64,000 nucleotides of DNA from Buchnera aphidicola (Uroleucon sonchi). Its GTDB lineage: Bacteria; Pseudomonadota; Gammaproteobacteria; Enterobacterales; Enterobacteriaceae. Positions within the stretch are counted from its first letter, which is position 1; each line of letters starts with the position of its first letter. The notes beneath the pieces are model-generated. The model searched no databases, had not been told where the DNA came from, and was given only the letters and a program-made list of their open reading frames with translations. The stretch spans positions 186,001-250,000 of the forward strand of contig NZ_CP047588.1 in the NCBI RefSeq assembly GCF_011035165.1. The letters are read 5' to 3'. Of the stretch, positions 1-64,000 are shown piece after piece. The position numbers and the translations under genes were made by a program.

Positions 1-1077
1 AGATGGACTAAATAATGTTATTATTCCTCTTGACAACATTCTTTCATACATTAATTTATTAATTTGTATTGCATAATCTAAATGACGTACTCTATTATCT
101 TCTACTCCTCTATTATTTTTTAAGACTAATAAACTTTCTACTTCAAAATGCCAGATTGGATAGAAAATAGTTGCAGCCCCTCCCCTAACACCTCCTTGTG
201 AGCATGATTTAACGGCACTTTGAAAATATTTATAAAAAGGTATACAACCGGTATGAAATGCTTCACCATTTCTAATTGAACTCCCTAATGCTCGAATTTG
301 TCCAGCATTAATCCCGATTCCTGCACGTTGAGAAACATATTTTACAATAGCACTAGCAGTAGCATTAATAGAATTTAAATTATCAGCACATTCGATTAAC
401 ACACAAGAACTAAATTGACGAGTTGGAGTTCTAACTCCAGACATAATTGGAGTTGGTAATGAGATTTTAAATGTTGAAATCGCATTATAAAAACGTTGAA
501 TATAATCCATACGAATATTTTTAGGATATTGAGAAAATATACATGCAGATATTAAAATATAAAGAAATTGCGCACTTTCATATATTTCACCACTAATACG
601 ATTTTGTATTAAATATTTACCTTCTAATTGCTTTACAGCAGCATATGAAAAATTCATGTCTCTCCAATGATCAATAAAAGAATCCATATATAAAAACTCT
701 GAATGAGAATAGTTATATAATAATTTTTCATCATATTTGCCTAATGTGATCATTTTTTTTACATGATCATATAATTTTGGTGGTGTAAATTGACCATAAG
801 CTTTTTTTCTTAAATGAAAAATAGCTAATCTTGCTGCCATATATTGATAGTCTGGTGTGTCTTGAGAAATTAAATCGGCTGCAGCTTTAATAATTGTTTC
901 ATGGATATTAATAGTTGTAATATTGTTATAAAATTGAATTCGAGAACATAGTTCTACTTGCGATATAGATACGTCATGTAATCCTTCTGATGCCCAATTT
1001 AATACTTTGTGAATTTTATCTAAATTAATTTTTTCTTTTCTTCCATCACGTTTAGTAACAAAAAGATTATTTTTCAT
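1..1077 (-). CDS. nrdA: Ribonucleoside-diphosphate reductase 1, alpha subunit (partial)
   Basis: Class Ia ribonucleotide reductase large subunit, which with NrdB converts ribonucleoside diphosphates to deoxyribonucleotides. The first 359 residues are present and the C-terminal half lies beyond base 1, so the thiyl-radical cysteine and the C-terminal redox pair cannot be checked. The protein begins MKNNLFVTKRDG, matching the ATP-cone start of E. coli NrdA. The first active-site cysteine of the reducible pair is at residue 225 in QFSSCVLIEC, the same number as in E. coli. The stretch SQRAGIGINAG, typical of the family, follows. The gene lies 80 bp downstream of gyrA on the same strand, as in enteric bacteria, although the genes that separate the two in E. 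coli are missing. Identity is firm. Confidence 0.96.
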   Translation of the reverse strand, partial: MKNNLFVTKRDGRKEKINLDKIHKVLNWASEGLHDVSISQVELCSRIQFYNNITTINIHETIIKAAADLISQDTPDYQYMAARLAIFHLRKKAYGQFTPPKLYDHVKKMITLGKYDEKLLYNYSHSEFLYMDSFIDHWRDMNFSYAAVKQLEGKYLIQNRISGEIYESAQFLYILISACIFSQYPKNIRMDYIQRFYNAISTFKISLPTPIMSGVRTPTRQFSSCVLIECADNLNSINATASAIVKYVSQRAGIGINAGQIRALGSSIRNGEAFHTGCIPFYKYFQSAVKSCSQGGVRGGAATIFYPIWHFEVESLLVLKNNRGVEDNRVRHLDYAIQINKLMYERMLSRGIITLFSPS

Positions 1078-1157
1078 AATAAATTTAACTTATTTTAAAA
1101 AGTATAAAGACATATTTATATTATTTATTATTAAAATAATGAATAAATAAATATCAT

Positions 1158-3689
1158 TTATATAGGTTTAATAATTCTTTGTAAAGCAACTACTTGTTCT
1201 TTTTTTGATGTTCTTATCAATATAACTCCTTGTGTATTTCTTCCTAATATTCCGATTTCAGAAACTCGAATTCTTACCAATGTGCCTGCGTCAGTAATCA
1301 TCATAATTTGATCTTGCTCAAATACTTGTATTGCTCCAATAATTTTTCCATTTTTTTTAGTAATTTTAATAGATATTACACCTTGTGTTGCACGTGATTT
1401 AATAGGAAAATCATCTACTTTTGTGCGTTTTCCATAACCATTTTCTGTTGCTATTAAAATAGATCCTTGATTTTCAGGGACTATTAATGACACTACTTTA
1501 TCATTTTTTTTAATTTTAATTCCTTTTACTCCAGAAGCAGTTCTGCCCATAGTTCGAACGCTTTTTTCTAAAAATTGAACCACTTTACCATTTTGTGTAA
1601 ATAACATGATGTTATTATTACCATTTGTTAAAGCGACTCCGATTAATTCATCATTAGGATGTAAATTAATAGCAATGATTCCAGAAAATCTAGGTTTTTT
1701 AAATTGCTTTAAAGAACTTTTTTTTACGATACCGTGAGCAGTAGTCATGAAAATATTTAAGTTATCTTGGTATTCATTTACTGGTAATATAGCAGTTATT
1801 CTTTCATTAGAACTTAATGGTAAAAGATTAACTATTGGTTTTCCTTTAGCATGTCTGCTTGATTCAGGTAATTGATATACTTTCATCCAATATAAAATAC
1901 CTTTACTAGAAAAACATAATATAGTGTCATGTGTATTTACTATAACTAAACTTTCTATAAAATCTTGTTCTTTTATTTTTGCAGCTGATTTACCTTTTCC
2001 ACCACGTCTTTGAGCATTATAATCAGAAAGAGGCTGATATTTAACATATCCTGAATGAGATAAAGTTACTACTACATTTTCTTGAGTAATTAAATCTTCG
2101 ATATGAATATTAAGATGATTATTCGTAATTTGTGTTCGTCTTTTATCACTAAAATTATTTTGTATTAATAATAGTTCTGATTTAATAACATTTAACATGG
2201 AATTAGGATTATCAAGTATTTCTTTTAAGTCTTTTTTTCTTTTATTTAAATCATGATATTCTAAAAAAATTTTTTTTTGTTCTAAATTAGTTAGTTTATG
2301 TAAACGTAAGTCTAATATCGCTTGTGCTTGTATTGGACTAAAATAATATTTTTTTTGATCAGAGAGCGATTGTGTATTATTGTATTGAGATAATTTTATA
2401 TCTTTTGATTTAGTAAAATGATATTTTTTAATATCTTCAGATATCCATTTTTTTTGAATTATTGCTTTTTTAGCATCTGCTGCATTACTTGATTTCTTGA
2501 TGATATCAATGATAATATTAATATTTATAAATGCAGTGTTAAATCCTTCTAAAATATGAAGACGATTAGATATTTTATTTAATTCAAAAATACTACGTCT
2601 AATAATTATTTCTTTTCTGTGAGATAAAAAATTTTTTAATATTTCTTTTAATGATAAAACTTTTGGTTGTCCTTGGCATAATGCCACCATATTAATTCCA
2701 AAAGATATTTGAAGAGGTGTTAAAGAGTACAATTGATTTAAAATGATTTCAGATATTGATTCTTTTTTAACTTCTATAACGATTCTCATTCCGTCTTTAT
2801 CAGATTCATCGCGTAAAGTAGAAATGCCATCAATTCTTTTATCTTTTACTAATTCTGCTATTTTTTCAATCAAACGTGATTTATTAACCTGATAAGGTAT
2901 TTCATCAAATATAATAGATTCTTTGTTATTTTTTTTATTTTTTTCAATTTTATTACGCGCACGAATATAAATTTTACCTTTTCCTGTACGATACGCTTCT
3001 TCAATACCTAATGTTCCATGAATAATACCTGCTGTAGGAAAATCTGGTCCTGGAATATATTTAATAAGTTCTTGGAGAGTAATATGTTTATTATCAATAT
3101 AAGCTAAACATCCATTAATTACTTCATGTAAATTATGAGGAGGAATATTTGTAGCCATACCAACAGCTATACCTGAAGAACCATTAATCAACAGATTAGG
3201 TATTTTTGCTGGTAGTATTTCAGGAATTTTTTCTGTTCCATCATAATTCGATAAAAATTCAACAGTATTTTTTTCCAAATCATTTAATAGTTCATGAGCT
3301 ATTTTAGACATTCTAACTTCTGTATATCGCATAGCTGCAGCAGCATCACCATCTACCGATCCAAAATTGCCTTGACCATCAATTAGCATATAACGTAATG
3401 AAAAATTTTGAGCCATACGAACTATAGCATCATATACAGCAGAATCACCATGTGGGTGATATTTTCCTATAACATCTCCTACTACTCGAGCAGATTTTTT
3501 ATATGCTTTATTCCAATCATTTTTTAAAACATACATTGCAAACAGTATTCTACGGTGAACCGGTTTTAAACCATCTCGTACATCAGGCAATGCTCGACCA
3601 ATTATCACAGACATAGAATAGTCAAGATAAGATTTTTTTAATTCTTCTTCAATATTAACATGCATAATATCTTTTTCAGAATCTTTCAT
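1158..3689 (-). CDS. gyrA: DNA gyrase subunit A
   Basis: Breakage-reunion subunit of DNA gyrase, which with GyrB introduces negative supercoils. The protein is 843 residues against 875 in E. coli; the missing part is mainly the acidic C-terminal tail. The catalytic tyrosine is at position 122 in AMRYTEVRM. The quinolone-determining region keeps Ser83 and Asp87 in GDSAVYD, the wild-type sensitive state in E. coli numbering. The GyrA box QRRGGKG lies at about residue 560 and is needed for DNA wrapping, followed by the beta-pinwheel repeats. The start is preceded by a purine-rich AAAGAGA. The gene is transcribed toward nrdA and is divergent from the DUF2076 gene. Confidence 0.98.
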
Positions 3690-3931
3690 AGAACTTTTAT
3701 CTCTTTAATAAAAAAAATAATTCAATTAAAAGTATAACATAATTAAACAGTTAGATGCATATAAAGACAATTATTCTTCATTTTTTAAATAATTTTATAA
3801 AAGATATTTTATAATAAATATATCTTTTATATTGTGTATTTTAAATGAAAGTATTAATATAAAATTGTTAAAAAGTAATATGATATAATATAATATATTA
3901 ATTTAACTTAATACATAATGAGATATAATTT

Positions 3932-4675
3932 ATGAAAGACGCAGAAAAGAATTTAATAGAAAATTTATTTTATCGTTTAAAACAAACTGAATTAAACTCA
4001 TCTGAAAGAGATATATCTGCAGATAATTTAATTCACAATTTAGTTTCTAAACAACCTGCTTCTCCTTATTATATGACTCAAACAATCTTGATTCAAGAAA
4101 CAGCTATTAAAAAAATGAGTATAAAAATTGAGGAGTTAGAAAAAAAGATTAATAATCTAAATTTAGATGAGTCTAATAAAAAACCTAGTTTTTTATCTAG
4201 TTTTTTTAAAACAAATCCTCATTTTAAATCTCAATCGCAATCTACGGATAATAGTATTTGGAAAAATAAAGAAAGCACTGCACAATCTAATTATGCCAAT
4301 CATCCTAATAATTCTTATTCATCTGTTTCACCTACAGCAAATCATTCAATTAGTAATAATAGAAATAATGGTTTTTTAAGTAGCGCATTGCAAACTGCAA
4401 CAGGTGTAGCTGGTGGTATGATTTTAGGGAATATGTTAATGAATGTGTTTAATCATAGCAAGCCAGAAGAAGAAATATTTGATACTGTTCATTCATCTTA
4501 TACATCAGTATCAGATAATCATATAGAAGAAAATTTTTTTAATAATAATGATAAAAATGATTTAATCAGTGATAAAGAGAATAATATGCATTTAAATAAA
4601 TATGAATCAGTCTCAGATGATTTTGAGGATAATAATACAGATAATTTTGATATAAATGATGATAATTTTATTTAA
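3932..4675 (+). CDS. DUF2076 family protein of unknown function
   Basis: A 247-residue protein of the conserved but uncharacterised DUF2076 family. Three parts are visible. The N-terminal 80 residues are helical and carry the family pattern of ENLFYRLKQ, then QPASPYYMTQTILIQE, then a coiled coil rich in K, E and I (about 57-77). A low-complexity Ser/Asn linker covers about 80-140. A hydrophobic Gly/Met segment GFLSSALQTATGVAGGMILG (about 146-165) is typical of the family and could touch membrane. The last 80 residues are acidic and Asn/Asp-rich. There is no catalytic signature. It sits alone between divergent gyrA and convergent ahpC. Retention in so small a genome suggests a useful role, but none is known to me. 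Confidence 0.8.
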   Translation: MKDAEKNLIENLFYRLKQTELNSSERDISADNLIHNLVSKQPASPYYMTQTILIQETAIKKMSIKIEELEKKINNLNLDESNKKPSFLSSFFKTNPHFKSQSQSTDNSIWKNKESTAQSNYANHPNNSYSSVSPTANHSISNNRNNGFLSSALQTATGVAGGMILGNMLMNVFNHSKPEEEIFDTVHSSYTSVSDNHIEENFFNNNDKNDLISDKENNMHLNKYESVSDDFEDNNTDNFDINDDNFI

Positions 4676-4731
4676 AAATGAATGTTATTTTTTTATAATT
4701 TCATTTTTTATGGTTTAATACTAAAAAAAAT

Positions 4732-4762
4732 AAAGCCAGCATAAAATATTTTTGCTGACTTT
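4732..4762 (-). terminator. Bidirectional terminator between DUF2076 gene and ahpC
   Basis: Inverted repeat of two 10-base arms, AAAGTCAGCA and TGCTGGCTTT read on the minus strand, pairing throughout with one G-U pair and enclosing an 11-base AT loop. A run of eight T follows on the minus strand, ideal for ahpC, whose stop codon is 9 bases upstream. On the plus strand a T9 run also follows, so the hairpin probably serves the converging DUF2076 gene too. Confidence 0.8.
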
Positions 4763-4771
4763 AATTTTTTT

Positions 4772-5365
4772 TTAAGAATACTGACTTAAATATTTTGTGA
4801 TTCCTTCAGAAGAAGTTTGTATACCCTGATCTCCTTTTTTCCAATTAGCTGGACAGACTTCTCCAAATTGATTATAAAAATCTAGCGCATCTACCATTCG
4901 TATCATGTCATGTATATTTCTACCAAATGGTAAATCATTAATAATTTGATGACGTACAATCCAATTAGAATCAATTAAAAATGATGCTCTTAATGCTACT
5001 CCTAATTTTGGATGTTCAATTCCATAAGATTTTTGAATGTCATGTTTGATATCAGACACCATAGGAAAATTAATTTTGCCAATACCACCATTTTTTGGTA
5101 ATATTTTTTGCCATGCTTGATGAACAAATACACTATCAATAGATATGCCTACAACTTTAACATGTCTTGTTTGAAATTCTGAATAAAGTTGATTAAATTC
5201 TATAATTTCAGTAGGGCATACAAAAGTAAAATCCATAGGCCAAAAAAATAATATAATAGATTGACCATTTGCATATTTTTTTAGATCAAATGTTTCTATA
5301 ATTTCACCATTTTTTAAGATTGCTGGAGCAATAAAGTTTGGAGCGGTTTGTGTGACTAAAATCAT
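4772..5365 (-). CDS. ahpC: 2-Cys peroxiredoxin (alkyl hydroperoxide reductase C / Tsa type)
   Basis: Thiol peroxidase reducing hydrogen peroxide and organic peroxides. The protein is 197 residues with a thioredoxin fold. The peroxidatic cysteine is Cys50 in DFTFVCPTE and the resolving cysteine is Cys171 in GEVCPANW, so it is a typical 2-Cys enzyme. The insertion pattern and length fit the Tsa/Prx1 branch better than the E. coli AhpC proper, and in Buchnera it is annotated as either tsaA or ahpC. No AhpF reductase is visible nearby, so the electron donor is unknown from this window. The gene is divergent from ung and ends at a strong terminator. Confidence 0.93.
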   Translation of the reverse strand: MILVTQTAPNFIAPAILKNGEIIETFDLKKYANGQSIILFFWPMDFTFVCPTEIIEFNQLYSEFQTRHVKVVGISIDSVFVHQAWQKILPKNGGIGKINFPMVSDIKHDIQKSYGIEHPKLGVALRASFLIDSNWIVRHQIINDLPFGRNIHDMIRMVDALDFYNQFGEVCPANWKKGDQGIQTSSEGITKYLSQYS

Positions 5366-5477
5366 AATATGTTTTATCCTTATTTGATATAATATTTAAA
5401 AAGTATACTATTTATAGCAATATATAAATATTTATTATTTAAGTAATAATTATTACTCACAATGGGTATTTAATAAA

Positions 5478-6144
5478 ATGAAATCAAATTTATCGTGGAA
5501 AAATTTACTATTTCAAGAAAAAAAAAAAGTATTTTATTGATATTATTAAATTTCTCAAAATATCACGTTCACAGAAGACTATTTATCCTCATCAAAAAGA
5601 TATATTTAATGCATTTTCTTTAACAGATTTTAATGATATAAAAGTTGTTATTCTTGGACAAGATCCATATTTCTCTCCAAATCAAGCACATGGATTATCT
5701 TTTTCTGTTCCAAAATCTTCTAAGATTCCACCTTCTTTGAAAAATATATATAGAGAATTAAATAGTGATTTTAAAACACATGTTGTTTTTAAACACGGTT
5801 GTCTAATAAATTGGGCGAAGCAAGGTGTTTTTTTATTAAATACTATTTTAACAGTTGAATCAGGAAAACCAAAATCACATCATTCAATAGGATGGCATAT
5901 TTTTACTGATAAAGTGATTTCTATAATTAATCAATATAGAAGTTCTATTATTTTTTTATTATGGGGGAATGATGCACAAAAAAAATCTATTTTAATTGAT
6001 CCTGATAATCATTATATACTAAAAGCATCTCATCCTTCTCCTTTATCAGCACATCGTGGTTTTTTGGGATGTAAACATTTTTCTTTAACAAATAAAATTT
6101 TGTTAAAATGCAGTAAAGCACCAATTAATTGGTTTGCAATTTAA
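5478..6144 (+). CDS. ung: Uracil-DNA glycosylase, frameshifted at an A11 tract
   Basis: Base-excision repair enzyme removing uracil from DNA. Translation from the ATG at 5478 gives MKSNLSWKNLLFQEKKK and then a stop at 5538. The rest of the enzyme continues in the next frame from base 5530 (YFIDIIKFL...) to the stop at 6144. The switch falls in a run of eleven A (5518-5528); a run of 10 or 13 would restore one frame of about 221-222 residues (E. coli 229). The body is well preserved: GQDPY with the catalytic Asp, and HPSPLSAHRG with the catalytic His. The His after GQDPY in E. coli is Phe here. Intact flanks suggest a recent break, a sequencing error, or rescue by polymerase slippage. Confidence 0.88.
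5518..5528 (+). repeat. A11 homopolymer at the ung frameshift
   Basis: Eleven consecutive A on the coding strand of ung. The upstream frame (from 5478) and the downstream frame differ by one base precisely here. A slip of -1 or +2 restores the reading frame. Confidence 0.9.
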
Positions 6145-6193
6145 AATATTATTAAAATATTTTAAATTAAAAAATATTATTCATAATAAATAA

Positions 6194-6736
6194 TTAATTA
6201 TTTTTCGCAATAGTTACAAGAGCTTTACGTAATATTATTTTATTAAATGTTAATCCATGTTTTTTAATAGAAAGAATATGATTAGGTAGTATATTTGAAG
6301 ATGGTTCGATTAAAATAGCATTATGTAATTCAGGATTGAATATTTCATTTTTTTTACCTTCGATTTTTACGCCTAATTTATATAATATATTTAATAAAGA
6401 TTGTAATGTTAAATTAATTCCTTCTACTAGAGGAATATCTTTTTTTTCTAATGAATGAGATAACATTACAATATCTTCTAAAATATCTATAATTGGAATC
6501 ATTGTTTTTAAAAATTTTTCCAGCTCATATTGTTTAATATTTTTTATTTTTTCATATGTGTTTTTTTTTATATTCTCCATATTTGCTAATTTGCGTAATT
6601 TAATATCATTAATTTTATTTTTATTTTGCAATAATTGTAATTTTAAATCTTCTATTTTTTTATTGTTACATGTAATTATATTATTAATATTTTTTAATTG
6701 ATTTGTGGTGTTTTTTTTATTTAAATTATTATTCAT
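6194..6736 (-). CDS. grpE: GrpE nucleotide-exchange factor for DnaK
   Basis: Co-chaperone that releases ADP from DnaK. The protein is 180 residues (E. coli 197). A long Asn/Lys-rich helix covers about 1-100 and forms the dimer coiled coil. The beta-wing head follows, with the family signatures VEGINLTLQSLLNILYKLGV (about 104-123), FNPELHNAI and KHGLTFN...LRKALVTIAK. Sequence identity to E. coli is low in the coiled coil but clear in the head. Other Buchnera genomes carry two grpE copies; this one, in the position next to nadK as in E. coli, would be the second copy of that naming. It is divergent from nadK. Confidence 0.9.
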   Translation of the reverse strand: MNNNLNKKNTTNQLKNINNIITCNNKKIEDLKLQLLQNKNKINDIKLRKLANMENIKKNTYEKIKNIKQYELEKFLKTMIPIIDILEDIVMLSHSLEKKDIPLVEGINLTLQSLLNILYKLGVKIEGKKNEIFNPELHNAILIEPSSNILPNHILSIKKHGLTFNKIILRKALVTIAKNN

Positions 6737-6849
6737 ACAATTACCATTTTAAATATTCAGTATGAAGTTATTATAAGGTTTATAATTAATCTTTCAAGGT
6801 TATTTATTATAATATAAAATATATTATATTTTATTGGAATTTTTATGTA

Positions 6850-7728
6850 ATGAAGCAATATTTTAATTCTATCGGTATTGTTGGACGTCCACGTTATACT
6901 AGTGCATTAATTACTCATAAAAAATTATATACATGGTTAATAAAATATGGTTATGATGTTGTTATTGAATCTTCTATTGCTCAAGAATTAAGATTAGATA
7001 ATGCAAAAACAGCTACATTAGTTGAAATTGGACAATTGTGTGATTTAGCTATCATAATAGGAGGAGATGGTAATTTACTATGCGCAGCACGTATTTTATC
7101 ATTTTATAATATCAAAATTATTGGAATTAATCGAGGTAACTTAGGTTTTTTAACTGATTTAAATCCAGAAACTAGTCTTCAAAAACTCTCAGAAGTATTA
7201 TCTGGAGAATATTTTTTAGAAAATCGTTTTATATTAGATGTAAAAATTTGTAAAAAAAATATTGTCTCTAAAACTACTATAGCAATTAATGAAGCAGTAT
7301 TACATACACAAAAATTAGCTCATATGATAGAATTTGAAGTATATATTGATAATAAATTTTCTTTTGCTCAAAGGGCAGATGGATTAATCATTTCTACACC
7401 AACAGGGTCAACTGGTTATTCGCTTTCAGCTGGAGGCCCAATTATTGAAACATCTTTAGAAGCGATTGTATTAGTTCCAATGTTTCCACATACTTTATCT
7501 GCTCGTCCTGTAGTAATTCATAGTAATAGTGTTATTTGTTTAAAATTTTCTAATATTGAAAAAAACTTAAAAATTAGTTGCGATAGTCAAAATATTTTAA
7601 CGATCAAAAAAAATGAAAGTGTATTTATTCGTCGCAGTAGTTATTATTTAAATCTTATTCATCCTAAAAGTTATAATTATTTTCAAACATTAAATTCTAA
7701 ATTAAACTGGTCTAAAAAATTTTTTTAA
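6850..7728 (+). CDS. nadK: NAD kinase
   Basis: ATP-dependent phosphorylation of NAD to NADP, the only known route to NADP. The protein is 292 residues, the same length as E. coli NadK (ppnK, yfjB). The GGDGN phosphate-binding motif is at residues 71-75. The second conserved motif [15 protein letters not shown] follows at about 179-193, and the C-terminal domain retains the family sequence [11 protein letters not shown]. It lies next to grpE as in E. coli; recN and bamE, which follow there, are absent and the tmRNA gene comes next. Confidence 0.96.
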
Positions 7729-7906
7729 ATATTGAAATAAAATTTAATATACTGTTATTTTTAATTATGCTTACAATTATATTAGTATTTTATATTAAAT
7801 CATAAAAAAATATTTTTTATAAATTATTTAATATATTAAAATTTAAAATAATAATATATATTATAAAAATATATTTTTATACAATCATATTTCTATATAT
7901 TGTTTT

Positions 7907-8270
7907 TGGAGCTGGCGGGATTCGAACCCGCGTCCAAAATTTCGACGAATAAAGTACTACATGCTTAGTTTTTTATATAAATTTCATTATCTAATTTGAA
8001 AAAACGCATTTTAGATACATAGCTTGTAATATCATTTCCGTGTCACCGTCAAGCTTAATGCCCACGTTTTCTCTTTTTTATGACTTTCCTATGTTCTATT
8101 CCTAAAGAGGGAGGCTAAGAAGGAAAGGCTTTAAAACAGTTTTTTAAGCTGCTAAAGCGTATTTATTTTGATTATTTGCAGCTATTTTTTTACGGTTTTT
8201 TTCGAGGCAAACCGTTCCTCGGCATGCACTTTACTTTGTTGATAATTTTGTCAAATCCAAAAACAGCCCC
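7907..8270 (-). ncRNA. ssrA: tmRNA (transfer-messenger RNA)
   Basis: Rescues stalled ribosomes by trans-translation. The 5' end GGGGCTG (8270) pairs with AGCTCC near the 3' end to form the acceptor stem. The T arm GGGTTCGAATCCC is plain to see close to the 3' end. The terminal CCA is not encoded, because the bases after the discriminator A at 7907 are AAA. The tag frame, pseudoknot-like GC-richer blocks and overall length (about 364 bases) fit the family. It stands out from its neighbours by higher GC. Its partner gene smpB is not in this window. Confidence 0.96.
8144..8179 (-). other. tmRNA proteolysis-tag reading frame
   Basis: Inside ssrA, the resume codon GCA starts a reading frame encoding ANNQNKYALAA followed by TAA. 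The end YALAA is the degron recognised by ClpXP/ClpAP in enteric bacteria, where the E. coli tag is ANDENYALAA. The middle has been replaced by Asn/Gln/Lys, in line with the AT-rich codon bias of the window, and is one residue longer. Confidence 0.85.
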
Positions 8271-8283
8271 GTGTACAATATTT

Positions 8284-8312
8284 AGTATTGCAAAAAAAAA
8301 TATTTTTGTCTA
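8284..8312 (-). promoter_or_regulatory. Sigma-70-like promoter of ssrA
   Basis: Read on the minus strand, a -35 like TAGACA (8307-8312) is followed after exactly 17 bases by AATACT (8284-8289). The mature tmRNA starts 14 bases further on, which leaves room for a short 5' leader to be cut by RNase P, as in E. coli. Confidence 0.55.
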
Positions 8313-8395
8313 TTAATTATTATATTTTTAAAAAAATTTTTATATAATATTTTTATAAAATATATATTATATAATTTTATAAAATGGAAATAAAT

Positions 8396-8716
8396 ATGAA
8401 TGTTATTGAAAAAATTCAAAATCAAATTAAAAATAATATAATTTTGATTTATATGAAAGGCACACCTCAATCTCCTAGCTGTGGTTTCTCTGCTCAAGCA
8501 GTACAAGCTTTATCTGCGTGTGGTCAAAAATTTGCTTATATTGATGTATTAGAAAATGAAGATATTAGAAATGCATTACCAAAATATGCTAATTGGCCAA
8601 CATTTCCTCAATTATGGATTGACGGAGAATTAATTGGTGGTTGTAGCATCATACTAGAAATGCTAGAAAATGGTACATTAAAAAAATTAATATCAAAAAA
8701 AATGAAAGATATATAG
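8396..8716 (+). CDS. grxD: Monothiol glutaredoxin (CGFS type)
   Basis: Monothiol glutaredoxin that carries and transfers [2Fe-2S] clusters. The protein is 106 residues from this start. The active-site motif CGFS lies at about residues 28-31 in PSCGFSAQAVQAL, and the glutathione-binding stretches WPTFPQLW and GGCSI follow. I chose the ATG at 8396 (MNVIEKIQ, aligned with the E. coli MSTTIEKIQ start, with a GGA 9 bases before it) over the in-frame ATG at 8384, which would add four residues. It is divergent from ssrA and convergent with rnt. It may work with ErpA, which is also encoded in this window. Confidence 0.95.
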   Translation: MNVIEKIQNQIKNNIILIYMKGTPQSPSCGFSAQAVQALSACGQKFAYIDVLENEDIRNALPKYANWPTFPQLWIDGELIGGCSIILEMLENGTLKKLISKKMKDI

Positions 8717-8766
8717 AATTATCTCAAGTAGTATTTATTTTAATATATAGCAATATATAAATAATC

Positions 8767-8826
8767 AAGATATGACATTAAATAAAAATTTTATATTTTA
8801 AATTTTAATTACTAATGTCATATCTT
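8767..8826 (+). terminator. Terminator between convergent grxD and rnt
   Basis: Perfect 14-base inverted repeat AAGATATGACATTA (8767-8780) and TAATGTCATATCTT (8813-8826) with a 32-base AT-rich loop. It is followed on the plus strand by TTTATTC. It sits midway between the two converging stop codons and could serve both. Confidence 0.65.
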
Positions 8827-8848
8827 TTTATTCACATATCATATGTTA

Positions 8849-9496
8849 TTATTTTTTGATTAAATGAATAGGCCATCCACCTAACCGTTTCCAACGATTA
8901 ACTAATTCACAAAAAAGATTAGCAGTTTGTAAAGTATCATATAATGCAGAATGTGCTTGATTATTATCAAATGATAATCCAATAGCTTTACAAGCTTTAG
9001 CTAATACCGTTTGACCTACTACTAAACCACTTAATGACGCTGTATCAAATGTTGCAAATGGATGAAAAGGATTATTTTTTATGTTTGATCTATTAATAGC
9101 AGCCATTAAAAAATTATGATCAAAATTCGCATTATGCGCTACAACAATTCCTCGACTACATCCTGCTATTTTAATTCCTTCATTGACTATATCAAATATA
9201 GATTGAATAGCTTGTTTTTCAGTAATAGCGCCACGTAATGGATTAAATGGATCAATTTTATTAAAAGCTATTGCATCAGAGTTAATAATAGATCCTTCAA
9301 ATGGTTTAATATGAAAATGTGATGTATTTTCTTTATGTAACCATCCTAAATTATCCATTTTTAACGTAATCATTGCAATTTCTAATACTGCATCAGTATT
9401 AGCATTAAATCCTGCAGTTTCAATATCGATAACAACTGGATAAAATGTACGAAATCGATTACTTAATAAATTGAATGCTTGAGTTGTAGACATCAA
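8849..9496 (-). CDS. rnt: Ribonuclease T
   Basis: 3'-to-5' exoribonuclease of the DnaQ/DEDD family that trims tRNA and other stable RNA 3' ends. The protein is 215 residues, the same as in E. coli. The Exo I motif is [11 protein letters not shown] (about 21-31), Exo II is [12 protein letters not shown] (about 118-129) and Exo III is [16 protein letters not shown] (about 182-197), giving the expected Asp-Glu-Asp-His-Asp set. The C-terminal GGWP is also conserved. It is likely needed for tRNA maturation in a genome that has lost several other ribonucleases. Confidence 0.96.
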
Positions 9497-9703
9497 AATC
9501 TCATTTTTAAAACATTTAGTGTTTGATATAATTATTTTTTATACATTTACGATTATATTTTTAAGACTTTAAAAAAATATATATTATGATTATAATAAAA
9601 TATTTTATAAGTGTACTATAATTTACAAAAATATTTAATCGTTAATTCAATACTTTTATAAAATTGAATAACAATTCAATTACAATCATAATGGAAAAAT
9701 AAA

Positions 9704-10315
9704 ATGAGTTATGTTCTTCCTGCTTTACCGTATTCATATAATGCATTAGAACCTTTTTTTGATGAAAAAACCATGAAAATTCATCATACCAAACATCATC
9801 AAAACTACATCAATAATACTAATGCTATTTTAGAAAATACAACTTTTTCTTCTTTATCTATTGATGAATTAATTTCTATTTTTAATGAAATTATTTTAGA
9901 TAATAAAAATACATTACGTAATAACGCTGGTGGACATATTAATCATTGTTTTTTTTGGGAAAGTTTAAAAATTGGAACTGTTGTAACTAAGACATTTAAA
10001 CTAGAAATAGAAAAACAATTTAATACTTTTGAAGATTTTAAAAAACAGTTTGAATCAGCTGCTCTTAATCATTTTGGGTCTGGATGGGTATGGTTAGTTA
10101 ATCAAAATGGTGTATTATCTATAGTTTCTACTATTAATCAAGATACTCCATTAATGGGGGAAAAAATATCTAATACTTATGGAAATCCTATTATTGGTTT
10201 AGATTTATGGGAACATGCATATTATTTAAAATATCAAAATAGACGATTAGATTATATTAAGGCTTTTTGGAATGTGGTTAATTGGGAAAGAGCATCTGAT
10301 TTATTAGAACAATAA
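9704..10315 (+). CDS. sodA: Superoxide dismutase [Mn]
   Basis: Dismutates superoxide to hydrogen peroxide and oxygen; the peroxide could then be removed by the AhpC of this window. The protein is 203 residues (E. coli SodA 206). Metal ligands are visible: His27 in KIHHTKHH, the second His in [10 protein letters not shown], and Asp and His in DLWEHAYYL. The sequence NNAGGH next to the second ligand fits the Mn-type. Codon usage matches the surroundings. It is a single-gene unit with a strong terminator downstream. Confidence 0.95.
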
Positions 10316-10384
10316 TTAATTTATTTTAATATAAAATTAATTTTTTATATTTTTAAATTTAATGTAAATTAATATATATTTTTC

Positions 10385-10420
10385 TTAAAAAACATATAAT
10401 GTATATTATATGTTTTTTAA
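10385..10420 (+). terminator. sodA terminator
   Basis: Perfect 16-base inverted repeat TTAAAAAACATATAAT / ATTATATGTTTTTTAA around the tetraloop GTAT. The T6 run inside the 3' arm gives the U tract. It lies 70 bases after the sodA stop. Confidence 0.8.
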
Positions 10421-10475
10421 TGTATTTCAAACATATAGTAAATTATATAATTATTTATAAATTAAAGGATTTTTT

Positions 10476-11024
10476 TTGAGTCATATTAAAATGATAGTAG
10501 GATTATCTAATCCCAAAAAACAATATCATAATACACGTCATAATGTTGGTTCGTGGTATATTTATTCTTTAGCTAAATATTATTCACAGAATTTAAAAAA
10601 AGAAGATAAATTTTTTGGTTTTACTTCTGTTGGTAAAATAAAATCATATTATATTCGTTTGCTGATACCAAATATTTTTATGAATATCAATGGTCATTCT
10701 ATATTTAAAATGGCATCATTTTATAATCTTCATTTAAATGAAATTTTAATAGTACATGATGATTTAGAATTAGCTCCAGGTACTATAAAATTCAAATATA
10801 GTTATGGTCATAATGGACACAATGGACTAAGAAATATTATTAATACTTTTAATAAAAAAATAAATTTTGCTCGCTTTCGAATTGGAATTGGTCGTCCAAA
10901 AGATAGAAAAAAAGTAGCTGAGTTTGTTTTATCTAAGCCGATACGAGAAGAGATAATTTTAATTCAGCAATCAATTGAAAATGCTATAAAACAAGAATTT
11001 TTAATCGATTATCTAATAATATAA
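10476..11024 (+). CDS. pth: Peptidyl-tRNA hydrolase
   Basis: Releases peptides from prematurely dropped peptidyl-tRNA. The protein is 182 residues (E. coli 194; the last ten or so are missing). It has a TTG start (10476) giving [13 protein letters not shown], aligned with E. coli MTIKLIVGLANP. AAAGGA ends 6 bases before the TTG, whereas the next ATG (10491) would cut into the first beta strand. The catalytic His is in NTRHNVG (about 22), with substrate-binding residues in [15 protein letters not shown] and GHNGL. It runs with ychF downstream, 36 bases apart, the same pairing as in E. coli. Confidence 0.94.
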
Positions 11025-11060
11025 TTTAATAATATTTTGTATTTTGAAGGCATATAAAAT

Positions 11061-12149
11061 ATGGGTTTTAAATGTGGTATTATCGGTTTACCTAATGTTG
11101 GTAAATCAACTTTATTTAATATTTTAACAAAAGGTAATTCAGCAATTGCTAATTTTCCATTTTGTACTATTAAACCAAATATAGGAATTGTCGCAGTTTT
11201 TGATAAACGTATTAATAATCTTGCTAAAGTTATTCAGCCAAAAAAAATAATTAATGCTTCTATAGAATTTATCGATATTGCCGGTTTAGTAAAAGGAGCT
11301 TCTCAAGGAGAAGGATTAGGAAATCAATTTTTAAATAATATAAGAGAAACACACGCTTTAGCGCATGTTGTACGTTGTTTTAAAAACGATAATATTACTC
11401 ATGTATATAATAAAATTAATCCTATTGAAGATATAGATACTATTAATACTGAGCTAATATTAGCTGATTTTGATGTATGTGAAAATACAATATTACAATT
11501 AAAAAAAAAAACTATATTCCAAAGTAAGAATATAGATCAAAAAATATATATTTTACAAAAATGTCTGAAACATTTAAAAAGTTTCTCAATGTTAAAGACA
11601 TTAGATTTAAATCAAGATGAAAAAAAAATGATTCATCATTTACGTTTTTTAACTATTAAACCTACTATGTATATTGCTAATATTAATGAAGAAAAAGAAT
11701 CTAAATATTTTTTAAATAAACTATATGAAAGAGCAAATAAAGAACAATCTACAGTAATTCCAATTCATGCACATCTAGAATTAGACTTAGTAAATATGAA
11801 TACTGATGAACAAAAATCTTTTATGAAAGCTTATAATATTCAAACATTAAGCTTAAAAAATATTATCTCTTCTGGATATAAACTATTAAATTTAATTACT
11901 TTTTTTACTGCCGGTAAAAAAGAAATTCGCGCATGGCCAATTTTAAATGGATCAACTAGTATTCAAGCAGCGCATAAAATACATAGTGATTTTAGTAAAG
12001 GATTTATTAGAGCTCAAATTATTAAATATGTAGATTTTATAAAATATAAAAATGAAAATAAAATTAAAGAAATAGGAAAATTTAAAATAGAAGGTAAAGA
12101 ATATCAGATTAAAGATGGTGATATTATTCATTTTTTATTTAATATTTAA
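11061..12149 (+). CDS. ychF: Ribosome-binding ATPase YchF (OBG family)
   Basis: Conserved P-loop ATPase that binds ribosomes. The protein is 362 residues (E. coli 363). The G1 motif GLPNVGKS is at residues 9-16, the G3 region DIAGLVKGAS follows, a coiled-coil insertion lies at about 130-200, and a TGS domain is at the C-terminus, with FFTAGKKEIRAW marking its entry. A run of eleven A (11501-11511) inside LQLKKKT is in frame here. Retained almost universally, its exact function is not settled in the family. Confidence 0.96.
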   Translation: MGFKCGIIGLPNVGKSTLFNILTKGNSAIANFPFCTIKPNIGIVAVFDKRINNLAKVIQPKKIINASIEFIDIAGLVKGASQGEGLGNQFLNNIRETHALAHVVRCFKNDNITHVYNKINPIEDIDTINTELILADFDVCENTILQLKKKTIFQSKNIDQKIYILQKCLKHLKSFSMLKTLDLNQDEKKMIHHLRFLTIKPTMYIANINEEKESKYFLNKLYERANKEQSTVIPIHAHLELDLVNMNTDEQKSFMKAYNIQTLSLKNIISSGYKLLNLITFFTAGKKEIRAWPILNGSTSIQAAHKIHSDFSKGFIRAQIIKYVDFIKYKNENKIKEIGKFKIEGKEYQIKDGDIIHFLFNI

Positions 12150-12189
12150 AAATTATTAATATTTAAAATACGTATATAATATTATTTTT

Positions 12190-12220
12190 AGAGAGGAAAA
12201 TATTTCTTTTTATCCTCTCT
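12190..12220. terminator. Hairpin between convergent ychF and thrC
   Basis: Eight-base perfect arms AGAGAGGA and TCCTCTCT around a 15-base loop, placed between two converging stop codons. No clear T run follows on either strand, so it may stop the polymerase only weakly or protect the 3' ends. Confidence 0.5.
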
Positions 12221-12228
12221 ATATTATA

Positions 12229-13518
12229 TTATTGATCTAATAAAAATTGTTTTAATTTTTTAAAGTCAGGGTTAATATTATAAGATAATAATGGTAAATT
12301 AATTCGATTTTTTAGTGCATTAGGTAATATAATTTTATGATTTAGTATTTTTTCTACAGTATTTTTAAATTTAGATGGATGCGCAGTTCCTAAAAATAAA
12401 CCAAATTCTTCTTGTTTTAATTGATCTCGTAATAATTGATATGCTATTGCAGCATGTGGTTCTGATGTATAACCTAATTTAAATAATTCTTTTAATGCGT
12501 TTTTTGTAGTTTCATCAGATACACTGCCAAATCTTAATTCTTTTAAATTCCATTGCTTTCTATTAAATAACTCTTCAATTCTAGGCCAATTATTAGGCTG
12601 ACTAATATCCATTGCATTAGATATAGTAGATATAGTTTTGTTAGGACTCCATATTCCACTAGAAAGAAATCTTGGCACTGTATCATTTGAATTAGTGCAT
12701 GCTATAAATGATTTAATTGGTAAACCAAGTGCTTTAGACAATAAACCAGCTGTTAAATTACCAAAATTACCGCATGGGACAGATATAACTAAGTTTTTTC
12801 TTTTTTTCTCAGATAATAAAGAAAAAGCTTCAAAATAATAACAAATTTGAGCTAATAATCTGCTAATATTAATAGAATTAGCTGAATTCAGTCCTATTAA
12901 CTCCTTTAGTTTTTTATCATTAAAAGCTTCTTTAACTAATTTTTGACAGTCATCAAAACTACCATTAATTGATATAGTTTTTATATTCTCTCCTAGAGTG
13001 CAAAATAGTTTTTCTTGTAAATAACTAATTTTACCTTTTGGATATAAAATAATTACTCGAACATTTTGCATTTTATAAAATGCATGTGCAACTGCTGCTC
13101 CTGTATCGCCTGATGTAGCAGTTAAAATTGTGACAGATTCATGTTTTTTGTTCATTAATAATATCATTTGAGCCATAAAACGAGCTCCAAAATCTTTAAA
13201 TGCTAATGTTGGTCCGTGAAATAGTTCTAAGCAATCTATGTTTTTTGTAATATTTACTTTTAATGGACGTGTAAATGAAAATGCTTCTTGAACATGTTGA
13301 TGTAATTGTTTTTTAGATATTTCATGATGAATAAATTTTGCAAGTATTTCAGTGCTACGTGTAATAAAATCCATATTTAATATTTTTAATAATTCAACAG
13401 GCTTGAAAGCAGGCAATTCAACTGGAAAAAATAATCCTTGTTTTTGTCCTAATCCTAATTTTACAGCTTTTTCAAAGTTGACTATTTCTTGGTGATATTT
13501 TAAATTATACAGTTTCAT
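12229..13518 (-). CDS. thrC: Threonine synthase
   Basis: PLP enzyme converting O-phosphohomoserine to threonine, the last step of the pathway. The protein is 429 residues (E. coli 428). The PLP lysine is Lys108 in LAFKDFGARF. The phosphate-binding loop TATSGDTGAAVAHAF and the conserved VPCGNFGNLTAG follow. It is the third gene of the thrABC operon, starting 3 bases after the thrB stop codon. Threonine is an essential amino acid for the aphid, so retention fits the nutritional role. Confidence 0.97.
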   Translation of the reverse strand: MKLYNLKYHQEIVNFEKAVKLGLGQKQGLFFPVELPAFKPVELLKILNMDFITRSTEILAKFIHHEISKKQLHQHVQEAFSFTRPLKVNITKNIDCLELFHGPTLAFKDFGARFMAQMILLMNKKHESVTILTATSGDTGAAVAHAFYKMQNVRVIILYPKGKISYLQEKLFCTLGENIKTISINGSFDDCQKLVKEAFNDKKLKELIGLNSANSINISRLLAQICYYFEAFSLLSEKKRKNLVISVPCGNFGNLTAGLLSKALGLPIKSFIACTNSNDTVPRFLSSGIWSPNKTISTISNAMDISQPNNWPRIEELFNRKQWNLKELRFGSVSDETTKNALKELFKLGYTSEPHAAIAYQLLRDQLKQEEFGLFLGTAHPSKFKNTVEKILNHKIILPNALKNRINLPLLSYNINPDFKKLKQFLLDQ

Positions 13519-13521
13519 TTT

Positions 13522-14451
13522 TTATCCTATTTTTCGTGCACCTTTTAAATCTAAAAAACAAATATGAACGAATCCTATATTATTTTGTAAATAATTATTT
13601 TTTAACCATAAAGATATTTTTTTAGCTATACATATATCATCAGAAATTGAAAAAATAGCAGGTCCTGAACCAGATATTCCGCAACTTATTGCTCCAATTT
13701 TTTTTATATTTTCTTTCACTTTTAAAAAATTAGGTAGTAATTTCATACGATATGGTTCTGCTATAAAATCTTGCATTAAATGTGCTGCTAATTGAGGTTG
13801 TTGACTGTATGATGCATGAATAAATCCAGATAAATAACGACTATTTTTAATACAAATTTCTTTTGTATATTGTTTTGGGAGTATTTTTCTTGCTTCTGAA
13901 GTAGAAATATTAATACCTGGCCAAGCTATTATCCAAAACCAATTTTTAAAATGTGGTATTTTTTGACTAATGATTTTCGAATCTTCTAATATTAATTGTA
14001 ATCCTCCAAGATAAGATGGAGCAACATTATCATAATGTATACTTCCTGATATTTCTCCTTCTATTTCTCCCATAAGAAATAGCAATTCACTAGCATTTAA
14101 AGGTTTATTAGATATTTCATTCATTGCTACTAAAGTAGCTACTATTGAGCATGCGCTAGATCCTAATCCTGATCCAATTGGCATATTTTTTTCCAGTATA
14201 ATAGATACAGGAATATTTTTTTTTATAAATTGGCAAAATTTCAACCAGCATTTCCAAACAATATTATTTTTAATATTTCGGGGTAATTGGTTAGCAAATA
14301 TACCTTTATTAACTAATTTAAATTGTGTTGATAATTTTATTGTTACAAAATCACCCAATAAATCGCCATTAATGGGCACAATTGCCGCACCTAAAATATC
14401 AAATCCTACTCCTACATTGCCAATAGAAGCTGGTGCATAAATTTTAATCAT
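13522..14451 (-). CDS. thrB: Homoserine kinase
   Basis: GHMP-family kinase phosphorylating homoserine. The protein is 309 residues (E. coli 310). The ATP-binding motif [11 protein letters not shown] is at residues 91-101, the N-terminal substrate motif [17 protein letters not shown] at 5-21, and the C-terminal glycine-rich [13 protein letters not shown] follows. It is the middle gene of thrABC, 19 bases downstream of thrA and almost abutting thrC, so all three are clearly co-transcribed. Confidence 0.97.
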
Positions 14452-14470
14452 TAATATTGTCCTAATATTT

Positions 14471-16921
14471 TTATGATAACGTACGTAATAAGTCGGAAAA
14501 TACTCCAGATGCTGTTACATCATTACCTGCGCCGTAACCTCTTAATACTAGAGGTATAGGTTGATAATAATTAGTATAGAATGCTAGCGCATTTTCACCA
14601 TTTTTAACTTTATATAATGGGTCATTAATATTGACTTCTTCTATCTTAATAAAAAATTGGTTTGGATCTTCTATTGTTGCAACAAATCTTAATACATTAT
14701 TACGTTTTAATGCTGTATTAATTTTTCTTGAAAATATTAAATCTAATTTTTGTAAATTTAATAAAAATTCATCAATATCTTGATTATTTTCAAATATTTC
14801 TGGTAATAACGGTTCAATTTTAATATCTTTTAATTCTATGTCATATCCAAATTCACGAGCAAGAATAAGCAATTTTCTAGCCACATCAATTCCCGATAAA
14901 TCGTCACATGGATTTGGTTCAGTAAATCCTAATTTTTTAGCTTCTTTAGTAGCTTGAGATAATAAACTTCCTTCTTCTAATCGTCCAAAAATATAAGATA
15001 AAGAACCAGATAATATTCCTTTAAAACGAATTAAGGTATCTCCTGTTTGAAACAAATTTTTAATAGTTTCTATTACTGGTAATCCTGCTCCTACATTAGT
15101 TTCATAAAAAAATTTATTATTTGTTGTCGTAATCGCTTTTCTTATTTTTTTATAATAATGTAATTGACTTGTATTAGCTTTTTTATTTGATGTAACTACA
15201 TGAAAGTTATTATGAAGAAAGTCCACATATTTTTCTGATAATACTTGATCAGATGTGCAATCTATTATAACTGAATTAGATAAATTATTTTTTTTAATTA
15301 AATGATTTAATATTTTCATATTAAATGTTTTAGCATATTGTTGAAAATTGTTTTTCCAATTAGATAAACTAATTGTATTATCGAAATATAATATTTTTTT
15401 TGAATTCGCAATTGCACATATTTTAATAACTATATTTTTCTTATTTAAATATTCTCGTTGTTTTAATATTTGTTTAATTAATGTGCTACCTATTCCACCT
15501 ATTCCAATTAAAAAAACATGAATTATCTTTTTATGACTAAATATTTGACAATGAATATTTTGCACGGCCTGTAAAATATTTTCTTGATTAATTACAAGTG
15601 AAATAGAATTTTCAGACGCACCTTGTGAGATAGCAAAAATATTAATTTTTGATTTATTTAAAGTAGAAAAAATTTTTGACAATATATCGTATTGTCTATG
15701 AATATTAGATCCTATTACAGATAGAATAGATAAATTTTTTTGTATTTTAAAAGATTTTAATAATTTATTTTTTAATTCTAATTTAAATTCTTCATTAAAT
15801 AAATATAGAATTTTTGAAACGTCTTTTTCTGATATAAATAAATTGATTTTATTTTCTGAATATGATTGAGTAATTAAAAAAATTTTAATTTTTTCTCTTA
15901 GTATTGTGCTAAATATACGTGGAGTTATATTTCTTAAATCTTGCATGTAATTTTCAGAGATATTTAACATTGCTATATAGTTGAGATGAGTTACACCTTT
16001 GACAATATATCTATCAGAATCATGTGTATTGCAAATTAAAGTGCCTTTTGATTGAATATTATTAGTGTTTTTAATCCAACAAGGAATATTAAACTGTGAA
16101 ATAGGTATAATGGTTCGAGGATGCAATACTTTAGCGCCAAAATAAGATAGCTCTATTGCTTCTTGATATGATATATATTGTAATAAGTATGGATTTGAGA
16201 TTATATTAGGATCTCCAGTTAATACTCCATCTACATCTGTCCAAATTTCACAACATTGTGCATTTAAACAAACAGCTAAAATAGCTGCAGAATAATCAGA
16301 ACCATTTCGTCCTAACACTATTAATTCTTGATTTTGATTTCCAGCAATAAAACCAGACATTAAAATAATTGTATTTTGTGCTATTTTCAGTTTACTAATG
16401 TATTTCTTTGAATCATCTATATTAATAGTAGCATCTAAGTAACCATGACTACATGATATAAAACTTTTTACAGGATCAATTATAGTAATATCATAACTTT
16501 TTGCTTGAAGAATACTTTGCATAATTAATACAGAAAGAATTTCGCCACGAGAAACAATAATTGCATGAATATTATCTGGACATTGTTGTAATAAAGTAAT
16601 GCCATGTATTATATTTCTTAATTGATTAAATTCTTTTTGAATAATTTTTTTTGTTTCTTTATATAAGAAATTTTTTTGAAGATTAGAAATGTTGTTAATT
16701 AATTCAATAAATATATTTTCTGTTAAATTAATTTTTTCTAACATTTTATCGTGTTTATCTATATTTTCAGCAATATTTACAAGATGATTAGTAATTTTAG
16801 CAGGAGCTGATAGCACAACTGCAATTTGATCAGTTATGATATTTTTTTCTATAATATTAGCAACGCATAAAAATTTTTCTGCATTAGCTAATGATGTTCC
16901 ACCGAATTTTAATACTTTCAT
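14471..16921 (-). CDS. thrA: Bifunctional aspartokinase I / homoserine dehydrogenase I
   Basis: First and third steps of threonine synthesis in one chain. The protein is 816 residues (E. coli 820). The aspartokinase domain covers about 1-250, beginning [10 protein letters not shown], with [13 protein letters not shown] at about 205. Two ACT regulatory regions lie at about 310-460. The homoserine dehydrogenase domain begins at about 466 with the nucleotide motif [13 protein letters not shown] and ends with [17 protein letters not shown]. The ACT region is complete in length, so allosteric control is possible, but I cannot judge threonine sensitivity from sequence. Homoserine dehydrogenase also provides the branch to methionine. 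Confidence 0.97.
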
Positions 16922-16949
16922 ATTTTATCATTCCTTATATTTTTATCAT

Positions 16950-16984
16950 AAAAACCCGCTTTCTAATATGAGCAAGTAGTTTTT
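16950..16984 (-). promoter_or_regulatory. Possible remnant of the thr operon attenuator hairpin
   Basis: Read on the minus strand, AAAAACTACTT and AAGCGGGTTTTT can pair over about ten bases with two single-base bulges, ending in T5 just 29 bases before the thrA ATG. The position and the GCGGGTTTTT end recall the E. coli thr attenuator. Upstream (about 17010-17035) one minus-strand frame reads ILITITN without a good start codon. The stem is weak, so this may be a decayed attenuator rather than a working one. Confidence 0.3.
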
Positions 16985-17424
16985 AAAAAAATAATCTGAG
17001 CCTACATCATGATTAGTTATAGTAATTAGGATAGCTATTCTAGTGAAGAGGTTATGAATAGATATTAATATTGTTTTATTACAACATAAAAGTTTTTTAA
17101 TTTATTCATAGTATTTTTGATAAAAATTTTATATGTAGTAGAAATATTTTTTAGCAATAATAATTTTTATTACAGAAAAAATATTATATAAATTATATTT
17201 TCAGAAATATAGAATATATATATTTGAATATTTAAAAAATTTTTATTAGTTAAATAATTTTTATAACATAATGATCATGATTACTGCAATAGTTAAAAAT
17301 AGAAATGTTTAATTTTTAATTATAAAAACATTTTTTTTAAAAAATTGTATATTTTTAATAGACATAAGTATATTATTGAAAATTTTCATACATCATTATT
17401 GATGCTAAACATTTATTTAATATT
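16985..17424. other. Intergenic region between thrA and hpt
   Basis: Divergent promoter region of the thr operon and hpt. No reading frame of note. The first 70 bases, on the thrA side, are less AT-rich than the rest and hold a near-palindrome AGGATAGCTATTCT around 17029-17042. The remainder is A/T with no repeat or RNA gene that I can recognise. Confidence 0.6.
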
Positions 17425-17961
17425 ATGAAGCATAATATTCAAATTATTATTACTGAAAAAGAGCTTAATATTCGTGTTGAAGAACTCGGACAAGCAATTA
17501 CTACAAAATATAAAGATAGTAAAAATAAAATGATATTGATTGCATTACTACGTGGTTCTTTTATATTTATAGCTGATTTGTGTCGTAAAATTAATATGCA
17601 ACATGAAATTGATTTTATGACCACTTCTAGTTATGGTCGAGGAATAATATCTAGCGGGGATGTAAAGATTATTAAAGATTTAGATGAAGATATTTATAAT
17701 AAACATGTTTTAATTGTTGAAGATATTATTGATTCAGGAAAAACTTTAAGTAAAGTATTAGATATTTTAAAATTAAGAAACCCAAAATCATTGTCTATTT
17801 GCACTCTTTTAGATAAACCAAAATGCCGTGAAGTAGACTTACATGTAGATTTTATTGGTTTTTCTATTTTAAAAAATTTTTTTATAGTCGGTTATGGTAT
17901 TGATTACGCTCAATCTTATCGTTATTTGCCATATATAGGTAAAGTAGTTTTTGAAAAATAA
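17425..17961 (+). CDS. hpt: Hypoxanthine phosphoribosyltransferase
   Basis: Purine salvage: hypoxanthine (and guanine) plus PRPP to IMP (GMP). The protein is 178 residues, as in E. coli. The PRPP-binding motif [15 protein letters not shown] is at about 94-108, with the conserved LLRGSF loop near 41-46 and the C-terminal VGYGIDYAQ. With guaC destroyed in this window, conversion of GMP back to IMP by that route is closed, which may raise the value of direct salvage. Confidence 0.96.
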
Positions 17962-18447
17962 TATTTTTAATATCAATCAAAAAATATTATTTTAATTTAT
18001 TATTAATTTAATAGATATTTTATATTTAAATATATTATATATTGATTATATTTTTAAAAAAAAATATAAATTATTATATATTAATATTTGAAGTATTTGA
18101 TTAATAGAATTAATCAAATTACATTAATATTTATTAAATCAAAATTTATTAGTATTTCTACATTTTTGTAAAAAATTAGTTGTACATAATTATAGATTAA
18201 TATATTTAGAATTATTTTCAAAATGATTGATTAAATATTTAACGATATTTATATCATACAATATAATATAAAAATATTTTTATAAAAATGTAATTTATAG
18301 TTTAATAAATGAAATATTTATATCTCTATTAAAAATATTAAATTAATGTTAATTATCGTTAATTCCTGAGAAGAGATACTCATTATTGATCAGATAAATC
18401 AATTGAATATCCTTCTCTATAAAATTTTTTAATTTTTTTTAAAAAAA
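17962..18447. other. Gene-free region between hpt and dksA
   Basis: 486 bases with no open frame or similarity I can recognise, extremely AT-rich up to 18360. From memory, Buchnera of the pea aphid has panC and panB here. Nothing resembling either is legible, so they have either eroded past recognition or been deleted. The only structure is the hairpin at 18368-18417. Confidence 0.6.
18368..18417 (+). terminator. Hairpin downstream of dksA
   Basis: Arms GAGAAGAGATACTC (18368-18381) and GAATATCCTTCTC (18405-18417) pair over 13 bases with one bulge. A T-rich stretch TTTTTTAATTTTTTTT follows on the plus strand. It lies 30 bases beyond the stop of minus-strand dksA, so it may end dksA, a plus-strand transcript from hpt, or both. 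Confidence 0.5.
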
Positions 18448-18906
18448 TTAACCAGTCATTTGTTTTTCTCTAATTTCTGCTAATGTTTTACAATCAATAC
18501 AAAGATTAGCTGTTGGTCTTGCTTCTAAGCGACGAATACCAATTTCAATACCACAAGAATCACAATAACCAAAATTTTTTTCTTGAATTTTTTTTAAAGT
18601 TTTTTCAATTTTTTTAATTAATTTACGACTTCTATCACGATTTCGTAAATCTAAACTAAATTCTTCTTCTTGTGTTGCTCTATCAATTGGATCAGGGAAA
18701 TTAGTAGCTTTATCTTGCATATAGAATAAAGTATGATCAATTTCTTTTTGTAATTGATTTTTCCATGTTTGAAGAATTTTATCAAAATGCAGCATTTGAT
18801 CTTCATTCATATATTGTTCATTATTTTTTTTTTGGTAAGGCTTTAAACCCGCAATAGCTAGAACATTTAAAGATGATGTTTGTTTTTTATTTTTTTTTTT
18901 TTTCAT
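18448..18906 (-). CDS. dksA: RNA polymerase-binding transcription factor DksA
   Basis: Binds the RNA polymerase secondary channel and works with ppGpp. The protein is 152 residues (E. coli 151). The coiled-coil tip keeps DPIDRA with the two acidic residues needed for activity. The zinc finger has all four cysteines (CDSCG and CIDC). The N-terminus is [12 protein letters not shown], encoded by ATG followed by a run of fourteen A, in frame as read here. A transcript slip at this tract would put every later codon out of frame. It is divergent from truA. Confidence 0.96.
18890..18903 (-). repeat. A14 homopolymer directly after the dksA start codon
   Basis: Fourteen A on the coding strand immediately after ATG, encoding four lysines and part of an asparagine codon. 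The gene is in frame as sequenced. Confidence 0.9.
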
Positions 18907-19206
18907 AATTTAATCCTAAATTTTTTCATTGAATGTAAAATGACATGAAATAAATATTAATTATATTAATAAATAATTGTAATAAATTAAAATTATTAAA
19001 TGATATAAAATATTTTAAAATGATTAATATACTATAAAAATATGATTAATTATAATTTCATACAAAAAGATATAATAATAAATTATGTTAACATAAACTA
19101 TAATTAAATATATTTTTATATGATTCAATCTTAAAAAATCGAATTAAATTTTTTTAATAAACATAATTTTTTTATTTTTATACATTTTTATAATGAGATT
19201 TAATAT
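18907..19206. other. Divergent intergenic region dksA / truA
   Basis: 300 bases of nearly pure A/T between two divergent genes; it must hold the promoters of both. I see no clear consensus pair, repeat or small gene. Confidence 0.5.
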
Positions 19207-20004
19207 ATGATATTCAATAATGTTAAAAGATTTGCTTTAGGCATTCAATATAATGGAAGTATTTATCATGGATGGCAACGTCAAAATAGAGTATCTAGTA
19301 TTCAAGAAGAAATTGAAAGTGCATTATCTAAAATAGCTAATCATAATATTAATGTTATTTGCGCAGGTCGAACAGATGCAGGTGTACATAGTATAGGACA
19401 AGTTATACATTTTAATACAACTACAGTACGCAAAATGTCAGCTTGGATACTAGGAACGAATAGTTATTTATCTCCATATATTTCTGTTCGATGGGTTAAA
19501 TATGTTCCAGAACATTTTCATGCACGTTATAGTGCTGTTTCACGTTCATATCGTTATATAATATATAACAATAATATTCGTTCAGTTTTTTTTCAAAAAC
19601 AATCGAATTACATTTATAAAAAATTAAATGAAAAAAAAATGTTTTCTGCAGCGCAATTTTTATTAGGAGAACATGATTTTACATCTTTTAGAGCTATTGG
19701 CTGTCAATCTTTATCTCCTTATAGAAAAATTATAAAATTGAATGTATTTCGCTTAGATGATTTTGTAATTATTGATATTACAGCGAACTCTTTTTTATAT
19801 CATATGGTAAGAAATATTGTTGGTGCGCTTATTGATGTAGGAATTAGTCAAAAAAAAGAAGAATGGATTCAAGAGTTATTAAAAAAGAAAAATAGAAAAT
19901 ATGCTAGTTTTACTGCTCCATCTCAAGGTTTATATCTATTATCCATAAAATATCCGTTATATTTTAATATACCCAGTTTAAAATATACTAATGTATTTTT
20001 TTAA
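19207..20004 (+). CDS. truA: tRNA pseudouridine(38-40) synthase
   Basis: Makes pseudouridine at positions 38-40 of the tRNA anticodon arm. The protein is 265 residues (E. coli 270). The catalytic Asp is at residue 57 in [10 protein letters not shown]. Other family stretches are [12 protein letters not shown] (15-26), the RSYRYIIYN strand, [10 protein letters not shown] and the C-terminal [17 protein letters not shown]. It is separated from mrcB by 78 bases and is probably co-directional only. Confidence 0.96.
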
Positions 20005-20082
20005 ATAAAGAATAAAATTAAATTATTTTTTTTGATTGATATTTTTTCAAAATATTTTATATATCAGATAAAGGAATCATTA

Positions 20083-22367
20083 ATGCAAAATTTTATAAAA
20101 AAAAAAAAATAAGCAAAATATTTTTTTTTATTTTTTGTATAATTATTTTTTATGGAGTTTATTTGTATATTAAAATTCATCAGTTAATTCATGGAAAAGT
20201 ATGGGATTTTCCTAATTCAATATATACGCGTATAATTAATTTAGAACCAGGGAATATATATTCTCAAGAGGAAGTTTTAAATATTTTAAAAAATACAATG
20301 TACAGAAAAGTAGATCATGTTATGTCATCTGGAGAGTATAGTGTAAAAGGTAATGTTATAGAATTAATACGACGTTCTTTTAATTTTCCTGATCTTAAAG
20401 AAGAAGAATGTGACATTAAATTATTTTTTAAAGAAAATATTTTAAAAAAAATTATCAATGTTAAAAATGGTCATAATTTTCTTTTTATGCGTTTAGAACC
20501 TAAATTAATTGCTATGTTAAATACTCCTAAAAAAGAAAAACGTATTTTTTTACCTCGTAATAAATTTCCAGAAATATTAGTGAAAACACTAATATCTATT
20601 GAAGACAAACACTTTTATGAACACCATGGTATATATTTATCTTCTATAGTTCGAGCATTTTTAGCTAATATAACAGCTGGACATGTAATTCAAGGGGGTA
20701 GTACTTTAACTCAGCAGTTAATAAAAAATTTATTTTTAACTAATGAACGTTCAATTTTAAGAAAAATAAACGAAATATATATGGCTTTAATTTTAGACTA
20801 TTTTTATGAAAAAGATCGTATTTTAGAATTATATTTAAATGAAGTATATTTAGGTCAAGATGGTGATGAGCAAATTAGAGGATTTCCATTAGCAAGTATT
20901 TATTATTTTGGACGTCCAATCAATGAATTGACTTTAGATCAATATGCATTATTAGTAGGTATGGTAAAAGGAGCTTCTTTATATAATCCTTGGAATCACC
21001 CTATATCTGCTTTAAAACGAAGAAATTTAGTTTTATTATTATTATATAATCAAAAATATATCACGAAAGATGTTTATCTTAATTTATCTCATAAACCTTT
21101 AAATATTCAACCTAAAAGTAATATTTTTTCACATTATCCACATTTCATACACTTAGTATCTGAAGAATTTCAAAAAAATATTAAACATTCTGTTAATACA
21201 TTTTCAGGTATAAAAATTTTTACTACTCTTGATTCTATTTCACAAAATGCATTAGAAAAAGCTGTACAAATAGAAGTGTCTATATTAAAAAAACAAAAAA
21301 AACTAAAAAATTTAGAAGTTGCAACAATAGTAATTGATAAATTTACTGGTGAAGTTCAAGCTTTAATGGGTAGTGCAAACCCAAAAGTTAATCATTATAA
21401 TTATATTTTACATACTCGTCGTGAAATTGGTTCATTATCAAATATGATAACTTATTTAACTGCTTTATCACAACCTAATAAATATCATTTAAATACTTGG
21501 ATTTCTAATTCTCCAATTTTTATAAAATTAAATAATGGTAAATCTTGGGTACCAACAAATAATCAATTTTATTATAATAGAAAAATAATGTTATTAGATT
21601 CTTTTATCTATTCAATGAATAATTCAACAGAAAATATTAGTATAGATATAGGTTTGAAAAAATTAGTTGACCATTGGTTACGATTAGGAATTGACAAACA
21701 TCAAATGACTACCATTTCGCCTCTCTCGTTAGGAGATATGAATTTAACACCTATTGAAATAGCTCAAGTTTTTCAAATTATTGCTAATAATGGTCATAAA
21801 AAATCGCTAATATCAATTAAATCAGTTTTTTTTGATCGGAATAAAATATTTTATCATACTACACCTCAATTAAAAGATATAGAATCCCCTGAAGCTTCTT
21901 ATCTTATATTATATGCTATGCAAAAAGCATTCAATCATGGATCAGTTCAATTTTTAGGAAATAAGTTTAAAAATTTTTCTTTAGCAGGGAAAATTGGAAC
22001 TACAAAAAACTTTGCTAATAATTGGTTTATTGGAATTGATGGAAAACAAGTTGTAATTATTTGGATGGGTCAAGATAATAATAAAAGTAATAATTCATTT
22101 GATAATTCAGGTGCTATTCAAATTTATAAAAGATATCTTCAGTATAAATCACCAACTCCATTAGTCTTAATACCTCCAAAAAATATAAATATTTTTTATG
22201 TTGATAAATTAGGACGATTATCTTGCAAAAAAGATGATCAACATAATCAAATATTACCTATATGGAATTTGAAAAATAAACAGAATAATAATTCTAATGA
22301 AGAATTTCCATGTTATATAATAAAAAAGAAAAAAAATATTTTATCTTGGTGGAAAAGTTTATTTTAA
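20083..22367 (+). CDS. mrcB: Penicillin-binding protein 1b, frameshifted at A13 and with a degraded transpeptidase site
   Basis: Class A PBP. The ATG at 20083 has AAGGA ending 7 bases upstream but reaches a stop at 20110 after MQNFIKKKK. The protein continues in the next frame through a membrane helix (IFFFIFCIIIFYGVYLYIK) to 22367. The switch lies in thirteen A (20097-20109); +1 or -2 gives about 761 residues (E. coli 844, longer cytoplasmic tail). A UB2H-like region follows. The glycosyltransferase domain is intact: IEDKHFYEHHG, GGSTLTQQL, RKINEIYMAL. In the transpeptidase domain, SxxK reads SLSN (21432-21443) and KTG reads KIG (21990-21998); SMN is kept. A TTG at 20163 would lack most of the membrane anchor. 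I infer a glycan polymerase without cross-linking activity. Confidence 0.9.
20097..20109 (+). repeat. A13 homopolymer at the mrcB frameshift
   Basis: Thirteen A on the coding strand, just before the membrane helix of MrcB. Fourteen or eleven A would join the ATG to the long downstream frame. Confidence 0.9.
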
Positions 22368-22509
22368 AAAATATTTTTAAGATAATTATTTTAATTTTAG
22401 TAAATTATTATAATTATAATATGTCCTTAAAATATATAAAAATACTTTTCAAAATGATACAACATTGTAATGACAAATTTAAAAAAATTTAAATGTGAGA
22501 ATTGATAGT

Positions 22510-25134
22510 ATGTTAATTAAATTTTTAAACAAAATATTTAGTAATCGTAATAGTCGTATTTTAAAAAAATTCAATAAAATAGTATATGCTATTAATAAAA
22601 AAGAAGAAAGTTTTGAAAAGTTATCAGATCAAAAATTAAAAAATCAAACCAATTTATTACGATTACGATTAAAATATGGAGAAACTTTAGATGACATATT
22701 ACCTGAAGCATTTGCTACAGTTCGCGAAGCAAGTAAACGTATATTTAATATGAGACATTTTGATGTTCAAATATTAGGAGGTATAGTTTTAAATCAACAA
22801 TGTATTGCAGAAATGAGAACAGGTGAAGGAAAAACTTTAACATCTACATTACCAGCTTATCTTAATGCATTAACCGGTCAAGGGGTGCATATAGTTACAA
22901 TGAATGATTATTTAGCTCGTAGAGATGCTGAAAAAAATACTCCTTTATTTGAATTTCTTGGCTTAACAGTAGGTTTAAATTTGTCTGATATGTCTTTTTT
23001 TTCTAAAAAACAAGCTTATTTATCTGATATTACTTATGGTACTAATAATGAATATGGATTTGATTATTTACGTGATAATATGGTATTTCTTCCCGAAGAA
23101 AGAGTACAAAGAGAATTAAATTATGCATTAGTCGATGAAGTTGATTCTATTTTAATTGATGAAGCCCGAACTCCTTTAATTATTTCAGGTCCTGCAGAAG
23201 ATACTTCTGAAGTATATCATACAATCAATAATATTGTTCCTTTTTTAATTGCTCAGAAACAAGAAGATTCAGATAATTTTCATGGAATTGGTCATTTTTT
23301 TCTTGATGAAAAATCAAAACAAGTATATTTAACAGAGCGAGGATTAATAGCTGTTGAAAATTTTTTATTAAATGAAAAATTAATCAAACCGGGTGAATCG
23401 TTATACTCATCTCATAACATCATATTAATGCATCATGTGTTATCTGCATTACGTGCGCATAAATTATTCACACGTAATGTTGATTATCTTGTTAAAGATG
23501 ACAACATAATTATTGTTGATGAGCATACTGGACGAGCTATGTTAGGTAGAAGATGGTCAGATGGATTGCATCAAGCAATAGAGGCTAAAGAAAATGTTTC
23601 TATTAAAAATGAAAATCAAACTTTAGCATCTATTACATTTCAAAATTATTTTCGTTTATATAATAAAATAGCGGGCATGACAGGAACTGCTGCAACTGAA
23701 TCTTTTGAATTTAGTTCTATTTATAACCTTGATACTATTGTAATACCAACAAATAAAAAAATGATACGTAAAGATTTGCCTGATTTAGTGTATGTGACTG
23801 AAAAAGAAAAAATTCATGCTATTATTCAGGACATTAAAAAATGCGTATCTTTAAAACAACCTGTATTAGTAGGTACAGTCTCTATTGAAAAATCAGAAAA
23901 AATTTCGCAAGAATTGTTTCAATTAAATATTCATCATAATGTTTTAAATGCTAAATTTCACTCTCAAGAAGCTGATATTATAGCTCAAGCAGGTAAGTCT
24001 AAATCAATTACTATTGCTACTAATATGGCTGGACGAGGTACAGATATAGTTCTAGGAGGAAATTTAGAAGTAGAATTAAAGAAAAAGAAAAATCTAACCC
24101 AAAAAGAAATAAGTGTAATTAAAAAAAAATGGAAAAAAGAACATGATTTCGTTGTTTCTATTGGTGGTTTACATATAATTGGCACTGAACGTCATGAATC
24201 AAGACGCATTGATAACCAATTAAGAGGTCGTGCTGGTCGTCAAGGAGACAGTGGTTCGTCTCGTTTTTATTTGTCTATGGAAGACGCATTGATGCGTATT
24301 TTTGCATCTAATAAAATTATTCGTATGATGAAAAAGTTAGGATTATCTTTAAATGAAGCTATTGAGCATCCTTGGATTAATAAAGCTATAGAAAACGCCC
24401 AAAAAAAAGTAGAAAGTAGAAATTTTGATATTAGAAAACAATTATTAGAATATGATGATGTAATTAATGAGCAGCGCAGTATAATTTATACTCAAAGAAA
24501 TAAATTAATTAATGCAAAAGATATAAAAAATACAATATATGATATTTTGAGAGATGTTTTAAAAAAGAATATTAATATATATATACCAGAAAATACCATG
24601 AAAGATAAGTGGCAAATTATTAAATTAGAAAAAATATTAAATATTAATTTTCATATTAAAATATCAATTTTAGACTGGTTAAATATAGAACCTAATTTAA
24701 ATTGTTTTGAATTAGAAGATAAAATTATTAACGCTGCTAAAAAAAAATATAAACAACAAGAAAATCTAATTGGTATAGATAATATGCGTATAGTTGAAAA
24801 AACAATTATGTTACAAAAATTAGACATGTTATGGAAAGAGCATTTATCTGCAATAGATTATTTGAGACAAGGTATTCACTTAAGAAGTTATGCCCAAAAA
24901 GATCCGAAACAAGAGTATAAAAGAGAATCTTTTAACATGTTTGCTAACATGTTAGAATTATTAAAAGATGAAGTAATATCATGTTTAAGTACAATGGATT
25001 TGTTTCATGCAAAACAATGCGTGCATGCTAATCAATGTTTAAAAAATATTGTAAATAATAGAAATATTAATCGAAACACAATATGTATTTGTGGATCAGG
25101 AAAAAAATATAAACATTGTCATGGTCGCTTGTAA
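22510..25134 (+). CDS. secA: Protein translocase ATPase SecA
   Basis: Motor of the Sec pathway. The protein is 874 residues from the ATG at 22510 ([10 protein letters not shown], matching E. coli MLIKLLTKVF); an in-frame GTG at 22495 would add five residues with no counterpart. Walker A is MRTGEGKT at about 102-109. The DEAD-like helicase signature [20 protein letters not shown], the second nucleotide fold with [13 protein letters not shown], and [17 protein letters not shown] follow. The zinc-binding C-terminus [14 protein letters not shown], contacting SecB or lipids, is retained. The secM and ftsZ-lpxC region that precedes secA in E. coli lies elsewhere; here mrcB precedes. Confidence 0.97.
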
Positions 25135-25404
25135 AATGTTTTATATATTAGAAATATTTGCTATATTAATTTTATCAAAAATATGTATAAAAAACATTTT
25201 ATAATAAATAATATAACAATATTTATATATGTTATAAAAATTTGTTTATATTTTTGACGTTTTAGCATAATCTTAAATTTTCTAATTTTTTATCTACGAA
25301 TTATAATATCATAACTTTTCTTCAAATATTTCTATAAATTATAAGATTATAAATAATTTTACAAAAAATTAATGTCCAGAAAATACAATAAATGTATTAG
25401 ATTT
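25135..25404. other. Gene-free gap between secA and coaE
   Basis: 270 bases, AT-rich, no open frame. In related Buchnera genomes, as I remember them, mutT stands between secA and coaE. I find no convincing nudix box here, so mutT is either deleted or eroded. Confidence 0.45.
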
Positions 25405-26055
25405 TCAATAAAATTTTGTTAAATAATTTTTTTTAACATTTATTTTATTTTTTTTATATTTTGTTGAAAGATATATATAAAATAAATTTAAATAATGAAC
25501 AGATAAGCGCATATTTGTATTATTTTTTTTATTAAAAATGATATCGTCAGCTATAGAAATTCTTTGTTTTCTAGTAGCTTGAATTGCAATAATTTTTTTT
25601 GCTTCTGTACGATGGATTTTATCTCTTTTGATAATTCGTTTTATTTGTTCTTTTATTGATATATCAACTAATAGAATTCTATTAACTTTATTTTCTAAGC
25701 GTTTTTCAACTAATAAAGGCACTACCCATAAACACCAAATTGATTTTACATGTTTTATTTGATATTCAGTTTCTTTATAAATCTTTGGATGTAATAGATC
25801 TTCTAGCCATAAACGATCATTTGGGTTATTTAAAATTTGTTTTCTTAATAAAGATCTATTAATTGAATTGTCTGTATTTAATATTTTTTTTCCAATTTTT
25901 TTTTTTACAGCATATGATATCGTAATATTATTATTTAGTATATTTTTTGCTATAACATCAGTATCAATTATATCAATACCTAATTTTTTAAAATGATTAG
26001 AGCAAGTAGTTTTTCCGCTACCAATACCGCCAGTAAGTGCTACAATATATGTCAT
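25405..26055 (-). CDS. coaE: Dephospho-CoA kinase
   Basis: Last step of coenzyme A synthesis, ATP-dependent phosphorylation of dephospho-CoA. The protein is 216 residues (E. coli 206). The P-loop GGIGSGKTT is at residues 9-17, then DTDVIAKNIL, LEDLLHPKIY and VVPLLVE, the usual order. The C-terminal 30 residues are Lys/Asn-rich and poorly conserved. An A11 run (25906-25916) in YAVKKKIGKK is in frame. With no pantothenate genes seen here, the symbiont would depend on imported CoA precursors, an inference. Confidence 0.95.
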   Translation of the reverse strand: MTYIVALTGGIGSGKTTCSNHFKKLGIDIIDTDVIAKNILNNNITISYAVKKKIGKKILNTDNSINRSLLRKQILNNPNDRLWLEDLLHPKIYKETEYQIKHVKSIWCLWVVPLLVEKRLENKVNRILLVDISIKEQIKRIIKRDKIHRTEAKKIIAIQATRKQRISIADDIIFNKKNNTNMRLSVHYLNLFYIYLSTKYKKNKINVKKNYLTKFY

Positions 26056-26114
26056 AATATTTAAAAGTTTTCTTAGTATAATTTATATACTATTTAAATT
26101 AAGGTAATAATTAT

Positions 26115-27160
26115 ATGCGAATTAAATAAGATATTAAATGAGGTTTTAAAGATTTTTTAATTTTGTCAAACATTCTACGCTAAATATTCGTTCTCAAGTT
26201 GATCTGATTTATAATTTTTTTTAAATTTTCTTCATATATTTGATTGGGTATTCTTATTATTGCATCGAATATAGATATAATAAGTATATTTAACATGATA
26301 AAATCTTGATCAACATTTAACATATTAGCAGCTATATATAAATATCGTTTTTTAAAAATTGGAAAAATTTTATTAATATATCTTTAAAAAGTATATTAAA
26401 TTATGTAGTTCTTTCTATAAGAATATCTAACGAAGATTTTCAAAATTAAAAATATTTTTTTATTGTCTAAAAAGATAAGATATATTTATATTAAGATTGT
26501 TAATATATATCTTGATTATGCTATTACTTTATTACAATTAATTAGAAAATTTGTTCATAAACAAAATTATTTGATCTAGCAATATTTTTACTAGAGAAAT
26601 AGTTTAAGAATTAATATTATTTTTTTTGCAAATATAATTAAAGTTATTATTGGTTAAAAATCAGTATGTACTACACTTATTAAAACTGGATTTAGCGTAT
26701 CCTTAGATTTTTCTGCGAATATTAAATATTCTGATACCATTCATATATTAAGTAATTATATTATTATTCTAATATGATCTATACTATATCTGGAGATATC
26801 ACTAAAGATTTTTAGAGGAAGATCTGACTTTTTTATATTTAGAAAATACTTTCTAGTTATAAAAATGTTCTACAACAATTATTCAGACAAATCAAAGAAA
26901 GATATATGTTATTTTTTTTAAAATAAGTTCAAAATCTTCAATGAAGATATATCATGGAAAAATTTTAAGAAGATATCGTGTATTTGAAGGAAAAATTGTT
27001 AAAATATCGTTTTGTGGATATGTTAAGCATACAATTCGTAACATTTTAGGAGAATTACATTTTGTGTGTACTGATATTGAATCAGAAAAGCTAAAAGATC
27101 AACAAAAAAATAATATCTATAGGAGTAACTAAACAAAAAAATTGTATTTTTAATATTATA
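26115..27160 (+). pseudogene. guaC: GMP reductase pseudogene
   Basis: Scattered remains of guaC in order along the plus strand, broken by many stops and frameshifts. The start reads MRI then DIK and GFKD around internal stops, with NIRSQVDL close behind, aligned with E. coli MRIEEDLKLGFKD and KSRSDVEL. Near 26670 the catalytic-cysteine loop KSVCTTLIKTG is still legible (E. coli GSVCTTRVKTG), followed by FSANIKYSD. From 26941 a frame gives YRVFEGKIVKISFCGYVKHT and ILGEL, matching E. coli [20 protein letters not shown] and ILGGL, and the last codons near 27160 match the C-terminus IFNNL. The gene cannot make an enzyme. Confidence 0.88.
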
Positions 27161-27288
27161 AAAACTGAATAAAATTTTTTATTACAATATATAATATTTT
27201 AAAATTAATTATATTGATACATGTAATTTTATTAATTTTAAGACTAAAATCAATATTATATATACATCATGCATAAGGAATTTATACC

Positions 27289-29955
27289 ATGTCAGAAAAT
27301 TTATATCATGATGTGGATCCAATTGAAACTAGTGATTGGGTGCAAGCTATTGAATCTGTTATTCATCAAGAAGGTCGTGAAAGAGCATATTTTTTAATAG
27401 AAAAAATTTTAAAAAAATCTAAAATTAGTCGAGTAAATTTTTTTAGATCTTTTTTTAATAGTGATTACATCAATACTATTGATAAAGAAGATGAATGCGA
27501 ATATCCTGGCGATCTTATATTAGAAAAAAATATTCGTTCAGCTGTACGTTGGAATGCTATTATGATGGTATTACGTGCATCAAAAAAAAATTTAGAATTA
27601 GGGGGGCACTTATCATCTTTTCAATCTTCAGCTACAATATATGAAATATGTTTTAATCATTTTTTTCGTTCTAGTAGTGATGAAGACGGCGGTGATTTAG
27701 TTTATTTTCAAGGTCATATCGCTCCTGGTATTTATGCTCGTGCATTTTTAGAAGGACGTTTATCTGAAGAGCAATTAAATAATTTTAGACAAGAAGTCAA
27801 TGGAAAAGGTTTATCATCTTATCCTCATCCTAAATTGATGCCAAATTTTTGGCAATTTCCTACTGTATCTATGGGTTTGGGTCCAATTTGCGCTATTTAT
27901 CAAGCAAAATTTTTAAAATATTTACAAAATAGAAGATTAAAAAATACTTCTCAGCAAACAGTATATGCTTTTTTAGGAGATGGTGAAATGGATGAGCCAG
28001 AATCTAAAGGTGCTATTTCTGTTGCAGTTCGTGAAAAATTAGATAATTTAATATTTGTAATTAACTGTAATTTGCAAAGATTAGATGGACCAGTGACAGG
28101 TAATGGTAAAATTATTAATGAATTAGAAAGTTTTTTTTATGGAGCTGGATGGAAAGTAATTAAAGTAATTTGGGGAAGTAATTGGGATGCTTTATTCAAA
28201 AAAGATACAACTGGTAAATTAATACAATTAATGAATGAAACTGTTGATGGTGATTATCAAACTTTTAAATCAAAAAATGGAGCATACATTCGTAAATATT
28301 TTTTTGGAAAATATAAAGAAACATATGAATTAGTAAAAGATATGACAGATGAAGAAATATGGAAATTAAATCGAGGAGGACATGATCCTAAAAAAATGTT
28401 CAATGCTTTTAAAAGAGCGAAAGAAACTCAAAATAAACCAACTGTGATTTTAGCACATACTATTAAAGGTTATGGTATGGGAGTAACTGCGGAAGGTCAA
28501 AATATTGCTCATCAAATAAAAAAAATTAATATAGAAGGTATAACATATATTCGAAATCGTTTCAATATTCCTATATGTGATAGTAATATTAATGAATTGC
28601 CATATATTACATTGAAAAAAGATTCTAAAGAATATAATTATATACATGCTCAAAGAAAAAAATTAGGTGGTTATATTCCTTGTCGTTTAGATAAATTTAC
28701 TAATAAATTAACTATCCCTGATTTAAGCGACTTTAAATTATTATTAACAGAACAAAAAAAAGAAATTTCTACAACTATTGCTTTTATTCGTTTTTTAAAT
28801 ATTATTTTAAAAAATCATACTTTAAAAGATTTAATAGTTCCTATTATTGCTGATGAAGCACGTACATTTGGCATGGAAGGTTTATTTCGTAAAATAGGTA
28901 TTTATAATTCTAGTGGTCAAAAATATATCCCTCAAGATCGAGAACAATTAGCGTATTATAAAGAAGATAAGAAAGGGCAAATATTACAAGAAGGAATTAA
29001 TGAATTAGGTGCTGCTTCATCTTGGTTGGCTGCAGCAACTTCTTATAGTACTAATAATTTTCCTATGATTCCTTTTTATATTTATTATTCAATATTTGGT
29101 TTTCAAAGAATAGGTGATTTATTTTGGGCGTCTGGTGATCAGCAAGCTCGAGGTTTTTTAATTGGGGCTACATCTGGACGAACTACTTTAAATGGTGAAG
29201 GTTTACAACATGAAGATGGACATAGTCATATACAATCTTTAACTATACCTAATTGTATATCTTATGATCCTGCATTTGCTTATGAAGTCGCTGTAATTAT
29301 ACAAGATGGATTAAGACGAATGTATGGTTCTAACCAAGAAAATATATATTACTATATTACTACTATTAATGAAAATTTTTATATGCCAGCTATGCCGGTA
29401 GGTGTTGAACAAGGTATTTGTAAAGGTATTTATAAATTGAAAACTTTATACAGTTCTACTAAATTAAAAGTACAATTAATGGGATCTGGTGCTATCTTAC
29501 ATTCTGTTTGTAAAGCTGCAGAAATTTTATTAACAGATTATTTTATCACAACCGATATATATAGTGTTACTTCTTTTACAGAACTAGCTAGAAATGGTCA
29601 AGATTGTGTACGATGGAATATGTTGCATCCTAAAAAAAATAATAAAATACCATATATTCAACAAGTAATGAATACTAGCCCGACTGTGATAGCTACTGAT
29701 TATATGAAATTATTTGCTGAACAAATTTGTAATTACATTCCTGCAAGAGCATATCATGTTTTAGGAACAGATGGTTTTGGTCGTTCAGATAGTCGTGATC
29801 AATTACGTATTCATTTTGAAGTTAGCATTCATTATATAGTTATAGCGGCTTTGAGTTTATTAGCTAAAATTAAACATATTCACACTCAAGTAGTTGAAGA
29901 TGCAATTATTAAATTTAAGATTGATCCTGATAAAATTAATCCGCGTTTAGCTTAA
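27289..29955 (+). CDS. aceE: Pyruvate dehydrogenase E1 component
   Basis: Thiamine-diphosphate enzyme decarboxylating pyruvate in the pyruvate dehydrogenase complex. The protein is 888 residues (E. coli 887). The homodimeric E1 type is recognised from GDLVYFQGHIAPGIYARAFL (about 136-155), the ThDP/Mg motif FLGDGEMDEPESKGA near 228 and the lengthy C-terminal domain with DSRDQLRIHFEV. AAGGA precedes the ATG by 9 bases. It is the first gene of aceE-aceF-lpd with aceF 14 bases downstream. The repressor gene pdhR, which precedes it in E. coli, is absent and replaced by the guaC remains. Confidence 0.98.
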   Translation: MSENLYHDVDPIETSDWVQAIESVIHQEGRERAYFLIEKILKKSKISRVNFFRSFFNSDYINTIDKEDECEYPGDLILEKNIRSAVRWNAIMMVLRASKKNLELGGHLSSFQSSATIYEICFNHFFRSSSDEDGGDLVYFQGHIAPGIYARAFLEGRLSEEQLNNFRQEVNGKGLSSYPHPKLMPNFWQFPTVSMGLGPICAIYQAKFLKYLQNRRLKNTSQQTVYAFLGDGEMDEPESKGAISVAVREKLDNLIFVINCNLQRLDGPVTGNGKIINELESFFYGAGWKVIKVIWGSNWDALFKKDTTGKLIQLMNETVDGDYQTFKSKNGAYIRKYFFGKYKETYELVKDMTDEEIWKLNRGGHDPKKMFNAFKRAKETQNKPTVILAHTIKGYGMGVTAEGQNIAHQIKKINIEGITYIRNRFNIPICDSNINELPYITLKKDSKEYNYIHAQRKKLGGYIPCRLDKFTNKLTIPDLSDFKLLLTEQKKEISTTIAFIRFLNIILKNHTLKDLIVPIIADEARTFGMEGLFRKIGIYNSSGQKYIPQDREQLAYYKEDKKGQILQEGINELGAASSWLAAATSYSTNNFPMIPFYIYYSIFGFQRIGDLFWASGDQQARGFLIGATSGRTTLNGEGLQHEDGHSHIQSLTIPNCISYDPAFAYEVAVIIQDGLRRMYGSNQENIYYYITTINENFYMPAMPVGVEQGICKGIYKLKTLYSSTKLKVQLMGSGAILHSVCKAAEILLTDYFITTDIYSVTSFTELARNGQDCVRWNMLHPKKNNKIPYIQQVMNTSPTVIATDYMKLFAEQICNYIPARAYHVLGTDGFGRSDSRDQLRIHFEVSIHYIVIAALSLLAKIKHIHTQVVEDAIIKFKIDPDKINPRLA

Positions 29956-29969
29956 GAGGTATAAAAAGA

Positions 29970-31148
29970 GTGGATATAGTAGTAAATATGCCCGATATTG
30001 GAGCAGATGAATTAGAGGTAATAGAAATATTAGTTAATCTTAATGAGCATATAGAATTAGAACAAGGTTTAATTACTGTAGAAGGAGATAAAACTTCTAT
30101 GGAAATACCATCTCCTCACACAGGAGTCGTAAAAGAGATTTATATACAAATTGGTTCAAAAGTTAAAATAAATTCTGCTATTATGATGCTAGAGGTAGAT
30201 AATGAAAATACTTTTTCATCTAATACAAAAAAACAACAATCTGATTTATTAAACAACTTTAAAAAAGATAAAATTTGTCATGCAACTCCAGTTATTCGGC
30301 GTTTAGCTCGAAATTTAAATATTGATTTACATAAAGTTATTGCTACAGGCCCTAAAAATCGTATATTAAAAAAAGATTTGGAATTATATCAACATAACTA
30401 TTTAGAAAAAAATAATCAAATTAATCATCATAATTCTAATAAATTATCAACATTAGAGCTAGAATTAAATAGTAATCAAAAAATAGTTAGTTATAATCTT
30501 CATCAAAATTGGATTAATATACCGCATGTTACACAATTTGATGAAGTTAATGTAACTGTATTAGAAGAATTTCGTAGAAATTATAATACTAAAAAAAAAC
30601 ATCATACACAAATTCATCACAATATCACTATGTTGGTTTTTATTATTAAAGTTGTATCATATGCATTGGAAAAGTTTCCTATTTTTAATAGTTCTTTAAG
30701 CGTAGATAATAAAAAAATTATTTTAAAAAAATATATTAATATTGGTATTGCTGTAGATGTTAATGATGAATTATATGTTCCTGTTTTAAAAAATACTAAT
30801 AAAAAAAATATTGAACAATTATCTAATGAATTAAGATGTCTTTTAAAAAAAGCAAAATCAAAAAAATTAAAAATTTCAGATATGACATCAGGATCTTTTA
30901 CCATTTCTAATTTAGGAAGTATTGGAGGAAGTTTTTTTTCTCCTATTATTAATGCTCCTGAAGTTGCAATTCTTGGTGTGTCAAAAATTCAAATAAAACC
31001 ATGGTGGAATGGAAAAGAATTTATACCATCATCAATATTACCATTATCTTTATCTTATGACCATCGTGTAATTAATGGCGCTAATGCAGCTCGTTTTATT
31101 ACGTTTATTAATCAAATATTATCTGATATACATTTTTTTATTATGTAA
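29970..31148 (+). CDS. aceF: Dihydrolipoamide acetyltransferase (E2) with a single lipoyl domain
   Basis: Core of the pyruvate dehydrogenase complex, transferring acetyl to CoA. It starts at GTG 29970, preceded by AAGAGG, and the frame opens MDIVVNMPDIGADE. The protein is 392 residues against 630 in E. coli, because only one lipoyl domain is present (Lys41 in VEGDKTSME) where E. coli has three. A peripheral-subunit-binding domain follows at about 98-130 (ATPVIRRLAR). The catalytic domain ends with SYDHRVINGANAARFI, which carries the active-site His. The linkers are Asn/Lys-rich instead of Ala/Pro-rich. Confidence 0.97.
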   Translation: MDIVVNMPDIGADELEVIEILVNLNEHIELEQGLITVEGDKTSMEIPSPHTGVVKEIYIQIGSKVKINSAIMMLEVDNENTFSSNTKKQQSDLLNNFKKDKICHATPVIRRLARNLNIDLHKVIATGPKNRILKKDLELYQHNYLEKNNQINHHNSNKLSTLELELNSNQKIVSYNLHQNWINIPHVTQFDEVNVTVLEEFRRNYNTKKKHHTQIHHNITMLVFIIKVVSYALEKFPIFNSSLSVDNKKIILKKYINIGIAVDVNDELYVPVLKNTNKKNIEQLSNELRCLLKKAKSKKLKISDMTSGSFTISNLGSIGGSFFSPIINAPEVAILGVSKIQIKPWWNGKEFIPSSILPLSLSYDHRVINGANAARFITFINQILSDIHFFIM

Positions 31149-31206
31149 TATGTATATTTTTTATTGAACTTATTTAAGTTAAAATTTTTTATAAGAGAAA
31201 ATTGCA

Positions 31207-32622
31207 ATGAATAATACGATTCATGCTCAAGTAATAGTAATTGGATCTGGTCCTTCAGGTTATTCGGCAGCTTTTCGTTGTGCTGATTTAGGTTTAGATA
31301 CTATTTTAGTCGAACGTTATAATACTTTAGGAGGTGTTTGTTTAAATGTTGGATGTATTCCTTCAAAAACTTTACTACATATAGCAAAAGTTATTAAAGA
31401 AGCAAAAGATTTACATCAATCAGGCATATTTTTTAATGAACCGGTAATTGATATTAAAAAAGTTCAAACTTGGAAAGAAAATATTATAAAAAAATTGACT
31501 AATGGTTTATCTTATATGAGAGATAAAAGAAAAATTAGAATTTTTCACGGACATGCTGTTTTTGATACTGATAAAAGTATTTCAATAATAAGTCAAGAAG
31601 ATAAATTAACAGTTTTTTTTGATTCTGCAATCATTGCTACAGGTTCTAAGCCTATTCAAATTCCATCTATACCTAATGATGATGTAAGAATTTGGGATTC
31701 CAGTGATGCTTTATCATTGCAATGTATACCTAATCGTTTTTTAATTATAGGAGCTGGTATTATTGGGCTAGAAATGGCTACAATATATAGTGCATTAGGT
31801 TCTAATGTTGATATTATTGATCGATTTAATCATTTTCTTCCTGCAGTAGATCAAGATATATCTAATATATATATTAAATCGATTAATAAAAAATTCAATT
31901 TAATGTTAAATACTCATGTAGATAACATTAAATTAGATCACTCTGGATTAATTACTCATTTGATAAAAGACGGCGTTGATCAAAAAAATATGTTGTATGA
32001 TGCTATATTAGTAGCAATCGGAAGAACTCCTAATATTGATAAATTGGGATTAGATAAAATCGGATTAAAGATTAATGATTTTGGTTTTATTTCGGTGGAT
32101 AATCAATTAAAAACTAATATACCTCATATTTATGCTATAGGAGATGTAACTGGTTTTCCTATGTTAGCTCATAAAGGCGTTCATGAAGGACACATTGCTG
32201 CAGAAGTAATTGCTGGTAAAAAGCATTATTTTGAGCCAAGAGTAATCCCATCTATTGCATATACTGAACCTGAAATTGCTTGGGTTGGATTAAATGAAAC
32301 ACAAGCTAAAAAAGAGGATATAGATTATGCAATATCTATTTTCCCTTGGAGCTCATCAGGTAGAGCAATGGCATCAAATTCTACTCTAGGCATGACAAAA
32401 TTAATTTTTAATAAGAATAATAATAAAATAATTGGAGGCTCTATTATAGGAACTAATGCTGGTGAATTAATTGGAGAAATTGGACTTGCTATTGAAATGG
32501 GTTGCGATGCTGAAGATATTGCATTGACAATTCATGCTCATCCTACTTTATATGAATCTATTGGGTTATCTGCAGAAATTTTTCAAGGAACTGCTACAGA
32601 TGTATTAAATTATAATGCATAA
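31207..32622 (+). CDS. lpdA: Dihydrolipoamide dehydrogenase (E3)
   Basis: FAD enzyme reoxidising lipoamide for the pyruvate and 2-oxoglutarate dehydrogenase complexes. The protein is 471 residues (E. coli 474). The FAD motif VIGSGPSGYSAAFRCADLG is at residues 11-29. The redox disulfide is Cys45/Cys50 in GGVCLNVGCIPSK. The NAD-binding motif IGAGIIGLEMATIYSALGS and the C-terminal His-Glu dyad in HAHPTLYESIG are present. It is the third gene of the operon, 58 bases after aceF with its own AAGAGAAAA purine block, and has a long hairpin after it. Confidence 0.97.
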   Translation: MNNTIHAQVIVIGSGPSGYSAAFRCADLGLDTILVERYNTLGGVCLNVGCIPSKTLLHIAKVIKEAKDLHQSGIFFNEPVIDIKKVQTWKENIIKKLTNGLSYMRDKRKIRIFHGHAVFDTDKSISIISQEDKLTVFFDSAIIATGSKPIQIPSIPNDDVRIWDSSDALSLQCIPNRFLIIGAGIIGLEMATIYSALGSNVDIIDRFNHFLPAVDQDISNIYIKSINKKFNLMLNTHVDNIKLDHSGLITHLIKDGVDQKNMLYDAILVAIGRTPNIDKLGLDKIGLKINDFGFISVDNQLKTNIPHIYAIGDVTGFPMLAHKGVHEGHIAAEVIAGKKHYFEPRVIPSIAYTEPEIAWVGLNETQAKKEDIDYAISIFPWSSSGRAMASNSTLGMTKLIFNKNNNKIIGGSIIGTNAGELIGEIGLAIEMGCDAEDIALTIHAHPTLYESIGLSAEIFQGTATDVLNYNA

Positions 32623-32666
32623 GTCTTAAAGTATTTTATATTTTAATTTATTAATAGTAATTTTTA

Positions 32667-32721
32667 TTAGAAAAAGAAAAGATGATAGAATTTTAATTTC
32701 TATGATTTTTTCTTTTTCTAA
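32667..32721 (+). terminator. Terminator of the aceE-aceF-lpd operon
   Basis: A 24-base arm starting TTAGAAAAAGAAAAGAT (from 32667) pairs with an arm ending TTTTCTTTTTCTAA (to 32721) with only two unpaired or wobble positions, loop of seven. TTTT follows. It lies 45 bases after the lpdA stop. Confidence 0.75.
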
Positions 32722-33644
32722 AATTTTACTGTTTATTTAATAATTTGTTATTTTAAATTTTAAAATATTATTCTAAGAATAAAAATATTTTTTATATTAT
32801 CAATAATGATTTAATTAAATTAAATATATTTTATAAAATAAAATTATGTATGCATAATATTTTAGTTTATTTATTTTGTGTAATTAATATTGATACCAAT
32901 GTATATATAATAAAAATTATATTTTGAAAAGTATTTATTCTATTTAATGTATTTTTGTAAGTATCTTTATAAAGATATTATTCGCATATAGATACGATAT
33001 AATAATATTATTCTATTATTAAAAATATTATTTTTTTATTTATATATAATATATATGTTAATACAATATCTTTTATATATAACATATAATTCATAACAGG
33101 TTATTGAATTATTTCATTACTATTTTTGAATAATGATTTAATTGATAGTATTACTTAACGAAAAAAGATTTATATTATCTCATGTATTAGTAATATAAAT
33201 TAAATTTTTTTATTATTTCAAATATGTGAATAATATTATTGATTAGTTAAACTAAAAAAATCATTTTTTATTTAATAAAAATACAACATTAAAATAATTT
33301 ATATAATCTAACTATTTATTTTAACATATGAATATATTTTATCTTATATTAAAATTATATGATTTCGATATACTGCAAAATTTGATATGTATTAAGACTA
33401 TAGTCATGATTTAAATAATATTTAAATAAAAATAAAGTATTAAAAATTTTTTCTATCTAATTAAATAATCATTATATATTAATTTAGAAATTAATATTTT
33501 GATTTATAGTAATAGTATATTATATAATATGAGAATTCATTGTTAATAATACTAATATATCTTATATAAGATAAAAATTTAATTTTGATAAAAATAATAG
33601 GAACATTGATGATTTTATTATATAAAACATATTAAAGATAATAT
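32722..33644. other. Long gene-free region between lpdA and mtn
   Basis: More than 900 bases, almost pure A/T, with stops in all frames and no RNA gene or repeat that I recognise. From memory, pea-aphid Buchnera carries speD and speE here. I searched by eye for speE motifs on the minus strand and found none. The size is about half of what the two genes would need, so the region is most likely their eroded remains. Confidence 0.6.
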
Positions 33645-34343
33645 TTATTTTTTAATTATTTTTTTTAAAATGTATTTTACTAATATATAAGCATTAAACG
33701 CGGCAATAGATATATTTTTTTTAAAATTAAATGTAGCGTTTTCGTTGGACAAATCAGAAATTGATTTTACTACAATAAGAGGAATATTAAATTTATAACA
33801 TATTTGAGCTATAGCAGCTGATTCCATATCTACAGCTATTGCAGCAGGAAAAAGATTTTTTAAAATACTTGTATATATATTATCAGAAATAAATGAATCA
33901 CCACTGATTATTAAACCTGTTTGAACATTCAATTGATTATTAAAATATTTATTTTTAAAAAATTTGTTGCATTTTTGATTAACCGTAAATTTTTGTGGAT
34001 ATGTAGGTATTTGTCCATAGGAATAATTAAAATTTGTCAAATCTACATCATAATAACAAACTTGTTTGGGAAGAATAACATCACCAATATTTAATGATGA
34101 TTTTAAGCTCCCAGCAGAACCGCCATTAATAATAATATTTGGTTGATATACATTAATAAGAATCATAACAGCTATACTAGAAGAAACTTTTCCAATTCCT
34201 GATTCTATTAAAAAAATATTATTGTTTTTGAAAGTTCCAAGATAAACTGTATGACGTTGAATAATTATTTTTTTATACAAAAATATTATTTTTTTTAATT
34301 GTTTAATTTCTTCTTTTATCGCACCAATAATTCCAATTTTCAT
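33645..34343 (-). CDS. mtn: 5'-methylthioadenosine/S-adenosylhomocysteine nucleosidase
   Basis: Cleaves adenine from methylthioadenosine and S-adenosylhomocysteine. From the ATG at 34343 (MKIGIIGA, identical to the E. coli start) the protein is 232 residues, the E. coli length; an upstream in-frame ATG at 34370 would add nine residues with no counterpart. The acidic residue of AIKEEIKQL, the substrate Glu in AVDMESAAIAQ (about 172) and the catalytic Asp in SISDLSN (about 198) are present. With spermidine-synthesis genes not seen next door, S-adenosylhomocysteine may be its main substrate. Confidence 0.95.
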   Translation of the reverse strand: MKIGIIGAIKEEIKQLKKIIFLYKKIIIQRHTVYLGTFKNNNIFLIESGIGKVSSSIAVMILINVYQPNIIINGGSAGSLKSSLNIGDVILPKQVCYYDVDLTNFNYSYGQIPTYPQKFTVNQKCNKFFKNKYFNNQLNVQTGLIISGDSFISDNIYTSILKNLFPAAIAVDMESAAIAQICYKFNIPLIVVKSISDLSNENATFNFKKNISIAAFNAYILVKYILKKIIKK

Positions 34344-34405
34344 TTTAATAAAATCTATGTTAATTATCAAAAATATAAAAAATAATTAATATTTTGTATT
34401 ATTGA

Positions 34406-34750
34406 TTAAATACCAAATGATACACCACAACTACATGTATTTTTTGCATTAGGATTAAAAATAATAAATTTAGAACCTTCTAAGTTTTCTAAATAATCTA
34501 CTGTTCCGCCATATAAATATTGTAAACTTATAGGATCAATAATTAACGAAACACCTGATTGTGTAATGATAATATCATCTGGATTTGTGCATTCATCAAA
34601 AATAAATTCATATTGAAATCCACTACAACCTCCGCCATTTATATAAATTCTTAGTTTTAAATTATAATTATTTTTAATTTTTATAATACTTTTTAATTTT
34701 TTTATTGCTTTTTCTGTAATTTTTAAGTGTTGTTTAGAAAATTTTTTCAT
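34406..34750 (-). CDS. erpA: Iron-sulfur cluster insertion protein ErpA
   Basis: A-type carrier delivering Fe-S clusters to apo-proteins, in E. coli including isoprenoid enzymes IspG and IspH. The protein is 114 residues, the E. coli length. The three cluster-binding cysteines are Cys42 in [10 protein letters not shown] and Cys106 and Cys108 in NTCSCGVSF. mtn follows 35 bases downstream on the same strand. Upstream is the GC-rich hairpin between ftsZ and erpA. dxr and uppS in this window belong to the isoprenoid route that ErpA supports. Confidence 0.96.
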
Positions 34751-34844
34751 TTTTATGATATTCTCAAAATATTTTAAATGTTTATAATATCTATTATATG
34801 ATAGACAGTCTTATAATATTTAATATTTTTCATTTACATAATAT

Positions 34845-34883
34845 CCGTGCGCCGATCGATGATTCAGTCTTTATTGGCGCCGG
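34845..34883 (-). other. GC-rich hairpin between ftsZ and erpA
   Basis: On the minus strand CCGGCGCC pairs base for base with GGCGCACGG apart from one bulged A. The stem extends by three A-T pairs beyond one T-T mismatch, around a loop of about 22 bases. The surrounding 47 bases are about half G+C in a sequence otherwise nearly pure A/T. It is 74 bases past the ftsZ stop and 95 before the erpA start. No T run follows on either strand, so a simple intrinsic terminator is doubtful; an mRNA 3'-end structure, small RNA or erpA leader element are alternatives. Confidence 0.65.
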
Positions 34884-34957
34884 TTATCATTAAAAAATAA
34901 TATTATTAATCAGCATTTAATTTAATATTTTCAGCAATCTTAATAATTATTAAACAT

Positions 34958-36112
34958 TTAATCTGATTTTTTACGAAGAAAAGATGGAATATCTAAATAT
35001 TCTGGCTCTTGATTAACTTTATTTTCTGAGCTTTTGATTTCTTTTTTAATATTTTTTTTGTCTATTTTTGATGAAGAAAGATTTAAATATTGATAACGAT
35101 AATCCATTAACGCTTCTCTAGAAGATTTATTTTTTATTTGATTAAGATCAATATTTTTTTCCATGCCAATTCCAGTAGCGACAACTGTAACACGTAAAGT
35201 ATCATTCATATCCGGATCTAAAGAAGTTCCTATTACAACAGTAGCATTATCTGATGCAAATGATCGAATTGTATTTCCTACTGTTTCAAATTCATCTAAT
35301 TTTAAATCAAAACCAGCTGTAATATTAACTAATACACCACGAGCACCAGACAAATCAATATCTTCTAATAAAGGACTTGATATAGCTATTTCTGCAGATT
35401 CTTCTGCACGATTCTCTCCAGAAGATATTCCAGTTCCCATCATAGCATATCCCATTTCAACCATTACAGTACGAACATCAGCAAAATCTACATTCATTAA
35501 TCCAGGTCTAGTAATTAGCTCAGCAATACCTTGTACAGCACCTTTTAAAACATTATTAGCTGCGCTAAAAGCATCAAGCAAAGAAATCCCGCGATTCAAA
35601 ACTTTTAATAGTTTATCATTAGGAATTGTAATTAAAGAATCGACATATTTTGATAATTCAATTACTCCTTGTTCTGCCACAATCATTCTTTTTTTTCCTT
35701 CAAAATTAAAAGGTTTTGTAACAACTGCAACAGTTAAAATTCCTAATTCTTTTGCTATTTCTGCGACTACAGGAGCTGCTCCAGTACCTGTGCCACCTCC
35801 CATTCCAGCAGCAATAAATACCATATCAGCACCATCTAATGCAGATTTTAATATTTCTTTATCTTCTTCTGCTGATGTACGCCCAATTTCTGGATTAGCT
35901 CCAGCACCTAATCCTTTAGTAACATTATTTCCTATTTGTATAGTTTGTTCTACTTCTATTTTTCTTAATGCTTGTGCATCTGTATTAACAGCAAAAAATT
36001 CTACTCCTTCAATTCGTTCTCTTATCATATGCTCTACTGCATTACCACCTCCACCTCCAACTCCAATTACTTTAATTATCGCATTATTACTTAATTCTGT
36101 AGCTTCAAACAT
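34958..36112 (-). CDS. ftsZ: Cell division protein FtsZ
   Basis: Tubulin-like GTPase forming the division ring. The protein is 384 residues (E. coli 383). The tubulin signature GGGTGTG is at residues 105-111, the T7 synergy loop [11 protein letters not shown] near 205-215, and a lysine-rich linker leads to the conserved C-terminal peptide [11 protein letters not shown] that binds FtsA and ZipA. It is one of the least diverged proteins in the window. It is the last gene of the division and wall cluster, following ftsA by 54 bases; lpxC, next in E. coli, is missing. Confidence 0.98.
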
Positions 36113-36166
36113 AATTTTTTTCCAGTATATATCTATATTTTCATAAAATTTTAAGTATTTTAAATT

Positions 36167-37423
36167 TTAAAATTCTTTTTTGAACCAAAAATTAATTTTT
36201 TTAAAAAATTTTTCAATAAAAGAAGTATTTTTTTGAGTTTCACTAATATTGGTATAAAATTCTTTACTATAATGTAATAATCCAGCAACTGTTGCATAAT
36301 GTGGTTGCATAATATTCTCTATCAATCCGGAAACATTTAAAGGTGTAGCAATTCTTACTTTTTTACAAAACACTTTTTCTGCACACTCAGTTAAAAATGC
36401 AATATTTGATCCACCTCCTGTTAGGACTATACCGCTTAATAATTCATATTTTTCTCCTTTCTTATATAATTTTTTTTGTATATTTAAAATTTTATTTTTG
36501 ATTAAAGATAATAATTCAACATATCTTGATTCAATAACTTCTATTAATTGATCTTGTTGTAAATTTGTTCGAAAATTACTATGCATATTTGAATAATCAA
36601 TTTTTTTTGAAGATCCTAATGATGATTGAATTGCAGATCCATATTCAATTTTCATAATTTCTGCATCATGATGAGAAATACTAAAAGCATATGAAATATC
36701 ATTAGTAACGATATTCCCAGCATATGGAATAACTTGACTATGTTGAATAAAACCATCAATATAAATATTAAAATCTATAGTTCCTCCTCCTATATCAATC
36801 ATACATACACCTAGTTTACATTCTTCTTCAGTTAAAACTGCTTTACTTGAAGCTAGACCTGAAAAAACAATTTGATTAACTTTTAAATCGCATTTTTCTA
36901 CGGCTTTAATAATATTTTTTGTTATATTTTGATGGCAAGTAATTAAATGAACTCTTACTTGCATACGCACTCCAGATAAACCTAATGGATTTTTTATACC
37001 AGATTGTTGATCAATTGAGTATTCTTGTGGTATTACATGTAAGATATGATGTTCATTTAAAATTTGCACAGATTTGGCTATATGTATAGCATTTTCTAGA
37101 TCATCTTTTGTTACTTCTTCTTCAGAAATAGGAACAATTCCTATTTCATTTTGACAATTAATATCTTCATTAGATAATGATAAATACACTGATGTGATAT
37201 GACAGTCTGCCATAGTTTCAGCTTTTTTAATAGATTCTCGTATACATTCAACAATTGCATCTAAATTATTAATTCTACCTTTATCTATACCTTTTGATAC
37301 ACAAGTTCCTAATCCAATAATTTTGATTGTTTCGTCTGGTAATAGCTCTCCAACTAACGTCACTACTTTAGTAGTTCCTATTTCTAATCCAACTACTAAT
37401 TTTTTATCTTGTGATATGATCAT
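36167..37423 (-). CDS. ftsA: Cell division protein FtsA
   Basis: Actin-fold ATPase tethering FtsZ to the membrane. The protein is 418 residues (E. coli 420). The phosphate-1 loop GLEIGTTKVV is near residues 12-21, phosphate 2 is CMIDIGGGTIDFNIY (about 210), and the adenosine motif LTGGGSNI is near 335. The C-terminal amphipathic membrane helix FFKKINFWFKKEF is kept. Both partners of the FtsZ-FtsA interaction therefore appear functional. Confidence 0.97.
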   Translation of the reverse strand: MIISQDKKLVVGLEIGTTKVVTLVGELLPDETIKIIGLGTCVSKGIDKGRINNLDAIVECIRESIKKAETMADCHITSVYLSLSNEDINCQNEIGIVPISEEEVTKDDLENAIHIAKSVQILNEHHILHVIPQEYSIDQQSGIKNPLGLSGVRMQVRVHLITCHQNITKNIIKAVEKCDLKVNQIVFSGLASSKAVLTEEECKLGVCMIDIGGGTIDFNIYIDGFIQHSQVIPYAGNIVTNDISYAFSISHHDAEIMKIEYGSAIQSSLGSSKKIDYSNMHSNFRTNLQQDQLIEVIESRYVELLSLIKNKILNIQKKLYKKGEKYELLSGIVLTGGGSNIAFLTECAEKVFCKKVRIATPLNVSGLIENIMQPHYATVAGLLHYSKEFYTNISETQKNTSFIEKFFKKINFWFKKEF

Positions 37424-37586
37424 TATTTCTTGACCTATACTTTTTGATTTTTTTTAAAATCAAAATATTTTTTTTAAATATTCATGCTATATTGAATCAA
37501 TTATTTTATTTTGAATCATGTCAAATATACGATATACAATTAAGATTCGTTTTCAAATCGTAATTTATCTTATTATCTTATATATA

Positions 37587-38516
37587 TTAAATATATTTAT
37601 TATTCATATCTAAAATAGATAATACTAATTCATCAAATGATATTCCTGCAAAACGTGCAGACATTGGAGTTAAACTGCGATTTGTCATGCCAGGTATAGT
37701 ATTAATTTCTAATAACCAAAATTGATCTTGATCATCTAATATAAAATCAATTCTTGCACAACCATGACATCCTAATGTATTCCAAGCCAACATGGCTATT
37801 GTTTTTAATTTTTTTTCTTGATTAGCGCTTAATTCACCTGAAGACGCATATTTAGCAGAATTGGATATATATTTAGCATTATAATCATAAAATTGACTTT
37901 TAGTAGAAATGAGAATAGGAGGTAAAATATTTTTACCTAAAATAGAGACAGTATATTCTTTCCCTGATATAAATTTTTCAATAATAATATTATTATCATA
38001 ACTAAATGCATTTTTAATTGCGTCATAAAGTTGTGTAATAGAAGAAACAACTGTTATACCGATACTAGAACCATGTTGATTTGGTTTTATAATGACAGGA
38101 AGCCCTAATTGTAATGTTTGTTTTTCTATAGTAGAAAAAAAAGACTCAATATTTTTTTTTTTCGAAATATAAATATCAGGAGCTGTTAATAAACCGCGCG
38201 ATTTCCATAATAATTTAGTTCTAAATTTATCTATAGAAATTGAAGAAGCCATGATTCCACTTCCTGTATAAGGTATATTACAATATTCCAGAAATCCTTG
38301 TATGCTACCATCTTCTCCACCCTTTCCATGCAGTGCAATAAATGCTTGATTGAATCCATTTTGTTTTAATTCTAAAATAGAATCATCACGTACATCAATT
38401 GGATAAGCATTTAATTTAGATTTTAATAAACTATTAAGAATTGCATATCCTGATTTAATAGAAACATCTCTTTCTGAAGATGTTCCACCTAACAAAACTG
38501 CTATTTTTTTATTCAT
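37587..38516 (-). CDS. ddlB: D-alanine--D-alanine ligase B
   Basis: ATP-grasp ligase making D-Ala-D-Ala for MurF. The protein is 309 residues (E. coli 306). The substrate Glu is in [10 protein letters not shown] (10-19), the Ser-containing loop is QHGSSIG, the Tyr of the omega loop is in FYDYNAKY, and the Mg-binding [10 protein letters not shown] is near 275. The start overlaps the murC stop as ATGA. An in-frame A11 tract (38152-38162) encodes SKKKN. In E. coli ftsQ sits between ddlB and ftsA; here only 163 non-coding bases separate them. Confidence 0.97.
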
Positions 38517-39955
38517 ATTATCACTTTTTTTATTTTTTGAATTAATTTTTGATGAATGATTTGATTTATATCACCAGCGCCTTGTATTAGAATAATATCG
38601 TTTCCACTTAATTTTGACATAATAGTATCTAATATAATATTATTATCATTAATTAATGTAATATCATTCTTTTTTAATTTTTTAATATCATTATACAGCG
38701 CAAAACTATCTGCTCCAAAAATATATTGTTCGTTTGCTGGATATACATGTAATATTAATAAAAAATCGACTTGACATAAACTTTTGATAAAATCATTATA
38801 TAAATTATGTGTTCTAGTATAACGATGAGGCTGAAAAATCATAATTAAATTTTTATTTGGCCAACTCATCCTGATTGTTTTAATATTTTCTGATAATTCT
38901 GTAGGATGATGTCCATAATCATCTATAAAAATAGCACTATTATTATCTATATTTTTGTTAATTAAATATTTTCCTAAAAATTCAAATCTTCTACAAGTGC
39001 CTTGAAAATTTTTTAAAGATTTAATTATATTTTCATTGTTTATCTTCTCATGAATTGCAAGCGCAATAGCAGCTGTAGCATTTAATATATTATGCTTTCC
39101 TGGCATATTTAATGTTATATTTAATATAGTTTGATTTTTTATAATTAATTGAAATGTTGACACAAATTGAGTTTGTGTATAATCGCAAATACGAATATCT
39201 GCATTTTGATTAAATCCATATGTAAGCAATTTACATTTAACATGAGGTAAAATACTGTGAATTGCATCATTATCTATACATATAATAGCAATGCTATATA
39301 ATGGTATTTTGTTTAAAAAAGTTAAAAATGCTTTTTTTAATTTAATAAAATTATGATTATAATAATCCATATGGTCAGATTCAATATTAGTAACAATAAC
39401 TATTTTGGGATTTAATAATAAAAATGAACCATCACTTTCATCTGCTTCTGCAATTAAATAATTAGAATTTCCTAATTTTGCATGAGAATTGATAGATTTT
39501 ATTAAACCACCATTAACGATAGTAGGATCCAAACCGGTTTCAATAAAAATATCTGAAATCATAGAAGTAGTAGTTGTTTTTCCATGAGTACCAGAAATTG
39601 CTATCCCATATTTAAATTGCATTAACATGCTTAACAAATTTGCTCTTGATAATATAGGAATATTATTTTTTTTAGCACTAATTATTTCTATATTATTTGA
39701 TTTAATAGCACTAGATCTTACAATAATATCAACGTTTTGAATATTTTTTTCAGCATGTTGAAAATATATTTTTGCTCCGAGATTAATCAATTGTTCTGTC
39801 ATGTTGTTTTTTAACAAATCTGAACCGCTAATTTTATATCCTAATTGTAATAAAATTAAAGCAATTCCTGACATACCTGATCCACTAATGCCAATAAAAT
39901 GAATATTTTTTTTTGTTTTATTAGTTTTAAAAAAATTAATTTTTTTTATATTCAT
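38513..39955 (-). CDS. murC: UDP-N-acetylmuramate--L-alanine ligase
   Basis: Adds L-Ala to UDP-MurNAc. From the ATG at 39955 ([10 protein letters not shown]) the protein is 480 residues (E. coli 491). An in-frame ATG at 40012 would add 19 residues buried inside murG and is less likely. [14 protein letters not shown] is the N-terminal nucleotide-sugar loop, [11 protein letters not shown] the ATP P-loop near 115, and FQPHRYTRT lies in the C-terminal domain. The chosen start overlaps the murG 3' end by 20 bases, and the stop overlaps ddlB by four, suggesting translational coupling. Confidence 0.95.
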
Positions 39956-41015
39956 ATTGTTTAGATATATTATTAATAATATTAAAAATATTTTTCGTTG
40001 CGTCACGTACACCCAAAGAAAAAGCTCTTTCTGCCATAATTAAAAGTTTTTTTCTAGTTAACGCATTCAATATGTTTACTATTGATATAGTATTCAAATT
40101 AGATTGATCAATAATTTTAGCAGCACCAACTCTTTCTAGATCTTCGGCATTACGATGTTGTTGTTTATCTTTATGTGGATAAGGTATAAATATAGCAGCC
40201 AATCCAACTATAGATATTTCACTTACTGTAAGAGCTCCAGAACGACAAATAATTATATCTGCCCATTGATAAGCATCAGCCATATTTTTAATAAAAGAAG
40301 TAATTAAAACGTGATCTAATCCGAGTTTTTTATATTTTTTTTTAGTTTGTTCTAATTCATTTTTACCTGTTTGATGCCAAACAACAATTTGTTTTTTGAG
40401 TAAAAAAAATGCTTCTGGTAAAATATGATTTAAAATAGATGCTCCTTGACTACCTCCTATTACTAATATCCTTAAAAAACCTATTCTATTTTTAAAGCGT
40501 TCAATAGGTTTTGGGGTATTTATGATACTTTCACATACTGGATTTCCTACAACTATTGCATGTTTTAAAGCTCCAACATATGCTTGTATATTTTGAGTAG
40601 ATATTTTCGATAACCAATAATTAGTAATACCTGCAATTTTATTTTGTTCATGAATAATCAGTGGAATATTAGACTGCCAAGCAGCTATTCCTCCTGGACC
40701 AGATACATATCCTCCCATTCCTAAAATAATATTTGGAGACCAATTTTTGATTATTTGATTAATTTGGTAACAAGCACGTAATATGTATATTGGTGAAAAA
40801 ATTATTTTTTTTAAGTTAGCATTCCGTAATCCTTGAATTTTAATAAAATGAATTCTTATATCATATTTTGGTATAATTTCAGATTCAATACTATTTTTTG
40901 TCCCTATCCAATTTACAGACCACCCTTTTTTTATTAAATAACGTGCTATAGTTAATCCTGGAAAAATATGACCACCACTACCTCCAGCCATGATTATTAT
41001 TTTTTTAGAAATCAT
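39936..41015 (-). CDS. murG: UDP-GlcNAc:lipid I N-acetylglucosaminyl transferase
   Basis: Peripheral membrane GT28 enzyme converting lipid I to lipid II. The protein is 359 residues (E. coli 355). The N-terminal G loop [14 protein letters not shown] lies at 11-24, the second glycine loop [15 protein letters not shown] near 100-114, the third IGGSQGA near 190, and the UDP-GlcNAc site GALTVSEI near 262. It starts with an ATGA overlap on the ftsW stop. Confidence 0.97.
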
Positions 41016-42208
41016 TTCGATCCTCTAGGAAAAGCTTGTGATGTTTTTAATCTTAACTCAAAATCGATTCTTAATAGAAAAAAAATAGCTATTGAATTAA
41101 TAATTAAACTTGAACCGCCATAACTAATAAATGGTAAAGTTAATCCTTTGGTAGGTAAAAGACCAGTAACAGCACCAACATTAATAAATGTTTGAAAGCT
41201 AAGCCAAATGCCAATTGAAGAAGCTAAAAATCCTGAAAAAATTTGCTTTATTTCTAAAGCTTTTTGTCCAATATGTAAAGCACGAATGGAAATAATAAAA
41301 ATAATAAAAAGTATACAACAAGAACCAATACAACCGAATTCTTCACCTATAATAGAAAATATAAAATCACTATGCGCGTCTGGTAAATAATTTAATTTTT
41401 GTATTGAGTTTCCTAAACCTTTTCCGAGAAAATTTCCTTGACCTAATGCAATTAATGATTGTGTTAATTGATATCCGTGACCAAATGGGTCTTCCCAAGG
41501 ATTCCAAAAAGATAATACTCTTTTAATGCGATAGGGTTCTAATAATATTAATAAAATAATTGATAAAATACTGATAGTAATAATAAATAAAAATTGTCCT
41601 ATTTTAACTCCAGATAGGAATAATACTGTAATAGTAGTAAAAAAAATAACAATAGCTGTTCCTAAATCAGGTTCTGCTAAAAGTAGCATAGATTCTATAA
41701 TAATTACACTCATGGGTTTAAAAAATCCCCAAAAATGATTACGTACTTCATAATATTTTCGTGATAAATAACTAGCTATATAACAAAAAGAAGTAATTTT
41801 ACATATTTCAGATGGTTGTATATGTAAAAAACCTATATTTATCCATCTAAATGATCCATGTATTGAATTTCCAATTATTAAAACAAAAATAAGTAATAAA
41901 ATTGAAGTAATTAGTATAAAAATACTATTTGTTTTCCAAAAACTCATGGGAGTTCGTAAAATAATCAAAGATAATAAAAATATTAAAAAAAAATATAATA
42001 TTTCTCTTTTAATAAAAAAAAATGGTGTATGATATATATTTTGACTAATAGGTATAGAAGTAGAAATAACCATAATAAATCCAATAGAAAATAAATTCAA
42101 TGTTAACCATAATAATATGCGATCATATAGTATGACATGAAAAATTTTGGCATCTATTTTTTCTAAATTATTTTCTTTATTTGTTATTTTTTCTTTTTGT
42201 ATTTGCAT
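41012..42208 (-). CDS. ftsW: SEDS peptidoglycan glycosyltransferase FtsW
   Basis: Polytopic inner-membrane protein that polymerises septal glycan with FtsI. The protein is 398 residues (E. coli 414), with about ten hydrophobic segments from residue 30 to 385. Family signatures include the region around GYQLTQSLIALGQGNFLGKG (about 243-262), LPDAHSDFIFSIIGEEFG (about 271-288) and the C-terminal LPFISYGGSS. It overlaps murD by one base (TAATG) and murG by four. Since MrcB here seems impaired, FtsW-FtsI is the clearest complete polymerase and cross-linker pair in the window. Confidence 0.97.
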   Translation of the reverse strand: MQIQKEKITNKENNLEKIDAKIFHVILYDRILLWLTLNLFSIGFIMVISTSIPISQNIYHTPFFFIKREILYFFLIFLLSLIILRTPMSFWKTNSIFILITSILLLIFVLIIGNSIHGSFRWINIGFLHIQPSEICKITSFCYIASYLSRKYYEVRNHFWGFFKPMSVIIIESMLLLAEPDLGTAIVIFFTTITVLFLSGVKIGQFLFIITISILSIILLILLEPYRIKRVLSFWNPWEDPFGHGYQLTQSLIALGQGNFLGKGLGNSIQKLNYLPDAHSDFIFSIIGEEFGCIGSCCILFIIFIISIRALHIGQKALEIKQIFSGFLASSIGIWLSFQTFINVGAVTGLLPTKGLTLPFISYGGSSLIINSIAIFFLLRIDFELRLKTSQAFPRGSK

Positions 42209-43527
42209 TACGTGTGTTCCTGTATGATCTTTATAAAAAGATTACCTCTCTCTTCAAAATTAGAAAATTGATCTAAACTGCTACATCCAGGAGATAAAAG
42301 TACGGTGTCTCCTGATTGAATATTTTTTAAAATTAGCATCATTGCTTCTTCTAATTTATTTACATAGATTGATTTTTTTTTACATATTTGCGAAATTTTT
42401 AATCCATCTTTACCAAAACAATAAATTTTTATTTTTGTTTTTTTAAAATATTTTTTTAATATATCAAAAGTATTTGATTTGCTATCTCCGCCTAATAATA
42501 AATGTATCATACCTGTTGTATGTACAGATTTTAAAGCTGCTTCAGTACTATTAACATTAGTAGATTTAGAATCGTTTATCCAATGTATATTATTTTCATT
42601 CTTAATTGTTTGAAATCTATGTGGTAAACTAATAAAATTTTTTAATATATATATTGTATGTTTTCTAGAAAATTGCATTGCATCTGAAATCGCAATAGCA
42701 ACTAATACATTATTATAATTATGATAACCAGATAATAATAATTCAGAACTATTTAGTATTTTTTGGTTTTTATGAAATAAAATATAAGAATCTGATTTTT
42801 GATCAATATAGTAATCACTATTTTTATTTCCAAAAGTAATGAAAGTTTTATTTTTTTTATATAAAATATTTTTTAATTGATCATAAGAATTCATTATGCA
42901 AATATCGGCTTGATGAAAAATAGATAATTTAGTTTGTTTATACTGTTCAAAACCTTGTGGATAGCGATTTATATGATCTTTAGAAATATTTAAGATCACA
43001 GATATTTTTGATTTTAAGTTAAATGTATTTTCTAACTGAAAACTAGATAATTCTATGATATAGAGATCTGTTTTTTTATCAATTATATCTAAAACTGGTA
43101 AACCAATATTTCCACCTAACAAAGCACGATAACCAGCATATTTTGCAATTTTTGTAATCATTGTAGCTACAGTGCTTTTTCCGTTTGTTCCTGTAATAGC
43201 AATGATTGGAACAGATACCTCTCTTGCAAATAATTCTATATCACTAATAATTTCAATTCCTAATAAACGTGCTTTGATTAAAATTGGTTTAAAAGGAGAA
43301 ATTCCTGGACTAATAATAATTAAATCTGATTCTATAATCCATTCATTTTTTAAACCACCTAAACTATATTGAATATTTTTAGGTATTTTCATAAATAATA
43401 CAGGATTGTGAGATTCATCAATAATTTTTGGTTTTATACCTTTTTTTAAAAAAAAATTAATACAAGATATTCCAGTTAATCCTATTCCTAAAATTAATAT
43501 TTTTTTGCCAAAATAATTGTATGACAT
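42208..43527 (-). CDS. murD: UDP-N-acetylmuramoylalanine--D-glutamate ligase
   Basis: Adds D-Glu to UDP-MurNAc-L-Ala. From the ATG at 43527 (MSYNYFGKKILILG) the protein is 439 residues (E. coli 438). This ATG overlaps the mraY stop by one base (TAATG), the usual arrangement in this cluster, and is preferred to an upstream in-frame ATG at 43584 inside mraY. GLTGISCINFFL is the substrate loop, GTNGKSTVATM the P-loop near 112, and NDSKSTNVNSTEAAL the C-terminal signature. Confidence 0.96.
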   Translation of the reverse strand: MSYNYFGKKILILGIGLTGISCINFFLKKGIKPKIIDESHNPVLFMKIPKNIQYSLGGLKNEWIIESDLIIISPGISPFKPILIKARLLGIEIISDIELFAREVSVPIIAITGTNGKSTVATMITKIAKYAGYRALLGGNIGLPVLDIIDKKTDLYIIELSSFQLENTFNLKSKISVILNISKDHINRYPQGFEQYKQTKLSIFHQADICIMNSYDQLKNILYKKNKTFITFGNKNSDYYIDQKSDSYILFHKNQKILNSSELLLSGYHNYNNVLVAIAISDAMQFSRKHTIYILKNFISLPHRFQTIKNENNIHWINDSKSTNVNSTEAALKSVHTTGMIHLLLGGDSKSNTFDILKKYFKKTKIKIYCFGKDGLKISQICKKKSIYVNKLEEAMMLILKNIQSGDTVLLSPGCSSLDQFSNFEERGNLFIKIIQEHT

Positions 43528-44600
43528 TAACATACCTTTAATGAAATAAGTCCTATAAGCACGAAAATGAATGATATAATCCAAACTCTAACAATAATTA
43601 AAGGTTCTAATATACCTTTTTCTTCATAGTGATGATGAATTGGAGCCATTTTAAACATTCTTTTTTTTCTTATTTTAAAAGATAGTATTTGTAATATTAC
43701 TGAAATAGCTTCACACACAAAAATACCACCCATAATAACCAGTAATAATTGTTGATGTAATAAAATTGCTATTGTTCCTAAAACACCCCCTAAAGATAAT
43801 GATCCTACATCTCCCATAAAAATTTTAGCTGGATAACTATTAAACCATAGAAAACCTAAGCCTGATCCAATTATTGCAGAACATAATATAGCTAATTCAC
43901 TTGAGTCTTTTACATAAGCAATATTTAAATAATTAGAGTTATTTATGTTATCACTAAACAAAGATATTAATGCAAAACCAGATATTGCAAAAATAACAGG
44001 CATAATAGCTAACCCATCTAATCCATCTGTTAAATTAACCGCATTACTGGTTCCAACGATGACAAAATAAGAAAGAAAAATATATAAATAATATACTTCA
44101 AAAGTATTTTTTATATGAAACGGGATAATTAATTGAGTAAAAAAAATGTTTGGAGTATTATATTGTATAATATATATTAAAAATATAGCATAAATAGACA
44201 TCCAAAAATATTTCCATATTAATTTTAATCCTTGACTATTTTTATGTTTAATTTTTTTATAATCATCTATAAAACCTATTATCCCATATGTTATTAAAAT
44301 GCTTATAATTAACCAAATATCTATATTTGATAGATTGCAATATATCATTGTGGAAAAAAATATAGAAAAAATAATAATTATTCCACCCATAGTTGGTATA
44401 TTTTGTTTTAAATAATGTTTTTTAGGACCATTATGACGAATTATTTGAAATTTTTTATATTTTTCTAAAAAACATATTAAATACGGCATCATATATAAAC
44501 TAATAAAAAAAGACGTTAACAAGCTAAGTATCATACGATACGGAATATAAAAAATTATATTCATATTTAAAAATAAGTATTTATTTAAAAATATTAACAT
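43527..44600 (-). CDS. mraY: Phospho-N-acetylmuramoyl-pentapeptide transferase
   Basis: Integral membrane enzyme making lipid I on undecaprenyl phosphate. The protein is 357 residues (E. coli 360), with ten hydrophobic segments. Catalytic Asp pair in GFIDDYKK (about 112-119), NLTDGLDGLAIMP near 196, FMGDVGSLSLGG near 264 and APIHHHYE near 321 are all present. It overlaps the murF stop by seven bases. The carrier lipid is provided by UppS, also encoded here. Confidence 0.97.
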   Translation of the reverse strand: MLIFLNKYLFLNMNIIFYIPYRMILSLLTSFFISLYMMPYLICFLEKYKKFQIIRHNGPKKHYLKQNIPTMGGIIIIFSIFFSTMIYCNLSNIDIWLIISILITYGIIGFIDDYKKIKHKNSQGLKLIWKYFWMSIYAIFLIYIIQYNTPNIFFTQLIIPFHIKNTFEVYYLYIFLSYFVIVGTSNAVNLTDGLDGLAIMPVIFAISGFALISLFSDNINNSNYLNIAYVKDSSELAILCSAIIGSGLGFLWFNSYPAKIFMGDVGSLSLGGVLGTIAILLHQQLLLVIMGGIFVCEAISVILQILSFKIRKKRMFKMAPIHHHYEEKGILEPLIIVRVWIISFIFVLIGLISLKVC

Positions 44601-45957
44601 TTTTTGCTCTCTTGGATAATATGTTCTACTACTTCTTCCATTTTTGTCTTACGAGATCCTTTTACTAATATTGTAATTGTTGTTTTTTTTAAGATATAAT
44701 CGTGTAATTTATTATTTAGATCTGTTTTACTCATAAAATGCTCTCCATTATCAAATATTTTAGTAATTTCATGGCTAATTTCTCCTACACTAAAAATTTT
44801 ATGAATTTTAGATAAATTAGCATGATTTCCTATCATGCGATGATATAATCGACTATTTTTACCTAATTCAGCCATATCTCCAGTTACTAATATTTTATAA
44901 CCAGGCATTTTTTCTAATACTTTGATTGCTGTAATCATAGATGCAACATTAGAATTATAAGTATCATTAATTAAAATTTTATTTGAATCTAACATTATAG
45001 TTTCTAGTCTGTTTGATAACTTAGGAGTATTTAATAGTCCTATTTTAATTGTTTGCAAAGGTATTTGAAGAGCAAAAGATAGAGCGCTAGCAGCTAATGC
45101 ATTAGATATATTCTGATAGCCTAAGAAAGGTAGAGAAATATTTATTTCTCCATTAGGGGTGTGCATTAAGAAAGATGTACCATGTATATTGGTATTAATA
45201 TTACTAGAAAAAAAATTACTATATTTTTTTTTTTAATAGAAAAATATATAATATTATTGTTAATAATATTTTTTTTCCATTTTGATAAATGGTGACTATC
45301 TAAATTAATAACTACTGTACCATTAGGTCTTAGACCTGAAAAAATTTCTGATTTTGCTTGAGATACTCCTAGCAATGATTTAAAACCTTGTAAATGAGCA
45401 TATTGAATATTATTAATTAATATAATTTCTGGTTGACTCATATTACTAATATATGAAATTTCACTTGGTTTGTTAGCTCCTAGCTCAATGACAGCATATT
45501 TATGTGAATGATTTAACTGCAATAATGTTAAAGGAACGCCTATATTATTGTTAAAATTACCGATAGTAGATATGGTATTGCCATTCTGTCTTAATATAGA
45601 AGCTGTCATTTCTTTTACTGAAGTTTTTCCACAAGAACCAGTAATAGCTAATATTTTGGCATTCGTTTGTTTACGAACCCAAGCTGCAATTTGACCTAAA
45701 GCAAGAGATGTATTTTGAACAATAATATATGAAATATGACATTGAATATGTTTTTGTGTGACTATTGCAGCACAACCTTTTTCTATTGCATCTTTTATAA
45801 AAATATGAGCATCGAAATTTTTCCCGATTAAAACAATAAATAAACAATTTTTAATAATTTTTCTACTATCGATTATAATATTATCTATAAGTAAATCTTT
45901 TCCACAAAGTTGTCCATTAGTAATCATAGCTATAGTTTTTAAGGATATAGAAATCAT
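44594..45957 (-). CDS. murF: UDP-MurNAc-tripeptide--D-Ala-D-Ala ligase, frameshifted at an A11 tract
   Basis: Adds D-Ala-D-Ala to the UDP-MurNAc tripeptide. Residues 1-241 are read from 45957, with P-loop ITGSCGKTSVKEM near 110 and ELGANKPSEISYI. After YFSIKKK the frame runs into a stop. The enzyme resumes in another frame as YSNFFSSNINTNIHGTSF and continues through FLGYQNISNALAA, NDTYNSNVASM and TILVKGSRKTKMEEVV to 44594. The switch is in eleven A (45234-45224); twelve or nine would restore about 454 residues (E. coli 452). The step is essential for the pentapeptide and no second murF is seen, so I infer slippage rescue, recoding or a sequencing error rather than loss. Confidence 0.92.
45224..45234 (-). 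repeat. A11 homopolymer at the murF frameshift
   Basis: Eleven A on the coding strand. The two halves of murF differ by one base exactly here. One more A, or two fewer, joins them with no other change. Confidence 0.92.
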
Positions 45958-47456
45958 ATATTTTTTTCCAATAGATTTAATACGGTTTTTTGATCTGAAT
46001 AAATAATAGATTTATTTCGAATGATTTGTGTTGTTTCGTGTCCTTTTCCTGCTATAAAAATTATATGATTATATTTTGCTTTAAAATAAGCATAAGATAT
46101 TGCTTTTTTTCTATTTCGAATAATGATGATTTTTTCTTTTTTTTGACAACCACTTAAAATATCTTGAATAATTACTGTTTCTTTTTCATGTCTAGGATTA
46201 TCATTAGTAATAATTACTTGATTTGATATATTTTCTGCGATATTTCCCATAATAGATCGTTTAGTTTTATCTTTTTCACCTCCACATCCAAATATGCACC
46301 ATATATATTTTTTATAATGTAAGCGAATTGCATTTAGTGTTTTTTTTAAGGCATCTGGTGTATGAGCATAATCAATAATAAAAATTGGTTTATTTTTTTT
46401 AGTGAATATTTGCATTCGACCACTGATCGGTTTTATTTTTTTAGATAAATTAATTATATCTGATAAATTATGACCTAATTCTAAAAGAGCTGCTAATGAT
46501 AATAAAAGATTTGTGACATTAAAATCTCCAATTAAACAAGATGATATTTCTGCGTTTCCCCAACTAGATTCAAACGTAATATGAACATAATTATCAATAA
46601 GTGTAATTTGAGTCGCATTTAACCACTTTGTGGCATATTTTTTTTGACTAGAATCATTAATAGTAACTGCTACTGTATAAAAATTAAATAATTTTTTTAA
46701 CCATTTTTTTCCATATGGATCATCAGCATTTAATATGATTTTTTGCACTTGATGTGTACTAAATAATAACCATTTTGCTGATTCGTATTTTTCCATATTA
46801 TCATGATAATCTAAATGCTCTGGTGTTAGATTTGTAAATATCGCAATATAAAATGGAATAGATATAACACGATTTTGTGTTAAACTATGTGAAGATACTT
46901 CCATTGTAACTAATTTAGCTTTTTTTTTTAATGCTATAGATAAAAAAGAGTGAATTATAATTGCAGAAGATGTAGTATTTTTTGTTGGATATAAAGAATT
47001 GTGAAAACCGTTCCCTAAAGTGCCCATAGTTGCAGTTTTATTACCTAATAAATAACTCCATTGATTGATTAGTTGCGTTACAGTAGTTTTTCCATTGGTT
47101 CCAGTCACTCCTATAATTGTTAATTTTTTTTCTGGCTGATCATAAAAACGACTCGCTAATTTTGATATATTTTTAGATAGATCAAAAAATTTTATTATAG
47201 GTATTTGATTAATATATTTATATATTCCATGTTCTATTTTGTTATCAGTATTATATAAAATAGCTGATACTTGTTTTTTAATCACTTGATAAATAAAATT
47301 ACGCCCATCTTGTTTAACACCTGGAACAGCTATAAATAACTCTCCTTTAATTGATTGTCTACTATCCATATTTAAAGTTAAAATATTTTTTTTTGGAGCA
47401 TATTTGATCCATGGAGATAATAAATACTGTAAACACGTTTTTTTTATTAATTGCAT
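45954..47456 (-). CDS. murE: UDP-MurNAc-L-Ala-D-Glu--meso-diaminopimelate ligase
   Basis: Adds meso-diaminopimelate to the peptide. From the ATG at 47456 (MQLIKKTCL), one base past the ftsI stop, the protein is 500 residues (E. coli 495); an in-frame ATG at 47477 lies inside ftsI. GVTGTNGKTTVTQL is the P-loop near 113, MEVSSHSL is kept, and DDNPRHE is the diaminopimelate-specific motif near 410. An in-frame A10 run (46920-46929) encodes LKKKA. The stop overlaps murF by ATGA. dapD in this window feeds diaminopimelate to it. Confidence 0.96.
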   Translation of the reverse strand: MQLIKKTCLQYLLSPWIKYAPKKNILTLNMDSRQSIKGELFIAVPGVKQDGRNFIYQVIKKQVSAILYNTDNKIEHGIYKYINQIPIIKFFDLSKNISKLASRFYDQPEKKLTIIGVTGTNGKTTVTQLINQWSYLLGNKTATMGTLGNGFHNSLYPTKNTTSSAIIIHSFLSIALKKKAKLVTMEVSSHSLTQNRVISIPFYIAIFTNLTPEHLDYHDNMEKYESAKWLLFSTHQVQKIILNADDPYGKKWLKKLFNFYTVAVTINDSSQKKYATKWLNATQITLIDNYVHITFESSWGNAEISSCLIGDFNVTNLLLSLAALLELGHNLSDIINLSKKIKPISGRMQIFTKKNKPIFIIDYAHTPDALKKTLNAIRLHYKKYIWCIFGCGGEKDKTKRSIMGNIAENISNQVIITNDNPRHEKETVIIQDILSGCQKKEKIIIIRNRKKAISYAYFKAKYNHIIFIAGKGHETTQIIRNKSIIYSDQKTVLNLLEKNI

Positions 47457-47457
47457 A

Positions 47458-49194
47458 TTATTTAATTTTTTCAACATGATGATTTAACAAATTATCAGGT
47501 GCTATATTCATAGTTTTAAATATTAAAGTCATGATTTGACTAAAAACTGGAGCAGAAACTGAACCTCCGTAATATTTTCCTTCTTTTGGATTATCTATCA
47601 TAATTACTAATGAAAACATAGGACGACTAACTGGTGCTATACCTGCAGTATATGCTATATATTTTTTTACATAATGTCCGTTTTTATCAATTTTTTTTGC
47701 TGTTCCTGTTTTAATAGCAACTCGGTATCCTTTTACTGCAGCTTTTATACCTGATCCTCCAGATTGCGAAACACTTTCCATCATATTAATTACTTTATTT
47801 ACATATATTTCAGGAAAAACTCTAATTCCAGGTATTATTTTATCAACTTTAAGAATTGAAAGAGGTCGATATATTCCACCACTACCAATTGTTGCATATA
47901 ATCGTGTTAGCTGAAGTGGAGTAACCATTAATCCATACCCAAATGAAAAAGTAGCTTTATCTAAATCAGACCAATTTTTTTTTTTAGGTAAAAAACCGTT
48001 TTGTTCACCAACTAATCCTAATTGAGTAGGTTGTCCTAAGCCAAAATTTATATAACTATTAACTAGCTGTGTTGTAGGAATTAATAATGCAATTTTTGAT
48101 ATACCTACATTGCTAGATTTTTTCAAAATACCAGTAATTGATAGTTTTTCGTAATATGAAATATCTTTAATTTGATGTTTATTAATTACAAATGGTTTAG
48201 TTTTAATAATAGAATTTTCTTGAATAATACCTAATCTTAATGCTTCCATAATAACTATAGGCTTAACTGTTGATCCTGGTTCAAACATGTCAGTAATTGC
48301 TCTATTACGAATATTTTTTTTAACTATATGATGCATATTATTAGGATTATATGAAGGGAAATTTGCCATAGCTAAAATTTCTCCTGTTTTAATACTTATC
48401 AAAATTGCAGTTCCAGAATTGGCATTATTTTTTTCAACAGCTTTATGTAATGCATGATATACAATTGTTTGTAATTTTTTATCAATACTTAATGTTACAT
48501 TATTAGATATATTTTTTTCAACTAAAGGTATACTTTCAATAATATGTCCATTTGTATCTTTTCTTATTTTTCTTTTACCTGGTTTTCCTGTCAAAAGAGT
48601 ATTAAAACTTTTTTCAACACCTTCAATTCCTATGCCATCAATATTAGTAAATCCTATTAGTTGGGCTGCAATTTTACCAGAAGGATAATATCTTTTTGAT
48701 TCTTCTAATAAAAATATTCCAGGTAAATTTAATTTTTTAATATATTCTCCAACTTCAGGAGTTACTTGTCTAGCTAAATAAATAAATTTAGACATTTTAT
48801 GATTATTAATATTTGATAATATCGTTTGTAGCGGTATAGAAAGGATATCAGATAAAGCTTGCCAACGATGATTATTATTAATATTATTAATATTAATAAT
48901 TTCTGATGGATTAGCACAAATCGCATTAACTGATATTGTAACTGCTAAAGGATATCCTGATCGATCTTTAATAATTCCTCTAGTATTCAATAAAGATTGT
49001 GTTCTGGATGTTCTAAGGTCACCTTCTCGTATTAGTTGATCTGAATTAATTACTTGTAAAAAGATAATTCGTATAGTTAAAACAAAAAAAGATAGAAAAA
49101 TAAAAATATATAATATAAAAAGACGCCAGTTTAAATAAGTATGTTTTTTTATTTTTTTTTCTTTAAAAAAAATGATTTTACTTTTTTTATACAT
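47458..49194 (-). CDS. ftsI: Penicillin-binding protein 3 (septal transpeptidase FtsI)
   Basis: Class B PBP cross-linking septal peptidoglycan with FtsW. The protein is 578 residues (E. coli 588). Short cytoplasmic tail and one membrane helix at about 24-48; pedestal domain to about 230. The transpeptidase domain has the active Ser308 and Lys311 in [11 protein letters not shown] near 359, and KTGT near 490, all intact. This contrasts with MrcB in the same window. An in-frame A11 tract (47975-47985) encodes PKKKN. It follows ftsL by 44 bases. Confidence 0.97.
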
Positions 49195-49238
49195 GTTTTA
49201 AATGATATCCATCAATTAAATTATTTATGAAAAAAATA

Positions 49239-49489
49239 TTATTTTTTTTTTGTAGAATGATTTGATAAAGCATTTTTTTCAATAATTAAATTCCTCCATT
49301 CATTATTTTTTTTTTTTTTTGTAAAATAAGTTCTTCTTCTTGAGAGACTAATAAACGGGTTTCATATACTGTAATAATTATCACAATAGAGGATAATAAA
49401 ATTGAGATTAATAAGATTAAATAAGTTTTTCCATACAATATAAAATCGTTTTTAATAATTTTTAGTAAATCATAACGTTGAATTGTCAT
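49239..49489 (-). CDS. ftsL: Cell division protein FtsL, frameshifted at an A15 tract
   Basis: Small bitopic membrane protein that, with FtsB and FtsQ, activates FtsW-FtsI. The ATG at 49489 opens [16 protein letters not shown], then a membrane helix (about 20-41) and [14 protein letters not shown]. After a run of fifteen A the frame is lost. One base further it resumes as [18 protein letters not shown], matching E. coli DIEWRNLILEENALGDHS. With sixteen A the spacing to E. coli is exact. The second frame stops at 49239 after an A10 run, giving about 83 residues (E. coli 121). The start overlaps rsmH by 20 bases. As written, only 67 residues would be made. Confidence 0.88.
49306..49320 (-). repeat. 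A15 homopolymer at the ftsL frameshift
   Basis: Fifteen A on the coding strand, the longest homopolymer I noticed in the window. Sixteen or thirteen A would restore the coiled-coil part of FtsL. Confidence 0.92.
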
Positions 49490-50429
49490 ATTGATATTTT
49501 TTTTCTGCTATTCTTAGTATAGAGCTTCTTGCTCTAGGATTATATTGGATTTCAAATTGACTTGGAAATATACGATCAATTACTTTTAACTTACATGTTT
49601 TAAGTTTGTTTAATTGTTTTTCTGTAATAGGAATCCCATGTGGAACAATATTTGATCTACTGTTTTTTGAAATAAATTTTTTCACTATTCTATCTTCTAA
49701 TGAATGAAAACTAATAATTAATATACGTCCTCCTGGTTTTAATATTTCTATTGTACTTTCTAAAGCTGTTTGTATTTCCTTTAATTCTTGATTAATATGA
49801 ATCCTGATGGCTTGAAAACTTCTTCTTGCTGGATGTTTAAACATATATTTTGTCGGTATAGCATATCGGATAATATTCGATAACTCTAAAGTATTAGTTA
49901 TTTTTTTTATATTACTAAATTTTTTAATAGCATAAGCTATTTTATTCGAAAATCGTTCTTCTCCAAATGTTTTTAATACATAAGCAATTTCTTTGATACT
50001 ACTTGAAAATAACCAATCTGCAGCAGAAATACCATATTGAGGGTTCATACGCATATCTAAAGGTCCATCTTTTTTAAATGAAAAACCTCTATAATTATTA
50101 TCAAGTTGTATTGAAGATATTCCTAAGTCAAATATAATTCCATCAACTTTTCCTACAATTTTCTGATTTTGAGCATAATCTAATAATTTTGAAAAATTTT
50201 GATGATGTATCTGAAAACGTTTATCTTTTATGTTTTTCCCAATACAATAAGATTCTGGATCTTGATCAATAGCATACAATTTTCCATTATTGCCTAAATT
50301 TTTTAAAATTTCTTTTGTATGTCCTCCCATTCCAAACGTACTATCAATATAAATACCATTTTTCTTTATTTTTAAATGATGAATAATTTCTTTTTTCATT
50401 ACTGGAATATGATTGAATACAGTATTCAT
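49470..50429 (-). CDS. rsmH: 16S rRNA m4C1402 methyltransferase
   Basis: Methylates N4 of C1402 in 16S rRNA (formerly mraW). The protein is 319 residues (E. coli 313). The SAM motif [11 protein letters not shown] is near residues 28-38, [14 protein letters not shown] near 104, and the C-terminal [13 protein letters not shown] and [12 protein letters not shown] are conserved. It heads the division and wall cluster here; mraZ, which precedes it in E. coli, is absent. Confidence 0.96.
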
Positions 50430-50479
50430 GTTTTTAATATACTTTACATTTTATAAATAACATTAATAAAGAAAATTGT

Positions 50480-50509
50480 AACATGGTCATGTTAAACAAC
50501 GACCATGTT
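50480..50509 (-). terminator. Hairpin between ilvH and rsmH
   Basis: Perfect 9-base inverted repeat AACATGGTC / GACCATGTT around a 12-base loop. On the minus strand TTACAATTTTCTTT follows. It lies 144 bases past the ilvH stop and upstream of rsmH, so it likely separates the ilvIH transcript from the wall cluster. The U tract is imperfect. Confidence 0.5.
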
Positions 50510-50652
50510 TGATAAAATATGTTTAATGTATAATATAGTATAAATATTTAATCTATTAAAAATATAAAAAAATTATTTTTATACATAAACTATTTTGAAT
50601 AATTTATAAATATATTTTATTAGAAAATATAACATGTAAAAATTTTTATATT

Positions 50653-51132
50653 TCATCCTCGAGTAATGCCTATAATACCTGATCGACTTAATTCAATCAC
50701 ATCTGACAAATTTCGGATGATTTTTAGAAATGCATCAATTTTTTTAGTTGTCCCAGATAATTGTAATATATATGTATTAGATGTAATATCTACAATTTGC
50801 CCACGAAATACTTCAGTAATATGTTTAATATCATCTTTTTTATATTTATTAAACTTAACTTTTAACAATATAATTTCACGTTCAATGATATTTGAAAGTG
50901 GATTAATCTGAATAACTCGCAATACATCGATTAATTTATGTAATTGTTTTTCAATTTGCTCAATTGATTTTTCATTGCCTATCGTTTGTATAGTTATTTT
51001 TGATAATGATGGATCTTCAGTTGGAGCTAATGTAATTGTTTCTATATTATATCCTCTTTGTGAAAATAAACCGATCACTCGCGATAATGCACCTGATTCA
51101 TTCTCTAATAAAATTGATAAAATTCTTCGCAT
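50653..51132 (-). CDS. ilvH: Acetolactate synthase isozyme III small subunit
   Basis: Regulatory subunit of acetohydroxyacid synthase III. The protein is 159 residues (E. coli 163). The N-terminal ACT domain opens [19 protein letters not shown]. Asn11, Gly14, Ser17 and Asn29, positions tied to valine feedback in E. coli, are all unchanged. A second ACT-like domain occupies the C-terminal half. It begins 4 bases after ilvI. The sequence therefore suggests that valine control could still work. Confidence 0.97.
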
Positions 51133-51136
51133 ATTT

Positions 51137-52852
51137 TTACGAAACCTCTTTTTTCCTTAGCCACATTTCATTCATTCCTCCTCCTTGAATTTGCATAGGA
51201 TAAACATGTTCAGAACTATCAACATCAATATCTACAAAAACTAAATGACCATCAGATAATTTTTTTAATGCCGTTTTTAATTGATTATGTAAATTTTTTG
51301 GTTTTCTAATTTTAATACCACAATGTCCATAAGATTCTGATAATTGGATAAAGTTTGGAAGCGAATTCATATAAGAATGAGAATGTCGTCCAGAATAAAG
51401 TATATCTTGCCACTGTTTGACCATACCTAAAGAAGAATTATTTAAGTTTAATATTAATATTGATAAATTATATTGTTTTGCTGTAGATAGTTCTTGAATA
51501 TTCATTTGAATACTACCATCTCCTGTAACACAAATGACAGTGTCTTCTGGATATGCTAATTTGACTCCTAATGCTGCAGGTAATCCGAAACCCATTGTAC
51601 CTAATCCACCTGAATTAATCCAACGTCTAGGTTGGTTAAATGGGTAATATAATGCTGTAAACATTTGATGTTGACCAACATCTGAAGTAATATAAGCATT
51701 TCCTTTAGTTAATTTAAAAAGAGTTTCAATTACTTGTTGCGGTTTGATTGTTTTATCGTCCTGTTGATACTGTAAACTATTGTTTTTTTTCCATTTGTTA
51801 ATTGTATCCCACCAAGATTCTAAACATACAATATTTTCTTTTTTTTCAAGTAATTTTAACATTTTTTTCAAGATGTATTTTGCATCACCAACAATAGGAA
51901 TATTTGCCATAACAGTTTTAGAAATTGACGTAGGATCAATGTCAATATGTAAAATAATAGCATTAGGACAGTATTTATTTAAATTATTTGTTGTACGATC
52001 ATCAAATCTTACACCAATTGCAAAAATTACATCTGCATTATGTATTGTCATATTAGCTTCATAAGTGCCATGCATTCCTAACATAGAAATACTTTGCACA
52101 TGATTACCTGGAAAAGCACCTAATCCCATTAAAGAAGTAGTTACAGGACAGTTAGTTTTTTCTGCAAAAATTTTTAATTCTTCATGACTTTCAGAACTAA
52201 TAATTCCTCCTCCTGCGTAAATTACAGGTCTTGTAGCTTTTAAAAAGATATCTAATGCTTTTTTAATTTGACCAGTATGACCTTTATTAGTTGGGTTATA
52301 AGAACGCATATAAATATTTTTTGGCCATTTATAACAAAAATTACTTCTTTTTTTTAAGACATCTTTTGGTAAATCAATGACTACTGGTCCTGGACGACCA
52401 CTTGACGCCAACCAGAAAGATTTTTTAAAAATTACCGGGATATCTTCAGTTTTTTTTACCAAAAAACTATGTTTAACTATTGGGCGAGAAATGCCAATCA
52501 TATCGCACTCTTGAAAAGCATCATATCCAATTAACGAAGAAGACACTTGGCCAGATATGACTACCATAGGAATAGAATCCATGTATGCAGTAGCAATACC
52601 AGTAATTGCATTAGTTGCTCCTGGTCCAGAAGTTACTAACACAACACCAATTTTACCAGTAGCACGAGCATATCCATCTGCCATATGAGTCGCCGCTTGT
52701 TCATGTCGAACTAAAATATGTGTAATTCCACCAATAGTTTTTATAGCATCATAAATATCTAGTACAGCACCACCAGGATAGCCAAATATATACTGTATTT
52801 CTTGATCAATTAATGATCGAATAACCATTTCAGCTCCTGATAATATTTCCAT
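51137..52852 (-). CDS. ilvI: Acetolactate synthase isozyme III large subunit
   Basis: ThDP enzyme making acetolactate and acetohydroxybutyrate for valine, leucine and isoleucine. The protein is 571 residues (E. coli 574). The catalytic Glu is in [20 protein letters not shown] (about 47-66). The ThDP/Mg motif starts [12 protein letters not shown] near 440 and ends NNSSLGMV. The ATG is preceded by AGGA. Its isoleucine branch depends on threonine made by thrABC in this window. Confidence 0.98.
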
Positions 52853-53550
52853 CTTTTCCTCCAGGATGCTAATTTATTAGGTAGTATATCTTTACTTTAT
52901 TGCTTTATTTATTAGTTTATCCTGTAGTTTAACGAGATAAATTAGCAATATTAAATTTATAAAATATTATTGAAGATTATTTCAAAAAATTTACATAAAC
53001 TCATGTTTTTTATTATTATGATAATATCAGATATTATTAATGAATAGAACGTATTCAACATAATTTATATCACGTTAATTTCGATTATAAATAATAATAA
53101 AATAATATATTTTCAACTTAAGTTAGATAATATACCAATCAATATATTATATTCTAAGAAATGATGTTTACTAAATAAATAGTATTATAATTTTAATGAT
53201 ATAATAAATTTTTAAAAAAAATTAATTATTTTGTATATATTACAGCTTATTTATAATTATTTTTTTAAAATTTTGCACTAAAGTAAAAGATAACTAAATT
53301 ATACATTATACAAATATTATTTTTTACATGAATATAATTTAAATTTTCTTTTTCAAAAAAAATAATGCTTGTAACAATTTTTTTTGATTGATTTGATTAA
53401 TAAACATATTTCATAATAAATATTTTAAGATAGATATTTAAGAGAAATAGAGTTAAATAGTTATGAAGTGTATAATAAACATTTATCTGACATAATGTCA
53501 TGATGATATTTTTTATTTATCGCTTAGATTGTAATTATGAGAAAGAAATA
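52853..53550. other. Gene-free divergent region between ilvI and degP
   Basis: 698 bases between divergent genes, holding no credible reading frame, tRNA or repeat. It must contain the ilvIH and degP promoters. The only marked structure is the palindrome TGACATAATGTCA (53488-53500), about 50 bases before the degP start. In E. coli the ilvIH upstream region is an Lrp target; I see no clear Lrp sites. Confidence 0.5.
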
Positions 53551-54990
53551 ATGAAAAAATTAGTTATAATATTAAAAAAAACACCTTTCATTTTCACTGT
53601 ATTACTCAGTTTAGGTATTTTTTGTCAGAATTTTGCTGTTAGCAAAATGCATAGTCATGCATTTTCTAAAACAGCATGTCCTAGTTTAGCTCCAATGTTA
53701 GAAAAAGTAATGCCTTCAGTAATTAGTATTAATGTTGAAGGAAGTACAATAGTACATACTTCACGTTTACCTCATCCATTTCAACCATTTTTTGGTGATA
53801 ATTCTCCTTTTTGTCAAGAAAACTCACCGTTTTATAATTCACCTTTTTGTCAATTGAATCCTAATTCTAATAATACTAATGAAAAATTTCGAGCATTAGG
53901 ATCGGGTGTGATTATTAATGCTGAAAAAGGATATGCCGTCACAAATAACCATGTTGTTGAACATGCAAACAAAATTCAAGTACAATTGAGTGATGGACGT
54001 CGTTATGAAGCGCATGTTATTGGTAAAGATGCGCGTTCTGATATAGCTTTAATACAATTAAAACATGCAAATAATTTAAGCGCAATAAAAATTGCTGATT
54101 CTAATTCGTTACGAGTAGGAGATTATACTGTAGCTATCGGAAATCCATATGGATTAGGAGAAACAGTGACTTCAGGTATTATTTCTGCTTTAGGACGTAG
54201 CGGGTTGAATATTGAACATTATGAAAATTTTATTCAAACTGATGCTGCTATTAATAGAGGTAATTCTGGTGGGGCTTTGGTAAATTTAAATGGTGAATTA
54301 ATAGGCATTAATACTGCTATTTTAGCTCCAGATGGTGGAAATATTGGCATAGGATTTGCTATCCCAGGAAATATGGTTAAAAGTTTAGCTGAACAAATTG
54401 TACAATTTGGACAAGTTAGAAGAGGAGAATTAGGTATAATTGGGATGGAACTTAATTCAGATTTAGCAAAAATAATGAAGATTAATATACAAAAAGGGGC
54501 GTTTGTTAGTCAAGTGATGCCGAATTCTTCTGCTTTTGAAGCAGGCATTAAAGCTGGAGATATTATTATTTCTTTAAATAAAAAACCTATTTCTAGTTTT
54601 TCTGCATTACGTGCAGAAATTGGGTCATTACCGGTAAAAACAAAAATGGAATTAGGAATTTTTAGAACAGGAAATATTAAAAATATAATTGTTGAATTAA
54701 AAGAATCTACTAGAAATAATTTGAATTCAGAAAATATTTATGTAGGAATAGAAGGTATAGAAGTATATAATTTTACGTTCAATGGAAAACATGTAGTAAA
54801 AGTAAAAAATGTCAAATTAAATACTCCAGCATCTAAAATAGGATTTAAAAAAGATGATGTTATTCTTGGAGTTAATCAAAAATTCATTAGTAATATAAAT
54901 GAATTAAAAGCTGTGTTAGATAGTAAACCAAAAATATTAGTATTTATTGTTCAAAGAGGTAATAATACTATATATTTAGTTAGTGAATAA
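53551..54990 (+). CDS. degP: Periplasmic serine protease/chaperone DegP
   Basis: HtrA-type protease of the envelope. From the ATG at 53551 (MKKLVIILKK, after GAGAAAG) the protein is 479 residues (E. coli 474). An in-frame ATG at 53500 would add 17 residues before the signal peptide and is unlikely. Signal peptide about 1-30, LA loop with two Cys, then catalytic His in TNNHVVEHA, Asp in ARSDIALIQL and Ser in GNSGGALVNL. Two PDZ domains fill about 285-479. All catalytic residues are intact, so it should police outer-membrane protein folding along with BamA. Confidence 0.96.
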   Translation: MKKLVIILKKTPFIFTVLLSLGIFCQNFAVSKMHSHAFSKTACPSLAPMLEKVMPSVISINVEGSTIVHTSRLPHPFQPFFGDNSPFCQENSPFYNSPFCQLNPNSNNTNEKFRALGSGVIINAEKGYAVTNNHVVEHANKIQVQLSDGRRYEAHVIGKDARSDIALIQLKHANNLSAIKIADSNSLRVGDYTVAIGNPYGLGETVTSGIISALGRSGLNIEHYENFIQTDAAINRGNSGGALVNLNGELIGINTAILAPDGGNIGIGFAIPGNMVKSLAEQIVQFGQVRRGELGIIGMELNSDLAKIMKINIQKGAFVSQVMPNSSAFEAGIKAGDIIISLNKKPISSFSALRAEIGSLPVKTKMELGIFRTGNIKNIIVELKESTRNNLNSENIYVGIEGIEVYNFTFNGKHVVKVKNVKLNTPASKIGFKKDDVILGVNQKFISNINELKAVLDSKPKILVFIVQRGNNTIYLVSE

Positions 54991-55003
54991 TAATTATAAT
55001 AAT

Positions 55004-55033
55004 CCGCCCGAAAAACACGGGCGGTTTATTTTT
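55004..55033 (+). terminator. degP terminator
   Basis: Seven-base GC-rich stem CCGCCCG / CGGGCGG with loop AAAAACA, followed by TTTATTTTT. A textbook intrinsic terminator on the plus strand; dapD converges on it and may share the hairpin, with a weaker tail. Confidence 0.92.
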
Positions 55034-55856
55034 ATGTAACATTTCTTAGTAATTGGTTAATTTCTGTTTTTTTTAATGTTTTTGAATCTACTTTTTTAAC
55101 AATAATAGCAGCATAAAGATTATATTTTTTATTGTTTGATGGTAAGCTACCAGGTACTACTACAGAATTAGATGGTACTCTTCCATAAAAAATTTTGTCA
55201 TTTTCTCTATCGTAAATTTTAGTACTTTGCCCAATAAAAACACCCATAGAAATTACTGATCCTTTTTCGATAATAACTCCTTCTACAATTTCAGAACGAG
55301 CTCCAATAAAACAATTATCTTCAATAATTGTAGGATTATTTTGTAACGGTTCTAATACACCTCCTATACCTACACCTCCAGATATATGGACGTTTTTTCC
55401 AATTTGAGCGCACGATCCTATAGTAGCCCAAGTATCTATCATACTCCCTGTATCAATATATGATCCTATATTAATATAAGAAGGCATAATAACTGTTTTA
55501 TAATTAATGAATGCACCATATCTGATGGTGGCTGGAGGCACTATTCTAATTTGTTCTTTTTGAAACTGATCTTCATTGTATTGCTCATATTTTAATGGAA
55601 TTTTATCATAGTAATTGGTATGATTACCTGTTATAAGTCTGTTTTGTTTGATATACATATATAATAAAACTGCTTTTTTTAACCATTCATGTGTAATCCA
55701 AACATTGTTTTTTTTTTCCGCTATTCTAATAGAACCAGAATTTAACAATGTAATAATTTCAAATATGCTTTGTATGACATTATAATCAATATCATTAAAA
55801 TTTATTTTATTTTTATTTTTATATACTTTTTCAACTATTTGTTTTAATTTTTTCAT
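55032..55856 (-). CDS. dapD: Tetrahydrodipicolinate N-succinyltransferase
   Basis: Succinyl-CoA dependent step of the lysine/diaminopimelate pathway. The protein is 274 residues, the E. coli length. After an alpha-helical N-terminus, a left-handed beta-helix of hexapeptide repeats covers about 110-235 (for instance [20 protein letters not shown]). An in-frame A10 tract encodes AEKKNN near residue 44. It supplies lysine to the host and diaminopimelate to MurE. It follows map by 50 bases on the same strand. Confidence 0.97.
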
Positions 55857-55906
55857 TGATTATACAAACCTATTTTTAATACATTAAATATTATTTTTAC
55901 ACTAAT

Positions 55907-56701
55907 TTAAGTTTTGTTAATTAATTTTGGAGAAATTATTTCGCCTTTTTGCCATGTTAAAATATCACAACCATATTCTGTTACTAATATTGTATGTTCA
56001 TATTGTGCAGATAAAGAATTATCTTGAGTTTTAACTGTCCATCCATCTGACATACATCTAACATGTCGCTTACCAGCATTAATCATTGGCTCGACTGTAA
56101 AAATCATTCCTTTTTCTAGAAGAATATTATTATTTTTATTATAATAATGTAATATATGAGGTTCTTCATGAAAATTTCGACCAATTCCATGACCACAATA
56201 TTCTTCTACAACAGAAAAATTATGTTTATTTACATATTTTTCGATTATTTTACCAATTTTATATAATGGTATACCTGGTTTAATTGATTTTAAAGACAAA
56301 TACAGACTGTTTTGAGCTACTTGACATAAATTTTTTGATAAAAGATTAACTTTACCTACAAAAAACATTTTTGAAGCATCACCGTAATATTTATTTTTAA
56401 TAACTGCAATATCAATATTAACTATATCTCCTTCTTTTAATATCTGTTTTGTATTAGGTATACCATGACAAACTACATCATTGATTGAAATACATATAGA
56501 TTTTGGAAAACCATGATAGCCTAAACAAGCTGGAATAGCTTGTTTTTTCCGTACAATATAATCATGACAAATTGTATTAATATCTTCAGTATTTATATTT
56601 GGTTTAATATATTTACTTATCATTTCTAACACTTCAGCTGCTATTTTGCCAGATTTTCTCATATTTTTGATTTCTAATGCTGTTTTAATTATACAACTCA
56701 T
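55907..56701 (-). CDS. map: Methionine aminopeptidase
   Basis: Removes initiator methionine. The protein is 264 residues, the E. coli length. Metal ligands: Asp in NIDIAV and Asp in YYGDASKMF (about 97 and 108), His in CGHGIGRNFHEEPH (about 171), Glu in FTVEPMI (about 204) and Glu in QYEHTILV (about 235). The substrate His in VCHGIPN is present. It is divergent from rpsB, as in E. coli. Confidence 0.97.
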   Translation of the reverse strand: MSCIIKTALEIKNMRKSGKIAAEVLEMISKYIKPNINTEDINTICHDYIVRKKQAIPACLGYHGFPKSICISINDVVCHGIPNTKQILKEGDIVNIDIAVIKNKYYGDASKMFFVGKVNLLSKNLCQVAQNSLYLSLKSIKPGIPLYKIGKIIEKYVNKHNFSVVEEYCGHGIGRNFHEEPHILHYYNKNNNILLEKGMIFTVEPMINAGKRHVRCMSDGWTVKTQDNSLSAQYEHTILVTEYGCDILTWQKGEIISPKLINKT

Positions 56702-56945
56702 AGTATTTAGTCACTTGTTATATCAATTTTGATAATTTAAGATATGTTTAAATTATACTGTAAAATATATTATTTTTTTTTTATTTAATTTAAAATATAT
56801 AAACAAATTTTTATTAAAAATGTGATATAAACATATTTTATATTATAAAAAATAAGAGAAGATAAAATTAATATATTGATATTTGCTATTTTTTAATATA
56901 TTACTTAATAAAGTATTTAATATTTTATATGCCAGGAGTGTAAAT

Positions 56946-57653
56946 ATGGAAATGATATCAATGCGAGATATGCTTAAAGCCGGAGTTCATTTTGGTCATC
57001 AAACACGTTATTGGAACCCAAAAATGAAACCTTTTATTTTTGGCGTACGAAACAAAGTGCATATTATTAATTTAGAAAAAACTTTGCCAATGTTTAATTT
57101 AGCTCTTGCTGAATTAAAGAAGATATACTTAAGAAAAGGGAGAATACTATTCGTAGGTACTAAACGAGCTGCTAGTAAAAAAATTAAAGAAACTGCTATA
57201 CATTGCGAACAATTTTATGTAAATCATCGTTGGTTAGGAGGAATGTTAACAAACTGGAAAACTGTTCGTCAATCTATCAAACGCTTAAAAGATTTAGAAA
57301 TAGAATCAAAAGATGGTACATTTTCTAAATTAACCAAAAAAGAAGCATTAATAAGATCAAGAGAATTATATAAATTAGAAAATAGTTTAGGAGGAATTAA
57401 AAATATGGGAGGTCTTCCTGATTGTTTATTTGTCATCGACGCTTCTCATGAAAATATTGCTATTAAAGAAGCAAATAATTTAGGTATACCTATTTTTGCT
57501 ATAGTTGATACTAATTCTAATCCTGATGGTGTAGATTACATTATACCCGGTAATGATGATGCTATTAGGTCAGTAACGTTATATTTAAAATTTGTAGAAC
57601 TTATTTGTTCTAAAACTAATAATAAATTAATTAATTTAAAAAATGATATATAA
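56946..57653 (+). CDS. rpsB: 30S ribosomal protein S2
   Basis: Small-subunit protein. From the ATG at 56946 ([18 protein letters not shown]) the protein is 235 residues (E. coli 241). A clear AGGAG ends 7 bases before this ATG. The signature [20 protein letters not shown] and [19 protein letters not shown] are almost identical to E. coli. First gene of rpsB-tsf-pyrH-frr, in the enteric order. Confidence 0.98.
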
Positions 57654-57721
57654 AATTCATTTATATCATATTGAATACAATTATGGATATAAATAAAAAA
57701 TTTTAAAATAAGGAATATAAT

Positions 57722-58531
57722 ATGGTAAATATTAGTATTTCTGCAGATCTTATTAAAAATCTTAGATCTCGTACAGGAATAGGTTTATTAGAATGTAAAA
57801 GAGCACTTATAGAAGAAAATGGAGATATCGAGTCAGCAATTGATAATTTAAGAAAATCAGGAAAATTAAATGCTGTAAAAAAAAATAATAATATTACAAA
57901 TCAAGGAATTATTTTTTCAAATATTAAAAATAATTTTGGTGTAATGTTAGAATTAAATTGTGAAACTGATTTTGTATCTAAAGATAATTTATTTATTAAT
58001 TTTGGACAAAATATTATATTAAAATCACTAGAAAAAAAAATAAAAAATATTGATCAAATTAGAAGTGAATTTGAAGAAAAAAGAACAGATTTAATATTAA
58101 AATTTGGTGAAAATATTAACATTAGACGTTTTTGTTGGATTGAAGGAGAAAATATTTATTCATATGTACATGGTATTAGAATTGGTGTATTAGTTAGTGC
58201 TATTGGATTAAATAAAGTAATGTTAAAAAATATTGCTATGCATATAGCTGCAAGTAAACCAGAATATTTACATCCAAACAATATTCCTAGTACAGAATGG
58301 AATCGTGAATATCAAATTCAATCAGAATTAGTGAAAAATTTAAAAAAACCATCTGATGTGTTGAATAAAATTATACAAGGAAGAATGAAAAAATTTACTA
58401 ATAGTATTTCTTTAACAGGACAAAATTTTATTATCGATCCTACAAAAACAGTAGGTGAGATACTAAATGAAAATAATTCACATATTATATCATTTTCTAG
58501 ATTTGAATTGGGTGAAAATATGTCTAAATAA
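57722..58531 (+). CDS. tsf: Elongation factor Ts
   Basis: Nucleotide exchange factor for EF-Tu. The protein is 269 residues (E. coli 283). The UBA-like N-terminus contains [13 protein letters not shown] (residues 16-28), and the TDFVSK motif that contacts EF-Tu follows near 82-87. The core subdomains and the coiled-coil region with PEYL are present though diverged. AAGGA precedes the ATG. The gene follows rpsB by 68 bases. Confidence 0.97.
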
Positions 58532-58579
58532 AAAATAGATTGAAAATACATTAATACAAAATATATTTAGGTTAAAAAT

Positions 58580-59308
58580 ATGTTTACACATGATAAATTT
58601 TTATATCGACGTATTTTATTAAAAATTAGTGGAGAAGCGTTACAAGGAATCAACAAATTTGGAATTGATATAAATTCTTTAACAAGAATAGCAGAAGAAA
58701 TCAAATGCATTGTCAATATTGGTATTCAGGTAAGTTTAGTTATTGGAAGTGGTAATTTATTTCGTGGGGAAAATTTATCTAAATTAGGTTTAAATCGTGT
58801 AGTATCAGATCATATTGGTATGTTATCAACTGTGATTAATAGTTTAGCAATGAAAGATATGATTAATTCTATCTCATCCATTAATACTTGTGTAATGTCT
58901 TCTATACCAATTAATGGTATTTGTGAAACATATAATTATGAACGGGCAATAAATTTATTATCTAATAATTATGTACTTATTTTTTCTGCAGGTATAGGTA
59001 ATCCTTTTTTTACTACTGATTCTGCAGCTTGTTTACGTGCTATTGAGACAAAATCTGATATTGTTCTAAAAGGAACTAATGTAGATGGAGTCTATTCAAA
59101 AGATCCGAAAAAATATTCTGATGCTATTTTATATAAAAAATTAACATATCAAGATGTTCTTCAAAAAGAACTTAAAGTAATGGATTTAGCTGCTTTTATA
59201 TTAGCAAGAGATCATCATGTACCAATTATTGTGTTTAATATTAAAAAACCTGGATCTTTATCTCGTGTTATTGCTAATAATTGTGAAGGCACAATTATTG
59301 GTAATTAA
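58580..59308 (+). CDS. pyrH: Uridylate kinase
   Basis: UMP to UDP, hexameric bacterial enzyme of the amino-acid kinase fold. The protein is 242 residues (E. coli 241). [10 protein letters not shown] near residues 14-23 binds phosphate, IGSGNLFRG near 55, the [19 protein letters not shown] loop near 137-155 and [14 protein letters not shown] near 166-179 complete the family pattern. It lies between tsf and frr. Confidence 0.97.
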
Positions 59309-59392
59309 GTTTATAATTGAATATATTAAGCATAACCATATTAATAATTCAATAATATTTTAATTAATTAAGAATATTTTATAGGTCATCAT

Positions 59393-59950
59393 GTGATTAA
59401 TCAAATTAATGTAAAAACTTGTGAAAAAATGAAAATATGCGTTGAAACATTTAAAAATAGCATTAATAATATTCAAACTGGTCGAGCATCACCTGCATTA
59501 TTAAATAATATTTACATCGAATATTTTGGTGTTAAAACTTCTTTATACCAATTATCTAATATAACTGTTGAAAATTCTCATACTCTTAAAATTAATATTT
59601 TTGATATTTCTATTACTCCATTAATTAAAAAAGCTATTTTAAATTCAAATTTAGATTTAAATCCAATTTCACGTGGTAAAGATATACTAATAATAATACC
59701 TACATTAACAGAAGAAAGAAGAAAAAAATTAGTTAAAATTATTCGTAATGATGCTGAGAATAGTCGTATTAGTATTCGAAATATTCGAAGAGATGCTAAT
59801 GATCAAATTAAAAAACATCTTAAAAACAAAATAATTAGTGAAGACGATGAATATGTTGCTCAAACAAAAATACAAAATATGACTAACGATTATATTAAAC
59901 AAATAGATTCCATTTTATTAAAGAAAGAAATGGAATTAATGCAATGTTAA
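59393..59950 (+). CDS. frr: Ribosome recycling factor
   Basis: Splits post-termination ribosomes with EF-G. The start is GTG at 59393 (the ATG two bases earlier runs straight into a stop), with ATAGG upstream, giving 185 residues as in E. coli. INNIQTGRASPALLNNI, PTLTEERRKKLVKI and ISIRNIRRDANDQIK are conserved. Essential for translation. Confidence 0.96.
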   Translation: MINQINVKTCEKMKICVETFKNSINNIQTGRASPALLNNIYIEYFGVKTSLYQLSNITVENSHTLKINIFDISITPLIKKAILNSNLDLNPISRGKDILIIIPTLTEERRKKLVKIIRNDAENSRISIRNIRRDANDQIKKHLKNKIISEDDEYVAQTKIQNMTNDYIKQIDSILLKKEMELMQC

Positions 59951-60016
59951 ACTTTAAAAGTTATATATTTTAATCCATTCATGTAAAATGTATGATTTAT
60001 ATAATTAAGAAAATTT

Positions 60017-61216
60017 ATGAAAAAAATAACCATTTTAGGATCTACTGGTTCTATTGGTATTAACACATTATCTATTATTAAAAAACATCCAAATTTTTTT
60101 AAAGTCATTGCGTTAGTTGCTAATACCAATGTCAAAATGATGTTAAAACAATGTGAATTATTTTCACCAGATTGGGTGGCAATGAGAGATGAACAAGCTG
60201 CTAATATATTGAGAAAACAAATAAAAGTTAAAAAAATAAATACACAAGTTCTTTCTGGAGAAAAAGACATTTGTTATTTAGCTGCTTTAGAAGAAACTGA
60301 TCAAGTAGTAGCAGCGATTGTTGGTATGGCTGCACTATTGCCAATTTTATCTGCAATACATGCTGGAAAAACAATATTACTAGCCAGTAAAGAATCTTTA
60401 ATTACATGTGGTGATTTATTTATGAAAGCACTTGCGTCCAATGGAGCTAAAATTTTTCCTATTGATAGTGAGCATAGTGCTATTTTTCAAGTTTTACCTT
60501 TAAATATTCAGAATAAAATTGGTTTGACTGATTTAACAAAATGTGGTGTTGATCATATCATTTTAACTGGATCAGGTGGCCCTTTTTATCATTTTTCTGA
60601 TTCAGATTTATCTTATGTTACTCCAAATCAAACCTGCGCGCATCCTAATTGGTCAATGGGTAAAAAAATTTCAGTAGATTCAGCTACAATGATGAATAAA
60701 GGTTTAGAATATGTTGAAGCAAAATGGTTATTTAATGCTTTAGAACTAGAGATTAAAATTTTAATTCATCCTGAATCTATTGTTCATTCTATGATTCAAT
60801 ATTGTGATGGTTCGTTATTAGCACAATTATCAATTCCTGATATTAGAATTGCAATTTCTTATGCAATGTTTTGGCCTAATCGTATTAATACAAAAATTAA
60901 TTTTGTCAATCTTTCAAAAATTAAAAATTTAACATTCTTTGAACCTAATTTTATTCAGTTTCCATGTTTAAAATTAGTCATTGATGCTTTTAATCATGGT
61001 CCAGCAGATATGATTGTATTAAATGCTGCTAATGAAATTGCTGTATCAGCTTTTCTTAATTCGCAAATTTCATTTACTCAGATTTATCAAATAAATATTG
61101 AAACGTTAACATCAGCTTGTTTTTCACGACCTAATTGTATTGAAGATGTGTTAGAAATTGATAAAAAATCAAGAATACTAGCAAAAAAGAAAGTATATCA
61201 TTTTAGCAAAATATGA
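60017..61216 (+). CDS. dxr: 1-deoxy-D-xylulose 5-phosphate reductoisomerase
   Basis: Second step of the methylerythritol phosphate route to isoprenoids. The protein is 399 residues (E. coli 398). The NADPH motif ILGSTGSIGINTL is at residues 7-19, LLASKESLITCG near 121, PIDSEHSAIFQ near 149 with the metal-binding Asp and Glu, the flexible loop HPNWSMGKKISVDSATMMNK near 211-230, and the second Glu in GLEYVEAKWLF. All key residues are present. The isopentenyl product feeds uppS, next gene. Confidence 0.97.
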   Translation: MKKITILGSTGSIGINTLSIIKKHPNFFKVIALVANTNVKMMLKQCELFSPDWVAMRDEQAANILRKQIKVKKINTQVLSGEKDICYLAALEETDQVVAAIVGMAALLPILSAIHAGKTILLASKESLITCGDLFMKALASNGAKIFPIDSEHSAIFQVLPLNIQNKIGLTDLTKCGVDHIILTGSGGPFYHFSDSDLSYVTPNQTCAHPNWSMGKKISVDSATMMNKGLEYVEAKWLFNALELEIKILIHPESIVHSMIQYCDGSLLAQLSIPDIRIAISYAMFWPNRINTKINFVNLSKIKNLTFFEPNFIQFPCLKLVIDAFNHGPADMIVLNAANEIAVSAFLNSQISFTQIYQINIETLTSACFSRPNCIEDVLEIDKKSRILAKKKVYHFSKI

Positions 61217-61283
61217 TAAAAATTATTTTTTCATCCACAAAATATCTTAATAAAATTCTTTTTTAGAGAAACATATACATTTT

Positions 61284-62024
61284 ATGCAATATAAATCTTT
61301 ATTAAACAAAAGTCAGAAATCTAAAACATATTATCCTCGTCATGTAGCAATTATTATGGATGGAAATAGAAGATGGGCAGAAAATAAAGGTAAAATGTAT
61401 TCAATAGGTTATCAAAAAGGAGTAAAAGCTTTAAAAAATGCTGTAAGATTTTCTATCTTAAAAAATTTGGAAATATTAACTGTATATGCTTTTAGTACTG
61501 AAAATTGGAATCGTTCATTATTTGAAGTTCAATATTTAATGAATTTATTTTTTTCTATATTGAATAATGAACTTGATCAGTTCACAAAATATAACATTAA
61601 ATTTAAAGTAATTGGTGATATTACATTTTTTAATAAAAAACTACAAAATAGTATTCATAAAGTAGAAAAATTAACTATAAATAATAATGGTTTGATTTTA
61701 AATATAGCTGCAAATTATGGTGGAAAATGGGATATAATTCAAGGTGTGAAAAAAATTATTCATAAAGTACAAAAAGGTGTTTTACATATCAATGAAATTA
61801 AAGAAGAGACGTTTTCTCAGTATTTATCTACTAATGAACTAATTCCAGTAGATTTAGTAATTAGAACAGGTGGAGAGAAAAGAATTAGTAATTTTTTATT
61901 ATGGCAAATAGCTTATTCTGAATTATATTTTACTGATATTTTATGGCCTGATTTTGATCAGTATATTTTTCAAGATGCTATTAATTTTTTTATATCTCGT
62001 GAACGACGTTTTGGTGGATTTTAA
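61284..62024 (+). CDS. uppS: Undecaprenyl diphosphate synthase
   Basis: Cis-prenyltransferase building the C55 carrier used by MraY and MurG. The protein is 246 residues (E. coli 253). The catalytic Asp is in IIMDGNRRWAENKG (residues 24-37). TVYAFSTENWNRS near 71, NIAANYGGKWDI near 145 and the C-terminal DLVIRTGGEKRISNFLLWQ near 195 with WPDFDQYIF follow. It connects isoprenoid synthesis to the wall cluster. cdsA and rseP, which follow in E. coli, are missing. Confidence 0.96.
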   Translation: MQYKSLLNKSQKSKTYYPRHVAIIMDGNRRWAENKGKMYSIGYQKGVKALKNAVRFSILKNLEILTVYAFSTENWNRSLFEVQYLMNLFFSILNNELDQFTKYNIKFKVIGDITFFNKKLQNSIHKVEKLTINNNGLILNIAANYGGKWDIIQGVKKIIHKVQKGVLHINEIKEETFSQYLSTNELIPVDLVIRTGGEKRISNFLLWQIAYSELYFTDILWPDFDQYIFQDAINFFISRERRFGGF

Positions 62025-62249
62025 AATTAAACATAATGTATGTTTTATTTATTAAAATTTTATTGATAAAATATCAATTGATTGAAAAATAAATTTTTGA
62101 AAAATATTTTTTAAAATTTTCAAATATTTAATTCTGAAATATATCAAACAAAATTTTATTTTTAGATATAATTTTATCTAATTATTTCTATAAATATATA
62201 TTTTAAAAAATCCGTATCACACTTCATTGTAGGAAAAATTATAATAACA

Positions 62250-64000
62250 ATGTTTATTAAAAAATTTTTTATAACTTTTTTAGTATTATTTAGTATTTCA
62301 AGTCATGCAAAAAATATTGGCATCATTAATAATATTCAATTTGAAGGATTACATAATGTTTCAAAAAATGAAGCATCAAAACATATTATTTTAGATATAG
62401 GAAATGTAATTTCTGAGTATGATGTAAAAAATAGTATTAAATCATTATTTGCTACAGGAAAATTTCAAGATATTAAAGTAATATATTCAAAAAAAAGTAT
62501 TATTTTTCGTGTAAAAGAAAAACCAATTATTTCTAATGTTATTTTTACTGGTAATCATATTATCAAAAATTCAGTTCTAAATTTATATTTACAAAAATTA
62601 AATATCAAAAAAGGAAGTGTATTTGATCCTCTTTCTATTAACATACTTATTAAAACAATAGAAGATTTTTTTTATAATATTGGAAGATTTGAATCAAATG
62701 TACAAATATTTAAACAAAGTTCTGAGGATAATACTATTAATTTAAAAATAATTTTTAATGAAGGTATAATCAAAAAGATTAATAGTATTAAAATATTAGG
62801 AGCAAAACATTTTTCTGAACAACAAGTTACTTCATTATTACAATCAAAAAATTATTCTATTAAATGTAATTTTTTTGAAACATGTGTTTATTCTCCTCAA
62901 AAATTAGATCAAGATTTAAAGCGTTTAAATAATTTTTATTTAAATCATGGTTATTTTTATTTTCATATTAATGATAAAAAAATTGATTTTATTAATAATA
63001 AAAATCAAATTGATATTAAAATTAATATTTCTGAAGGTGAAAAGTATCATATTTCACAAATCTTTTTCTTAGGAAATTTTAATCCATATAAAAAATTAAT
63101 TAAAAAATTTGTTACAATAAATAATAATGAGTTATATAATCAAGAAAAAATTAATAATATTATTCATGAAATTACAAAATTTTTATCTGATCATGGGTAT
63201 ATTAATGCTATTGTTCAAGTTCAACCTGAAGTTAATAATAAAACTAAAACAATTGTTTTAAATTTTTATATTGATATAAAACAACGTTTTTTTGTACATA
63301 GAATTCATTTTATTGGTAATACCATTACTCAAGATAAAGTATTACGTCGTGAAATCAAACAAATAGAAGGTAAATATATTGATTTACATTTAATTAATTT
63401 AGGAAAAAAATCATTAGAAAAAACAAAATATTTTAAAAATATTGAAATTATAAAAAAAATATATTCTCCTAATTCTAATCAAATAGATATTTTTTATAAA
63501 GTACACGAGCAACCAACTGGTTCAATAAATTTTGGATTAGGATATGGAGTAGATAATGGCATTAATTTTAATGCTGCTTTATCTAAAGATAATATATTTG
63601 GTTCTGGAAATTCTTTTAAAGCTAGTATTATTAAAAATGATAATCAAAAATATGCAGATATATCAATAAGTTATCCATATTTTATATCAAATATTAAAGA
63701 TTTAAACACTAGATTGTTCTATAATGACTTGAAGTATAATTTTGATAGTTCTTCGGATTTTAGTAAAACGACTTATGGTTTAGAAAGTAATTTAGGAATT
63801 AAAATTAATGATTATAACAAAATCAATTTTGGTTTTGGATATACTCATAATGGAATAAAAAACAAAGAAAACATTACTAATCCTGATGATGCAAGAAATA
63901 CATCTATGGATTTAATGTTTTTAAAAAATAAAAGAGTAAATGATTTTACCTTAAATTATTCTTGGATATATTCGACTTTAGAGTCTCTTTATTTTCCTAT
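62250..64000 (+). CDS. bamA: Outer membrane protein assembly factor BamA (partial)
   Basis: Central subunit of the outer-membrane beta-barrel assembly machine. The ATG at 62250 opens MFIKKFFITFLVLFSISSHA, a signal peptide of about 20 residues. Five POTRA-like repeats follow to about residue 420 (for example IQFEGLHNVS, VIFTGNHIIKNSVL, IHFIGNTITQDKVLRREIKQ), then the start of the barrel (NFGLGYGVDNGINFNAALS). The frame is open to the window end, 583 codons; E. coli BamA has 810 residues. Strongly AT-biased, with Lys/Asn/Ile replacing many residues. Confidence 0.95.
   Translation, partial: MFIKKFFITFLVLFSISSHAKNIGIINNIQFEGLHNVSKNEASKHIILDIGNVISEYDVKNSIKSLFATGKFQDIKVIYSKKSIIFRVKEKPIISNVIFTGNHIIKNSVLNLYLQKLNIKKGSVFDPLSINILIKTIEDFFYNIGRFESNVQIFKQSSEDNTINLKIIFNEGIIKKINSIKILGAKHFSEQQVTSLLQSKNYSIKCNFFETCVYSPQKLDQDLKRLNNFYLNHGYFYFHINDKKIDFINNKNQIDIKINISEGEKYHISQIFFLGNFNPYKKLIKKFVTINNNELYNQEKINNIIHEITKFLSDHGYINAIVQVQPEVNNKTKTIVLNFYIDIKQRFFVHRIHFIGNTITQDKVLRREIKQIEGKYIDLHLINLGKKSLEKTKYFKNIEIIKKIYSPNSNQIDIFYKVHEQPTGSINFGLGYGVDNGINFNAALSKDNIFGSGNSFKASIIKNDNQKYADISISYPYFISNIKDLNTRLFYNDLKYNFDSSSDFSKTTYGLESNLGIKINDYNKINFGFGYTHNGIKNKENITNPDDARNTSMDLMFLKNKRVNDFTLNYSWIYSTLESLYFP

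What the first reader, a model, noticed from the sequence alone, without database searches (positions are those of the whole stretch)
5478..49489. Four genes broken by single frameshifts, all inside poly(A) tracts
ung (A11), mrcB (A13), murF (A11) and ftsL (A15) each have exactly one main frame switch, always inside a coding-strand run of A, with the expected protein intact on both sides. At least seven other genes carry in-frame runs: dksA A14; ychF, coaE, ddlB and ftsI A11; dapD and murE A10. Random decay would scatter stops, as in guaC. Published work on Buchnera and Blochmannia reported RNA-polymerase slippage at poly(A) that restores frames in a share of transcripts. Four cases in 64 kb, two in essential wall/division genes, suggest a genome living with slippage as routine decoding. 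The main rival is homopolymer sequencing error.
Basis: partly seen in the sequence, partly recalled or inferred. Interest (0 to 1): 0.78.

Follow-up and report, generated by a model that had tools for sequence, protein, structure and literature searches.

The report
Slippage-tolerated frameshifts in Buchnera wall genes
In this aphid symbiont, several cell-wall and division genes look broken by one missing A in a long run of A's, but relatives carry the same break and still conserve the whole protein, so the genes are most likely still read, which could also explain how symbionts thought to lack these genes still build walls.

Summary
The window lies in a Buchnera aphidicola genome. murF (A11) and ftsL (A15) are split inside the gene; ung (A11) and mrcB (A13) change frame within about 20 and 10 codons of the start. 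Sequencing error is rejected for murF and ftsL: murF is split at about the same residue in 29 of 35 Buchnera genomes with murF, ftsL in 14 of 23. In eight pairs of out-of-frame species dN/dS after the murF tract is 0.09-0.35, within the range of intact genes, and constraint starts at the tract, against reinitiation.

Slippage rescue of frameshifted murF in Buchnera is already published. New here is a phase rule: interior frameshifts are mostly one base short (69 lineages against 2; 16 against 3 in added genomes). Accepted changes run 29:2 towards deletion from the in-frame state but 10:0 towards insertion from the -1 state, so a constant mutation bias fails. It matches RNA polymerase's insertion bias; ribosomal -1 slippage fits equally. 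ung and mutT break the rule.

It may resolve a 2022 paradox: the Rhopalosiphum maidis symbiont builds peptidoglycan while 'lacking' murC, murE and murF. In the genome of that length each carries one -1 poly(A) shift.

The parts
44594..45957 (-). murF in two frames: first ORF 45166-45957, second ORF 44594-45166
   Evidence: N part matches MurF profile positions 1-250/453, C part 265-453/453; one -1 shift, no stop; split in 29 of 35 genus genomes with murF
45224..45234 (-). coding-strand A11 tract in murF, phase -1
49239..49489 (-). ftsL in two frames; zero-frame ORF 49286-49489, conserved C-terminus continues in the other frame to a TAA at 49239
   Evidence: Pfam FtsL on the N part; frame change and conserved [14 protein letters not shown] C-terminus across relatives; end read from the sequence
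49306..49320 (-). coding-strand A15 tract in ftsL, phase -1
20083..22367 (+). mrcB (PBP1B): ATG and A13 tract out of frame (-1) with the open body 20163-22367
   Evidence: profile match of the body; start analysis
20097..20109 (+). A13 tract at codons 5-9 counted from that ATG of mrcB
5478..6144 (+). ung: frame change at about codon 17; conserved UDG body downstream in the other frame
5518..5528 (+). A11 tract in ung, phase +1
18890..18903 (-). in-frame A14 directly after the dksA start codon
38152..38162 (-). in-frame A11 in ddlB; the same tract is -1 out of frame in 6 of 23 genomes

Best explanation
These are live genes carrying ancient or recurrent single-base losses in coding-strand poly(A) tracts of 9 or more. 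DNA run length moves back and forth over evolutionary time, but inside needed genes two states are accepted almost exclusively: in frame, or one base short. The one-base-short state is tolerated because RNA polymerase often adds an extra A while copying such tracts, so part of the mRNA is in frame and makes full-length protein at reduced dose. Shown here: the breaks, their conservation, the phase bias, purifying selection downstream, and constraint starting at the tract itself. Taken from the literature: insertion-biased slippage in Buchnera and corrected transcripts of frameshifted Buchnera cell-wall genes. Inferred: that it happens in this strain. ung (and mutT) are a different class with little phase constraint, perhaps low-dose or alternatively started.
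For: murF is split in 29 of 35 genomes with murF and -1 in 19 of 23 studied in detail, 0 plus; ftsL -1 in 14 of 23, 0 plus. Interior phases 69:2 by lineage, 29:2 by parsimony events; from in-frame 29 deletions:2 insertions, from -1 10 insertions:0 deletions, Fisher 6e-8. 12 added genomes: 16:3 over murF, ftsL, murE. dN/dS after the murF tract in the eight computed pairs in which both species are out of frame is 0.09-0.35, before it 0.10-0.26, intact genes 0.02-0.55; changes in the 30 codons after the tract fall 30:14:60 on positions 1:2:3 of the downstream frame (16:6:34 in five non-overlapping pairs). Incidence climbs steeply from A9 to A13. Published: 151 of 157 Buchnera transcription insertions but 16 of 57 deletions lie in homopolymers, insertions rising with run length (PMC5574713, passages and section 7).
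Against: No RNA or protein data here. [quoted passage not shown] In the pair with this genome (G000-G002) murF dN/dS is about twice as high after the tract (0.35) as before it (0.18); the same holds against in-frame G016 (0.33 and 0.17). Plus-phase interior exceptions: priA G011 T12, apbE G018 A12, murF G051 A14, ftsL G048 A14, murE G046 A9; most ung and mutT breaks are plus. Under a mutation bias of 80% deletions the 29:2 count alone is only P = 0.04. The interior/terminal cut was set after seeing the cases. Ribosomal -1 slippage predicts the same phase.
Confidence: 0.74

Rival explanations
1. Ribosomal -1 frameshifting on the A tract (A AAA AAG or A AAA AAA), as in E. coli dnaX, rather than RNA-polymerase slippage, restores the frame.
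For: Same predicted phase; in the A10G murF lineages (e.g. G015, G019, G022) the zero frame reads AAA AAA AAG, the classic slippery heptamer in phase (sequence). Two interior -1 shifts lie at shorter runs (murD G019 at T8, truA G010 at A4).
Against: No stimulatory structure: five folds around the murF, ftsL, mrcB and ung tracts have z between -0.94 and 0.93. The 69 interior -1 cases all have an A or T run of at least 9, but that was the filter; single shifts at A5-A8 are 22 of 25,697, though mutation supply also depends on length. Transcript correction is reported in the literature (quoted).
Confidence: 0.12
2. Homopolymer under-calling in the assemblies.
For: Length dependence and -1 excess are what under-calling would give; single-lineage cases cannot be cleared individually, including the exact ung and mrcB runs in this genome.
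Against: Same murF break in 29 of 35 genomes; the A10G form of the tract is shared by six of the 23; ung is plus in 8 genomes in which murF is minus; genomes of exactly the published lengths of strains Ak, Ua and Sg show the murF break that Degnan et al. report for them, and Sg also the murE and mraY breaks, while the APS-length genome is intact in murF as reported.
Confidence: 0.05
3. Pseudogenes at an early stage, repeatedly and independently inactivated (the reading of Degnan et al. 2011 for murF).
For: Parsimony alone allows recurrent events; mrcB does decay with several defects in 6 of 23 genomes; murF in this genome shows a somewhat higher dN/dS after the tract.
Against: One phase only in the 23 genomes, shared across clades with in-frame tips among them; dN/dS downstream far below 1; no second defect in 18 of the 19 split murF genes.
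Confidence: 0.04
4. Two separate polypeptides by translational reinitiation (in this window the murF frames meet at a UAAUG).
For: Stop and start overlap by one base at 45166.
Against: The overlap position varies between species and the candidate ATG reads ATA in G004, G008, G013, G014 and G017; the 30 codons after the tract are constrained in the downstream frame (codon-position changes 16:6:34 in five non-overlapping pairs).
Confidence: 0.03
5. Mixed run lengths among the many chromosome copies of one cell supply in-frame templates at the DNA level.
For: Buchnera is highly polyploid and shows within-strain single-base indel polymorphism (PMC3164680, passages).
Against: Would need the majority state to stay -1 in most lineages for long times; nothing here tests it.
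Confidence: 0.02

Closest known systems
Transcriptional-slippage rescue of frameshifted endosymbiont genes at poly(A) tracts (Tamas et al. 2008; paper not held; murF and immunostaining recalled from its abstract, the rest quoted in PMC3164680, PMC5009743, PMC3017870)
   Same: Same genus, by recall the same gene (murF), same kind of tract, otherwise intact gene under purifying selection.
   Different: Here shown across the genus with one dominant phase, plus ftsL, ddlB, murC, murE, mrcB; no transcript data of our own.
Annotation of Buchnera of Myzus persicae (PMC3890641, passages)
   Same: Reports genes split by indels in poly(A) tracts with both sides conserved, and merged the models.
   Different: No phase or genus-wide analysis in the passages seen.
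Ancient maintained frameshifts in Blochmannia homopolymers (Wernegreen et al. 2010, not held; known from title and citations in PMC3017870 and PMC4389277)
   Same: Frameshift conserved between species by selection.
   Different: Other genus; phase symmetry not examined in anything I could read.
Convergent homopolymer inactivations in Buchnera (Degnan et al. 2011, PMC3164680, passages)
   Same: Reports the murF frameshift in Ap-5A, Ap-Tuc7, Ak, Ua, Sg and murE, mraY in Sg.
   Different: Reads it as four independent inactivations, while allowing for slippage; the wider sample fits one old -1 state with reversions at least as well.
dnaX-type programmed -1 ribosomal frameshifting (recalled)
   Same: Phase, and an in-phase A AAA AAG in some lineages.
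   Different: No stimulator found; long uninterrupted run in the counted cases.

Membership tests
Slippage-rescued poly(A) frameshift genes | Single indel inside a homopolymer of about 9 or more, gene otherwise intact | tested here: met
   murF, ftsL, ung single shift and no stop in this genome; mrcB only at the start
Slippage-rescued poly(A) frameshift genes | Purifying selection on the protein after the tract in frameshifted lineages | tested here: met
   murF 0.09-0.35 in eight pairs of out-of-frame species, up to twice the upstream value in the pair with this genome; murC and murE 0.13-0.23 in G019-G022 and G015-G022; ung 0.13-0.38 over nine pairs regardless of frame state. ftsL too short for a firm ratio
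Slippage-rescued poly(A) frameshift genes | Phase matching the polymerase's insertion bias | tested here: met
   interior 69:2 lineages, 16:3 in added genomes; NOT met by ung (4 minus, 9 plus) and mutT (1 minus, 5 plus)
Slippage-rescued poly(A) frameshift genes | Run-length heterogeneity in transcripts | not testable with these tools
   no reads available; literature conflicting
Slippage-rescued poly(A) frameshift genes | Full-length protein made | not testable with these tools
   MurF immunostaining is recalled from the Tamas abstract, not seen here
Programmed -1 ribosomal frameshifting | Slippery heptamer in phase | tested here: met
   A AAA AAG in A10G murF lineages; A AAA AAA in this genome
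Programmed -1 ribosomal frameshifting | Stimulatory downstream structure | tested here: not met
   z -0.94 to 0.93 in five folds
Pseudogene | Relaxed constraint and accumulating defects | tested here: not met
   murF, ftsL by defects only; met by guaC

The most novel reading that the evidence does not exclude
The polymerase's insertion bias acts as a genus-wide selective filter on DNA: inside needed genes, tract lengths wander almost only between 'in frame' and 'one short', and the disfavoured 'one long' state appears in very long tracts (12 or more, with one exception seen) or in tracts near gene ends and in the repair genes ung and mutT. The phase of a frameshift then helps tell a living gene from a dying one, and genes scored as lost in a Buchnera peptidoglycan survey (murF, murC, murE) are in fact expressed, which explains why the R. 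maidis symbiont still builds a wall.
Probability: 0.5. Interest if true: 0.75.

Novelty: new member of a known kind. Interest (0 to 1): 0.6.

Why it matters
Annotation pipelines that delete frameshifted genes misread the capabilities of AT-rich symbionts. A 2022 study scored murF, murC and/or murE as lost in Aphidini Buchnera after removing frameshifted CDS, found experimentally that the R. maidis symbiont makes peptidoglycan, and inferred compensatory mechanisms; its main text does not contain 'slippage'. The genome whose length equals the published R. maidis symbiont (642,929 bp) has those three genes with one -1 poly(A) shift each and no other defect in them; its ftsL (A10) and murD (T8) are also -1. 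A phase test needs only genome sequence and gives a quick prediction of which broken genes are alive.

Tried and rejected
Sequencing error and pseudogene readings were tested and rejected for murF and ftsL. Reinitiation was tested by codon-position changes after the tract and rejected. RNA structure as a ribosomal stimulator: nothing found. A search of genome contigs with murE gave one distant locus of no use. A constant deletion bias of mutation was tested by comparing accepted changes from the two states and rejected; the state tables were entered by hand.

Rows dropped before counts: clusters that are antisense or spurious ORFs or whose representative starts too early (279 of 2422 alignments), then 29 alignments with several defects. 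One search entered 23 gene clusters, those in which a homopolymer shift had been seen, and only single shifts without stops at A/T runs of 9 or more (plus G014 murF, which has two). Left out by that filter: 30 single shifts at shorter runs, 28 of them within 25 residues of a gene end and two interior ones, both -1 (phases).

The mrcB case was first missed by the aligner because the shift lies in the first ten codons; it was then checked by start codons.
Full report
What the window is. The window is bases 186,001-250,000 of a one-contig, 614,349-bp genome. Relatives of the same genus have contig lengths that equal published Buchnera aphidicola chromosomes: 640,681 (APS Tokyo), 641,454 (Sg), 641,794 (Ak), 615,380 (Ua) in Degnan et al. 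2011 Table 1 and 642,929 (R. maidis). The genus is therefore Buchnera; the host aphid of this genome is not known to me.

The observation. All four runs and the frame changes at ung, murF and ftsL are real. murF and ftsL are one base short, ung one base long. mrcB's body is a single open frame; the ATG just before the A13 is out of frame with it by one base. Gene names were checked by profiles. The in-frame runs in dksA, ychF, coaE, ddlB, ftsI, murE and dapD are present, and the 13 genic runs of 10 or more are all coding-strand A.

How the comparison was done. I fetched the syntenic 56-60 kb from 22 relatives and, as a second sample, another 60-kb region from this genome and 19 relatives. ORFs were clustered, one representative per gene was aligned to every genome with a protein-to-DNA aligner that allows frame changes (1242 and 1180 alignments). 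As an outside check, it agrees with breaks that Degnan et al. report: murF in Ak, Ua and Sg, murE and mraY in Sg, murF intact in APS Tokyo.

Conservation. Counting this genome, murF is out of frame at one tract in 19 of 23, in frame in 4, never one base long; ftsL is out of frame in 14 of 23, in frame in 8, with one (G008) not alignable there. Over the genus, 36 genomes were searched: one has no murF match, 6 have murF in one frame, 29 have it split. On a midpoint-rooted tree from 21 clean proteins the murF split is spread over nearly all clades with four in-frame tips, so an old split with reversions is at least as parsimonious as repeated inactivation; Degnan et al. inferred four independent inactivations from a smaller sample.

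Still coding. Of nine species pairs computed, eight have both species out of frame in murF. Their dN/dS after the tract is 0.09-0.35 and before it 0.10-0.26; the clean genes in the same pairs give 0.02-0.55. The highest value belongs to the pair with this genome (0.35 after, 0.18 before), so its C-terminal part evolves faster but is still far below neutral; the pairs share some species. In the 30 codons after the tract, which cover the overlap with the zero frame, changes fall 30:14:60 on positions 1:2:3 of the downstream frame over the eight pairs (16:6:34 in five non-overlapping ones), so that frame is read from the tract onward rather than from a later restart. The ftsL downstream part is too short for a firm ratio, but it is strongly conserved.

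Length dependence. Single shifts per coding run: 22 of 25,697 for A5-A8, 0.8% at A9, 11% at A10, 27% at A11, 32% at A12, 40% at A13; T runs 1 of 212 at T9, 4 of 19 at T10, one each of one at T11 and T12. Of 30 single shifts at runs shorter than 9, 28 lie within 25 residues of a gene end, mostly start artefacts; the two interior ones are murD of G019 (T8) and truA of G010.

Phase rule. Counting single shifts at A or T runs of 9 or more in 23 gene clusters: interior sites 69 lineages one base short against 2 one base long; by parsimony 29 against 2 gains (P = 5e-7 for even odds; 0.0016 if 70% and 0.04 if 80% of mutations were deletions; 69% is the naive share in a directed-evolution library, PMC3812077, passages). 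From the in-frame state deletions outnumber insertions 29:2, but from the one-short state insertions outnumber deletions 10:0, which no constant mutation bias gives (Fisher 6e-8). Twelve further genomes taken afterwards: murF 9 minus, 1 plus, 2 in frame; ftsL 4, 1, 7; murE 3, 1, 8, so the rule is a strong bias, not absolute. Four of the five interior exceptions are in runs of 12 or more, where slippage should be broad; this was noticed after the fact. Terminal tracts differ: N-terminal sites 8 minus and 15 plus (ung 4 and 9, mutT 1 and 5, ftsI of G012 plus, three single minus cases), C-terminal 0 and 2; mrcB, counted apart, 8 minus and 7 in frame among 15 genomes with an intact body, though 4 of the 8 have another in-frame ATG. 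ung is still conserved after the tract (dN/dS 0.13-0.38), so it is not simply dead; low required dose, a rarer slippage product, or an alternative start are all open.

Mechanism. In Buchnera transcripts 151 of 157 insertions but only 16 of 57 deletions lie in homopolymers, and insertions rise with run length (PMC5574713, passages and section 7). That predicts the observed phase. The same paper says no frame-restoring transcription error was seen, while the review PMC5009743 (passages) cites Tamas et al. 2008 for 12-50% corrected transcripts and Degnan et al. cite it for Buchnera of R. padi; the Tamas paper is not held and its abstract is recalled. Ribosomal -1 slippage would leave the same genomic signature and is not excluded. 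No special RNA structure was found.

A published puzzle. PMC9116674 (sections 10 and 11 read whole, other passages) removed frameshifted CDS, scored murF, murC and/or murE as lost in Aphidini Buchnera, then showed that the R. maidis symbiont makes peptidoglycan. G019, whose contig length equals that symbiont's, has murF, murC and murE each with one -1 shift in an A10 tract and no other defect in them; its ftsL (A10) and murD (T8) are -1 too. G015 and G022 show the same triple, with mraY and ftsL respectively in addition. murC and murE downstream dN/dS in G019-G022 and G015-G022 is 0.13-0.23. Slippage rescue would remove the contradiction for the three genes; the T8 in murD is shorter than the tracts where slippage is expected and is unexplained. 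I saw no paper making this link in the listings of searches, none of which was aimed at it alone and which cover only open-licence papers.

Verdict. The finding is real and its mechanism is, in kind, already known for this genus. The new content is the genus-wide conservation, the phase rule, and a likely answer to the peptidoglycan puzzle.

Noticed in passing
window 26941-27132 and surroundings: guaC is a true decayed pseudogene here (11 shifts, 7 stops) and in sister G016 (2 shifts, 8 stops); no defect was called in the other 21 genomes.
   Followed up: partly
mrcB orthologues in G002, G012, G014, G015, G021, G024: mrcB has decayed with several defects in 6 of 23 genomes, scattered over the tree, and was not found as an intact gene in G011 and G023.
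   Followed up: partly
mutT cluster c59, e.g. L017:6307-6687: mutT breaks at an N-terminal A tract are mostly one base long (5 of 6), like ung, against the rule in other genes.
   Followed up: partly
L171 (G046): G046 murF carries two -1 tract shifts and murE one +1; either unusual decay or a poorer assembly.
   Followed up: no
G019 murD (residue 45): A single -1 shift at a T8 run, shorter than the other tracts, in the genome with the R. maidis symbiont's length.
   Followed up: no
second region, rsxA, rsxB, rsxC, rsxG clusters c51-c55 (e.g. L082, L085, L088): The rsx/rnf genes carry several -1 A or T tract shifts in relatives; no ORF of this genome joined those clusters.
   Followed up: partly
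G005: One same-genus genome has neither an ftsI nor a murF match.
   Followed up: no
window 18890-18903: dksA begins ATG followed directly by A14, in frame; any slippage at the very start of the message is untested.
   Followed up: no
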